From contig NC_134029.1 of the NCBI RefSeq assembly GCF_964204645.1, forward strand, positions 16,138,450 to 16,202,449: DNA of 64,000 nucleotides, given 5' to 3'. The DNA comes from Tubulanus polymorphus. Taxonomy: Eukaryota; Nemertea; Palaeonemertea; Tubulaniformes; Tubulanidae. Made by a program: the position numbers and the translations under genes. Positions 1-64,000 of the stretch are shown here, in pieces (within the stretch, counting starts at the first letter, position 1; each line of letters opens with the position of its first letter). The notes beneath the pieces were generated by a model. It did not search any database. It was given only the letters and a program-made list of their open reading frames with translations, and had not been told where the DNA came from.

Positions 1-29
1 TGTAGTTATAAAACCAGTGAATCGGCAAA

Positions 30-160
30 CTAGCATCGCTAGCGCCTTGGGGTAATGTTATGCTTACGCTCACGAAGTTCCGTGTTCGAGTCCCGATTTT
101 TAGTTACTTTTCAAGAGTTTCTAAGTCCAGGCAGTCAATGCGCATGCGCGACGAGTCGGT
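30..160 (+). repeat. tRNA-derived SINE-like piece
   Basis: GTTCGAGTCC at about 84-93 fits the RNA polymerase III B box (GWTCRANNC). An A-box-like TAGCGCCTTGGGG lies about 45 bases upstream. The following bases (tttctaag...gcgcatgcgc) resemble those after a second B box at 22534-22600, so these look like two diverged copies of one family. It is not a folded functional tRNA as far as I can see. Confidence 0.4.
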
Positions 161-180
161 TATAGGATCTAACATCTACC

Positions 181-935
181 CTGAATACCATTCGTTGTTA
201 CGGTTCCCTGCAACGTCTGACGCTAAAGTATCATATAGAGGTTAACTCCTGTTAATTGCAATGCAACAACTGATTTTAGTGTCAAATCAAACCATTGTAC
301 TAAAATGAATTAATAAGTTACCTTGTTGACTTTGAAAATGTGTTTTATAATAAAATTTTTGATGATTTAAATTGCGAACCGGAGATTTTATTGATTTGAT
401 TTGAATTGAATTGATTGCCACTATCAGGATTTACAATACGGACTAAATTAATAAAATGTGAAAATTCAATATGTCTCTCTAAAATTACTCTAAATGTTAT
501 TTTTGTTGATAAAATGCATAAATTTTTGTCAATTTTAACCGTAAGAATTTGAAACAAGAAAAATATCTGCATTTGCACAATGTCAGTCCAAGTTCATGTC
601 CGAATCCGTAATTTACACTCACATCATGCACCACGAAAAGCCACCATATTTGTTACGTTGCTTCACTGCAACTGTTTTTTGAGGCGACTAGTCAAAAGTT
701 TTGAGCTACTACGATCGTCAAAAACTACTTAGGATTACAAATTTATGCACAAACATTAGTCAACTTCCATCTGATTACAGAACAGTCAGTTCGAAGTAAG
801 TTGATGGTGTTTTAGGGGTGAAATAGACGCTCAAAGCCTCGTCCCTCAAAATGAAGGACGAAAATTAACCTTGTATGAGCACTTTCGCCCTAGACGTTGT
901 TTGAGGAACAACAGCTAGGTACTAGACTACCTTTT
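181..935 (+). repeat. Direct repeat A, copy 1
   Basis: This matches 2266-3005 in the same orientation with scattered substitutions and small indels, from ctgaatacca near the left edge to aggtactagactac at the right. No protein signal was seen in it. It flanks the foldback element together with copy 2. Confidence 0.85.
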
Positions 936-939
936 GAAA

Positions 940-1540
940 TAATCCAATTTAATGTATGTTTCGAGTGATTAATCAACATTATTTGAGAAAATAATTAATT
1001 TCTCCACAAATTTCGCCATTGGACGCCATTTCTCTGTATTGCACATGTGGCATGATAAGAGAAGGGGACCTACAAGGATTTATATAAAAATTTTTGATGG
1101 TTTTCCAACATGCATGTCAAATCTTCGTGCTTTCCATCATAAATAATGAAATAATAAAGTATGGATGAAGAAAAATGTGAATCAGTGTGGATTTCTTGAA
1201 TTTTTCAATTTCGTCGTTTCGGTTCGTTAGTTTGTGCTGTTGTCCTGGCCTCAGTCCACAGGTGCCAGCACCCTCCACAAGTTTTCAAAATGGCCGCCGT
1301 TGAATTGACGGCAATTTACTCTCACTTTACAGCCGATTTGCACATGGATTAAGAGCGTCAGGTGAGGTGTTATAGGTATCAAACAAACTACGAATCTGTT
1401 GTGCGTTGATAACAACAAAAATTAGATGGATATCTCAAAAGACCAGAAAATACCAGGCAAATTACTTGTGAGTCAAATTGACTCACGAAGATTTCATTGA
1501 AAAATGACCTTCCCATTCCTGACAGTGGTTTGTGAAAATA
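940..1540 (-). repeat. Dispersed repeat related to 20030-20730
   Basis: Positions about 970-1065 (gattaatcaacatt... catgtggcatgata) are the reverse complement of about 20485-20580. No open frame or known domain was seen. Confidence 0.55.
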
Positions 1541-2203
1541 TCTGATCGTGAAACTAAACCACAGACAGGTTACTGACTAGGTAGGCGGTAAAAGTGCAGA
1601 TCCGCACCTCTCGTAAATGGTTCAATCAATTACATTAAATATCACTGATTCAGACCCAAAATGTCATCAGCAATTCAGTACACTGGTTTATTTTATGGTA
1701 TCTACAATAGAAAGTACATTTTAGCCTGGATTTTGTCTCGAGATCGTCCCGATTTTTGAACCGGACGCCATATTGGATGGGTCAATCTAAAGTGAAGATT
1801 TTTTAGAATATTTGCTGAAACAATGTTTCATGACCCACTCATTTTAAGAAAAATATAAATTTCTTGCCTATTTCAACAATGATATCTTGAAATTTGGTTA
1901 GCATTAATAACCCCAGTGACAGTTGACAAAAATTTGATTAGTTTCATGTACTGATTACCTTCACATCGTTTCAGTAATAACTTAAAACAAATCTTCACTT
2001 TAGATTCCCTAATCCAATATGGCGTCCTATCGAACGATCGTCACGATTCTGAGATAAAAACCAAAAATCTGCTTTCTAGAAGAGATATCATGATATAAAT
2101 CACTGCATTGGATTCTGTGAGACATTCTGAAGTTAGAACAGTGATTTGTAATTCAGTAGATTGCGTAAGTCACGAGAGGTGCAGATCTGCACTTTTACCC
2201 CGA
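1541..2203. mobile_element. Foldback (palindromic) MITE-like element
   Basis: The left half (about 1585-1890) is the imperfect reverse complement of the right half (about 1895-2203). The outermost arms read gtaaaagtgcagatccgcac on the left, with the complement of gtgcagatctgcacttttac on the right. Further in, catattggatgggtcaatct pairs with the complement of agattccctaatccaatatg. The whole element could fold into one long hairpin. It has no coding capacity. The bases at 1541-1580 also match 20030-20072 in inverse orientation, so it is a dispersed family. Confidence 0.75.
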
Positions 2204-2265
2204 TGAGCTCGTAGGGTAGTTCCGGGAGTTTTCGTGCACTTAATGAATATTACCTACCTCCTTAG

Positions 2266-3005
2266 TCTGAATACCAGTCGTTGTTACCGGTTCCCTACAA
2301 CGTCTGACGCTAAAGTATCATATAGAGATTAACTCCTGTTTGCATGCAACAACTGATTTTAGTGCCAAATCAAACCTTTCTACTAAAATAGATAAATATG
2401 TTACCTAGTTGACTTTGAAAACGTGTTTTATAATGATATTTTTGATGATTTAAATCGGGAACCGGAGAATATATTGATTTGAATTGAATTGATTGTCATA
2501 ATCTGGATTTCCAATACGGACTGAATTAATAAAATGTGAAAATTCAATACGTCTCTCCAAAATTACTCTAAACATTATTTTTTGTTGATAAAATGCATAA
2601 ATTGTGGTCAATTTTAACCTCAAGCATTTGAAACAAGAATAATATCTGCATTGACATCAATGTCAGTCCATGTTCAAGTCGGAATCCGTAATTTACACTC
2701 CCATCATGCACCACGAAAAGCCGCCATGTTTGTTATGTTGCTTCACTTCAACTATTTTTTGAGGCGACTAGGCAAAAGTTTTGAGCTACTAGGATCGTCA
2801 AAAGCTACTTAGGATTACAAATATATGCATAAACAATAGTTTACTTCCATCTGATTACAGAACAATCAGTTGATGGTGTTTTAAGGGGTGAAATAGACAC
2901 TCAAAGCCTCGTCCCTCAAAATGAGGGACGAAAATAAACCTTATATGAGCACTTTCGCCCTAGACGTTGTTTGTAGAATGACGGCTAGGTACTAGACTAC
3001 TACCT
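2266..3005 (+). repeat. Direct repeat A, copy 2
   Basis: Diverged copy of 181-935 in direct orientation. The two copies bracket 940-2265, so the array could be a nested insertion, a tandem duplication later invaded, or two members of a dispersed family. Confidence 0.85.
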
Positions 3006-3422
3006 ACTCAGATTGAAAGCACTTACATGTCCAAATTAGCCACTAGGTGGTAGTGGCATCCTTGGGATAACCCACTGGAAAAAAATCCCAACCCATGTCA
3101 TGTCGGTAGTTTTCGCGCACTAGCGTTAGTTTTCGCGCAACTCGGGATTTTGGAGTATTAAAATTAAGATTGCGAATTGTAAAGGAAAATTGAAATGGTA
3201 AACCAATGGTTATCACGGTATGTGTGACTAAATATTTGAACAATTATGAACATGATAGAGTCATCTAATAAAGCATCATAAACATTTTATGTATGCTTAA
3301 TTAACATACACCTTCCTACTTCGAATGAACTATGAATGGGTTGTAAAGGAGGACGGCTTTAATTTTCTCAACATCTTCGACTTTGCATTTGAAACCAATA
3401 GTGCATTTTTGTTCGGGCCCTG

Positions 3423-3695
3423 TTATACGGTTTCCACCACCAAACAGGTCCTGATATAAAGCTTGATAACCGCCAACGCCTCTGCCTCCGTTCGTCTGAT
3501 ATACGCAACTATGCGCTTACTTGCCCTGTCAAGGACCTTTAGGCCTATAGCATTCAGATCTCTGATATTTTCGGGTTCATATTCGCATATGTACCCTCCT
3601 CCTACGTCTAGCGCCTTGGTCAGAGAATGGTGGTGCATCCCAACAGTGTGCACTGGGCTGATGAAAATATTCGTTATACTAAAAAAGAAAAATGA
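3423..3695 (-). CDS. Unrecognised ORF fragment
   Basis: An open frame on the minus strand encodes a hydrophilic peptide including YICEYEPENIRDLNAIGLKV and DRASKRIVAYIRRTEAEALA. A possible acceptor (tcttttttag) lies just upstream at about 3687. The composition looks protein-like rather than random (E, K and R rich helices), but I recognise no family. It could be one exon of an unknown gene or a transposon remnant. Confidence 0.25.
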   Translation of the reverse strand, partial: SFFFFSITNIFISPVHTVGMHHHSLTKALDVGGGYICEYEPENIRDLNAIGLKVLDRASKRIVAYIRRTEAEALAVIKLYIRTCLVVETV

Positions 3696-3908
3696 CGTAT
3701 TGAGCGAACAACGAGATGGAAAATCAAATTCTATTTGATAATTCTTATCATGAAAAGTCTATGAACATAAACAAATCGGCAAAGGGTTTTGAAATATAAA
3801 CAAGTGTAGATATATTTTGTTTTATAATTATTTAAATATACCGTGTATATAATAACATAAGGACCCAATGGTTCTGTGCACATTGCACGTGAACCACTGA
3901 ATACTAAA

Positions 3909-4455
3909 TTATGATTGGTGATACCATTTATTCAAAATTATTTGACGCACATGATTTTTCAATTTATTATTCGCATTTTCGGTGAAATGGACCCCGTCGG
4001 ATGGAAGGCGAGTTTGCCAAGTATTATTTCTACACCCCAGATCATAAAACTTCCACACCTTAACTAAATTCCCATCTACATCCCCAAATAGATACCCATT
4101 AAAATTATCAATCTTCTTATTGAATTCACTCGCACTACTTTTTCTAGTTGATGTTCTTTTATATAGGGGCAAACAAACAAAATCTGATAAGTAGTGCCGA
4201 GTAGTGCTCTTATTAATCATGCAATCGTATGTACATATGACACGCGTGTCTGTTTCACCGTCTAAGTCGTTTCCCCCCACTAAAATTATAATTAAATCGT
4301 AAAAGTTATTTTTGACCTCCATGATTTTTCTATCTATGTCGACTATCTTCACGCCACCATAACCGTAAAAATCAACACCAATTTCCAGATGTTCGAAATC
4401 CCATGTATTCGAAAGCCGACTTATAAAGCTATCACCAAAGACTGCTGCTTTAAAA
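3909..4455 (-). pseudogene. SGNH/GDSL hydrolase domain fragment
   Basis: Read on the minus strand from about 4455, the frame shows block I (FKAAVFGDSFISRL, the nucleophile serine), block III (IILVGGNDL, oxyanion Gly and Asn) and block V (SDGVHFTENA, the Asp/His pair). This is a complete SGNH esterase triad in about 175 residues. A stop lies immediately upstream at about 4467, so there is no N-terminal start and the copy is a fragment. SGNH domains of this kind are carried by several retrotransposons (DIRS/Ngaro-like and some LINE ORF1 proteins), which is the likely source. A host exon is less likely. Confidence 0.6.
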
Positions 4456-4516
4456 GTAACGTAAAACTAACTATAGCTCGTTGCGGGAGTAGCAAGTTAA
4501 TATTTTCAACAAAAAA

Positions 4517-4880
4517 AAATATCAAACATTTTATGTATGTTAAAACTAGATCGAGGATGTCGCATTGATGGTACGAAATAATTAACATCATAAACATTTT
4601 ATGTATGTTAAAACTGGATCGAGGATGTCGCATTGATGGTACGAAATTATTAACATCATAAACATTTTATGTATGTTAAACCTGGATCGAGGATGTCGCA
4701 TTGATGGTGAGAAATTATTAAAATGATAAACATTTTATGTATGTTAAAACTAGATCGAGGATGTCGCATTGATGGTAGGAAATTATTGACATCATAAACA
4801 TTTTATGTATGTTAAAAACTAGATCGAGGATGTTGCATTGATGGTACGAAATTATCAACATCATAAACATTTTATGTATG
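4517..4880 (+). repeat. 68 bp tandem repeat, about 5 copies
   Basis: Successive units start with acatcataaacattttatgt at about 4585, 4653, 4721, 4789 and 4857, plus a variant first unit. The core CATAAA-cat-TTTATG is a 6 bp stem with a 3 base loop. The same core followed by atgct occurs alone at 3270-3290. Both open frames read across the array are artefacts of the repeat. Confidence 0.9.
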
Positions 4881-6684
4881 CTACTGACACAAAGCAAAGA
4901 GAATTCCATAGACAAAAAGTGCACCAAAAGTCCAAATCATCTAATGACTCATCGCTATCATCAAACCCAATGTCCGTGCACTGTTTATGAAACCAACGAG
5001 GGCAGTGATCACAACCAACACATGCTGCAATTTTTTCCTCAAGGAATTCCTTTTTGCATTTTTGGCAAACATTTTCATCATTCTTGGCTGTTCTCGTTGA
5101 CTTCAGTTTTTCTTTGATCTCTTTTTTTGTGCTTCCTCTGACTGTTTATTGAAGAAAGCCATCATTTGGTCACCAGTCAAGTGCTTTGAAGGGAAATCTG
5201 CCCTAGTTTTTTTTCGAGTGTCTTTCTTGAATCTTCTTCCACAGTTCGGGTATGTTAATATCTCATCGAATGATGACGATTTATTGGGTGGTGCGGATGA
5301 GGTTGAAGATACCGAATGTAATGAAGGCTGTGGACTAGGTACAGATGATGATCAAATTGTCTTTGCTTTGATTGTCTTCCAGATGACAAATAAGGCGTCA
5401 TCTTCAAGATCATAACCTTCGGCAAATCTTCTATTAAAAATATTGCATTGCTCAGAAGACAGCGCTTCCTCGAACATCGTCAGTGCAGTGAGTTCAGAGG
5501 TTTCACTTAAGATAACATCTACACTGGCCTAGGTTTTGAATTAATGGTACTTTGACCTTCATCATTCTGGTCACCCCATGCCATTGAAGGTGCCATCTTA
5601 GCTACCTTTATGGCTTCTGGGTCGAATGGAAATATACCAGTTGCACGAAAGCCATTTATGATATTAGAAAGCTTCAAACCAGGCATTACAAAAAACGGGA
5701 GAAAAACACTTTTTCGTAACTTGATGTCCATCGTGGGAATCACGGTAGAGTTTTACCTGCTTCCTCCAAGCTGGCTTGAAAAAACTTACATCGAGTTGTT
5801 GAATTACGTGACTAGCATGTGGGGGAAAACAATACAATTAAATACCCTCACTACTACAAAATTTACTTATTTCGAAATCAAAATGACTTGAGTGGCCATC
5901 AAGAAGAAGTAAGACTGGTCTCCGTTTTGGTATGTTCGCCACAAAGTGATTTGCAAGCCATCCATAAAATAGAGGGGTATCTATCCATGCATTATCACTG
6001 CAACCAAAGTATGTGCCTGGGGGAGAACCAGTGATCGGATTATACCGAAAACGTCAGCCAGGAAAAATCAACATAGGTGGAATAGCGGAACCAACTGCAC
6101 TGGCACAGGCACCTAAAGTTATTTGAGTCCTGTCCTTACTAACTACATTATACAACGACTTTCCTTGTATACCAATGACAAATGCCACTTGCATCAAAAT
6201 TGTAAATGCGACTACCATCATTAACTTAATCCTTGCCGTCCTCGAGACGTGTTACCTCTTTCAAAAAATTGGAAAACCAACAACCAATAACCTCCAATGA
6301 TCTAGGTACCGAGAGATTTTCAGAGGATTTGACGACAAGGTGTGGATGGCGTTTCATGGAGAGATAGTACCAATCCTTTCCAGGTTTGTTATCTTTGAAT
6401 ATGGTCTTTTTGTTATGCGCATTCAGACAGCGTTGGACGGTATCTAAAAGTTCTTCTATGGTTCTCCCATAACCTATTTTCGCCATACTCTCAATCCAGT
6501 TACGCAACTTGCTATCAACCTCCTTTCCTAATATGGGCTGTGGGCCACTCCACTTTTCGATTACTTTCGGCGCTTCAGCAAGTCTGTCTCTTAAAGTAGC
6601 CTCTGGTATAGCATATGCCTGAGCAGACGCCCGAATGCTAGTTCCCGTTCTGATAAGTTTAATCGCTTTTCTAATGTCATCCAC
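4880..6684 (-). pseudogene. pogo/Tigger-like DDE transposase with C-terminal PHD-like finger
   Basis: The transposase would excise and insert a TA-targeting pogo-superfamily element. The N-terminal open part (6684-6226, 152 aa) has a psq-type helix-turn-helix (AIKLIRTGTSIRASAQAYA) and a CENP-B-like second helix pair (GYGRTIEELLDTV). Downstream the catalytic core survives in several frames: NFDASGI (first Asp, about 6195), LLLLDGHSSHF (second Asp, about 5890) and HASHVIQQLDVSFFKP (third Asp, about 5790). NIINGFRATGIFPFDPEAI follows in the 5743-5519 frame. About 200 codons later comes CVGCDHCPRWFHKQC, with FWCTFC at about 5010-4905, a PHD-like zinc finger. Stops at about 6050 and 5840 plus frameshifts make it inactive. 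Confidence 0.85.
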
Positions 6685-6699
6685 GGAATATGATCGCCT

Positions 6700-8650
6700 A
6701 TAAGGGCCCCTTGCTTTCCTAAAATTTTCAATTTCAAACTTTAAACTGAAATCGCCATAAAACTACATTATTTACTTTACTTGTAGGTCATAGTTGTTTA
6801 AATGATATCGACCCAATTTCATTTGGCCTCAATCGTGAATGAAAGAGTTCCAACTGAAGAAAATGAATACATTATTTCAAAATCGTGTGGAAATAGGCTA
6901 ACAGCAAGAATGTGCTTGTGTTCATGAGATTTTATATGAAGGTGGTTAGAAATTAGATTTAATCCCATTACACTGACAGTGCTTCGTCTAGCATTAAAAA
7001 AGGGCAGGGTGCTGATTTCAAGTAAGGGCATTTTTGTGCGTGATTCCATTGGCGCAAGGGCACATAGTAACGCACTCACGTCTGTTTTAGGGGCAACCTG
7101 CAATGTTCCCTATTGCATAGAATTGAGGTGCCCCCTACTACGATTGAGGACTAGAAACTATGTTTAACTCTGATTTTGCCATGAGTGACACACTTGACAT
7201 CCATAGGTGTACATCCTTACACCTATGCCTGTCAATGAACAAAAGTTAATCAATAAGATAAGGCTTTCAAAATGATTTGGAAAACCAGTTGCAGACAAAA
7301 AATAGCAGAAAAAAGCAATCCCAAAAAGCAAATGATACAGCGAAAAAAGCCAGCAATAGTGTATAGGCCTACATGAACTTGCATATTCTTAATCTTAGAA
7401 ATATCAAATTAATTGATTTAAATTGATAGTGTTAGTGATTGGCAAGTAACTGTTGATAATTGGTAAAGCAGCCAGCTTAAGAACACATTATTGCTATTAG
7501 GGTACTCAAACTAATTGTCTCTGCGAGTCTCTCTGTGAGTTCACCGAAAAGTTTTTCACCTTGTATATATAAAATTTGTCTAACAGTCTAGATAAAAAGA
7601 TCCAGAGCATCACGATGTGTTCTAAAAGAAACAATCCATCAAATATACACTACCAGCTTTACAACGGCAGTTGCTAGAATGATTGGCGGTAGTTTGGAAG
7701 TCAGCCAATTTCCTGGAAGCTTAAACTAGGCAACGCGTCTGAGGTACGTTTTCACACGATGCACACTGACTGCAGTACATTTAAATATAATCACTGATCA
7801 CATGAGCTACTATCATTAATATCATACGAGATATTTCATAGCTGTCGCAGGATTCTTACTAACAGTCGGATGCGTCGGCTTATTTTGAAAGCCCTGACTC
7901 ATTACTCGTGACTGAAAAGGGCAGGAGGGCGGACCTACGGCAAGTGATGGGGGCACAAGGGCTAGCATGGGACACATCTGAAGGGCACAAGGGCGGCTAT
8001 TTTCGGGGCGGGGCGGACGGCCCCTCTATTTTTGGCTAGATGAAGCACTGACTGACTTATTCCACGCCAATCTTGAGAAATTTCCGTTTATCCAGAGTAT
8101 CAAATTGAAACGAACAGTAATTAGCAATTGCACATTCTCATTGTACCCAAATAAAGAAACCAAAATTATACAATTTAAAGATTCTTACGAATTATTCTTT
8201 GTACATGTACGAAGCATTTTGTCTGAAAATAAATTCAAGTATGGCAAAATAATCAATATTCTGATTTTTAATTCTCGTTTCCCCTCATCATTCAAGTCCA
8301 TGTGTTGATCTTCTAAGCTGTCACTTGAAAAAGAAAGTATCTTTCAGGAATAATGATATGTAATGGAGTAAACTGGTTAAAATGATCCACTAAATGTAAA
8401 ATCCACTAAAATATGGTGCGTTTATTGCGTGTATGTAACATGTATAGGTTACCCAAATTGCAGGCAGAAAAAGAATTATTCAAACACATACTCACCTTAT
8501 TATAACTAGGAACCGCCGAGTAAAAGTGACACTAAGAGAATCCGCAGAGATCCTGAAATCTGAAAAAATTGATAAGAATTATTGCTGGAAAATCAAAAGT
8601 CTTTTGGTTAAGGGTAGGGTTTTTTCTATTTCTTTAATTTAAACATCCTA
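6700..8650. other. Non-coding, repeat-like sequence
   Basis: No convincing gene was seen. Short frames at 6979-7167 and 8105-8308 show no domain or splice support. 8570-8615 (gataagaattattg...aaaatcaaaagtctttt) recurs in direct orientation at about 19142-19180, so at least part is dispersed repeat. Confidence 0.5.
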
Positions 8651-8722
8651 CTAACAGTGAATAACAATTTGACTGTCAGACCATAGGATGGTCTTCACAA
8701 TCTGAGCAGATCTACATCTGAA

Positions 8723-9630
8723 CTCTACGATCCGCTCGGGTTACCCTCACCCGTACACATACGCGCGAAAACGTTCATTCAAAAGCTATGGCTCGGAAAA
8801 TTGAACTGGGATGAACGTTTGCCCGAAAATCTCGCGAACGAATGGAGAAATATATATCCCGAACTCGAAAACGCTAGGGATATATCTTACAAGCGGAAAT
8901 ATTTCGATACCGGAATATGCGATAATTGCGAATTGCATATGTTTGCCGATGCAAGCACTGTTGCGTACGGTGCTGTTGCCTATCTGAAACGCATTTCCGA
9001 TAATAACGTATCAATTGTTATGGCTAAGTCGCGAGTGAAACCGTTAAAAGAGATCACGTTACCACGAATGGAGCTCATGGCAGCTCTCATTGCGACGCGA
9101 CTATCGAAATTTATCGTGGATTCGCTGACGAAATCTCAGATTGTGAAGACCATCCTATGGTCTGACAGTCAAATTGTTATTCACTGGATTAGAAGTCAGA
9201 AAAAGCTACCCGTATTTGTTGAAAACCGCGTAAAGGAAATTCGAATGAGAGATTTCGACGATATCAAGTATTGTTACACGAAAGACAACCCAGCCGATTT
9301 ACTCACACGTGGAGTAAAAGCGACCGAACTTCAAAATTCGGATCTGTGGTGGAACGGTCCACATTGGCTTCCGAACGGCGATTGGCCAGTATGCGAAATG
9401 TTTGATGAGCCTATTACGCATGTCACCCAGCTCACCTACGACGAGCCGCAACTCGTCTGCACTACTGCGATCACAGACATATGCGGATTACATAACATAA
9501 TCGAAATCACCGAATTCGCGACGCTACCAAGATTGTTACGCGTTACCGCTCTCGTCATGAAATTTATAACGCGACTCAAAGGGAATAAAAGTACCCGTCA
9601 CATTTCGGTACCGGACTTGCGTCTAGCAGA
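8723..9630 (+). pseudogene. BEL/Pao pol fragment: RT C-terminus and RNase H
   Basis: The frame opens inside pol with LYDPLGLPSPVHIRAKTFIQ, the segment after the BEL reverse transcriptase. It continues through the RNase H-like core: LHMFADASTVAYGAVAYL, LMAALIATRLSKF, LWSDSQIVIHWI, then NPADLLTRG and the WWNGPHWL signature. The residue order and wording closely match 39811-40470 of the complete BEL element. There is no start codon, LTR or RT active site, so it is a fragment. It stops where minus-strand BEL integrase sequence begins (about 9630), and a 49 bp inverted copy of its own RNase H sequence lies at its left edge. Confidence 0.85.
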
Positions 9631-9635
9631 CAAAC

Positions 9636-12163
9636 GCGTGCGGGAGTGAAGTTAGTCTTCTACCGTTTATTAGGTGAGATGGTGTCAAGGGTTCCAATTC
9701 GTTTACGTCGGACGACACATATGTTAGCGGGCGGTCATTAACGGCTGCTTCGACTTCCGTAAGCAGGGTGTTCAATTCGTCGGCCGTTACGGATGTTCGT
9801 CCTAGCGTTTTCTTGATCGCATTTTTCGTGACGCCGATTAGTCGTTCGTAGAATCCCCCGAACCATGGGGCGCGTTTGGGAATAATTTGCCATTCCTCGT
9901 ATTATGAGAGAAGGAAATCTTTTACGGTTTTCTCCTCCTGTAGTTTCACGATAAAATCGGCGGCGTTTGTGAAGGTTGACCCATTGTCCGATATCATTAA
10001 TCGCGGTATGTAATTCGGATCGTCGTCTGGTATCTCTTCGATAAAGTCTCTTGCACACTGCTCTCGAATAATGTTGTCATAATGCTCTAGTAAATCTGAT
10101 GATAGGTTGTGTATCATCGCGCGTGTTCGTCTCTTGCATACACTGTAATTTGACGGAAGTGCTTCGTGATCACCTTTCCACGGTAGAGCCGCCACGTATC
10201 TTCCATCTCCATCCCGACGAAGTTTTTCGGAACGATAATTGAGATACGATGTAGGTTTCGAGTCGTTTTCGTCCTTTATCCCTATTGTCTCGAGGTCCCA
10301 GTAGCGAGATAGGTTTTCCTCTTCGTGAACAGGGCTCGTTAGAAGCTTAAAGCAAGTGGTCATCACCGTCGTTGATGGGAAATCTGTTGGTCCTGACAGG
10401 AGATAACCCAATTTTGAGGCAACAGCTGTGGGGCCCTGTCCTCTGATGACCTTATCTTCGACTACGGACCAGTAATGGTCTGCACCTGTCAGGAGGTCAA
10501 TTTCAAACGAATCGGTCGTAGCGTACGGGGCCAACTCAATTTTCTGCAGATAATCATAATTCGTTGCTGCCTTGTATACATAGTTTTTCATCGGTGTTGA
10601 GATCTTGGGTACGATAAGAGCACGTATATCGATGGCTCCCGATGGCGTTTGTAGTTTTAGGTCAGTCACCCCAACTGATTGGATGCCAGATGTGTTGGCG
10701 CCAAATGCCGAAACGCATATAGTTTCCCGGTCGATGAGATTTAGGTCGATCGGAAGTCTTCTAGCGGCATCGTGAGAGATAAAAGAACGCTGCGCTCCCT
10801 CGTCGAAAAGAATGTTTACGATAGTGGATCCGGAGTTTGCCGAAATTGAACCCACAGCTGTTTTCAATATGACTGTTCCAGATGTTGGTGTCAATTTGGC
10901 CTCTACGATGGTGGGATTCTGCTTCACTGACCCGTTCCCATGGCCTTCTCTCTCAGTGCAAAGTAGTGTGTGGTGTCGCCGATTGCATATTCTGCAAGTC
11001 CACCTTGAGTTGCAATTACTAACTTTGTGGGTTCCAAGACAATTAAAACATAGTCTGTTTTTTCGCACAATTTCTTCTCGCTTTTCTGGCGACGTGACGA
11101 CGGTGCATTCAATAGGTGTGTGGTTTCCTCTACAAAATTGACATTTTCTGATTGGTCGGTCACCCGGTCGTTCGCGTCGTTCGGGGTGTTGATTCCGAGT
11201 GATGAATGCTGACACAGATGGTAATTCATATACACTGGTAGGCCTATCTGACGATTCCGCTTCTGAAGCTTCTATTTCTTTCTTCAGAGCCTGTCGAAGC
11301 GTAGTGAGCGTCCAGTCTGTGTTGCCATTCCCACGAGTAAGCTGTTTCCTTACTGATCCGGGTATTTTTTCGAGTATAATTGGGATGAGAAGATCACCAT
11401 ACCCGTCTTCTGTCTACCCTAGAGCATTCAAACCGCGAATGTAACTTTCTAAATTATCCGAAAATATTTTCAATTGAGTGATGTTTTCTCCTGGTTTAGG
11501 GAGCTCCCATAAAGCTTTCATGTATGAACTTACGATTTTCTGTGGCTGGCCATATCGTGTCGTGAGCAGCTGTAACGCGTTGAGATAATTTGCATCGGTT
11601 AGAGCTAACCCTTCGATCGTACGCGATGCCTCTCCGGTTACTAATCCTCTGAGGTACTGAAACTTGACGACATTATCGAGATGTTGATCGTTATGGATAG
11701 CTGAGTTGAAACTGTCCATGAAACCTTGCCAAGTGAGTATATCACCGTCAAACTTGGCGAGGGTGAGTTTGGGCAAGTTTAGCGTCTTGGATGTCCGTTG
11801 GGTGGTGGAGATTTCACTTACATTAAATGTTGATGTATCGGCGCCTGGAGAGGTTTCAATCCGTTTCCGTTCGAGAAACTTTTTTAATTTTTCATTTTTG
11901 CTGATAATGTCCGTACTATAGTCGTCGGCTTCGATTATCGCTCGTTCTAGATCATTATCCTCAGTCATTTCGATTATGCCGTTATCTAATTGTTGAATGT
12001 TGCGTAACTTGGTCGTGATTAAGTCGATTTTGGTTTCCAATTCATCGAGTACCGCCTCAGCCCCGGAGACAGCCTTGTTTAATAATCCACGGTAGGCTCC
12101 TCTTGATTTTCTCTGTCTTTCGATTGTACATGTATTCGTTTGCGGGTGTGCAGTTGTAGCCAT
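9636..12163 (-). pseudogene. BEL/Pao gag-protease-integrase with internal deletion
   Basis: A single frame runs from ATG 12163 to about 9636 with two stops (about 11412 and 9899). In order it has the DUF1759 gag region (LPKLTLAKFDGDILTWQGFM, then FQYLRGLVTGEA), two zinc knuckles (CQFCRGNHTPIEC; CFNCLGTHKVSNC) and an aspartic protease (NILFDEGAQRSFISHDAARR). After IEEIPDDDPNYIP it jumps directly into integrase (RLMISDNGSTF, then PWFGGFYERLIGVTK and DRPLTYVSSD). Reverse transcriptase, RNase H and the integrase N-terminus (several hundred codons) are missing, yet the joint keeps the frame. The 5' LTR lies just upstream. Confidence 0.88.
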
Positions 12164-12182
12164 CCTGGTCACGGCACCAAAA
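12162..12182 (-). other. Primer-binding site of the BEL element
   Basis: ttttggtgccgtgaccagga follows the LTR directly and is identical to the sequence after the 5' LTR of the complete BEL element at 36892. The gag ATG at 12163 overlaps its end. Confidence 0.7.
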
Positions 12183-12350
12183 TGTATGGAACCAGGAACG
12201 TTGAGCGAAGAGAGCAGAAGAGAAACACCTGCGTTTAGTATGATGACTATCGAGTGTACTGATTTATTTACTGAGACGGATATACAGATGGTTGATTACA
12301 ATATAGGTCATTAACAGAGTTCAAGTATAGGATAGATACAATTCCTGACA
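12183..12350 (-). repeat. 5' LTR of the deleted BEL/Pao element
   Basis: Read on the minus strand it starts TGTCAGGAATTG and ends CCATACA, with an AATAAA-type signal inside. The primer-binding segment tggtgccgtgaccaggat follows at 12162-12180. The start resembles TGTCGGGAATTG of the complete element at 36675, but the LTR is shorter (168 against 217 bp), so it is a different family. No partner LTR was found on the other side. Confidence 0.7.
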
Positions 12351-12365
12351 CTAATTATAATCAAA

Positions 12366-15300
12366 CTAGCAAAATACCCGTCGTGAATAATTGTTTTATC
12401 GTTATTCCTAAACACTAAAACTGACGGAAATTGAACATTTTGCCTACACTTGTATATAGAAATGTACATTATAGTCGCTAATGAAATAATAGAAGAAATA
12501 AGTGATAACTTTAATTAATTATATACATATTACAGCACTTCGGGATAAACCACATTTATAGTTTTTCTATCATTGGTTGCCGTAGGAAAGAACAAATGGG
12601 AGGAAGCACCAACTCTGGAAAAGGCTACGTACAACTGTCCGTGCGAGAAACATGGGGATTCTAGACTTATTCCAGAGTTCTTTAATGTTTGGCCCTGCGC
12701 CTTATTGATAGTCATGCCAAATGACAAAGAAATAGGGAATTGTAGCCTCCTGAATTGAAATGCATAGTCACTCGGTATAAGAGGTATTCTAGGTTTGAGT
12801 ACAGTATCTCCCGAAAACTCTCCAACGCTTATCGTTGCCTCAATTATGAATTTGTGAAGCTTTTTCACAATCAACCTCGTTCCATTACATAATCGAGGAG
12901 CATCGAGGTTTCTCAATAAGATGATGGGTGTCCCAATTTTAAGTTTTATTATATGAGGTGGCATTCCTGGTGGATGAAGTGAATTCAGGAATTCCGCCGG
13001 GAACTGAACCATTTGGTCGATGTCACGAATAGTGTCAATAGATTTAAATGTATGCGTATCTCCTGGAATTCTATCAAGCAGAAACTGATTAATGTCACGT
13101 ACAGCATCATTCCGAGGTGCGAGTATAGCACGTTCAGCTAGCCAGTTCGGTTTCTGGTAGTTCACAGGTAAGTCAGGAAAAACGTTATTGATCAATTGCT
13201 GAGATGATAAAACGGCCGTACCAACTGATGGGGGTATTGTTATGTGTTGGTTAGAATCCAGAGGTAATTTTCCATCACCAATCTTAGTAAATTTTGAGAG
13301 AATGTAGCTGCATCCTGATCCCCTGATAGGTGAACACGCATATTGGTTTTTAAAGTAATTATTTCCACATATTGCCATAGGACCGAAGCTTTAAGTGACG
13401 CATTCACTTGATCTGCTCTTGTTCCACGGCGAACAATAGGCAATGTTTGCCTGAAGTCTCCAGCAAATAGAACTGTTATACCGCCCATTATTTCGGGGGA
13501 TTGGCGCAAATCGCGCAATGTTCTGTCCAAAGCCTCGAATCCATTTTTATGAGACATAGTACATTCGTCCCAAACTATTAGGGATGTTTCTCTTAAGAGT
13601 GATGCTACACCAGAACCATTGGCAATGCTGCATGTTGGATAATCATCAGTTGCAAGGTTAAGCGGTAATTTAAATGTTGAATGTGCTGTCCTACCGCCTT
13701 TTAATAGAGTAGCAGCTATACCGGACGAAGCTACAGCTAGGGCAATTTTGCCACTGAGGCGTAGTTTTGCAAGTATAAGATTAAGTAAGAATGTTTTGCC
13801 AGTGCCGCCTGGTGCATCCAGAAAAACCATACCACCAGATTGATGTTGTAATTCTAAGATTCTTCGATAACAGGCTAATTGGTCAGGTGTCAAATTCTTA
13901 GATCGATCATTGACAATTTGTTCCAATTCTAACTCATCATAGCTGGTTTCCTGTAATGATTCTCTACCACACAACAACATCAGCAACTGTTTTTGGTAGA
14001 CCATAATACTCCAAACTTTTGCCGCTTGGGAATGATAGTGATTTTGTCTCAATGTCCACTAAAGCCATGTTGTAAATTCTATCAGAGTATGTCACTTCAA
14101 CATGAGCATTTTGTTTTTGGCATCTATGTAAATAATCTTCTGACATGGCATTTTTGTGCTTATGCCACAATGAACGTGGATCCGATAGTTCACACATATA
14201 TAATAATAATGCAAAGAGATGTCGCACTTTCCGAGGCGATTCGCAGAGGATTGCTTCTTCAATTGTGGAATCCCATTGTTTATCATCTTCGAGTAAACCC
14301 AGTTCATTACATGTATCACGGAATGTAGTAAACTCATGGCCATTAACAGTACGTAGTTGTGAGTAGCTAGTCGGACCTGGAACCGTATGGAGGAGTCTAA
14401 GATAGTAGCACTCCGCATTGCAAGGGTCAATAGTGTAGACCCTACCGAGTGCAGCAGCATTCTTAACTCCATTTGCATCAGGAACAGGAATTCCTTTTAC
14501 CCTTCTTTTCCAGTTTTTGTTTTTTCCGTCCCAAGTATAGTATTTAGGCACTTCATAGTAGAGAAGCGTTCTAGCAAATTCATCCACTTGACATAGAGAA
14601 AAGAATGCTGTAAGTGTTGATTTTGGTGGACTTGCCGCTTTAATAGGGGCAGTTTCATTGGTGAAGTATACCCTCTGACCATTTTCTAAATGTACTTGCA
14701 GATGGTTTACTGGTGGGAATCTCTCATGTAATGGGAAAGACAAAATACGCCACACAGCTTCGTTGGTGTTTATATAGCATCCCAATTGATATTTTTCAAT
14801 CTCATTAATTGGCACATCATCCTTCTGAACCTCGAAAACGCCATATCTGATCCCTTGCAAATATATTTGCAAACGTATTTAATACTTTTTATCGAGGTGC
14901 ATATTTCGACGTTGATATGAGCATTGAATGTCCGACGCAGAAACTTATTATGGGGTACAACCCATCTATTATCTATTGTTATTTCATTGCCCTGGATAGT
15001 GACTTGTGTCGAATTTCCTCCATGATCAGTTGACCTACGTTTATACAAAGGGTATCCATCGTTGCCAGTTCGTGTTTCATGCATAAGTGGTTTTGGGTAA
15101 TTTTTTGAGCAACATCCATTATGCATGCACGGAGAGTTCGAATTGATGAAACCACATGGACCATGAATCATATTTTTGGTTATTATATCTAATAGTTCAG
15201 GGTCTTCCTGCCCAGGTAACTCTGTCGACACAAAACTGTCTATATCTACTGGTTGAATTCTGTTAATAAGCCAACACAATATGGAATACGCATGAGGAAG

Positions 15301-16860
15301 GCCGCGTTTTTGCCATTCGACTGTATAGATGTAAGCACGGACATCACCGAATATTTTACGGTTTGTGATGAGGTCCATAAGAGATTTCAGTTTAAGTTTG
15401 AAGACTCTAGCAATGATATCGTGGCTATCACTTGGAACCTGACCGGGCATCAGTTCCTGTTGGATCTCTGCCCATTTAGGGTTACAGGTAAAAGTTATAA
15501 ATAAGTCAGGGCGACCATATGCCCTAACATAGCACATGGCATCTTGTGACCTCTCGTGCATATATCTTGGGCCACCTACAAACTACGATGGAAGAATAAT
15601 CGCTTGACCAATATTCTAAGCATTTGGATCAGTACTTAGTGCATCTTTCAAATGTATATATTGCTCGGCACTTTGATGGTAGTGAAGGTAATTAAGTCTT
15701 TCGGTTTCAATTTTTGCGTACATATCTACCCAAAACTGTTGAGACAATGATTTGCAGCGTAATAAAATGTTAAATGTATCGGCCCTTTGCATCATTCTGT
15801 AAGCATAGAACTCCAGAGCAGTAATTTTTCTATCATTTATGGATTCCCCAGTGACAGGGTTAAAACCGCGGCACATGGAAATGGTATCCATCATCTCCAT
15901 GGGGGAAGAGCAGAGGGTATTGGAGGGCGTCATACTATCTGTGAGTCTCTGAAACAGACTTCAGCTTGCAATGTCTCAGTTCCAAAATGATGTCTCTTTT
16001 GGATGCAGTATTACCACTCAAGATGACTCCAACCTCCGGTGTTGTCGGTGCATTAAAGCGACGTGCGTGTTCCCCATCTGGTTTACGATCAGCATGTATT
16101 AATATCTTACAATCAGGAGATGTGAATTTTTCAATAGCAGCTTTAAAAGAGTTGATATAAGTATTGCAGGTATGTAACATATCCTGTAAATTACGTATTA
16201 GATTTATGCGCAAGTTAGGCTGCATGGAATGTCGAAGGTCACTCTGACTATCCATATTACTAACAAAGTAAATTTGCAGAAATTTCGGTGTTTCATTGTT
16301 CCTTGGAAACAATGAGCCAGCCAGATGATATACCTGCCCTTGGACCTTAAAGGTCGGCATAAATCCACTTTCACTAACGCGCGTACCTCCAAATGATGTC
16401 ATCTGAAACGTTGGATTGTATTTTCGAATATTGTTCAGATAGTGAGCGGAGAAGTCTAATTAACAGAGTTCGAAGTAGCATCGGTGGATCAGGTTCATCT
16501 TGTAACTTAACTTTTCCAAGGGAGCAACACTTTAAAGGTTATTCATGTGGCCACTTTAATGCTTTACAACACTGGCATGGTGTAGCCATACGTCCAATGT
16601 CACATTGAGGAATCTGATACTCTATGGAGGGGTCATATTTAATTGCAGCCAAGTGAAGGTTCTTGGCAGTCCATTTGATCTGAGGAGCACTTAGTGAAGA
16701 ATCCTGCAGAGTACTGGTATTCCGTTTCTGCCTGGCAACTTTGCATCTCTTTGTTGTTTTGCTGAGGCTGGACTTTTTTGGAGGCATCGTGTACACTAAA
16801 AACCTGAGATAATATGGAAAATAACTAAAATAAGTCATGTGTTTAAAAACTAAATCATGT
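12366..16860 (-). mobile_element. Autonomous Helitron (3' end near 12366; 5' end uncertain)
   Basis: Downstream of the helicase the minus strand ends ...tattttgCTAG followed by T at 12366, the expected CTRR terminus with T in the target. A strong terminal hairpin was not obvious. A possible 5' end, TCTATATAATATATGAAT, reads on the minus strand from 19499 and would give a 7.1 kb element containing the 171 aa ORF. The BEL LTR lies only 15 bp beyond the 3' end. Confidence 0.6.
12530..16787 (-). pseudogene. Helitron Rep/helicase (broken)
   Basis: A rolling-circle transposase with an HUH endonuclease joined to a PIF1-type helicase. Pieces in order: N-terminus MPPKKSSLSKTTKRCKVARQ (from 16787), with a Cys cluster ATPCQCCKALKWPHE; Helitron-like N domain (16402-15616); Rep core in 15561-14770 with DLFITFTCNPKWAEIQQ, KRGLPHAYSILCWL and the tyrosine motif YVCKYICKGSD. 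The helicase at 14052-12530 has Walker A DAPGGTGKTFLLN, Walker B LIVWDEC, GDFRQTLPI and the C-terminal MTINKAQGQT and YVAFSRV. At least five frameshifts or stops separate the pieces. The second histidine of the HUH motif (usually HAH) reads HAY. It is near full length for the family. Confidence 0.93.
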
Positions 16861-16986
16861 TTCTATTCAAAGACTTTATAGAAACCAATTACAAAAAACA
16901 CTGTGACAACACCAATAGACATTCTGAACAAAGCATACATTTGATAGGCCTATACATTCTATGCATCGTCTATCATGATATACATT

Positions 16987-17502
16987 CTATGCATCATCTA
17001 TCATGTTAGCAGCTTGTTGTTCTGTGACCATTTCTGGGCTAGGGTCCGGCATAGTTTCATTCTCCCTCGCTCCAGTATCTTGGGTCAGATCAATCTTGGA
17101 AAGCTCCATATCGTCGGTGCTTGACATTTCAAATCTTTTTGCTGGTGGCTCATCTGCACCATGGTCGATTGCCGGTCTTCTGATTGGTGTCGAAGTTGTT
17201 GTTGTTGGTCGTTTCACAGGTGTCGGGTTGTTCAGTTTGAATATTTGTGATTTTAAATCAGCAAGTTTTTTCATGTACATTTTGTGCAGGTCGGTGAGTT
17301 TATTGTTTATATTGATACATGACCTCTCCACCGAGGTCCTGATATTGGTAAGATCTTGTGGTTTGATATTAAACTTACTGGATAGGGACGGATTTTCACG
17401 AATCGCTTGATAGACCGATATTTCAATGAGGGCAACATCCTTAATGACTTCGTCTTCATGACTTTTTATTAATTGTTTGATGTCATCCATCTTACCATTC
17501 AT
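16987..17502 (-). CDS. Hypothetical 171 aa protein upstream of the Helitron Rep gene
   Basis: This is an intact frame from MNGKMDDIKQLIKSHEDEVI to a stop at 16984. The first ~90 residues are predicted helical with heptad-like spacing (TDLHKMYMKKLADLKSQIF). The rest is a low-complexity T/P tail (PVKRPTTTTSTPIRRPA) followed by an acidic end. I recognise no domain. It lies about 200 bp upstream of the Helitron Rep start on the same strand, so it may be an accessory Helitron ORF or an unrelated fragment. A basic patch (EPPAKRF) could be a nuclear signal. Confidence 0.4.
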   Translation of the reverse strand: MNGKMDDIKQLIKSHEDEVIKDVALIEISVYQAIRENPSLSSKFNIKPQDLTNIRTSVERSCININNKLTDLHKMYMKKLADLKSQIFKLNNPTPVKRPTTTTSTPIRRPAIDHGADEPPAKRFEMSSTDDMELSKIDLTQDTGARENETMPDPSPEMVTEQQAANMIDDA

Positions 17503-17509
17503 CTGTAAT

Positions 17510-19990
17510 ATAAGAGGGCAAGGGTATTAAAATCGAGTACTGGATAACAATACCGTAAATCATTACTTGTTAAGTTAATAGGACAAAGGGGAAATGGGAA
17601 AAACATTTGTAAGACAAATGCCACACCTTATGTTCAATACCCGAGTGAAGTGGCCAAATTTCACTGAATGAGTCTGAAGCAGGAGCAAAAACCTTCATTT
17701 GTTAACGGGCTGGCAAAATGTTTTATTTAACGTGGACGCCTCCTCAGTCCGATGCACAAAGATAATTCTGTACAGATTAAACTTACAGAACAATAAAGGG
17801 ACTATTTGAATTTCTATTGGATAAAACATAGTTGCCACTTATCGGATAAAAATCCGGAAATTATTGCAAGTCAGAAAAAAACCAATATAATGATAAATTT
17901 TAGGTCAAAGACAGTAAAAAAAATCCGGAATTCCGGAAAAGTGGCAACTCAGAAAAAGGATCTTGTTCATGAAACTGGTGATAATGACACATTACCTTTT
18001 GTGCTGATTGTTGTTCAGGATTTTGTGAATACAGGTATACAGTACTTTCTTATCTCTGCGACAAACCTGAAATGAGAAAAAAGTGTTGGATAAATGTTTC
18101 TGGTGGCATAAATCACACGGTCGTTTCTACCGAATGAGAATTTGTTGAGAACACAGTAGGCCCCTATGCCTGCTTAATCATACCAAGAACCACAAATCCG
18201 TATAGCCTACATAACACACTTATACGGATGAATAAACTGCCTAAGGCTACACACTTACACAGAACAATAAGTATAATTTGAATTGAATTTATTGCATGGA
18301 TGGATTAACTATTGTCTGTAAGTGTCCCTCAAGTTGTTCTAATTTCAATAAAACTGGTTTATGGGCTTACAAAAGGTTTTGGATGCTTCGTCACACTTTG
18401 AAAGTGCGACTTTTTTGAAAACGAAAGTGACTTAATTTCACTTCATGAATCCACTTTCACTTTCGCTTTTTTGAATAGAATAGAAGTTGATTTAAAAGCC
18501 TAGGGCTAGGCTACCCATACAACAACAAATAGGCCCATGGAACAATTGGAATCGAAATTCAACTCCATTGAATGCTATAACTATTGGAAATGTATAATAA
18601 TACGGGAAAAATACTCACTTTAAAAAAAACACTGGTACGAATTTCATGAATTTGCTGAATCACGCTGAATGCATAGCGGCTTCGAATCCCAGCATGAGGA
18701 TGACAAATGACTGGTTTTTAATAATGAAAAATTCAGTTGTTAAGTAGCACAACACCACTATTAACCAAAAGCACTATTAAATAATGGCATATTTAAAAGA
18801 AAGATCTGAATATAGGCATCACCGTTTTTTGATGAGGTGGCAGCACTGTATGGACTGAGCATTTTATCTTTAGTCAAAATTTTATTTATTTTAACTTCAC
18901 AATTTTGTAAATAAGGTTGTTTTCAGCAAAAAACAAACGTGCCTATTTGAAACACAAAATTCTGAGCATACTGAAACAGTAATAATATGCCACAGTACCA
19001 TAGGTTAGTCGCCTATAAGTAACAAAAAATCACGGTTTTCACTTATATGTATGTAAGATGTAGACCTGACGTGTAGAAATAAATACAAATAGCAAACAGT
19101 ACTTTAATTCTGTATAGATCCTGATATCTATAGAAAAAAAATGAATAAGAATTATTGTAGGAAAATCAGAAGTCTTTTAGGGTAGGCCTATCTAAACTGG
19201 CTGGGTATTAGGCCTATCTATTTCGAATGTGGTCGAGATACCCGGCCCACCTCAAAGGCCATGCTTATAGAGTAGGCCTTAGTGAAAGAGTCGCCAATTC
19301 AGCATGCTTGCTCGCAAAACCATGTTGTATTTCAAATGTCTTGTATTTCAAACTAAAAATCTATTCATACTTTTATAATATGCATTTAGGCCTTGTAACA
19401 TATTTATTTGACACAAAACATCAAGGTCCAGAAATTGTGGCAATAATTTCTTCAACTATAAGGCTTAATGATATATTATAAATTCATATATTATATAGAT
19501 ATTGGTCATACAATACGTCGGAAAGGGACTTGTACATTGGGTACTTGTCAATTAATTTGATAATGTCAATTACAAGAGTGTTTTTTTAGTTTATTTTGTC
19601 ACTGCGCGGAAACTGACGCAACCTCAGTAGGCCTATTTAATTGCAGCGAGTGAAATCATAACACTCCGCGAAAACTAACTCCGACACGTAGTGCAACTAG
19701 ACGGTGAGATGGTCCCTCCAAATGTAAAGATTTCACAACGCTTCCGCATGGATTCCCTGATGCTGCGCAAAAACTCCCAAACCTACTCTAAGATATCCTT
19801 TACTTAAAACAAAATGGTGACCTTTTCAACTGTAGAAAATTAGGATTTAGCATCGAAACGGTGAGAAGAGGGTCCAGAGAGTTAAGAGGCGCCCTATAGT
19901 TAATGAATTGCTTTTATTAGGATTAGACTAAATAGATGAAATCTAAGTGACGGATGCTTCGTCACAGCTTGATTTAATTTTTCATAGTTA
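17510..19990. other. Non-coding sequence with short dispersed repeats
   Basis: No domain-bearing frame was seen. 18380-18480 contains an imperfect palindrome built from ggatgcttcgtcac and runs of agtgaaagtg, and the same ggatgcttcgtcac recurs at 19952. 19142-19180 matches 8570-8615. The sequence may include the 5' part of the Helitron up to 19499. Confidence 0.45.
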
Positions 19991-20022
19991 GTAAGAAATC
20001 ATAGCGATTCGAAAACAACCTC

Positions 20023-20730
20023 AAGTACGGGGTAGTCAGTAACCTGTCTGTGGTTTAGTTTTTCGATCGGATATATATTCATGAATCGCTTCATAATTTT
20101 CTAAAAAAATTGCATGTAAGTGTTTGTTCATGCATTCATTCTCTCCAGTGCGTAGGTCGTCGTCAGTTTCTCTAAAAATAGACAAGCATCATAGTAACTG
20201 AGCCATTCGCCCTGTTTTCGTTGATAGATTTATTGTGATATTTGGCATCCAGCATCAAAACCATCTGTGACTTTTCACGAATTCCAGTGTGATTTTCTGA
20301 CTGAGACACTGAAGGGGCGTTAAATTAAAAAACTTTCTTGGGGGAGGAAAAATGGCTTAGCACCTTCGGTGCTCGCTTCGACATTGCAGAACAAGGATGA
20401 TATTTCATACTGCGCCCTGCTCTAAATTTGACCCGTGGAGAACACTGAATGTTCATTTCGTTTTGTAAGTTTTATGTAGGTTACCTAGTCTATCATGCCA
20501 CATGTACGCAATACAGAGAAATGGTGGCATTTATGGAGAAATTAATTAATTTCTCGAAAAAATGTTGATTAATCGTGTGAGTTAATGAATCAAGCCATTA
20601 ATTGAAAGTATATTTTTGAAGCGTTACTTTTTTCAACCATGTTTTGGCTCTTGTCACGTTGGTATAAGCTCATCCTATTATAAAAAGCTTACCACCAACC
20701 GATTAGGTTACTAACTAAAGTACGCGGTAA
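20023..20730 (+). repeat. Dispersed repeat, other copy of the 0.94-1.58 kb family
   Basis: agtcagtaacctgtctgtgg near the left edge is inverted relative to 1541-1580, and aggttactaactaaagtacg near the right edge looks like the matching inverted end. The middle (20485-20580) matches 970-1065 inverted. It is non-coding and about 700 bp. Confidence 0.5.
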
Positions 20731-20869
20731 CGAAAACACTCAAAATATTGTCATTGACAAGGAACACGTTAGATGTTGTCAATGAAACTGGAAAGAGAAT
20801 CAACTCCAATTGCATTTCATATTGAAATTGTACTGTAGATTTGGACCCAAAGCATTAAACAGGGTGCCC

Positions 20870-20985
20870 ACGGGTTTTGGAAAGTCTTGGAAAGTTTTGG
20901 AAAATGGGAATTTTTTGGGAAAGGCTATGGAAATTTTGTTTTCCTCCATGGCTATGGAAAAGGTATGGAAAATCAGAAAATGACC
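20870..20985 (+). repeat. Degenerate GGAAA-rich short repeat
   Basis: The motif tggaaa(a/g) recurs about a dozen times in 115 bp (ttggaaagtcttggaaagtt and so on). No coding frame was seen. Confidence 0.6.
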
Positions 20986-21377
20986 TCACAATAAAGATTT
21001 CCTTCAATTATATAGGCTATTGGCCTAAGCCAATTGTCACCACAATATGAGTTTTGGTAACAAAAGGGAGTCAATCACTTTCCAGATAACAGGTTGTTTA
21101 TAGCCTCTACACATTCGAGAACAATCTTTATGAAAACACTTTGTGAATGGTATTGATAATTGCCACTAATTTTCTTTTGTATTGAAGGACAGGACCTACC
21201 CTTTTTGGTTTACCTTTGTCAGCGATATGAAGTTGGCATTGAGCCAATTCATGCAAAATCGTGGTACGTTTTTTATGTGAGCATTTTTTTCATTGGTTCT
21301 CAGGTTTAATGACGTATAATCAATGAGATTGAAGACATGATGAACCTCCGTCGATGACATGGTCAACTTTGTTTAAA

Positions 21378-22385
21378 TTCGACTAAAAACTTTTTTTAGC
21401 AGGAAAATTCTTAGCTCCTCGCGTATAAAATTGCAATGACCTCGATTGGGGGGCGTTGTCTCAACGAGCGAATGTGAGCTGTTTTTGGGATTTACGGGGA
21501 ATTCCGGCGCTACTAAAATAATTATGGGAAAGCCATAGAATGGCAAACGTTTCATTGGACTAGGTGGCGTATATGTGCGAATTTCAAATGCTCATTGCTG
21601 GTGAGAATGTAATTATTATCCGCCGTAGGTATTGTTTCATTTTATTACCCGGTGATTGAGATTGAATTGAAGCGAAAGTTCACTACACAAGGCCTCCACT
21701 TGCGCAAGAGTGCTAAACATTAGACTGTTGCACACACAAACACACGCTCATACAGACTACTAAATGGTGATGCTGTAACGCTGCTTGACGCGTGCACGTT
21801 TGGTATGATAACAGGCTGAATAATCGTCGTAGCAGAAGATGAGCGCTGTGTTTTCTGTTCGATAGAATTTGTAATAAATTGTAATTTCTCGTGACCTGAA
21901 AATACTAAGCAGCAAACTCTAGGTATAGGTCGAGGTCTGAATATTGTAGTGGTAAATTCCAGGATTTAAAACGATCTAATACTACGTCCCGGTGTTTTAG
22001 CTTCCGCGGCTATACATTGGAAGAGGTTTCGTTCCCAAGACTCAATATTCAGCCACCCTCTGATATGTGACATCATATGAATTTTATTTGAATATTTTTT
22101 CATATTGTGAAAAATATTTTTTTGAAAAAATATAAAATAGTTTCCCTGCCGCGCCTGCCTGTACCCTACGAAACTTTGGAAGAAGACCATAAACAAATGT
22201 TTATCTTTGGTCTTACTTGACTACAAAATAATACTGTAAGAAAGATAAGATACAATATAAACTTCTAGAACTTTGAAGTCACGAATTAAAAAGCTTTTTT
22301 CAAGCAATGCCCTTACTCCGAACAACCTCTATCTTTCAAGGTAAACCACACTTTACCCATGGGCAATTTATTTCTGTCAGCTAGT
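21378..22385 (+). repeat. Dispersed repeat X, copy 1 (uninterrupted)
   Basis: It matches 58720-59633 over about 0.9 kb (ggaattccggcg...ataattatgggaaagccata and on to gaagtcacgaatta). Its last part, caagcaatgcccttactccg to ccatgggcaattta, matches 61718-61790. Copy 2 is therefore split by an insertion while this copy shows the empty site. Non-coding. Confidence 0.85.
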
Positions 22386-22499
22386 CAGAATCGGTTAAGA
22401 AGACACTTCATAGTATCCACATATACACGTTTACCGAAGGGACGTGCTCAGGGCACCCAGCGTCCATCTATAAGTAGTAAAAAAGTTCCGAAGGCGAAG

Positions 22500-22615
22500 C
22501 TGTCGGTTGCCCCGCCGCAGTAGCCCATGCGAATAAGGCATGTTCGAATCCCAAATGTCTTAAGTTTTTCTAAGTCGACCGGATTTCGAGCATGCGCATT
22601 GTGGCACCATACGGG
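22500..22615 (+). repeat. Second tRNA-derived SINE-like piece
   Basis: GTTCGAATCC (B box) sits at about 22541, followed by aagtttttctaagtc and catgcgcattg, in the same order as in the copy at the start of the window. The A box is less clear. Similar isolated B-box matches occur at about 18681 and 34489 without supporting similarity. Confidence 0.35.
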
Positions 22616-23116
22616 TGTATATGCACTGTTCACAGGTTTGACGTCACGATCTGATCATAGGTTTACAGGCTTGGATTTTATTTTCCGAGTGTGGTGTTGG
22701 GAATATTGCTAAATTTTAACTGCAAACAGATTTCTGTTTCTGTGTGTTGCAGTAGGTCTGTGGTCTTAATTATATGGCCTTGGCTAGGAGGAGTTGAGAG
22801 TACTGATGTAGCTGATTTTACAGTAAAACTCACCTCAGAATTTTGCTTGCCTCGGAAAAATTAAAATTCATTTTTTCATTTGTTACTGTTTTTCTATGAA
22901 AGTATGTGTCGTGCAAAATGGCAGAAAATTTAGTGTGACATGAATGGTAGTAAATATGGGTCAGCTATAGCACAATAAACTGAGATCAAGGTCAGGGAAG
23001 GGCATCGAGTTAATATTTGATCTTTTGCATCGAACCCTTTTAAAACCTGCATCTCTGTGCGCTGCCCAACATCTATTTCAAATTCAAAAGATTTTTCATT
23101 TTTAATTTTTTTTCAG

Positions 23117-23226
23117 GGTTGGGTTAAGGCCATACGTCATCACAAAGATTTAACTTTCATTCAACTTAGTGATGGTAGTTGCTCTTCTGATCTGCAAATT
23201 GTGTCAAGAAAATCTCTTGTTCCAAG
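23117..23226 (+). CDS. NARS2: NARS2-like exon (OB-fold), mitochondrial asparaginyl-tRNA synthetase
   Basis: Asparaginyl-tRNA synthetase charges organellar tRNA-Asn with asparagine in the mitochondrial matrix. This exon encodes 36 codons plus two bases, beginning GWVKAIRHHKDLTFIQLSDG and ending SLVP. That is the anticodon-binding OB-fold strand pattern GW-x-(K/R)-x-(I/V)-R-x2-K...F-x-x-(L/V)-(S/N)DGS of AsnRS/AspRS. It is preceded by a polypyrimidine tract and CAG acceptor (23101-23116) and followed by the donor AG|gtagga. It ends in phase 2, which fits the single leading base of the exon at 53166. The upstream exon with the start codon and transit peptide was not found. Confidence 0.85.
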
Positions 23227-23674
23227 GTAGGACAAGGTACTATCTCTGAGTAGGTGGGACAGTGTACGTGTCTTGATTCACCCCTGCATGCCTGCATTCA
23301 GGTTCTCATGCAGGGCTGCCAAGTGTTCCGATTAAGGCGGAATCGTTTCGATTCGGCCAATGAAAATACATGTACACCATTCCGACCGGGTTAGAAAAAA
23401 TACAATCGCAAATTCCATCGCAAATGTCCCGATGTCCCGAAGATGGTTTTCAAAATTACGATTTTCATTTTAAAACTTCTTCATATCCTGATAATGTCTA
23501 TGAAATACACTAAATCAAATACATTTGATGGAAGAAAATGTTACGGAAAAAGCGTGACTCAGTAAAGAAGTGAATTGAACCGACTTCGTTCAACATCAAC
23601 AGTATTCATTTTTGAATTGAATGGAATTGGGTATTATCAGTTTTGGTCGGTAATTAGCTCAACCAACAACAAGA

Positions 23675-24055
23675 TGACAGACGCTTGGCCGGAGAGCGAT
23701 TCGCGATCCGCCGAAGAATCTGTCGCTAAGACTGTTGGCCCAATGTCGAAAAAGAAGAAACGAATGCAAAAATTTCGAAAAGCTTATAAGGTGGCCTTTC
23801 TATGAATAGCTGAAAGTAAACGCGGAGTTTACTTTGCTTGCGTTCTGTTCATCTCTTGGCATTGACTTCAGCATCGCTCCACACGGCGGCCTTGATGACG
23901 TTTTTCGTCCAGACTCAGAGGAACTGGGGGTAATAGGGCTGAAACCTTGTTAACATTTTTCCTGGTTGAACACAATCTGCCCCTGGCTGCAGTTGATCAT
24001 GTGAGAGAACTATTCAAAGAAATGTTTCCCGGTCATAAAAATTTTATGAACTATC
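23675..24055 (+). pseudogene. hAT/DUF4371-like transposase N-terminal fragment
   Basis: Three pieces in different frames follow one another on the plus strand. The first is KKKKRMQKFRKAYK (23755-23797). The second is FCSSLGIDFSIAPHGGLDDV (23838-23905), which resembles the C-x-x-C...DFSIAHGG-x-DV zinc-binding segment of ZMYM/hAT-like proteins. The third is FLVEHNLPLAAVDHVRELF, then KEMFPGH (23960-24050), the usual conserved helix after it. Frameshifts separate the pieces and no catalytic domain follows. It lies just downstream of the NARS2 exon at 23226. Confidence 0.6.
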
Positions 24056-24059
24056 ATTG

Positions 24060-24840
24060 TGTGCATACTAAAACTTCACATATAGTTCGCGCTCACCCTA
24101 GAATGATATTTTAGCAGGTTCCTATTTGACCCCTCAAAGTTCATCCTAAGATATCCGTCTGTCCCTATCTGCGTAAGGACAAGGTTTGCAGCCCCGCTCA
24201 TGCTCAATGCAGCTTTCAATCTGCAGTCTGTAACACCTACCACCTTGACAAACTATGGCTATCCTTGTAACCCATACGTCAGATGGAAATGGCCACCATG
24301 TGGTAGGGTCCTTCAAACTGGTTTAATTTCCTAAATCTCCATTACAGTAGCAGTACGCCTGATGATGGCTAATTGTATTTAGATAAAACATTGCTCAAAA
24401 TAAAGTCATTTTTATATAGAACTTTCATCTTTGGCTGAATTCATTGTGGGATTTCTCACGTTCTTACAGATCTATATATTATTGTAAGGTATTATTGTAA
24501 ATCACCGGAATGCAAATTACAAGTGCAGCTTGATCTCAAACCTGCGATGTGCAAGACAGGCACGCTAGACAATCAAGTTTAATCACTTAACTCGAAGAAC
24601 CATTATTTGTAGCTTAGATCAGTATAACAAAAAACCAGGGTTCAGACATTTAACTGGTTTTAGGGTACATCATATTGAAAAGAATCGATGCTATCAGAGT
24701 GCTATAATTGATTCGAGCGTTTATTACCAATTTGTTGTGAAATCTGAAAGAGGATACATTTTTTGTTCAAAATCAGGGTGTGCATGAATAATAGTAATAA
24801 ATATAGCTGCAAAGCAGCGATAACCGGTTTTCTGCTGTCT
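24060..24840. other. Unassigned non-coding sequence
   Basis: I see no gene, repeat array or splice-supported exon here. Confidence 0.4.
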
Positions 24841-25100
24841 TAGAATCCTGTTCATCGGTGGATTTCGACAAAGCATTTGATAAGGCACAACATCAGCCAT
24901 TACTAACTAAACAGGCTATTAGGAAACAGTATCGATGATAGGTCGCCCAAATGGCTCAGCAGTTATCTCTGAACGAAAACTTTGAGCCAAAATCAACGGA
25001 ACGGCTCATCTTGGAATAAGTCGGTCTAACTAGTGGAGTCACGCTAGGTAGTATCCTAAGTCGTCTACTGTTTAATGTCCTGACTAAGTAATCCAAATAC
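24840..25100 (+). pseudogene. LINE reverse transcriptase scrap
   Basis: VDFDKAFDK (RT motif A, about 24858) and GVTLGSILSRLLFNVLTK (motif B, about 25035) lie in order at the expected spacing, with several stops and frame changes between them. It is a very degraded non-LTR fragment. Confidence 0.65.
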
Positions 25101-25274
25101 TTAAAGGATTGTGCGTGCCTATGTATAGTAAGTAAAATATCGCTAACTAAAAACTTGAAGCGAGAGATTTTTATTGCAAATGAACTAGAACATGGCGGAT
25201 TTAGGTTCCAATTTCCGGTTCTGACTAGCGCCATCAAACGAGTAATTCAAGAACTTGAATTTGTCGATATCCCG

Positions 25275-26046
25275 TATTGGCCTAATTATTCAAAAGCTAA
25301 TAAAGTGGGCGACAAAACCAAAAAAATGAATTGTCCCGGGCGATGAAACCAAAATAATCAATTGTCGCGGGCGATAAAACCAAAATATTGAATTGTCGCG
25401 GGCGACAAAACGAAAAAAATGAATTGTCGCGGGCGATAAAACCAAAATCTTGAATTGTCGTGGGCGACAAAACCAAACTAATGAATTGTCGCGGGCAATA
25501 AAACCAAAATAATGAATTGTCGCGGGCGATAAAACCAAAATAATGCATTGACGCTGACGATAAAACCAAAATATTGAATTGTCGCAGGCGATAAAACCAA
25601 AATATTGAATTGTCGCGGGCGACAAAACGAAAAAAATGAATTGTCGCGGGCGATAAAACCAAAATCTTGAATTGTCGCGGGCGACAAAACCAAACTAATG
25701 AATTGTCGCGGGCAATAAAACCAAAATAATGAATTGTCGCGGGCGATAAAACCTAAATAATGCATTGACGCTGACGATAAAACCAAAATATTGAATTGTC
25801 GCAGGCGATAAAACCAAAATATTGATTTGTCGCGGGTGACAAAACCAAATTAATGAATTGTCGCGGGCGATAAAACCAAAATAATGAATTGTCGCGGGCG
25901 ATAAAACCAAAATAATAAATTGTCGCGGGCGACAAAACCAAAATTATTGTTTTGTCGCGTTATTTTAGTTTTGTCGTTTTGTCATTATGTCGCCCTCATT
26001 CGCATATTCGTGTTTTTTTTACGCATGGCCCTTATCAGCCACCATA
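25275..26046 (+). repeat. 31 bp palindromic minisatellite element, copy 1
   Basis: About 21 units of 31 bp lie between 25305 and 25975. Each carries TTGTCGC-GG-GCGACAA or a decayed form, a 7 bp stem with a 2 base centre, followed by AAACCAAAATAATGA. A unit with tgcattgacgctgacgat recurs at 25543 and 25760, exactly 217 bp (7 units) apart, so there is a higher-order repeat. The flank cattcgcatattcgtg...gcccttatcagcc is shared with copies at 55.7 and 57.0 kb. Confidence 0.92.
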
Positions 26047-26049
26047 CTA

Positions 26050-26410
26050 AAGCCTTAAGGTCGCCTAAAACTCGATAAACACTTCAAGCGACACAGCGAA
26101 CGATCTCCTTTCCCCCACAGCGAACGCTTAACCTAGTAGAGGCTGCTAGCCTATGTAGGCCTATGCATATGCGTAGGCCTAACATCCGGACAGATTGGTC
26201 GTAGGCCTATTGAATAACAACCCACCTAAATATCGTAAATTTTGTTTTAATGTTCAATCCAATGAGTCCGTTAATAAACGCAACAATTATACTGTGTTTG
26301 TTTGAGACAGTAAAGCTCAGTACCGGTAGGCCTAAAGTCGCGTCAAACTCGATAAACACTTCAAGCGACACAGCGAACGATCCCCTTTCCCCCACAGCGA
26401 ACGCTTACTC
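26050..26410 (+). repeat. Short direct duplication
   Basis: ctcgataaacacttcaagcg and the following acagcgaacgat...cccacagcgaacgctta occur at about 26071-26132 and again at about 26346-26406. Non-coding. Confidence 0.75.
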
Positions 26411-27640
26411 CGAATGTCAAGTGTGAGTCCAGCATACGGAAAGGATTGTGTTATATACTTGTATTTAGTAAATACCTTGTGCATTTGACAATGATCGGTA
26501 TGTACTGTGGGAAATATAGAGTATTGATGGAATTGATATAGAGGTTGAAGCCCGCGGCCGAATAAAGTAATATATTCTTTTATTTTGATACCTCGTCGAC
26601 AAACCAGCTTTTCTCCGCTATATCTCTTCGGCGTGTTTCGTTTAGGCCTACGACTCCCCGGTACACTTATGATTTATCTTAGTAAATACACGGTTAATTT
26701 GATAGAGAAAAATAGGTATTGCTAAACTAACTGCTTGACGCCCGCAGCCAAATCACTGATAGTAATAGATTAATTTGTACTGGATTTGACTCTCATGATG
26801 AGGTGAAACTCGCAGCTGATCCCCGGAACGACGTTGTAGTGACACACGTCGATTCGTCGATGTTTACGGCTCGACAGTGCTTTTAAAATCTAAAGTAGTA
26901 AATTTCCTGTATATCGGTAATACGATTTGATGAGGAAAATGGGCTATTGTTAAAATTTGTTTTTTAAAACCGCGACAGAATGTGCAATCTTTGGGTAATA
27001 AATTTGTTGATTTATGCTTGAATTGATAATTGATGTGACAAGAAACGTGCGGTAGATTTCGGAAAGAGGACTTAGAAAAACATGTCGGCTCTTTGAATGG
27101 GGCTCAATTTTCGATGTTTACGGCCCGACAGTGCTTTTGTAACGATGATTCTTCAAAATATGCATGGAACGGAGTATTTGTAGATCGAAGTGAGCTGAAT
27201 GATATCAGACGGATTGTATCGACAACAGCGGCAAGGTAACAAAGCCTTTGTTCTTTTAGTAAAAATAGTGTGGAAGAAAATAATGATAATAGTAATCACG
27301 CGGATATCAATAGGGTTTTCTGTCAAATAACAGAAAACCCTAATTATCATGAGGAATACAATAAAGGGTTTTTTGACTGATGTCAGAAAATTTTAATCAA
27401 AAGGACAACGTAAGAGAGTTTTCTGTGAAACAACAGAAGACTTCAATGATTTATGAACATTGTCACCATTATAGGAAAGCTGAAATAATGCTGATCAAAT
27501 GATGTCCAATATGAAACAACAAGATGTGGCGAGTACGATAATCATCAAGCTAGGAATGATGGCGTATCTAGAAAATCAACTATTAAGGGAGCATCTCAAA
27601 ATTCCAATAGTTGGTTCAATTAGAATAAATGTCTAATTCT
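26410..27640. other. Non-coding sequence around the hairpin cluster
   Basis: tgtttacggc(t/c)cgacagtgctttt occurs at 26866 and 27115, so part is a short repeat. I see no gene. Confidence 0.45.
27304..27455. repeat. Three hairpins in tandem
   Basis: TAGGGTTTTCTGT-caaata-ACAGAAAACCCTA (27310-27343) is a perfect 13 bp stem. Weaker versions follow at about 27364-27393 (gggttttttgactgatgtca) and 27414-27447 (gagttttctgtgaaacaaca). The spacing is about 50 bp. No protein was seen. Confidence 0.75.
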
Positions 27641-28662
27641 TTCTTATAATGATAATATAAGTTTATTTCTTTACTAAAGAGATACAATACAGAAATACAG
27701 TCATCACTATTACATAAAAGAAAAGTTACAGAAAGTACTTCTACATGGTAAAGCGTAGTAAAGAAAAAGGGGACCCCAAAGGGGGTATACTTTTAATGAA
27801 AAAAGCCTAATGCCCTGGCGGAATGATTGGACATGAAGTTTAACACAAGTATAGTATTAGTACAATCCTGTTATATGTCTTTTTCAAATTCCGCTTGAAT
27901 ATGTCGATGTTAGAAGCTTGTTGAAGTTCAGTTGGAAGAGAATTCCAAACTCTAAGACAATTAATGTTAGGAGAAAACATCCTGATATTGGTTCTGTAAT
28001 AAGGTAAGCGGAATTGATTAGAGTTACGGGTGTTGTGGGAATGAAGATCAGAAATACGAATTAAACTATTGGACAATTTGACAGGCAGCAGCACATGGAT
28101 AGATTTATACATCAGTACAGAATTTTGATGTCTTGAAGTTTGAGTTGATACGACTTTTTGAACAGTGGAGTAGTGTGTTCTAGAAAATTTACCCCATTAG
28201 CAATGCGAATAGCGCGTTTTGAAGCAAAATAAGGGGTCGTAACCTTGTTAGATAATTAGATGCCCAAATGATATTACAGTACTGTAGATATGGAAGGATG
28301 AAAACGTTGAATAACTTGATGAGCGCGGATCTAGGAAAAATTCGTCGTGCTTTTCTTAATACAGCACAGCTTGTTTATGTGGGAGTTCCATGTTAGACTG
28401 TCATCAATTATTACACCAAGGAATTTTGTTTCTCTGTTTCTAGTTATTGAAACATTACCCATAACAAGGTCAATATCATCAAGAATATTGATCTTTTTAT
28501 GGAAAAGCATATAATTCGTTTTCAACAGATTAGCAGATAGTCTATTGGAGTTTAGCCAGTTAAAAAGTTTAGTGAGCTCAACATTAGTATTTGATTGCAG
28601 TATATTCAGATTGGAATGAGAGTTCATGGCAGTCGTATCGTTGGCAAATAGTAAAAAGTTTA
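27640..28662 (-). pseudogene. LINE 3' fragment (RT thumb and C-terminus)
   Basis: On the minus strand, FANDTTAMNSHSN (about 28660, motif C with Asp to Asn) leads into ELTKLFNWLNSNRLSANLLK and KFLGVIIDDSLTWNSHINKL. After a frame break comes the typical C-terminal piece HNTRNSNQFRLPYYRTN with VWNSLPTELQQASNIDIFKR (28112-27840). It is 5' truncated, as is common for target-primed insertions. It belongs to the CR1/L2/jockey-like group by these motifs. Confidence 0.82.
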
Positions 28663-29147
28663 ATTACAAGAATAAACGATGTCATTAACAAACCCCTCCC
28701 CCAACCCCCTTTGATTAGACTCATGCAAAAATTGGAACAATTGATTTTTAGCCCACTTGGGACTTTAGTCCCAACGGGCTATTGTGTGCACTTTTTGTCC
28801 GTTCGTCCGCCTGTAGATGGAGTCCAGTTATTTTGGGAAGTTTTGAAGACGCTTCAATGTAATGTCTTGATATTTGGTTTATACATGTATCTACCCTAGA
28901 CACATCTTCAGCCCAAAAACTGGCCCTCTCAGATTCAAGATGGCCGACTGGCAGCCATTGTTGTTTGCCAAAATCAGCACTTTTTACACATTTTTGAAGT
29001 TTCCGAGGGAAAATTTGAAGACCCTTTTATCAATTACCTTGATTGTTCGTATATATTTGTATCCCCCAAGGGCCCATCAGCACGAGAAAAATTGGGTCGA
29101 TCAGATTCAGAATGGCTGTCCTGTGACCTTTTTTGTGCCCAAAAATG

Positions 29148-29198
29148 AACATTTCATGTTCAGGTAATTTTAGTTATGAATTAGAGAATTCTAATTCA
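29148..29198 (+). repeat. Copy of the NARS2 exon/intron boundary from 54.45 kb
   Basis: catttcatgttcaggtaatt and the following tagttatgaattagagaattctaattc match 54447-54496, including the last 17 exon bases and the donor site. The match continues into the adjoining GCCCACTTGGGA-family copy, so element and flank were duplicated together. Confidence 0.85.
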
Positions 29199-29719
29199 TT
29201 TTTAGCCCACTTGGGACTTAAGACGGAAGACGGAATCCAGTTATTTTGGGAAGTTTTGTAGACGCTTCAATGTAATGTCTCGATATTTGGGTTACACATG
29301 TATCTACCCTAGACACATCGCCCAAAAACTGGCCCTGTCACAATCAAGATGGCTGACTGGCAGCCATTGTTGTTCACCAAAATCAGCACTTTTTACTCAT
29401 TTTTAAAGTTTTAAACGGCAATTTTGAAGACGCTTTAATCAATTACCTTGATCTTTCATATATTTTTGAATCCCCCAAGGGCCCATGAGCATAAGAAAAA
29501 TTGGATCGATCAGACTCATGATAGCCGTCCTTTGACCTTGTTAGTGCCCAAAAATGTCAATTTTGGCCGGGATTCTGGGTCCTGTAGCTTCCTACGGGTT
29601 TGCCATTTCTCATTGCAAATTGTGACGGGTATTTGGAAAGGGATGTATTATACCTGAGACAGGTATTTTTAATCAGTCAATTATGACACAATTGGCGGCC
29701 ATCTTGGTGTCATCAGTAC

Positions 29720-30231
29720 TCATTCGTAGGTGGGAAAAAGTTTTTCGACATTCAATTGATACCTAAGCTGTCCAAAATGGCTCCTGTGACTTTTTTTGTG
29801 CCAAAAAATGTCAATTTTGGCCTGAATTCTGAGTCCTGTAGCTTCTAATGGTGTGCCATTTTTCATTGCAATTTGTGATGGGTATTCTTTGGAAAGGGAT
29901 CTGTTATACACCAGACAGGTATATTTGATCAGGCAATTATGACACAATTGGCGGCCATCTTGGTGTCATCAGTACTCATTCGTAGGTGGGAAAAAGTTTT
30001 TCGACATTCAATTGATACCTAAGCTGTCCAAAATGGCTCCTGTGACCTTTTTTGTGCCCAAAAATGTCAATTTTGGCCTGAATTCTGAGTCCTGTAGCTT
30101 CTAATGGTGTGCCATTTTTCATTGCAATTTGTGATGGGTATTCTTTGGAAAGGGATCTGTTATACACCAGACAGGTATATTTGATCAGGCAATTATGACA
30201 CAATTGGTGGCCATCCTGGTGTCATCAGAAC
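29720..30231 (+). repeat. 256 bp tandem duplication
   Basis: Two copies almost identical over 256 bp; cgacattcaattgatacctaag occurs at about 29748 and 30004. It lies inside copy A of the GCCCACTTGGGA family. Confidence 0.9.
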
Positions 30232-30759
30232 TCATTCGTAGGTGGAAGAAAGTTTTTCTATATTATATTCGTACCTGTGCACATTTTGTTACCACAATCA
30301 ATTGGAAAGTTGTAGCTCATGACATGGTCTATGATTGTGGTAAGTTTCAAGGACATTAGTTATTCTATATGGTCACTAGGGGGCGTTGAATAGTAGAATA
30401 ACTTAGTATTTCCTTATTATATTGGTACCTAGGCATATTTTGTTACCATGATCAATTGCAAAGTTGTAGCTCATGACATGTTCTATAATTATGGTGAGTT
30501 TTAAGGTCATTGGGCTTTCCATATGGTCACCAGGGGGCGTTGAATAGTAGAATCACTTAGTATTTCAATATCATATTGGTAACTAGGCATATTATGTTAC
30601 CACAATCAATTACAAAATTGTAACTGCTGGCATTTTCTATGATTTTGGTGAGTTTCAAGGTCATTGGATGGGGCGTTGAATATTGAAATTGTTAGATTGT
30701 TGAGCATCCGAAACCACTTCCCAAGTGGGCATGGTGTCCCTGGACCTCTAGTCTAATGA

Positions 30760-31720
30760 GAGACCACAGACAAAGATAAGACATTCTCACAAGTGTATTT
30801 CAATCAATAACTACTAATTGTAAAATTAAATTGCAAAATTACAAGTGAAATCTATCAAAACTCTAATAGACTTTATAAACTAGAGAAAAATATATCTAAA
30901 ATACCAACAGCATCTAAAAGAGAAACAGTTTAATCTACTCCTTGTAATGTATATATTTGAAACTGCAATTCAATTCAATGTTATCTTTATTGCACTGCAA
31001 TCAATAAATTGATAGTTCAGCAGTGTTGATGAATCCCGGTGGAGGCCTTCACCCACCAACCCCCCACCACCCCCTTTCGCGAGTTATTCTAATTGAAGTA
31101 TTTATCAAAATTTTGAGATGCTCCCTAAGGCATAAAATAAAAAAGTCTTTGTTTCCGGTCCCACTTGTAAGATTTTTATGGGAAAGTAGGGAATTTAAAA
31201 AAAAAATCTTTTAAAGAATTTTTTTCTGGGTGTTCAACACATAAAAGTAGTTTGTCCAGAGAGTCCAAAATCATGTAGAGTAGTCTGTCAGTACCATCAT
31301 ATTGTTATTGGTTGCAATCACAATATGATTGCAGTGTTTGCATTAGGAAAAGTAGTTATAGGGTCACTGGAAAATGTTGTAGGGTCACCCTAGCCGCTTC
31401 GCGACTAAAATCGCGCGATTCGTGCCGCAGGGGGAGCTCGAGGGGGATGTGCCCCCTATATATGGGGGGGTCTGGGTCCCCCAGGAAAATTTTGAAAATT
31501 AAGAGCCAATTTGATGCATTCTGAGAGCATTTAGCACAAAAATATTCTCAGAAAACCATTCTCAGAAATCCAAACATTCTTCATCAAAATGACAGAATTA
31601 AGAGATACACTAAATTTCTGGTCATGCATGATCACCTGTCTATTTCAGCAAAAGGTAAGTCAGATGAGATAATTTTAACAAACTCAGTTTATTAAGATTA
31701 TCTCATCTGAAACTCAACTT
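30760..31720. other. Non-coding spacer with a dispersed repeat
   Basis: 31127-31195 (taaggcataaaataaaaaag and on) is repeated in inverse orientation at about 53030-53108, next to a NARS2 exon. No gene was seen. Confidence 0.5.
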
Positions 31721-31728
31721 TTGTTCGA

Positions 31729-31756
31729 TAATAAATAAATAAATAAATAAATAATC
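31729..31756 (+). repeat. (AATA)n microsatellite
   Basis: About seven units of aataa/taaa in a row, at the 3' side of the hAT locus. Confidence 0.9.
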
Positions 31757-31821
31757 ATATTATTGTCATACAAATGTTGTTTCTTTATTCAGAAAATTCT
31801 TTCTTTCAAAAATTCTTTCAT

Positions 31822-33996
31822 TCAAAAACCATCAAATTCATCTTCATCATTATCATCACTATCAGTGCCAAGACCAAATAATTTCATTAGCTCCTCACTG
31901 GTGGAAGCAGACATTTCTTTTGGTGAAGTGCTAGCAATAGAAATCTCTTCTTCCACGAAATCATCAGCCTCATCATCAGTGATGTCTAATGAATCAATAT
32001 CTTCAGTCTGAACAGATACTGAGCAGACTGAAGATGCAACTGATGCAGTGGAATCCATGGTCACAGTTTGATTCTGCTGTTTTGGTAACTTTCGCCTAGT
32101 TTTACTTGAGAGCCAATGATCAACAGCTTTGTTGATTATTGAACTTGCTTGATCAGATTTAGGGCCATTGATCGAAACCTGCATCAGTGCATTGAGAACT
32201 TTATTAGGCATCCTGTTTCTTGCTTTGGTTTTTATGCGTTTAACGGCACTAGCACCCCTTTCAGGCCACGCATTTGAAATAGGTGCAGAATGCACTATTT
32301 CTAATAACTGGGTTATGATAGGGTAGAAATTACTGTAGGTGACATAAGAAGAAAACACTTTATCACATAATCTCTCCAGGGGGGTTTCAATTTCAATTGC
32401 CATATCACTATGTTTTGGCTTTTTTGATTTTTTTGCATTTTTCTTACATGAACTTTTTCTCTGTTTTTCTTCTTTGATACGAGCCTCAATTTTGTTTTGT
32501 TTCAAAAGTTGGTATTTAAAGCCATCATACTCCAAGTGTAATTTTCTACTTTTGTCATTATCACCTGGGAAGAAATGATTAGCAATTTCAGGTAACTCTG
32601 CTTTCCCATAGGAACTAAATTCAACTGTATGCTCATCAGGAATAAGTGTTGGATCGAATATTCCAAATGCATCTAATACGCCAAGACATCCTTCAAACCT
32701 GGCATCAATATTGTCAATCACCGACAGTTTGTATTTTGAATACAGATTCACAAGCCTTTTTTCAGTCGTTTCGTTTAACTGAAGTTCTAAAGATTTAAAG
32801 ATCCCATCATCAGCTATGTCCCTTTTCAATTTGATGATTGGATCAGGCTCAGACACTATCTTGTTTTTGGCAGCAGCAAAGCTGGCTTTAGCATACTGAA
32901 ATTTAGTTCCGAAGCCTGGAAGCAACGACTGAGAGATGCCAGAACTGGCACAATTACATTCAATATGTAAAGAACCCCAAGGCTTTTACTACTGTTTAGT
33001 TGCGCAAGAGGCCTATTGCTAATGGTTCATCTCTCTCTTCTTTCTCAATACATAGTGTTTGTAAAACCGCTACAAAATTTGATAATAGGGATACTAGAGA
33101 TTGTTCAATCGATAGCCATCTTGTCCTACATGCTTTCCTAATTTTAGTACTGACAAAATCTACAGAATTTGAATCTACTGCCATGGCCTTCAACTGGCTT
33201 TGAACTTTGACAAGATTTGATGTCCTTCTAGGACTATTTTCAAAAAATCTCCAAATATTTGTTAACAATTGGACAGCATTTTTAATCATATCTAAAGACT
33301 GATCAGCATCAGCACTTGCCAAGGCTTTTACTACTGTTTAGTTGCCGCAAGAGGCCTATTGCTAATGGTTCATCTCTCTCTTCTTTCTCAATACATAGTG
33401 TTTGTAAAACCGCTACAAAATTTGATAATAGGGATACTAGAGATTGTTCAATCGATAGCCATCTTGTCCTACATGCTTTCCTAATTTTAGTACTGACAAA
33501 ATCTACAGAATTTGAATCTACTGCCAGGGCCTTCAACTGGCTTTGAACTTTGACAAGATTTGATGTCCTTCTAGGACTATTTTCAAAAAATCTCCAAATA
33601 TTTGTTAACAATTGGACCGCATTTTTAATCATATCTAAAGACTGATCAGCATCAGCACTTGCCAAAGCCAGTTTGTGGCAAATGCAATGGATTGACAACA
33701 TAGCAGAGTTGAATTTCCTTTTCAACTGTACAGCTACCCCATTGTGTTTGCCAGTAAACGTAGAAACTCCATCAGAGACAAAGCTTGTCATCATGCCTCC
33801 ATCCAAACCATTGTCCTCGATTACTGAGGTAAAGGCTTTAACAATATTATCAGCATTTGCAGAGCCAGTCAACTCATCAATGGTCAAAAAGTTAGTTTGG
33901 GATTTACATGACCTTGACACTGCCCTAATGAAAGTAACAAGCTGCTCTTTGACACTAATGTCACTAACTTCATCAGTCAATAGACCAAACACACGG
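31822..33996 (-). pseudogene. hAT transposase catalytic and C-terminal region
   Basis: This continues the protein from 36241 after an insertion. It shows the first catalytic Asp block (RVFGLLTDEVSDISVKEQL), the second (FVSDGVSTFTGKHNGVAV), the insertion-domain CxxH (SIHCICHKLALA), RTRWLSIEQSL and the C-terminal dimerisation block (NAWPERGASAVKRIKTKARN, then LNALMQVSINGP). An acidic, Ser-rich tail follows. The family resembles KIAA1586/ZNF862-like hAT proteins. Breaks: a 343 bp tandem duplication (32976-33318 against 33319-33661), whose left copy has lost one base (ttgcgcaag for ttgccgcaag), and a frameshift near 32870. After the latter the 367-codon frame 32925-31822 runs cleanly to its stop. 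Confidence 0.88.
32976..33661 (-). repeat. 343 bp tandem duplication in the hAT gene
   Basis: Two adjacent copies of 343 bp are nearly identical, differing by one indel and two or three substitutions. The duplication breaks the hAT reading frame. Confidence 0.92.
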
Positions 33997-34000
33997 TTAT

Positions 34001-36236
34001 TAGGCCAGCCGTAGGCTGAGCCTATTACTATACAAATGGAGCGAATTTAAATGACATGGTTTCCACACAAAAGGCTCTTTTGCTTGCCAAGTGAGGGCAT
34101 ATTCGAACAAATCACGTATTTAAGCGTAATCCATTCTCGGAATCGTAGCGAGCAGAATTTTGAAATAGGGTCTCATAAAAATGTTTTCTGCATTTTTCAC
34201 GAAAGTTAAATCGGGAAAATTTCAATTTTTATCAGCCAATCAGGAGGTTGTGTCTTCCCTGTGATTGGTTTATCTGAAAATATCAGCAGCTGTTCACGTG
34301 AATTATCGCGATTTCATTACTGGCGCTTTTGCGCATGACGTCATGTATCAACACGCGACAATACTTCCGCGTTTGCTACGTTTTCGCTGATTGGCCCATT
34401 TACTGGGAAATTCCACAGAAGCCTAATGTGGTTTGTTACAAGCGCTGTGATTGGCCCGACCCGATTCTGGCATGGCTTTAGCTTAGTGGGTTCGAATCCC
34501 TTGACGGGTGAAGATGATGGATCCTATCAATATCTATTGAAACAAATAAGTTTCCCGGTTGGGCAGCCGCGGATATCTACCGGAAGTGTTCCGGTTCGAT
34601 ATTTCGAGGTTTCTTTGAATTTTGGAGTGATATTGAAATCCGGTAAATACCAGCGGTAGATTGTGAAAACCCATTGCATGATATTTGTATTACTTAATCA
34701 ACGAAAAGCGTCGGGGCCGCGCCAGGAGTTTTCGTGATTCAAGTAGCGCAATAGCCTACTTCTTCGTGTTCGTCCACCTCAATTTTCACTCCGCCGATCT
34801 CTGACACGGCTCTGTCCCCGTCGGCGCTGTGATTGCACTTTCGTACCACCAAACTTTTTTATTTCTATATCAGGGAGGTCTGGAGAATAAAAAAGTCAAA
34901 ATTTGGATATCACATAGGCCTGATTTCATCGAATAAGTCGACCATGGTCGTTACGTTTCCGTACTTATTACCACCTAAAACCGTCTGAACAATTTTGTCA
35001 CAACCAACATTTCGTTTACAGAAATCAGGTGTTCATGTGAATCCGCGGTATCGTCTACTGTTTTACTTCCGGGTTTTATTTTAAGATTTAAAATTGTATT
35101 TCAAGATCGATTTCTATGAAATCTTTAGTTGATTTGGTGTTTGGGAGGAATTTTTATTTGCTCTACAGAAAATTCATCCTTGACAATTGCGCAAGGTTCG
35201 CGAAAAAAAGGTTTTACCAAATCGGGTGTATGACCTTGATATGCTAATTAGCCATGTGCCCGAATTGCAAATTCAATCAAATTTTATTCTGCCAAAAAAT
35301 GTTAAATACAATTCGCTTTCCGAGAGTTAATGGTATGCTGCATGGAACAAAGTTGTTTTGAGATGGGTCTTGAAGCTATTGAGGTCGAGAGATAACCATC
35401 TAGATAGTTCGTGAGAGTTCCAAAGTTTTGAAGACGCTTCAAGGTAATGTCTTGATATTTGTTTTATACGTGTATCTACCCTAGACACATCTTCAGGCCA
35501 AAAACTGGCCCTGTCAGATTCAAGATGGCCGACTGGCAGCCATTGTTGTTCGCCAAAATCAGCACTTTTTACACATTTTTGAAGTTTTCGAGGGAAATTT
35601 TGAAGACACTTTTATCAATAACCTTGATCATTCATATATATTTGTATCCCCCGAGGGCCCATCGGCATGAGAAAAATTGAGTCGATCGGACTCAAGATGG
35701 CCGTACTGTGACCTTTTTTGTTCCCAAAAATGTCAATTTTGGCCTGAATTCTGAGTACTGTAGCTTTCTAATGGTGCGCCATGTTTCATTGCAATTTGTA
35801 ATGGGTATTCTTTGGAAAGGGATCTTTTATATCCGAGAGGGTATTTTTGACCAGGCAATTATGACGCACTTGGCAGCCATCTTGGGGTCATCAGTACTCA
35901 TTCGTAGGTGGAAAAAAAGTTTTTCCACATAATAATTGATACTTAAGCATATTTTGCTACTATAATCAATTGGAAAGTTGTAGCTCATGACATGTTCTAT
36001 GATCGAGGTGAGTTTCAAGCTCATTGGTTTTTTTTATGGCCACCAGGGGGCGTTGAACAATACAATAACTTAGTATTTCTATATTACATTCGTTCCTGCT
36101 GTCTGTGTTAACACACGATTTTACTATGTAAATGATATTGAGCAGGGAGTTTATATTGATAAATATAACCCACAGATTACATCATTTATAAAAAGCAAAT
36201 CTGACAGGCTGGCCATTGTGCCCCTTGGGGCTCTTG
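34001..36236 (+). mobile_element. Hairpin-ended insertion in the hAT gene
   Basis: It starts TAGGCCAGCCGTAGGCTGAG (imperfect hairpin) and ends GCCCCTTGGGGCTCTTG (perfect palindrome plus tcttg). TTAT stands on both sides (33997-34000, 36237-36240). Removing the insert and one TTAT joins SQIKDN to RVFGLLTDE in frame. Inside is a truncated copy of the GCCCACTTGGGA family (about 35420-36100), and the rest is non-coding. It has no transposase of its own. Confidence 0.7.
35420..36100 (+). repeat. GCCCACTTGGGA-family copy E (both ends missing)
   Basis: The match to copies A and D runs from aagttttgaagacgcttcaa to agggggcgttgaacaataca. Neither terminal hairpin is present. Confidence 0.8.
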
Positions 36237-36669
36237 TTATCTTTGATTTGACTCATAAACTCTGATTTTATTACCTTGCCTATACATACAGCCATTTCTC
36301 TTAAAGCAGCTGGCGAAGAATAGTCAAACAGATCTATACTGGGAACACCACATCTGCTAATCAGTTGACGAAGTGAATGGAATTTAAGCAGTGCAACTTC
36401 TTCCTTCATAACATAATACAAAGACTCAATGCCATTTTTAAAACAGAATTTTCGTATGCACTTTTCTGGTCAATCTGTTTTTGGAAGAGTGATCCTCTTT
36501 GAAGTAATTCCGCCTTAATACAGTCTTCGTGCTTTTCCGATCCTAGATGATCATATATCGCATCAGTCCTTATCTTATGACATGGCGCACTGACCCACAC
36601 TTTGTTTTTGTTAGTCTTACTGATCCCATCGTGTTTCCGACATAGTACACAGAACATGCCTACATTTTC
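36182..36669 (-). pseudogene. hAT transposase, zinc finger exon (second half)
   Basis: Reading from the BEL insertion point, ENVGMFCVLCRKHDG and then KVWVSAPCHKIRTDAIYDHL and SEKHEDCIKAEL give a TTF/BED-like zinc finger (C-x2-C...C...H). After a frame change near 36415 the sequence continues KEEVALLKFHSLRQLISRCG, up to SQIKDN at 36241. There the hairpin-ended insertion begins. Confidence 0.85.
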
Positions 36670-36674
36670 CTGGT

Positions 36675-36891
36675 TGTCGGGAATTGTTATATGTCAGTTA
36701 CCAGTAACTCACTCCCCTCAGTTCATGTAACCCCGCCTATGTAAGCCCCGCATGAACTTATGCTGTAGCGAGTAGATAAATAAATCAGAGTTTACTTAGA
36801 CACCAAACATATTGGTCGTTGTTCACCTCTCCGGCGGTCTTGCTTATTTTACTCAAACCTGGACCATTTAATGTGGCAATCATAGCCCACA
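36675..36891 (+). repeat. 5' LTR
   Basis: TG...CA ends, with gtagataaataaatca as a possible TATA/polyA region. ttttggtgccgtgaccagga follows directly as primer-binding site (36892-36911). Confidence 0.95.
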
Positions 36892-36944
36892 TTTTGGTGC
36901 CGTGACCAGGATATACAAGCAGTAAATTCGGAAACTCAGCCAAG

Positions 36945-38197
36945 ATGCCGTCGAAAGAAGAGATAATGCGAAATGCGCAAATTCGACAGATGACGAAACT
37001 TTTTGATCAGGCGAGGGAGTTACTTCATTCGGAAAGTGACGAAAGCCTAGACAAATTGTCTGGCGTCATAACTAGAATACGTACAAAATTGGAAGTTATC
37101 GCAGGATATGATTCGGAACTGATTGCGAACGCAGAGTTAGGGAAACTCGAAGACCTCGTGTGTGAAACCGATGATTATATGAAGGAAATAAACATTGAAC
37201 TATCAACCTTCATCGGATACCTCGAACGGAAAAAGAATCAAATCGAACCGACAACGCGCATGAAATCCGAGCAACAAAAAACTGCGAAAAGACCGATCCA
37301 GTTGCCGAAGTTATCTTTGCCAACATTCGATGGCGATATTCTGAAATGGCAAACGTTCTTCGATGGGTTTTTCTCGGCAGTTGATAGTGATGAGAACTTA
37401 ACGAATATCCAAAAGTTCCAATATCTGTCGGCACAGCTAAAGGGCGACGCTGCAAAAATGATCGAAAACCTGAGTTTAACAAACGAAAATTATAATCAAG
37501 CTTTGGAACTTTTGTTAAACCGGTACGGGACACCACACAAAATTGTGGCCGCATACATGAAAGCGTTGTGGGAGCTTTCACCACCGAGTGATGGCGACAA
37601 CTCACTACGGAATTTCTATGACTCTCTGGAATCTTATATTCGTGGATTAAATCCACTCGGAAAATCCGAAGAATCGTACGGAGATCTGTTAGTACCCATC
37701 ATAATGGAAAAACTGGCGAGCGGAACTAAACAACAGATTACCAGAGACCACGGTAACAATGCTTGGAGCCTGACTGATCTAAGAAAGTCACTCCTTAAAG
37801 AAATTGAGGCCTTCGAGGCTAGTATCGAAAGCCTTACGATAGAGGATGATTTTCCCGCCAATTCGCCGACCGTGGGAGCGTTCGCAGTAACGGCGAAAAA
37901 CAGACATAATTTTTCACGGAAAACGATCGAAAATGTGCGTTCTGCAAAAAGATCAATCACGTTGCGGTGGACTGTAGAACGTTTCCAGATGCTGAAAAAC
38001 GCAGAGAAATTGTTGATAGGGATAATCTATGCTTTAATTGTCTCTCAAGCGGTCACAAATCGACAAAATGCTTATCGAAAAACAGATGCAGAGTTACAAA
38101 CTGCGGCAAAAAGGATCACACATCAGTTCATTTAGATGCAAAATCAACCACACCTGTGGTCGCAAAATCAACCGATGAGAAAGCTGACAGGGATTGA
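36945..38197 (+). pseudogene. BEL/Pao gag with zinc knuckles
   Basis: It starts at ATG 36945, 33 bp after the primer-binding site. It has coiled helices, then the DUF1759 block (LPKLSLPTFDGDILKWQTFF, FQYLSAQLKGDAAKMI, YMKALWELSPPSD). A frame change near 37935 moves the reading to the frame with the zinc knuckles: a C-x2-C-x4-H-x4-C near 37940 and CFNCLSSGHKSTKC at about 38030. A stop at 38198 follows, and the protease continues in another frame. Confidence 0.9.
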
Positions 38198-38227
38198 CAT
38201 CAGTATCTGGGCGCCGCCGATGGAACA

Positions 38228-41200
38228 GTGTTATTAAAAACAGCTATCGCGAACGCAAAAAGTCGCGAAGGCGTAACTACTAACGTAAACATCTTGTTCG
38301 ACGAGGGCGCTCAGCGGAGTTTCATTACTCAAAGAACAGCCGAAAGATTATATATAAACAGTGAAGAAACCGAAACTATATCGATCAACACATTTGGCGC
38401 GAAACAATCAAGTGCGTGGTCACTGATTGTTGCGAACTTTACACTATGTTCTGATGAAACCGACATACCGATAACGGCGTTAATTGTTCCACAAATTGCG
38501 TCGACAATGCGAAACCAAACTGGCAGATCTATCAAAGATTTACCGTATCTGAAAGGTTTGAAATTAGCGCATCCGTTTTCTACCGAATCACACTTCGAAA
38601 TCGACATTTTAATCGGTGCCGATTTCTATTGGTCAGTGGTCGGTAACCACACAATCCGCGGAAATGGACCCACGGCAGTATCTTCGAAATTAGGGTATCT
38701 TCTCTCTGGACCGCTTAGTGATTGCGATCCAATAAATACTGCACGAGTTTACAACGTGGATGTTACGTCACATCGTTCGGAGGAAGTCAACCTCCAAAAA
38801 TTCTGGGATCTCGAATCCATAGGCGTAACTGATGCAACAGAAGCGGCTTCAAAAGAATTCAATCTACTCGACTACTGTCAATCAAGCCTGACGACATCCG
38901 ACACGGGACGGTATACTGCGAAGTTGCCGTGGAAGAGTGGACACGCCCCTCTTCCGACAAATTACTATGTTACTCGAAACATAACACAATCGATGATTCG
39001 TCGGCTATCGCCGAAAATTCGAAATGTTTACCACAACATTATCATGGATCAATTATCGCGAGACTTCATTGAAGAAGTCGCAGATGATGACCGAAACAGG
39101 TAATTATTTAACGCATCGCGCGGTCAAGAAGGAATCGTCAACAACCCCTATCCGTATCATCTATAACGCTTCTTTATCGACCGCGGGAAACCCTAGTTTA
39201 TATGATTGTTTGGAGACCGGTCCGACGCTGCTGAATGACCTCGGTTCAATCCTGATCAGATTCAGGTTGCATAAATTCGGATTGTCGGCGGATATCGAAT
39301 AGGCGTTTCTTCAAGTTGGTCTGCACGATGATGATCGCGAGTATACGAAATTTCTATGGTTGACTGATCCTAAGAATCCAGAAAGTGAACTCAAAACCTA
39401 TCGCTTCAAGGTTATATTGTTCGGTGTGGTAAGTTCACCCTTTATATTGAATGCTACTGTTCGTTTTCATCTAAATAATTATAATAACCATGTATCACGT
39501 GACTTAGTTAAAAATATATATGTCGACAACGCGATTAGTGGATGTGAATCTGAGAGCGATCTCATGAAATACTATACGAATGTCAATAGCATAATGAAAA
39601 ACGGCGGATTTAAACTTCAGTCTTATGCTTCTAACTCTTCGTTACTGAAGGCCAAAGCAGATTCCCATAATTCATCGGACGAAAAAACTATTGTTTCTAC
39701 GCTTGGACTCCAATGGGATACGGTGAATGATACGCTGTCATTCCAAAACAAACAAGCATTCGCCAATCCTGACTTGATTACCAAACGCGAAATCGTTAAT
39801 ACTGTCTCGAGTCTTTATGACCCGTTAGGATACGTCTCGCCTGTCCATATTAAGTCGAAGATGTTCGTTCAGCAGTTGTGGAAGGAAGGTTATGAGTGGG
39901 ACGAAACCCTACCCGAGCGCGTAGTCGAATCGTGGATCTCGTTGATAACGGAATTGCGTGAAATTAGCGAAATACGCGTTGATCGAGGCTACTCAAAATC
40001 GGAAACGAAATCGGAAGCTAAGTACGAATTGCACACTTTCTGCGATGCGAGCCAATTGGCATACGGCGCTTGCGTTTATCTAAAACGTGGAGATCAGACG
40101 GTACTCGCCATGTTTAAATCGCGTGTGGCACCTGTTAAAAAACATACGATACCGCAGTTAGAATTAATGGCCGCGTTGATTGGTGCTAAATTAACAGATT
40201 ACGTACGAAACAGTCTGATTACTGAAATAGTCATAACAAAGTGCGTGCTCTGGTCAGATAGCCAGATTGTGTTACACTGGATCAACTCCGAGAAAAAGCT
40301 TCCCGTCTTCGTAGCTAATCGCGTGCGTCAAATTAAATCGGTAACAACAATCGGTCGCTATAAATATTGTCCGACGAGTGACAATCCGGCTGATATGTTA
40401 AGCAGAGGAATATCGTGCGAACAAATTACGCGATGCACGCTCTGGTGGAATGGCCCTAGCTGGCTTAGCAACGGTAATTATCCCACCTGCGACACGATCA
40501 ATCGAGCAGTTTTGCTCATAACCGAAATGGACGAGGACAAACAGCCTGACGAAAAAATCTGCGAAAACAACGAAGTCGGAATATGTAACGTAATAGATCA
40601 GAACGATTTCACTTCGTTAACAAGGCGATTACGCGTAACCGCGCTAGTTCGACGATTTATTAAAAAGTTAAGACGCGAAAACCATGAATCGGATGAAATA
40701 ACTGCTAACGAAATAGCAGAATGCGAAGATCTATGGAACAAAGGTGTTCAATCGAGTTACTTCAATGACGTGAAAGTTAGTTTAGAACATAAATCTAAGA
40801 AAAGGCCATCACTTGTAAAGAAACTTTGTTTGTTTTTAGAAGATATCATTCGTGTTGGAGGCCGTCTCCATAACGCGCCCATCGGATACGATGCAAAGTT
40901 TCCGATATTGTTACCTCATTGTAGATATAGTGAATTAATCATACTGGATTCCCATAATAAGGTCAAACACCTCGGTGCAGAATCTACTATAACCATAGTC
41001 CGACAAAAGTATTGGATTACTCGTGTTCATCAAGTGGCTCGGAAGTTGTTGAGAAAATGCGTCATATGCAAATATATCACCGGTAAACCGTACTCGTTAC
41101 CAAACTGCGCTCCGTTACAATCTTCGCGTTTGAAAGAGGCTCCACCCTTCACCGTCTGTGGTTTAGATTTCACCGGTGCACTACATCTTCGGTCGAAATC

Positions 41201-42208
41201 CGGGGAGGAGTCACTCGCGTATATATGCTTGTTTACTTGCGCGAACACGCGTGCCGTCCATCTGGAAGTGGTAACGGACATGACTACGTCAACATTCCTA
41301 CACGCGTTGAGGAGAATGGCTGCCAGACGTTCGTTACCACAGAAAATAATATCGGACAACCAATCAACCTTTATTGCGAGTAACAATGCTGTCAAAAAGA
41401 TATACGAATCGATCGAAACCCGAAACTTCAGCCTACACCGATCAGAGTGGGTCATGATAACTCGTCGTTTGGTGGATTTTACGAAAGGCTAGTTGGAATA
41501 ACAAAAACCGCGATCAAAAAAGTTCTGGGGCGTGCGCGAATATCCCTGCTGGAATTGATTACGATCGTATCAGAGACTGAACAAGCTGTAAATAATCGCC
41601 CGATATCGTACTGTTCATCTGATGTGGACGACCCAGAACCTTTAACCCCGTCACATTTCCTTCACGGTTGCGTTCTCACGAGTTTACCGCATCTGTTCGT
41701 AAGTTACGATGAACTGACCGACCCGACGCTTGGAAATGTGCCGTCAGAATTTGAAAAATGTTCGGTGCGAATCGGTTCATTAAAACAACATCTGTGGAAA
41801 CGTTGGGCTGAGGAATACGTAACAGCCCTACGCGAAAGACACATCCAATTTAAAAATCGCGGATTAACTGGAAATACCATCAGAAAGGGTGATGTCGTGT
41901 TAGTACACGACGACAATCATAATTCGCGTCTGAAATGGAAACTAGCACTGGTCGAGGAACTCGTTCCGGGGAACGACGGCTTAGTTAGAACCGCTAAGAT
42001 CAAAATTTCGAATGGCAGAACTAATCAACCAATTAGCAAACTCTACCCTCTTGAAGTGCGCGTCGCAGATCCCTCGAACACGTGCAAACCGGACTCAAAC
42101 GTAAATTCTGCACCCGTCACACGTCATTCGACGAGAAAGGCAGCTGCCGCGGCTAGAAATAACATCAGTAGATGGGCTAACGTGCTGTCTGATACATGTA
42201 GTAGTTAA
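38228..42208 (+). pseudogene. BEL/Pao pol: protease, RT, RNase H, integrase
   Basis: Protease: VNILFDEGAQRSFITQR (38288). RT: entry NYLTHRAVKKESSTTPIRII (39107), motif A with an in-frame TAG (39299-39301) just before AFLQVGL, and the active site YVDNAISG (about 39520). RNase H: LHTFCDASQLAYGACVYL, MAALIGAKL, LWSDSQIVLHWI. Integrase: HHCC zinc region (HNKVKHLG...CVICK), VCGLDFTGAL, IISDNQSTF, GFYERLVGITK, then the GDVVLVHDD C-terminal domain. Frame changes lie near 39095 and 41450. The order is that of a standard BEL pol of about 1,300 residues. Confidence 0.93.
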
Positions 42209-42470
42209 TTAATTGATAACCGCTCAGGTCAACGCTAGGTCACTCGGACCTAAACAACAGACACAACGCAATGTAATAGACTTTATAATCTTAGTTTTAG
42301 AATTAATTTCAATTATACACATCATTTTTAGTTGTCAGTAGTTCCTTATCTGACTATCATAAATTTATAACAATATACATGCATCATTTATTCGAATATC
42401 GGTATTATTTAGTTGTAGTAACATTTTTCTTAATTACATCTATCTAGTAATTTTCTGTCGCCCGGGAGAA

Positions 42471-42687
42471 TGTCGGGAATTGTTATATGTCAGTTACCAG
42501 TAACGCACTCCCCTCAGTTCATGTAACCCCGCCTATGTAAGCCCCGCATGAACTTATGCTGTAGCGAGTAGATAAATAAATCTGAGTTTACTTAGACACC
42601 AAACATATTAGTCGTTGTTCACCTCTCCGGCGGTCTTGCTTATTTTACTCAAACCTGGACCATTTAATGTGGCAATCATAGCCCACA
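42471..42687 (+). repeat. 3' LTR
   Basis: Same length as the 5' LTR with three substitutions, preceded by the purine run gggagaa. CTGGT follows immediately. Confidence 0.95.
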
Positions 42688-42884
42688 CTGGTATACCAGC
42701 CACTTAGTGTCAGTCACTGCATCATATGCTTCCTTAATCAAAAACCAATCATGATTAAATTTGATAATCCGGGTGCCTTTTGTATACTCGAGTTTGTTCT
42801 TTGATGAAACATGCAGACAGTTATGTTTACAGATGTCAGCAGAATGAATCTGGTCTTTAGAGGTATCAAATAACGACCTGATCT
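42688..42884 (-). pseudogene. hAT transposase, zinc finger exon (first half)
   Basis: The minus-strand acceptor acaatttttcag opens an exon EIRSLFDTSKDQIHSADICK, continuing to AVTDTKWLVYQ. It is cut by the BEL element. Joining across the element with one copy of CTGGT gives KWLVYQENVGMFCVLCRKH, the expected W-L-x-Y...G-M-x-C-x-x-C start of the finger. Confidence 0.85.
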
Positions 42885-43104
42885 CTGAAAAATTGTAAAG
42901 AAAAACTATTAAGTAAAGTGTTGCTTTTATATACTGTTTAGACCATTCAATCCAAGCATGCATTTAGGAGTTATGTATTGGGTAACAACTTATGTCACAA
43001 TTCGCCAAATTGTCAGCAGATGTCTTTGGGTAGGTACACCAACACATACCACATATCATCAAGACCTGGGCTAAAATCTAAATTTTTACTTTCAATTAAT
43101 TTAC

Positions 43105-43170
43105 CTGATTCAGTTATCCCATTTCTCTGCTGCTGGTTCTTGCCACGTGTAGTTGACTGCTCATCTGATC
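43105..43170 (-). pseudogene. hAT locus upstream exon
   Basis: This 66 bp exon is bounded by ttctgttttag on its 5' side and CAG|gtaaat on its 3' side. It encodes SDEQSTTRGKNQQQRNGITE. The phases (1 and 1) fit both neighbours, giving the codon GAG at the join to 42884. It is a linker of low complexity. Confidence 0.6.
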
Positions 43171-43273
43171 CTAAAACAGAATGAAAACATGGTGTTATCA
43201 AAATGTAGGCCAAGACATAAGTGATGCTGTATCGCTGCTGAAATTATTTTTGGCCTTAATAAGGTGCCTTTAC

Positions 43274-43427
43274 CTGTCGATTGAGTCTGCCTTGATGCCT
43301 CTTCATTGTTGTTTGGCTGCTGTACCAGTACTGTCGATTGAGTCTGCCTTGATGCCACTTCATTGTTTAGCTCCTGTACCAGTACTTCCGATTGAGTCTG
43401 CCTTGATGCCACTTCATTGTTTGGCTC
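43274..43427 (-). pseudogene. hAT locus exon made of an 18 aa repeat
   Basis: Three copies of a 54 bp unit encode LNNEVASRQTQSTVLVQ variants, ending QTQST and a donor ACAG|gtaaag in phase 1. The unit contains its own TACAG|GAG join, so the exon may have grown by unequal exchange. The true 5' limit is uncertain; ttcag at about 43428 is a possible acceptor. Confidence 0.5.
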
Positions 43428-43439
43428 CTGAACCGGTAC

Positions 43440-44744
43440 TGTTGTTTCAGACCATTTAAAGATAGATCACACTGACTTAACAAGTCCAAGTGTGGAGATA
43501 GGTTGTATCTTAAAGGGTCTGTCAGTGATTTCAGGGACAACATAAAAAAATTTCCAAATTGAAGCATACCCAATGGGTAGTTTATTTCATCATGCAAAGT
43601 TTGAGTTCTGGAAATAGCAGCACTGTTGGTATGATATCACGGACAGGCCCTTTAAGAAAACAAAATAAGTGCATGTGCAGTACAATTTCAGACAGACAAC
43701 AACAACAGACAGACATGTTATTTTATATGAATATAAATAATATGAAACAAGCAGACCACCACCTGACAGTATTATAATCTTACCATACTCAGCTGACCAT
43801 ACTACGTCTAGCCCCCAAAAAAAATAATTTTAAATCTATACGCCTCCTTAATTTGTCGAGGGCAACAACTAGTCTTAAATAGGTCCACTCTTATCCATTA
43901 ACTGAAACTGTGATTGTGAGAAGAGGACAACCACTAACTCGTTTGACTTTTTTTAGTTATAAACTTGTGTCTGACAGGCCTGCTAAGCAGAAAAATCACT
44001 GTTCTGTCAGAGAAATAGGATTAAAAATAATGACACACTGAAGAAATCCTTCTGGTTTGGGCTATATCATGAGGTATTAAACATCGTTTAATGTTTTTTT
44101 CGAGCAGTGAATAAACTACTTAATTTGAATTTGAATTTAAGCCTGTAGCTTTTTTCGTCGTCGCCGCCGATAATCAGAAGCAATGAAAGGGATGTAGACC
44201 TGTCAACTGATTAATTGAAATTCTACTACACATTCGGCGATTTAATTCAGAAAAATATCAAGAACATACGTTTAAAATACTTCAAAATCCCTGGCGAATT
44301 CATGGAATTCCGCTTCATGTTTGATGTTCACGACGACTCGTTTCACTTCCGCGTCAGTCGTATTCTTAAACGGCCGTTCATTGGACGAGACCAGACGAAA
44401 TGCCATTTCACAGACGATTTAAACCAATCAAAATGCGCGATACATCCGGTGACATCGGTCATACTATGTAGCGTTAGAAAACGATCTAGCGCTTAGAATG
44501 CGAACGAAAAATCGCATCGGGTTGAAAAAAGTTGTCGGGTCCGATTTTACAAGTTGTCGGGACTTTGACCCGGGACCCGGCTTCTAATGCAAACACTGGA
44601 TTGATACAATATCATTTCGCAAAAGAAATTGAAAAAACGAGTGCGATTGAAATAGATATAATTCCTTATTGACTATCAAACAACAATTTTTATAAGATTA
44701 ATCATTATTTACTATTCTTCTTGGGAACAAGCTTTATGCCTTTT
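43440..44744. other. Non-coding sequence upstream of the hAT locus
   Basis: It may hold the promoter and first exon of the hAT gene, but I could not fix an ATG. A frame on the plus strand at 44215-44496 shows no family. 44540-44590 has a repeated ttgtcgggtcc / ttgtcgggac motif. Confidence 0.4.
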
Positions 44745-45362
44745 TAGCCCACTTGGGACTTTAGTCCCAGCGGGCTATTGCATTCACTTTTCGTCCGCCG
44801 TTCATCCGTCCATCCCTTCTTCCGTCCGTCCGTAGACGGAATCCAGTTATTTGGGAAGTTTTGAAGATGCTTCAAGGTAATGTCTTGATATTTGGTTTAT
44901 ACATGTATCTACCCTAGACACATCTTCAGCCCAAAAACTGGCCCTGTCAGAATCTAGGCCGACTGGCAGCCATTGTTGTTTGCCAAAATCAGCAATTTTT
45001 ACATGTTTTTGAACTTTTTGAGGAAAATTTTGAAGACGCCTTCATCAATTACCTTGATCTTTCGTATATATTTGAACCCCGCCAGGGCCCATCAGCATAA
45101 CAAAAATTGGGTTGATCGGACTCAAGATGGTCGTTCTAGGACCTTTTAAGTGCCCAAAAATGTCAATTTTGGCCCTAATTCTGAGTCCTGTAGCTTCCTA
45201 CTGGTTTGCCATTTCTCATAGCAATTGCTGATGCTTACCTAAGCATATTTTGTTTCAATAATGAATTAGAAAGTTGTAGCTTATAACGTGTTCTATGATT
45301 GTGGTGAGTTTCAAGTTCATTGGTTTTTGTATATGGCCACCAGGGGGCATTGAATAATACAA
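44745..45362 (+). mobile_element. GCCCACTTGGGA-family copy C, left part
   Basis: The left terminal hairpin (TAGCCCACTTGGGACTTTAG) is followed by the gtccgtccgtag tract and the body up to ggggcattgaataatacaat. The copy is cut there by the LINE and resumes at about 50498. Confidence 0.85.
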
Positions 45363-45649
45363 TATATATTCATTCTTTATTTTGCTAATAAACATGAATT
45401 AAATATAAATTACATAATTTTTTTTTTTTATACATATATTAGCAGGGTAAACCTGTTAAAAGTTTTCACTTGTAGCAACAGGTACCCCAATACACACTTC
45501 ACTCTCGCCCACACATTCATACTTTCGCATTCACACATGATTTTCTACTGCTACAGTAGGCTTACAAAAATAGGTATATAATAGTAAGATGATATAGGTA
45601 CAGTTACATTGTTTGAATAATTCATTGGGGTTTCTTTTATTGATAATGA

Positions 45650-48600
45650 TTAATAATTACTAATTATGAATTCCTTATAAGCTGACTTAAAGATCTCTAG
45701 GGAAGGTGATGATTTGAAAATATTACTCATTTCATTCCAAAGTTTTGGGCCATTGTAACTAAGGAAATTTCGGCTAAAGTTATTTCGGCAAAAGGGTAGT
45801 ACAAAATAGTTTGTGTGGCAGGTTCTGCGATTTCTGTTTAACTCGAAGAAGCCATTGAATACATCTGGTAAAAGGTTTGATACATACATGTACATAAATT
45901 GGGCAACTTGTAATTTGTTAACGTCATCTGCTTTTAGACTATTTACATCTTTAAATAATGGGCTAGTATGTGCTTAGTAGTGGGTTTTAGTTATAGTTCT
46001 GATTACCTTTTTTTGAAGAAGAACAATCCTATTTAAGTTAGTGTGGTGGTTTCCCCAGACAATATTACAATAGTATATATGTGGATATATCATAGTATAG
46101 TATAGTTCAATAAGAATCTTCGTGGGCAAGTATGTTGCCAGTCTGCAGATGATACCAACATGTTTCGAGATTTTTTGAGAAGTTTGCTAGATATGTGGTT
46201 TCCAATTGAGGTCTTCGTCAATATATACACCTAGAAATTTGGAGTAAGGCAGTTTTTTTAAGATGTTACCATTTAAAGAAACATGTAAGTCAGGTTTTTT
46301 TCTAGCTGTGCTGAATATAAGATAACGTGTTTTTACTAGATTAAGTGATAATTTGTTTGCACAGAACCAGATGAATAGCTTTCCTAATTCTTGATTCACA
46401 ATATTTTCAAGGATATCAGGGTTTCTATGACTAGCAAAAGTGTTGGTATCATCCGCAAACATGATAAATCTAAAAATTTCTGAAGCATTTGTACAATCAT
46501 TTATATAAAGAATGAATAATAAGGGTCCTAGTATAGAGCCCTGTGGTATTCCACAGCTTATAGTTCTTGGGGTAGAAATACAATCTTTATATTTTACAGA
46601 CTGCTGCCTATTAGTTAAGTAGTTTTTAACCCATAATAGTGCACTTCCTCTAATGCCATAATGTTCTAGTTTGGGAAACATAATTTTGTGGTCAATCGTA
46701 TCAAACGCTTTAGATAAATCTAGAAATCTAGGGTTTCTATGACTAGCAAAAGTGTTGGTATCATCCGCAAACATGATAAATCTAAAAATTTCTGAAGCAT
46801 TTGTACAATCATTTATATAAAGAATGAATAATAAGGGTCCTAGTATAGAGCCCTGTGGTATTCCACAGCTTATAGTTCTTGGGGTAGAAATACAATCTTT
46901 ATATTTTACAGACTGCTGCCTATTAGTTAAGTAGTTTTTAACCCATAATAGTGCACTTCCTCTAATGCCATAATGTTCTAGTTTGGGAAACATAATTTTG
47001 TGGTCAATCGTATCAAACGCTTTAGATAAATCTAGAAATATACCAACTGTTGTTTCTCCTTTAACTAGCGTTTCGATAATCTTATTAGTTATAAAAGTTA
47101 ATGCCATTGCCGTTGAATGGTTTCGTCGAAATCCAAATTGAGAATCACTTAACACTTTGTGTCGATGAAGAAAACGATTGATACGGTTGTACATTATTTT
47201 TTCCAGGATTTTTGAAATACAGGGTAGTATAGATATGGGCCTATAATTGTTGAATTGTTCTTTATCATCTTTTTTATGTATAGGGATGATAACAGACATT
47301 TTCATACTTTCCGGTATTTTTCTGGAGTTTAAGCTACAGTTGAAAATATGCATTAGAGGAGTTGATATAAGTTTAATTACGTTTTTGACGATTTTCTGAC
47401 TAATATTATCAATTCCGCAGCTATGTTTGGATTTGAAGTTCTTCACAATCATTTTGATTTCTTTCGTAGTTACTGGAACTAAAAATGCACTCTCGAAAAT
47501 TCTGTTGGTTAAAAAAGAATCAAATTTTGTTTCCGTGAAAGGTATTTCATTGGCCAAGCATGGACCAACATTTATAAAAAAATTATTAAATCGTTCAGCG
47601 ATTTCTTGATTATTTGTTAAGAACCCGTCTACATCTTTCTCAGGATATTCATTTTTGGTATTTTGTTTATTCATACAAGATTTAATAGTTTTCCAAGTTT
47701 GCTTATGATCATTTGCCGATTCCTCGAACTTTCGAATATAGTATATTTTTTTGCTTCTTTCAGACAATTATTGAATTTATTACGGTAATTTTTGTAAAGA
47801 TAAATAGATGCAGGGGTCTTATTATGGATATATTTCCTGTACAAAAGTTTTTTTGTTTTAAAGATGCTAGGAGACCTTTAGTCATCCATGGATTTTTCCT
47901 GTCTTTATACATATTGAATTTTCTATGCTCAATATTAAAACAGTCATCATATAGCCGTTTGAATTTTTCAACAAAATTGGTATATGCTAGGTCAGTGTCA
48001 TTTTGGAGTAATATCCCATGCCAATTTTCTGTCATAAGCCGCCTTCTAAATAAGTTTGTATTTCTGTCTCAATAATTCCTATAGCTGATAAATTTGGGTT
48101 TCACATGGGTGATTTTCATATCAATAGTAGTGAATATTGGCATGTGATCAGAAATGTCGGACATCAATATGCCTGATTTGCTAGTACAATTAAAGTTTAT
48201 AAAAATATTATCTAACAGAGTGGAAGACGTGAGTACGAGTTGGTTTATCTATAAGGGGAACAAAATTTTCACTGGAGAGACAAGAAGTAAAATTATTAGT
48301 CGGTATATACTTGTCGTTCAAAATATTTATATTAAAGTCCCCATGAGAATCACTCTATCAAAGTTAGATAATTTATCTAAAATGGTAGAAAATTCCTCTA
48401 CGAAATTATTAATATTCAGATTTGGCGGTCTGTAGAATAAACCAACTAGGAAATTTTCTTTTGATCCTGGGCTATATATTTCAATCACGTGAAACTCCAT
48501 GGACCCAGACTCAATGACTAAATCAGATCTAATTTGATAATTAAAGTTGTTCTTCATATAGAAAACTAATCCACCTCCTCTACTATTATTTTTTCTGCTT

Positions 48601-48790
48601 TTAAAAAATGACTTATAACCCTCAAGATAAAACATGCTATCATTATCATATTCTCCACTGGTCCAAGTTTCTGTTAATCCGATTAGGTCGAAACTAGAGT
48701 CACAGGCTTTTAATAATAATTATAATTGGTCAAAGTTTTTGTTAATGCTTCTTATATTTGCATGGAATAATTTTAGTCCCTTTCGGGAAC
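45650..48790 (-). pseudogene. LINE ORF2: endonuclease and reverse transcriptase
   Basis: APE-type endonuclease: KLFHANIRSINKNFDQL, LIGLTETWTSGEY, NSRGGGLVFYMKN, VGLFYRPPNLNI, ILMG at 48335, where the frame changes. RT, 47767-46187 as one 526-codon frame: YRPISILPCISKILEKIMYN, FGFRRNHSTAMAL, LDLSKAFDTIDHK (motif A), GIPQGSILGPLLF (B), MFADDTN (C), NLVKTRYLIF and KFLGVYIDEDLNW. Motifs A to C occur twice because of a 312 bp duplication. The C-terminus continues in frame past stops at 46184 and about 45975 to SYNGPKLWNEMSNIFKSSPS and a stop at 45647. Also a TAA at about 48725. Confidence 0.92.
46419..47042 (-). repeat. Exact 312 bp tandem duplication inside the RT
   Basis: Two copies, 46419-46730 and 46731-47042, appear identical. 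312 is 104 codons, so the frame is kept. Each copy has the complete motif A, B and C set of the palm. Confidence 0.95.
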
Positions 48791-49091
48791 AGTTGAGAAA
48801 TTAGTAATAGAATAGTAGTTACAGTCGGACTGATTCATGAAACCAGTTGAAATTTTCTATTTGTAAAGTAACCTCCAGATCAGTGTAGCTGTATATACCA
48901 TTCACATAGCTTATCGAACAAATACATGTATACAGTAGAATTGAGATTAAATACAGGATCATAAGATCCTATAATAGTGTTGGTAGCTTAATCTATCTAT
49001 GCAAGTTGCTAGCTACAAATAAATGCTATTTTGATTAATTATATACAAGACTTACTCCGTAAATTCGATTTTATAAAAGGACAATTTAAAA

Positions 49092-50045
49092 CGGTATGTA
49101 GAGTTGAAGTTTCTCTTTCTTCTGATTTCCCGGCCTAACCGCATAAACATTACCATTTACAGTCCATACATAAGAAAAAAGTTTACTTTTCACGGCGCGA
49201 TTTACTAACTGCAAGATTTCGGGGGCTAGGTCTTCTTTTATCGTTATTCCTGTGTCATTGAAAAGTTTTTTGTTGAAGTAGACGTTGTTGCGGATTTCAC
49301 GGTTGGTGAATCTTATAATTATGCTATCAGCTTATGTTGATTTTTGCCTGCTAGGCACACGATGTGCTATATCGATATCTTTGCATTTGATGTGTAAGTC
49401 TATGTTTTTCTCTCTGAATTTATTGTTGATCGTTGACATGGAGGTTTCCTTACAATTTTCGTTTTTTTCTTTCTGCTCTACTCCAAATAGTCTCAAGTTG
49501 TTTCTTCTCGAGTATTGCTCGTTTTCTATAGTTTTACGTTTAATATCCAAGGTTTCGCGTCTTATTTGTTTTTCGAATTCATCACTTGAGGTTTTCGCTT
49601 TTCTAAACAATTCAATTTCCTGCTTTAATATCTTGTTTTCATGTTCGAGATCGTATAGTCTGGTTTCAGTTTGATGAATCATATTTTCGATTTTTCGATC
49701 ATGTGCTGCGATTTTCTTATCTATTTTGTCAATCATCTCATTTTTAAATTCCTCCAAAGACTTAGTTGTAACCATTTCAGACTTAATGTTAGAGACGACT
49801 TGCAAAATCTTTTGCAGGCTTGCTTCATCGGAGATTTCCTCTTCGTCGTCGGTAGCTGTTGATGTTCGCGGTCGGAATTTTTTAACTCTCGGCTGTGTAG
49901 TTTTATTTTTTTCAATCGGTTGCGCAGTTTTTCTACTGTTATCGCTTTCGTTTCCGTCCATTTGGTTACCCGTAGTTCCATTTCCAGAGATAGTTTGTAA
50001 ATCCGGTGATTTTTCAGCAAACTGTTTAATCGTAGTTTGGCTCAT
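49092..50045 (-). pseudogene. LINE ORF1 (coiled coil, L1-ORF1p-like RNA-binding protein)
   Basis: It starts MSQTTIKQFAEKSPDLQTIS. A low-complexity basic stretch is followed by a long coiled coil (DKIDKKIAAHDRKIENMIHQ...LEHENKILKQEIELFRKA). The RRM-like core is QYSRRNNLRLFGVEQK...IDIAHRVPSR. A frame change at about 49330 leads into the C-terminal domain IIIRFTNREIRNNVYFNKKL...GITIKEDLAPEILQL...YVWTVNGNVYAV, ending at 49092. The role in the family is to coat LINE RNA and act as a nucleic acid chaperone. Total length about 315 residues. Confidence 0.85.
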
Positions 50046-50497
50046 ATTTACTGATTAAAAACGGAAATTTGATTCGTTGTAAACCAATATGTAATTCCGA
50101 ACATTGAACACAAACCAGTGAGTGGCTGACTTTAGATCACAGCTTATTTCAGTTGAATTCCAGATTTGTGATTATTCTATTCATACACACGGTTCACTTC
50201 ACAGAAACTGATGGCAGTTTTCTATTCATATTAAAATAACCACACAAGTCATGAAGTACACCAATCCTTGAAGCTATGACTATATATATGAGTATATATA
50301 TGAGTTTATAACTCTATCATCGAATTTCATACATCTATATCCAGAACAATCTGACCAACAGTTAGCCAAAACTCACTCGGAAACATTAATCTCGCGACTG
50401 GTGCAGAAATTAGTTAGGCACAAATTTAGTTGACAGCAAATTTTGCAGCTTTTGCAGAGCTCTATGGAAGGCAACTTGCACCGTCGGCCATGTTCTT

Positions 50498-51024
50498 CGA
50501 TATCTTAGTATTTCTATATTATATTTGTACCAATACATATTTTGTTACCACAATCAATTGCAAAGTTGTAGCTCATGACATCGTCTATGATTGTGGTGAG
50601 TTTTAAGGAAATTAGTTATTTTATATGGTCACCAGGGGCGTTGAATAGTAGAATAACCTAGTTTTACCTTATTATATTGGTACCTAGGCATATTTTGTTA
50701 CCATGATCAATTGCAAAGTTGTAGTTCATGATATGTTCTATAATTATGGTGAGTTACAAGGTTATTGGGTTTTGAATATGGTCACCAGGGGGCGTTGAAT
50801 AGTAGAATAACTTAGTATTTCCATATTAAATGAGTAACGAGGCATATTTTGTTATCACAATCAATTACAAAAACGTAGCTACTGACATGTTTTATGAGTG
50901 TGGTGATTTTCAAGGTCATTGGTTTTTGTATATGCTCACCAGGAGGTGTTGAATATTGAAATTGTTAGATTGTTGAGCATTTGAAACCACTTCCCAAGTG
51001 GGCATGGTGTCCCTGGACCCCTAG
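50498..51024 (+). mobile_element. GCCCACTTGGGA-family copy C, right part
   Basis: It begins cttagtatttctatattata, has three ~165 bp units and ends cttcccaagtgggcatggtg, then tccctggacccctag. It continues the left part at 45362 exactly where other copies are uninterrupted. Confidence 0.85.
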
Positions 51025-51238
51025 ATCTCTTTGTTGCCGGTTCGTATTATTAGGTTCTTCAGGCTTATAATATCCTCTAAATCCATAAAAACATCGCCTA
51101 AAATCATTGCGACCTAACTCCTGTCAAACGTGTGTCGAAAGCCACCATTGTAAATCACACTAATTACAGCCGCGAACCGTTGCGGCAAAAAGGGAGGTCG
51201 TGTTACAAATATTTTCTATTTCAATTCAATTTGTTTTT

Positions 51239-52615
51239 TACCTTCATGACGTAGTCATGAAGGTTATAAGATGGTAGTGAGTCGATGACGTCATTTTCGT
51301 GTCGCCACTTATATCGTTGGTGGGAGTTCAGAGGAAGATTTGTCAAACAAATAAATACTTTAATCTTATTAATGCAGAGTGTGAAATTTCGCTTTTTTTA
51401 AATGTTTCCCTAAATTATTAGAAAATGCCGATAGTAAGACCGTGGGAAAGTTTTTATCGTTTAATGGGCGAATCACGGCGGCAGAGTGCACCTGTGATAA
51501 GGCGGAAATAGTTCCATGTGAAGGCAAAGTTTTTAAATGATTAGACATCGGAGGTGGTTTATCAACTTTTTTCAACTATAGTGCTGCTATTTTCCCAATC
51601 AAATTGCTAGATTTCGATCGTTTCTCATAAGACAACACCTGTAATTCAAGTGTGATTTTGATGTGTGTAGAGATACATCGTGACTAGCGTATCGAATGGC
51701 GGCGCCATGTTTAAGCTGCGCCTTGATCTTTGAATAGTGGAATTATTGGGTGGAATTATCTTGATTGTATCCATACTAAGTTTAATAAAGGTTAGCGTCA
51801 ACAAATGGTCGATTACAGTCCCTCTAATTTATGTGGAGAGACGCTCTTAACCGGCAAAACCATTGTCTGTTTTGTGTTATCGTTGGCCTACGTGACTGAC
51901 CTTCCTTGAGCGTTCGCTGCCAGTGCGCCGCTTCAAAGTTATGAATAAAGTGTTATATAACTGATTGTTAATGACATACAACAAATAAACCTTTAGAGAA
52001 AGGCACCTTGTGTCTGACATTCTACTGAAAAATTCCCGATTGATTCACCGCATAGTTTTTTCATGGTGAGCATTTTAGTATATGAATCAATTTAGATGAT
52101 TTACGGACGCGGGTGCGGTTGTATCAGCTGTTGAAGACGTTCGATGTAAACAATGATTTTAACCATGTGCGATGAAAACAGGGACATCAAACTAAGAAGC
52201 ACTGAATTTAATTACATGTGATTTGAATAGGCATCTGTGCTGGTTTTTCAAAAAGTTGAATCTTAATTGACTCCTATTGCATAGGCCTAAGCCAGGCCCT
52301 CTGGAATTAAATTGAATTCGACACAGTAATTCGCCTGTAATTTGGGATGAATCTTTTTGAAAATTAGCATGAAGATTGGGTCTGGCAAGATGTCCACCCC
52401 TATTGTAAAGGAATGTCATTGGTGATCAAATATGGCTGCCATTGGGGTGGCCATCTTGAATTTCTTGTTTGCACGATGCAACCCGCAATTCTTGATGGAT
52501 TTCCACAAAATTTGGTGTGAGGATCGTTACTATGTAAATCTTTCTGTAAAACTTTGAATACTAAATCATTCATCTTCTACTGCGTCATGAAGGTATAAGG
52601 CCCGTGGGCCTCTTG
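51239..52615 (+). mobile_element. Hairpin-ended non-autonomous element
   Basis: It starts TA then CCTTCATGAC-gta-GTCATGAAGG, a perfect 10 bp stem. It ends with gtcatgaaggtataag, then GGCCCGTGGGCC, then tcttg. T runs stand on both sides, so a target duplication cannot be read. 1.38 kb, no protein. The same layout (TA-hairpin ... palindrome-TCTTG) is seen at 34001-36236 and 59634-61715. Confidence 0.75.
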
Positions 52616-52619
52616 TTTT

Positions 52620-53165
52620 TTCATTATGACCAAATAAATGATGCAGATTCATGAACTGATACTTAAATGAATTAATTATCTTACATCGGGTTATTGCAAA
52701 AAGATTCCACACTGCTAGCATCCTTATTGATATTTTTACAGCAGTGTGTGCTACAGTAAGGCACATGAGACGAGCAGTGTATAGGTCAGCTGAGCAATGT
52801 ACTGTATTGCAATGCATGCTTGTGGGAAGCACAGCCACGTGTATGTCAGGTCACACTAAAATGAACAAACGCTTAGCGCGTCAACTAGCAGAACTTTCTA
52901 CGATGTTTTTAAATCGACAAAGTCACGTATTATGATAACCCCGATATGAACAACAAAAAAGTTTTTCATCAAATTAATTTTTTGTTTTTGATTTTTTACT
53001 GGTCGAATGAAAATTTTTTTTTTTACTGAACTTTCCATAAAAAATTTTGGGTCGGCACCTTTTTGATCGGGTCGGTCGGGGGACCAGAAACAAAGACTTT
53101 TTTATTTTATGCCTTACAGGATTGAAGAAAAAACTGTTCACTTTTTCCACTTTTCTGTTTTGTAG
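52620..53165. other. End of the giant intron
   Basis: The short frames here have no support. The inverted copy of the 31.13 kb repeat lies at about 53030-53108, only 58 bp before the exon acceptor. Confidence 0.5.
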
Positions 53166-53286
53166 TGAAGTAACCTTTGGATGCAGTATCTCTGCTGAAG
53201 GATGTTTGGTGCTTAGTAAACATGCAAGGCAGGAAGTAGAAATGAAAGCTGAAAAAGTTTCCATAATTGGGATGTGCAATTCTTTG
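53166..53286 (+). CDS. NARS2: NARS2-like exon (end of OB-fold, linker)
   Basis: The exon is 121 bp: one base completing the codon split from the 23.2 kb exon, then 40 codons. The peptide starts EVTFGCSISAEGCLV and ends MKAEKVSIIGMCNSL. EVTFGCS-x-x-x-x-G followed by (V/E)xMKAEK(V/I)xIIG is the conserved end of the AsnRS OB-fold. The acceptor is ttttctgttttgtag and the donor is ttg|gtgagt. The OB-fold is continuous when joined to the previous exon, which supports a 29.9 kb intron between them rather than a missing exon. Confidence 0.88.
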
Positions 53287-53739
53287 GTGAGTAAAACATT
53301 CATTAGGCCATGAAAGTTAATGAGTAGCCTAGGTTTTGGTGATATCATTTCTATTGACAATTAAGAAAATCTGTACATTGGTCCATCTGTGGAGTTATTT
53401 TGAAAAGTTTTGAAGATGGACTATAAATTCTGATTAGGGTTTTCTGCTTTTTCACACAAAGAAAACTATTCTTAACAACCAAATAAATAACAGGGTCAAT
53501 CCCTATTTAAAAGAAACAAATCATGTCTCGCTTTGGAATTTAGATATGGTAGCTCTCATCTGCCGTAAATTCTGCTGATAACAGTATTAAAATTGTGGTG
53601 TATGAGTTAATTAGGGAGAATTGGAAATTTCAACTAGCGTTACGCTAAACGGCAACTTGAATGGCCATAGTTTTGTCCCCTTTAAACATACCAGACATAG
53701 TTGACACAGACTTATTTGACTAATTGTATCGTTTTCTAG

Positions 53740-53880
53740 GATTATCCTCTTAAACCTAGGACAAGACATAATTTAGATTATTATCGTCAGTTCATTCATC
53801 TTCGTCCGAGATCAAATACATTTAGTGCGTTGTTACGAATAAGAAGTAGTGCCTCTCAAGCGATCCACCGATATTTTAGG
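53740..53880 (+). CDS. NARS2: NARS2-like exon (motif 1 region)
   Basis: Forty-seven codons in phase 0, from DYPLKPRTRHNLDYYRQFIH to LLRIRSSASQAIHRYFR. The pattern DYPL-x5-RH-x-L-x-Y-x-R...LRIRS-x-A-x-x-AIH-x-(F/Y)F is the entry to the class II catalytic core (dimer-interface helix) of AsnRS. Acceptor gttttctag and donor AGG|gtaagt are both good consensus sites. Confidence 0.9.
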
Positions 53881-54381
53881 GTAAGTAAAATTATTCCATT
53901 CGTATTCATTTTAGCTCTCGTTTATGCAGCAGTCAATATCCACTCTCTCCATCATCCACAGTCAATCAACACTTATTATAAATTCTTCCAAAAAAGTCAT
54001 GTTGAAAAAAGTTGTGTTTTCATCATATTGAATTTAAAAAAAATTGTTTTCTTGATATTTCCGTCTGAATTTTCTATCTAATTTTTTGCAAAAAGTTAAT
54101 TTTCTCCCATCATTTAAATTCAATCCAATACAGTTTTCACTCTTTTTTTTAAGCTATGTTCCCTTCCTTTTAAATAGGTCTGTGATCGTAAAAATTTATG
54201 TTTTATTTTTCCCCACACACCCTTTTATTTTTGCTGGTAAAATCCATACTCAAATTAAAAAAGGCATTAGTGATGTGTGGGCATATGGTCACTGGCTTGA
54301 AAATTTGATAATTTCTTAAAATGTTACTGTAGTTAGCAGTGAACCATCAGTGATAAAGAAGTAAAATTCTTTCCATTTTAG

Positions 54382-54462
54382 GATCATAATTTTATGGAGA
54401 TCCATGCTCCTCTTATTACGTCCAATGATTGTGAAGGTGCTGGTGAAACATTTCATGTTCAG
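54382..54462 (+). CDS. NARS2: NARS2-like exon (asparagine-specific loop)
   Basis: Twenty-seven codons in phase 0, HNFMEIHAPLITSNDCEGAG then ETFHVQ. The string (T/A)P-L/I-ITSND-CEGAGE is a hallmark of asparaginyl-tRNA synthetases; AspRS and LysRS differ here. The acceptor is ttccattttag and the donor is CAG|gtaatt. The last 17 bases of this exon and about 35 bases of the following intron recur at 29148-29198 inside the giant intron of the same gene. Confidence 0.92.
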
Positions 54463-54501
54463 GTAATTTTAGTTATGAATTAGAGAATTCTAATTCTTTT
54501 T

Positions 54502-55519
54502 TAGCCCACTAGTGACTTAAGTCCCAGCGGGCTATTGCATTCACTTTTTGTCCGTTGTCCGTTCGTCCGTCCGTAGACGGAATCCAGTTATTTTGGGAAG
54601 TTTTGTAGACGCTTCAATGTAATGTCTCGATATTTGGGTTACACGTGTATCTACCCTAGACACATCTTCAGCCCAAAACCTGGCCCTGTCAGAATCAAGA
54701 TGGCTGACTGGCAGCCATTGTTGTTCACTAAAATCAGCACTTTTTACTCATTTTTGAAGTTTTAAACGGAAATTTTGAAGACGCTTTAATCAATTACCTT
54801 GACCTTTCATATATTTTTGAATCCCCCAAAGGCCCATGAGCGTAAGAAAAATTGGATCGATCAGACTGTCAATTTTGGCCGGAATTCTGGGTCCTCTAGC
54901 TTCCTACGGGTTTGCTATTTCTCTTTGCAAATTGTGATGGGCATTCTTTGATTAGTCAATTATGACACAATTGGCGGCCATCTTGTCATCAGTACTTATT
55001 CGTAGGTCGGAAAAAGTTTTTCGACATTATATTGATACCTAAGCATATTGTGTTACTACAATTAATTGGAAAGTTGTAGCCCATAACGTGTTCTATGATT
55101 TTGGTGAGTTTCAAGGTCATTGGTTTTTGTATATGGCCACCAGGGGGCGTTGAATAACACAATAACTTAGTATTTGTACCTATGCATATTTTGTTACCAC
55201 AATCAATTGCAAAGTTGTAGTTCATGACATATTCTATGATTATGGTGAGTTTCAAGGTCATTGGGTGTTGCATATTGTCACCAGGGGTCGTTGAATAGTA
55301 AAGTAACTTAGTATTCCCATATTAAATTGGTAACAAGGCATATTTTTTTATCACAATCAATTACAAAATCGTAGCTGCTGACATGTTATATAATTGTGGT
55401 GGGTTTCAACTTCATTGGTTTTTGTGTATGGTCACCAGGGGGCGTTGAATATTGAAATTGTTAGATTGTTGGCATTTAAAACCACTTCCCAAGTGGGCAT
55501 GGTGTCCCTGGACCCCTAA
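54502..55519 (+). mobile_element. GCCCACTTGGGA-family copy D
   Basis: The left end TAGCCCACTAGTGACTTAAG has a slightly decayed hairpin. There is a gtccgttcgtccgtccgtag tract, body, three ~165 bp units (55010-55460) and the right end cttcccaagtgggcatggtg, then tccctggacccct. It lies 40 bp inside the NARS2 intron after the donor at 54463 and is the probable source of the second copy at 29.15 kb. Confidence 0.85.
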
Positions 55520-55667
55520 TTAGATGAAGATGCAAAAAAAACCATTTCATGACCAATGCGTCAAAGACTTTAAAAAAATAATTGAACCGATGATAACTTA
55601 ATAATAATAACTTAAGTTAATAATAATTGAAAATTGCATATTCATAATGCGTGCACGAATATGAGTA

Positions 55668-56025
55668 TATTATGGCGGCTGATAAGGGCCATCGTAAAAA
55701 AAAAACACGAATATGCAAATGAGGGCGACATTACGACAAAACGACAAAACTAAAATAACGCGACAAAACAATAATTTTCGTTTTGTCGCCCGCGATAATT
55801 CATTATTTTGGTTTTGTCGCCCGCGACAAGTCAATATTTTTGTTTTGTCGCCCGCGACAATTCATTGTTTTGGTTTTGTCGCCCGCGACAATTCATTACT
55901 TTTGTTTTGTCGCCCGCGACAATTCAATGTTTTGGTTTTGTCGCCCGCGACAATTCATTACTTTTGTTTTGTCACCCGCGACAATTCAATATTTTGGTTT
56001 TGTCGCATGCCGCAAATCAATCGTG
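55668..56025 (-). repeat. 31 bp palindromic minisatellite element, copy 2 (inverted)
   Basis: The flank ggcggctgataagggccatc and the units ttttgtcgcccgcgacaatt are the reverse complement of copy 1. It has about 8 units, with the palindrome better preserved than in copy 1. It lies in the NARS2 intron 54463-57205. Confidence 0.92.
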
Positions 56026-56750
56026 ACAAAGTATTGATGCGAATGACCTATTTAGTACATCGACCATGTACCGAACACTATTATTGTGCCCCAGCATTTG
56101 GGGTCATTCTATTTGAACCCCAACATTCCATATGTCCACCAGATTCTGGTCATGATAAAGTCATTTTAATTTTTCTGCCAACCTTATTTCTTATTTCATA
56201 TTCATCTAACATTAAACATCATTAAGTATGCGTCCCCTTATTGAAATTAGGTTAACTATCTCAATATATCAATGTTACTAGGTAGACCTTATTTAAAATG
56301 AGGTGATTTTTATGTCGACTTTTTGCGATATTGTCTCAATAAATTGCCATACGTATAACGACATTTTAGCTAAAGTAGTGATGATTATGTCAACGGTACG
56401 GTTATGTTGAGATACACGCGTCGACATTGGTGAAAGGAGTGATCACCGTATAACGATTTTACGACGTGATATTAACACGATATACCGACTTAGTTATGTC
56501 GATAAATCGCGATATATCACGTTTTTTCGACATAATTTCGTCGTGATAAAAAGTCGCGACGGTTTTGTACGGGTCCCATATAAGCTTCCGTACATCTTTA
56601 GAAAACGAAATAATATGTGATCTTTCATTAAGTAGGATCACTTGAATGATCGCTTTAATATCACTTTATTTAAAAAAAAGAATCTGCCAAAATGACCTTA
56701 ATAATCGACACTATATCAGATTAATCAACTTCAAAATAGGCGAATTACTA
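56026..56750. other. Unassigned intronic sequence
   Basis: 56300-56570 is rich in short tgtcgac / gtcgaca and atatcg palindromes, but no array or gene was seen. Confidence 0.4.
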
Positions 56751-56754
56751 CATT

Positions 56755-57100
56755 ATTAATTGGCCCAATTATTCAAAAGCTAATAAAGTGGGCGGCAAAA
56801 CCAAAAAAATGAATTGTCGCGGGCGACAAAACAAAAATATTGAATTGTCGCGGGCGACAAAACAAAAATATTGAATATTCGCAGGCGAGAAAACCAAAAT
56901 ATTGAATTGTCGCGGGCGACAAAACAAAAATACTGAATTGTTGCAGGCGACAAAACAAAAATAATGAAATGTTGCGGGCGACAAAACCAAAATTATTGTT
57001 TTGTCGCGTTATTTTAGTTTTGTCGTTTTGTTGTAATGTCGCCCTCATTTGCATATTCGTGGTTTTTTTTTACGATGGCCCTTATCAGCCGCCATAGTAT
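56755..57100 (+). repeat. 31 bp palindromic minisatellite element, copy 3
   Basis: About 7 units, in the same orientation as copy 1. Both flanks are shared with copy 1 (aattattcaaaagctaataa on the left; gcatattcgtg...cccttatcagccgcca on the right). The copies have the same ends but very different unit numbers. Confidence 0.92.
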
Positions 57101-57205
57101 ATGCTGTCACTGTAACTTTGTAGTGTGAAACACTAGTGATCTGCCCGCTTGTGCCAATATGAATATATGCTGACATGCGTTACCTAAATTTCTTGTTTCA
57201 TGTAG

Positions 57206-57312
57206 TCTTCAGATGACATTCATAGTAAAAATGGCTTAAATTCAAGTAATTTCTTCGATTGCCCAGTTTTCCTGAGCGTGTCCAAACAGTTACATTTAGA
57301 GGTTATGGCGAG
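57206..57312 (+). CDS. NARS2: NARS2-like exon (pre-motif 2)
   Basis: Thirty-five codons plus two bases. The peptide ends NFFDCPVFLSVSKQLHLEVM, matching FF-x-x-P-(A/V)FL-(T/S)VS-x-QLHLE of AsnRS. The acceptor used is tgtag at 57201-57205; the AG nine bases downstream would put an in-frame stop after eight codons. The donor is AG|gtaagt in phase 2. The stretch before FFDCP is a short, poorly conserved insertion (SSDDIHSKNGLNSSN). Confidence 0.9.
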
Positions 57313-57695
57313 GTAAGTATTGTTGTTTATATTTTGGGGTAACTTTATTAACGATATTGGAGTTGGCATTGAGCTGTGTTTGTCTGGATGAAATTGTGCA
57401 TCTGCGTTTTATTTTGTAATTGGATCCAAGATGGCCGACTGGTAGCCATATTTGAATTTCCCAGCGGGATACAGCCTATAATTCTTGATGAATTTTCATA
57501 ATACTTAGTGAGTTGAGAAGTGTACCCCTATTGAAAATGGAAGTCATCAGCCATCAAATAGCCGCCAGGGAGGCCATTTTGAATTATCTTGTTAGCATCA
57601 TAGAGCCTACAATTCTTGATGGAGTTTCATTAAACTTGCTTTGAGGATTGTTGTTTGTAAGACTTAACACAGTTACCTTCACTAATATTTTTCAG

Positions 57696-57828
57696 TGCGT
57701 TCAGTAAAGTATACACATTTGGCCCAACATTTCGTGCTGACAATTCAGTTACAAGACAGCATTTGGCAGAATTCTATATGGCAGAAGCTGAAATTTCTTT
57801 TCTTAGCTCACTGGCAGATCTCATGGTT
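57696..57828 (+). CDS. NARS2: NARS2-like exon with class II motif 2
   Basis: One base plus 44 codons: [17 protein letters not shown], then [18 protein letters not shown]. This is class II aminoacyl-tRNA synthetase motif 2, where the fRxE arginine contacts ATP and the alpha phosphate. The glutamate normally at FRAE is aspartate here (TTTCGTGCTGAC). RHLAEF is present as RQHLAEF. Acceptor tatttttcag; donor GTT|gtaggt, phase 0. Confidence 0.93.
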
Positions 57829-58267
57829 GTAGGTTATTAATTATTTTTTCGCATTCATTTGCTGGATTATGTACTGTTCATTTATATAAGAAGTGATTGG
57901 ATTATTGATACATTTGTATTAGTAGTTGTTAGTTATCCTTGCATTTTAAAGCACATGGAACACCTGCTTATGAGATTAACCCCTAGCAGCAGATTGTGGT
58001 GACTATCTGGCAATACAGTTCATCCAAGATGCCATAAGTATAGATGTAATAAGTATAGTTCCGTGAAATGAACTTCCCTATATTCATCTGTGTTGTATAT
58101 GAATGATAGTATTAGAAATGTGAAGGGAACGTTTTAAAGATGTATTGAAATATCAGCTTTAAATCAAATGTTAAAAACAGATTTCATTCTCGATAAAATG
58201 ATCAATGAATTGAAATATATCATAGTCACTTCTAAGTATTTGATTTCTGAAAAGTTTTATTTGTATA

Positions 58268-58442
58268 CAGTCAACCTCTGATATACCGCCCTCCCACTTA
58301 CCGCCACCCCTGCTTACCACCAGGTTTTCTCAATGTAGATCTCAATACAAATACATAGTAAAACACCCCGATATACCGCCATACTCTCTATACCGCAAAA
58401 ATCATTCTGCACCAATGTGGGCGGTATATCAGGGGTTGACTG
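58268..58442. mobile_element. 175 bp pogo-type MITE
   Basis: The terminal inverted repeats are CAGTCAACC(T/C)CTGATATACC followed by GCC, 23 bp with one mismatch. TA duplications stand at 58266-58267 and 58443-58444. CAG ends plus a TA target are typical of the pogo/Tigger group. The inside has three more taccgcc motifs. It has no coding capacity. Confidence 0.88.
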
Positions 58443-58595
58443 TATTTTACAGTTTTATACATATTTTGTTTTATACATATTCAATTCGTGTAGACTGATT
58501 TTGGTTATTCTACAACATCATCTTCTCATAGTAATTAGCAGTTTCACACTCACCTCTATCATTGAAATTGTTATCAATCAATTATTCTCTTGCAG

Positions 58596-58697
58596 GAAAT
58601 GGAGAATTTGATGAAATATGTAACGGAACAAATGTTTTTGCATAACGCTGATGATTTAAATCACTTTTACCAGAATATAAGTCCTGAAAATTATGAG
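58596..58697 (+). CDS. NARS2: NARS2-like exon (helical insertion after motif 2)
   Basis: Thirty-four codons in phase 0, EMENLMKYVTEQMFLHNADD then LNHFYQNISPENYE. It continues the helix following motif 2 in mitochondrial AsnRS and is the least conserved exon. Acceptor ttctcttgcag and donor GAG|gtaaaa. No later exon (motif 3, the GFGMGFER-like part) was recognised before the window end, so the gene probably continues past 64000. Summed, the seven exons are 795 bp with all phases consistent and no stop. Confidence 0.8.
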
Positions 58698-58719
58698 GTA
58701 AAATTTCCTTTGTTTTAAA

Positions 58720-59633
58720 ATTCTACAAAAAACTGTTTTTGGCGGGAAAATTCTTAGCTCTTGCGAGCTAATGTGATTGGCTGTTTTTTGGATGTAAGGG
58801 GAATTCCGGCGGTATTGAAATAATTATGGGAAAGCCATAGAATGGCGAACGTTTCATTGGACTAGGTGCCGTAATCGTGCGAATTTCAAATGCTTATTGC
58901 TGGTGAGAATGTAATTAGTTCACATATCCGCCATAGGTATCGTTTCATTTTAATAACCGCTGATTGTTTTGATTGACATTGAAGTGTAAGCGAACATTCA
59001 CTTACACAAGGCCTCCATGTGCGTGCGTAGTACTAATCATTAGACTGCACACACAAACACACACGCTCGTACAGTACACTATTTTAGGGGTAATATACAA
59101 CATAAAACCAGCCACAAACCAAAGAAATTTAAAGTGGGGAAACATAGGAATACTAAAATATAGCTAAATACGTATATTTTATATAGTAATACTGTAATAA
59201 CGCTGCTGGACCACTCTGCTTGCTGGCGCGTGCAGGTTTGACATTTCATCAGCAGAAGATGAGCGCTGTGTTTTCTGTTTGATAGAGTTTATAATAAATC
59301 GTAATTTCTTGTGACCTGAAAATACTAAGCAGCAAACTATAGGTATAGGTATAAGTCAAGGTCTGAATATTGTAGAATATTGCTGAATATTCAGCCACCC
59401 TCTGATATGTGACATCATATGAATTTTAGTTGAATATTTTTTCATATTGTGAAAAATATTTTTTTGAAAATATAAAATAGTTTCCCTGCTGCGCCTACCC
59501 TACGAAATTTGGGACGTGGACTGTAAACAAATGTATATCTTTGGTTTTATTTGACTACAAAATAATTCTTTAAGAAAGATAAATACAATAGTTAAACTTG
59601 TAGAACTTTGAAGTCACGAATTAGAAAGATTTT
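58720..59633 (+). repeat. Dispersed repeat X, copy 2 (left part)
   Basis: Matches 21378-22290. It begins about 20 bp after the last NARS2 exon seen. The right part (61716-61800) lies beyond the 2.1 kb insertion. Confidence 0.85.
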
Positions 59634-61715
59634 TAGCAGCAGCTCTGCTGCCGACAGCCCCGCAGAACTGTATATTGCACTGGCTTTGCACTATGCTATC
59701 AGCGAAATTTCGCTAAGCTGCTGTTAAAACATCTGAGAGAAATTTAATTTCAAACGCGCATTATCATCTTTAACTCTTTCAATCCCACTACTGTATGGCA
59801 TACGGTACAAATTGACCAGCTAGCATACCCGTACCGTATGTGATACGGTATCACTTAAACCTTCTTCTAGAAGGGCATATCTATCAGTATCAGCCAGTGC
59901 TGCCATCTGCATAAAATCAAAGATGGCAACAGCCATGAAAAAAACAATTTGGCTGGATGAAAAGGTTCAGCAGCTCGTATATGATGCTGACAGTGATGCT
60001 GGTGACTTGGAATTTGGTAGTGAACAAATTGAGAGTGACAACGAATATGACAGCAGCAGTGCAGATGATGTGAATTAGTCAGAAAGTAGGTTTATAGTGC
60101 CAGCAATGATTTTGATGATGAAAATGAAATCAGTGACAATTTTTTTAGACCCTGTTGATACAGTTGTCATGGCAACGGACACCAATAACAATAATGAAGA
60201 ACCAGAAACTGTCCATCTTCAAGGTCACATATATTCAAATCATTTGTCTTATTTGTAAGCCCAATGGTTATCAACACCATGGTATACAACGTATCAGTGT
60301 CAAATACATAGGTAAAAATTTTCGGAGGCCTGAAATTATACCCCAATGAAACCCCTTACATCCGGCCTTCCGACATATCGGTGAAGAAGTTGGTAAATGA
60401 GTGGAAAAATAAATTTTTCTAGTTGTTCTATTGCTTTGAAATTTTTACTACATAAAGTAAGGATATATGGCATACAATTTCAGTTGGAATTGAATAGATC
60501 AGTGCATTTTTCTAGGAGACAGAGCAGTTTATCTGAAGCTTTTTGGTGAATTTTTTTCATGGCGGCCATCTTGGAGTATGTGACCTTGACCTCAAGTTCA
60601 CTTATATCCAAATTATTTATGTCTAAATTGTTGGCCCAAAAGTTATCAACAACATGCTATATAAATTTTCTGTGTCAGATACCTTGGTAACTGTCCTATG
60701 AAGTTTCAAATATAACCCTATAAACCCCTAAATTCCACCCGGTACAGCAGTGGAGACACTATGTGGTATTGAAAGTTTTACTAGTGGTCCTTTAAATCTT
60801 CCGACAAAAGTTTTGCCCCAAGACGATAAGCTGGGTTAATGAGCCGCGATTATGCAATTCTCAAAATTAGCAAAAATTGCAGTCTTTTCACTGGGAGTGG
60901 TTTTACCCTGTAACATGGTGGTTTTTATCCTGTAAATGTACATGTTAAACGTGTAAATGTGATACATGTCGACGCACCTGTGAACAATGAACACGTATCT
61001 AACAGACACATCGGAAACAAACATTGGTTGGGTAGGCCCGACCCTAATGATTGAAGGTAAAATTGCTCAGGTTCCACATGTGGAAGTGAAATCATTCAGC
61101 ATCAGTGTTTTATGCTGTATACGGAGCATGTCTATTTTTTAGTCATTGGGGAAAACCCACTACCACTTTTATATTCATGATGAGTCATGCAGTTACGTGT
61201 GATTTTTACGTGTGTATAATGCTGAGATCGTTTCATTTGACAGTTTTTCATAAAGTTTACTTGGTTCAACTATTAAAATTTCTTTCTTAAATATTAATGC
61301 ACGGACCCCCTGAACATGATGCGTTCCATCACTCTTTAAGGTAATTCCTATCTTTCCAAACGAAGTTTCTGCAATGATCTAATAAAGACCTAGGTGGCAG
61401 ATTCAGACAGGAACACAACACGCACGTGCTCCTGACACAATATATTTTCCTATGCCGTTTTGTAAATACAACGGTAATATTTTTCAGGGCACTTTTTCCA
61501 CCAGACGTCTCAGTACCTAGAAATTGTAAAAAAATTGCACTGAAATTCATATTTTCAAACCCTTGTTTTGTTTGCATGGATACTTAACTTGCCCTTTTCA
61601 ATGTCCGTGGATCCGTTCCTAGATATGCCCTTCTAGCATATTTGAAATATGAATTTGATTGATGGACAGGTCATTTATAATTGAAGCTGCCGCATCAAGC
61701 CCCATGGGGCTCTTG
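59634..61715 (+). mobile_element. Hairpin-ended element inserted in repeat X
   Basis: It starts TA, then GCAGCAG-ct-CTGCTGC, a perfect 7 bp stem. It ends GCCCCATGGGGC-tcttg. Copy 1 of repeat X at 22290 shows the empty site: six T there against four plus two T around this insert, so no target duplication is needed. It carries the piggyBac-like remnant at 59770-60078. Confidence 0.75.
59923..60078 (+). pseudogene. piggyBac-like transposase N-terminal remnant
   Basis: A short frame starts MATAMKKTIWLDEKVQQLVY and then becomes very acidic (DADSDAGDLEFGSEQIESDN), ending at a TAG after 51 codons. Acidic runs of this kind stand at the N-terminus of many piggyBac transposases. Upstream, TTAA followed by ctctttcaatcccactactg (59770) resembles a piggyBac end. 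ctagaagggcatatcta at 59868-59884 has an inverted partner at 61620-61636. The DDE core is absent. The assignment is tentative. Confidence 0.4.
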
Positions 61716-61799
61716 TTCAAGCAATGCCCTTACTCCAAACAACCTCCTTTCAAGGTAAACTACACTTTGCCAATGGGCAATTTATTCTATATTTCCGTC

Positions 61800-62127
61800 G
61801 AGTACTGTACCCTTTCCTATGGTTTTTGCCAATATTTTCTAAATTTGGATTTATCGCCAATGGTTTTTCTATACGACCCGGCCCTGCGGTATTGCATTTA
61901 GCCACCGGCGAAATCCGTCATCTTTTTTCTTGGCGTTCTCGCAGTAGAACGCGTTGGATTTTTTCGCCGTAAAAATCTGGGAATTAGGATATTAGGGAGT
62001 TTTCACTCTCATAACGGTGAGTCCGTTCGGTTTGGGGGTTATCCCTGGTTTCTTTTTTTCCGTGAGAATTTTATTTACAAATATAATTTGATTGAATTGA
62101 ATTGTTTTGATTTGTAACAGGATAATT
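61800..62127 (+). other. Leader of the DIRS-like element
   Basis: It contains ccggcgaaatccgtcatctt and, about 60 bp later, ggattttttcgccgta, a loose inverted pair that could belong to the element terminus. Not resolved. Confidence 0.3.
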
Positions 62128-64000
62128 ATGCCACCCCCTCCTAAGGGTCAGCATCGTGGCGGGGAGGGATGCGGGCATTTGTTTGACGCCTGGGACAACC
62201 ACGATTCATGTGCATCGTGCAGGCGCAAATCCGGTCAAATATGTGCAAGGAGCAATCCTTGCAATATTTGCGTCGTGTGGTCCAAAGACCTTTGGCTTCG
62301 GGCCGATAAGGCTCTTAAACTAAGAGATCGTCGTCGAGTTAGCAGGGATTCGTCGGTTTCGGCCGATGTGCCAACCGACGTTTCTAATCCTGTTTCTTAT
62401 CGTAAAGCGGAGCGGTCGCCGGTCGTTCAGGTACAATCGGCTTCCCAACTCCGTTCACTGGGGAGGAACGCTGGTTCACCGGCATCGGTCTCCGGTCATT
62501 CACCGGTCTCTGGTCGTTCACCGGTTCGGCCGGTTCGGCCGGTTCAGACTACATGTTCGGAACCGAGCGCGCGCCGCGGTAGTCGCGAACGGCCCGCACC
62601 GGTTCGGTCGGGCATCGGTCCGGTTCGGCCACCGGTCCGGTCCAGACGTCGTCCGGTTCAAAACATCCGGTACGTTCATCGTCTGATTCTGATCGTCGCT
62701 CCGGGGATAGAGCTCGCTCTCCCACTAGATTTAGACGCCGTGAGCGTAATAAACGAGCAAGATCTCCTTCTCGCAGATCAAGGTTTGATCGCGAGAGGGA
62801 CTACGATCGTTATTGCCGGAAGTTTCGCCGTCGGTCTTCTCATCGTTCGTCGACGTCGGTTAGCGATGAAAGCGATTCTTCTAGTAGGTCGCGATCCCGT
62901 TCGAGGGACCGTCACCGAAGTCGGCATGATCGTCGGGATACTGGAAAATACCTGACTCAGAAGGATTTCCATGTATTTGAGGAGAAAATTTTAAACTTGT
63001 TATCTTCGTCGCAACAAGTCGCTGCAACTTCTACAACAGGTAAGCCTATTCCTGATTGTCCGGTTAGAAGTTCGCCAGCCCACTCAGTTTTTCGGAATTC
63101 TGACTCTGAATTCCTGGATGCTGCGGTAGGGTCTGATTTCAATGAGGATCCGGTCCCAGAAGCGGCAATTCCTTCTGGGGTCGTTCCTGTCGCAAGCAAT
63201 TGCAGGTTGCCCCAGACGATGGGGGCTTCCCTGGCTCGCAATGTATCTCCGTCCCGTTCAGTTTTATCCGAACCAGCGGGGGACATGCCATTTAGAGCGA
63301 TGATAAGTGAGTTCTTTGTCAAGCACGGGGCAACTCGCGCTGAGCCCACAGCAGCTCCTCTGGTCGGTGAGTCAATGGAAGCTTATCGCCCTCCGGACTC
63401 CGATCTTAACGTTTTACGGGAATCGTCAGCGGTTTCGAGAGAATGGGCTCGATTGGATACGCAATTATGGGGTAAATGTCGGCCAGGAACATTTTCATTT
63501 CCTCCTCCAGAACGGGGTATGAAATCTGGGAAATATTTTAGTTCAACCGATCCACCTATAGGCGCATTTCGCTCGGCGTATTACGCAACTCCAGGTGCTG
63601 TGGATCACAGTCATAACTGCCTGGATGCTGATTATATTTGATCAGCCCGGATACTGTTACAGCACAGTCGGGTATTCGTTTGCCTAAGTCCGGTTTGGTG
63701 GCCATGACGTCAATCCTGGACAATCTTACCAGGGTTGGTTCGTTTCAAGATATGGCACTTAAGGTGTTGACGGGTGAGCTTCGCGAGACTCACGCCGCCG
63801 TTCATGCGGGCTCCGACCCAGAGTCAGTTGCCCTAAAACTGGAGGGAATGGACCGGATTATCCAATCTTTGGCTCGGTCTGTTTCGCATGTAATTCCGTT
63901 GTCGGTTCGGGGTCAGGCTAATCTGGTGTTAGCCTCCCGTCAGTCAGTGATGGACTCCAGTGCCAAAACTCGTCTACCGGATATGGTGTCCAATGCTTTG
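62128..64000 (+). pseudogene. DIRS-like retrotransposon ORF1 (gag-like), cut by window end
   Basis: It starts MPPPPKGQHRGGEGCGHLFD, with Cys/His pairs HDSCASC and NPCNIC, the usual start of DIRS-type gag proteins. A long Ser/Arg/Pro region follows. Near 62600-62690 the reading must change frame to keep the RS domain (SSSRSRSRSRDRHRSRHDRR) and the following KYLTQKDFHVFEEKILNLL. It then runs to about 63630 (FSSTDPPIGAFRSAYYATPG). A second frame change leads into SPDTVTAQSGIRLPKSGLVA, open to 64000. Reverse transcriptase and tyrosine recombinase would lie beyond the window. Confidence 0.75.

Follow-up and report, generated by a model that had tools for sequence, protein, structure and literature searches.

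The question raised by this locus is whether seven putative exons of a mitochondrial-type asparaginyl-tRNA synthetase (AsnRS, NARS2), recognised in the window (the whole stretch of DNA analysed here, 64,000 nucleotides long), belong to one complete gene, and how the 29.9 kb between the first two of them should be understood. The seven exons are genuine and correspond to exons 2–8 of a larger gene; the raw-sequence reading proved extendable to its full length and a complete NARS2 gene model is now given for this genome (Table 1). It is very probable that this model represents the complete nuclear NARS2, the sole one found, coding for a bacterial-type AsnRS of 494 amino acids with a leader, and that the gap of 29.9 kb represents a spliceosomal intron of the ordinary kind. 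As far as the letters tell, the gene is intact, complete and nuclear, and an ordinary ortholog of a well-known gene.

Table 1. Features of the NARS2 locus and of two genes used for comparison; positions follow window numbering unless a contig is named.
Feature	Position	Strand	Basis or remark
Window studied	C5:16138450-16202449		within 268-Mb genome, 77 contigs
Exon 1	-5790 to -5605	+	28.7 kb upstream of exon 2; GTAAGT donor
Exon 2, 110 nt, OB-fold start	23117-23226	+	phase, splice sites; asnS model positions 19-69
Intron 2, 29,939 bp	23227-53165	+	many mobile elements
Exon-5-edge copy, 50 nt, exact copy of 54447-54496	29148-29197	+	flanked by non-autonomous repeat copies
hAT-like transposase pieces, intron 2	31822-34046	- (antisense)	PF05699, PF14291
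BEL/Pao LTR element, intron 2	36675-42687	+ (sense)	profile matches, end repeats
LINE reverse transcriptase ORF, intron 2	46187-47767	- (antisense)	PF00078
High-copy non-autonomous repeat	28745-30751; 44741-45394; 50500-51024; 54492-55522; about 75010 onward
Exon 3, 121 nt	53166-53286	+	phase, splice sites, alignment
Exon 4, 141 nt	53740-53880	+	genome profile search, phase, splice sites
Exon 5, 81 nt, SNDCEGAGE loop	54382-54462	+	genome profile search, phase, splice sites
Exon 6, 107 nt	57206-57312	+	phase, splice sites, alignment
Exon 7, 133 nt, motif 2	57696-57828	+	genome profile search, phase, splice sites
Exon 8, 102 nt	58596-58697	+	phase, splice sites, alignment
Exon 9, 38 nt	69228-69265	+	splice and pattern search
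Exon 10	74937-75003	+	alignment scoring
Exon 11	77892-78020	+	read directly
Exon 12	78465-78589	+	read directly
Exon 13	79994-80135	+	read directly
Gene with 64.8-kb inter-exon gap	C7:20313514-20381077		reads as DARS2 (presumed label)
Gene with 30.7-kb inter-exon gap	C2:14856212-14910825		reads as CCT6 (presumed label); gaps 11-31 kb

Gene model and placement of the exons

The model comprises 13 coding exons over 85.9 kb (C5:16132659-16218584), with 1,482 coding nucleotides plus a stop, that is, 494 codons free of internal stops; all 13 exons are open, the phases agree and GT/AG ends are present at all 12 introns, which measure 28,721, 29,939, 453, 501, 2,743 and 383 bp (introns 1–6) and 767, 10,530, 5,671, 2,888, 444 and 1,404 bp (introns 7–12). 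When bounded by splice sites and phase, exons 2–8 join into 795 nt, which bears out the seven exons with GT/AG sites, compatible phases and 265 stop-free codons proposed by the first-pass annotation, as well as the 29.9 kb that it saw between its first two exons. The first and last exons, which it suggested seeking over a wider region, were located outside the window, one upstream (exon 1) and five downstream (exons 9–13), making the gene larger than first stated, with an extra 28.7-kb intron before exon 2.

A genome-wide search with TIGR00457 matched 7 of the 13 exons (2, 4, 5, 7, 11, 12 and 13), from window position 23105 to C5:16218581, and since all seven lie in model order on one strand, the arrangement is more than chance. 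This search missed exons 3, 6 and 8, for which phase, splice sites and alignment are the evidence. A single missing exon in the middle was sought by regular expression and in strict phase 0 without success, as in fact two were lacking (exons 9 and 10). Three pattern classes yielded 11, 11 and 36 candidates for exon 9, and the one retained, from the third and loosest class, was chosen on splice quality and fit. A first upstream scan of 33 kb with too narrow a pattern gave 10 candidates, exon 1 not among them, and a wider pattern over 53 kb gave 22 and revealed it. Pattern and splice quality thus decided the choice of both exon 1 and exon 9 among their candidates, and the support for them lies in gains of about 11 and 17–20 bits, respectively: TIGR00457 scores 401.7 bits when exons 1, 9 and 10 are left out, 424.6 once exon 10 is added, 441.6 when exon 9 joins it and 452.4 with every exon. 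The start codon is uncertain, exon 1 offering three ATGs in frame, at residues 1, 7 and 11. An additional, unconserved exon may lie inside intron 2.

Identity of the encoded protein

The 494-codon product matches nearly the whole of both curated AsnRS models, NF003037 (467.1 bits, cut-off 414) and TIGR00457 (cut-off 342.6), and its identification as a mitochondrial-type (NARS2) AsnRS, already proposed on first reading, is supported by these scores. In the 265-amino-acid peptide of exons 2–8, the class II (D, K, N) synthetase domain PF00152 reaches 100 bits (cut-off 25), the last exon of this domain having been located by the genome search, and the OB-fold PF01336 remains just below its cut-off of 27 (25.9 bits, E 9.5e-6), in a region covered by the longer AsnRS models TIGR00457 and NF003037. 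With a query lacking exons 1, 9 and 10, the best solved chain is 6pqh (1.2e-75), an AsnRS which we take to be bacterial, and chains named cytoplasmic AsnRS follow far behind (6e-41 to 1e-36). Exon 1 encodes several Arg and, up to residue 47, neither Asp nor Glu, and reads as a predicted leader of mitochondrial type. The gene would be transcribed and spliced across the 29.9 kb, and its product would be imported into mitochondria and be catalytically active, most likely charging mitochondrial tRNA-Asn, with the OB-fold presumably binding the anticodon and the class II core presumably activating asparagine.

No second complete NARS2, which the first-pass annotation had considered as a counterargument, was found in a genome-wide AsnRS profile search whose best candidates were scored. 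Of the eight further TIGR00457 matches, half fall in the gene on C5 (5.470-5.472 Mb) that reads as cytosolic AsnRS; the other four are weak, with E from 3.5e-4 to 0.39, and lie on C3 and C6. A search of genome contigs for relatives, with the 397-amino-acid protein as query, yielded 20 pattern matches, of which none was confirmed.

Contents and length of the introns

Intron 2 would have grown to its present length through insertions of mobile elements. The BEL/Pao element has end repeats of 217 bp, identical at 214 of 217 positions (98.6%), with CTGGT flanking both sides, and the hAT-like pieces match PF05699 above the cut-off (28.4 bits) and PF14291 below it (21.4 bits). The high-copy non-autonomous repeat, presumably Helitron-like, is built of 154/256-bp internal tandem units, ends in a short hairpin and CTAG, and occupies at least 40 full-length places in the genome at 94% identity or more, the query included (40 of 2,532 candidates scored). 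One copy of it starts no more than about 10 nt from the donor of exon 10, and another stops some 32 nt short of exon 9. Intron 2 also holds an array of 21 copies of a 31-bp unit (25307-25959), and the same unit makes up the arms of a foldback-like element with inverted ends at 55674-57093. In intron 1, open reading frames (ORFs) of Helitron-like helicase and replication type (PF05970, PF21530, PF14214) lie on the minus strand at 12530-15561. Near-exact tandem duplications occur within the LINE ORF (46418-47039; 312 nt, 310 perfect) and in the hAT-like stretch (32977-33665; 343 nt, 99%), and both are either recent events or assembly errors.

At least eight transposon families had been claimed for the gap; several are present, of which about five to seven are nameable, by judgement. 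Likewise, the claim that their coding parts are mostly antisense holds by element count but not by length, since 4.96 kb, all from the one BEL/Pao element, are sense and 4.08 kb antisense, in sums over intron-2 ORFs of at least 120 amino acids assigned to elements (including ORF 49332-50045, which we assume to be an element ORF), five others being left out as lying in the tandem array, overlapping counted ones or having no assignment.

The length of the gap was compared with a sample of 78 gaps, the NARS2 pair excluded, that separate adjacent exon hits to PF00118, PF00133 and PF00152. Their median is about 400 bp, some of the small ones (e.g., on C31) falling inside one open frame and not being introns, while 4 of 78 exceed 10 kb and 2 of 78 exceed 25 kb, these large values being upper bounds that may conceal missed exons; the grouping rule also split two genes, dropping gaps of about 12.1 kb (C3:12872323-12884394) and about 0.5 kb (C8). 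The two largest, 30.7 and 64.8 kb, sit in two other conserved genes, and gaps this long are therefore uncommon in the sample and not specific to NARS2. The 64.8-kb gap, whose place corresponds to an insertion in bacterial-type AspRS, probably contains further exons. The idea that long introns are typical of genes for mitochondrial proteins here was dropped, as the C2 gene reads as cytosolic CCT6.

Two other accounts of the 29.9 kb have to be weighed against an ordinary intron in a single gene. Exons 1–2 and 3–13 might not be joined in one transcript, owing to misassembly or rearrangement or because the gene is a relic, and the near-exact tandem duplications within intron-2 elements, if assembly errors, would point in that direction. 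However, the 92 kb holding the gene contain not a single N, phase and protein alignment run on unbroken across the exon 2/3 joint, the open exons and splice sites are consistent throughout the model, comparable gaps exist in the two other conserved genes, and the genome search, which scored its best candidates, turned up no further set of NARS2 exons, all of which renders such a separation exceedingly unlikely.

It could also be supposed that intron 2 is kept long by functional content, such as a nested gene, a structured RNA or recursive splice sites, and the lengths of introns 1 and 2, far above the sample median, would fit this. Yet neither a tRNA nor an Rfam match reaching its gathering score turned up in the window; the Pfam matches of intron-2 ORFs are of mobile-element type save one zinc finger, several pieces being matchless; and a scan of introns 1, 2, 8 and 9 for YAGGTRAGT gave one site only, which lies in intron 1 and has a poor pyrimidine tract. 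Functional retention is thus very unlikely, and the growth of an ordinary intron by mobile-element insertion is preferred.

Intron 2 also carries a copy of the edge of exon 5, made up of the final 16 nt of this exon followed by 34 nt from intron 5, donor included, although the last few of its 50 bases may already be repeat sequence. Beyond these 50 nt, the copy extends into the repeat next to exon 5, with 373 of 389 positions identical over the first eight 60-column blocks, gaps not counted, after which the match weakens. This similarity of the repeat part proves little, since copies of the repeat elsewhere reach 94–96% to one another; the evidence for copying is the exon edge, as the genome search places it twice only, in the gene and in intron 2. 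The left joint lies inside another repeat copy and has no clear homology to exon 5. We infer that the copy arose by repeat-templated break repair and end joining: a break in the intron-2 repeat would have been repaired using the intron-5 repeat as a template, and synthesis would have run back into exon 5 before closing by end joining. That one repeat copy simply inserted into another is less likely, because the remainder of the interrupted copy is absent at 30752, in the stretch examined. It is extremely unlikely that the TTCAG/GTAATT centre of the copied edge is used in splicing, either as an acceptor and donor stepping point for removal of the 29.9 kb or as a decoy donor; if true, repeat-driven repair would have planted a working splice site in its own gene. 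The copied edge represents a small, clean case of a gene piece copied into another intron of its own gene, beside repeats.

Comparison with known synthetases

Conserved genes with long introns filled by mobile elements are a known phenomenon, and a NARS2 with long introns is of an already known kind. Human NARS2 is a bacterial-type AsnRS as well, and its alignment with the product described here shows 216 identities in 444 residues; the human sequence used agrees with PMC4373692 in its length and in residues V213, Y323 and N381. According to PMC4373692, the human protein has 477 amino acids (494 here) and its gene 14 exons, whereas 13 coding exons were found here. That paper places its three NARS2 mutations in exons 6, 10 and 11, and the human residues V213, Y323 and N381 that it names align to exons 6, 10 and 11 of the window gene, Tyr323 alone being identical. 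The leaders of the two proteins do not align.

Cytosolic NARS1 shares class IIb, the OB-fold and the amino acid with the window gene, but in this genome the gene that reads as NARS1 is a separate, compact one (C5:5.469-5.472 Mb), labelled from its sequence and not from a tree, and 6pqh is a far better match to the window gene than are the cytoplasmic AsnRS chains. With bacterial AsnRS (asnS) the window gene has in common the full-length match to TIGR00457 and NF003037, to which it adds an N-terminal leader and 12 introns.
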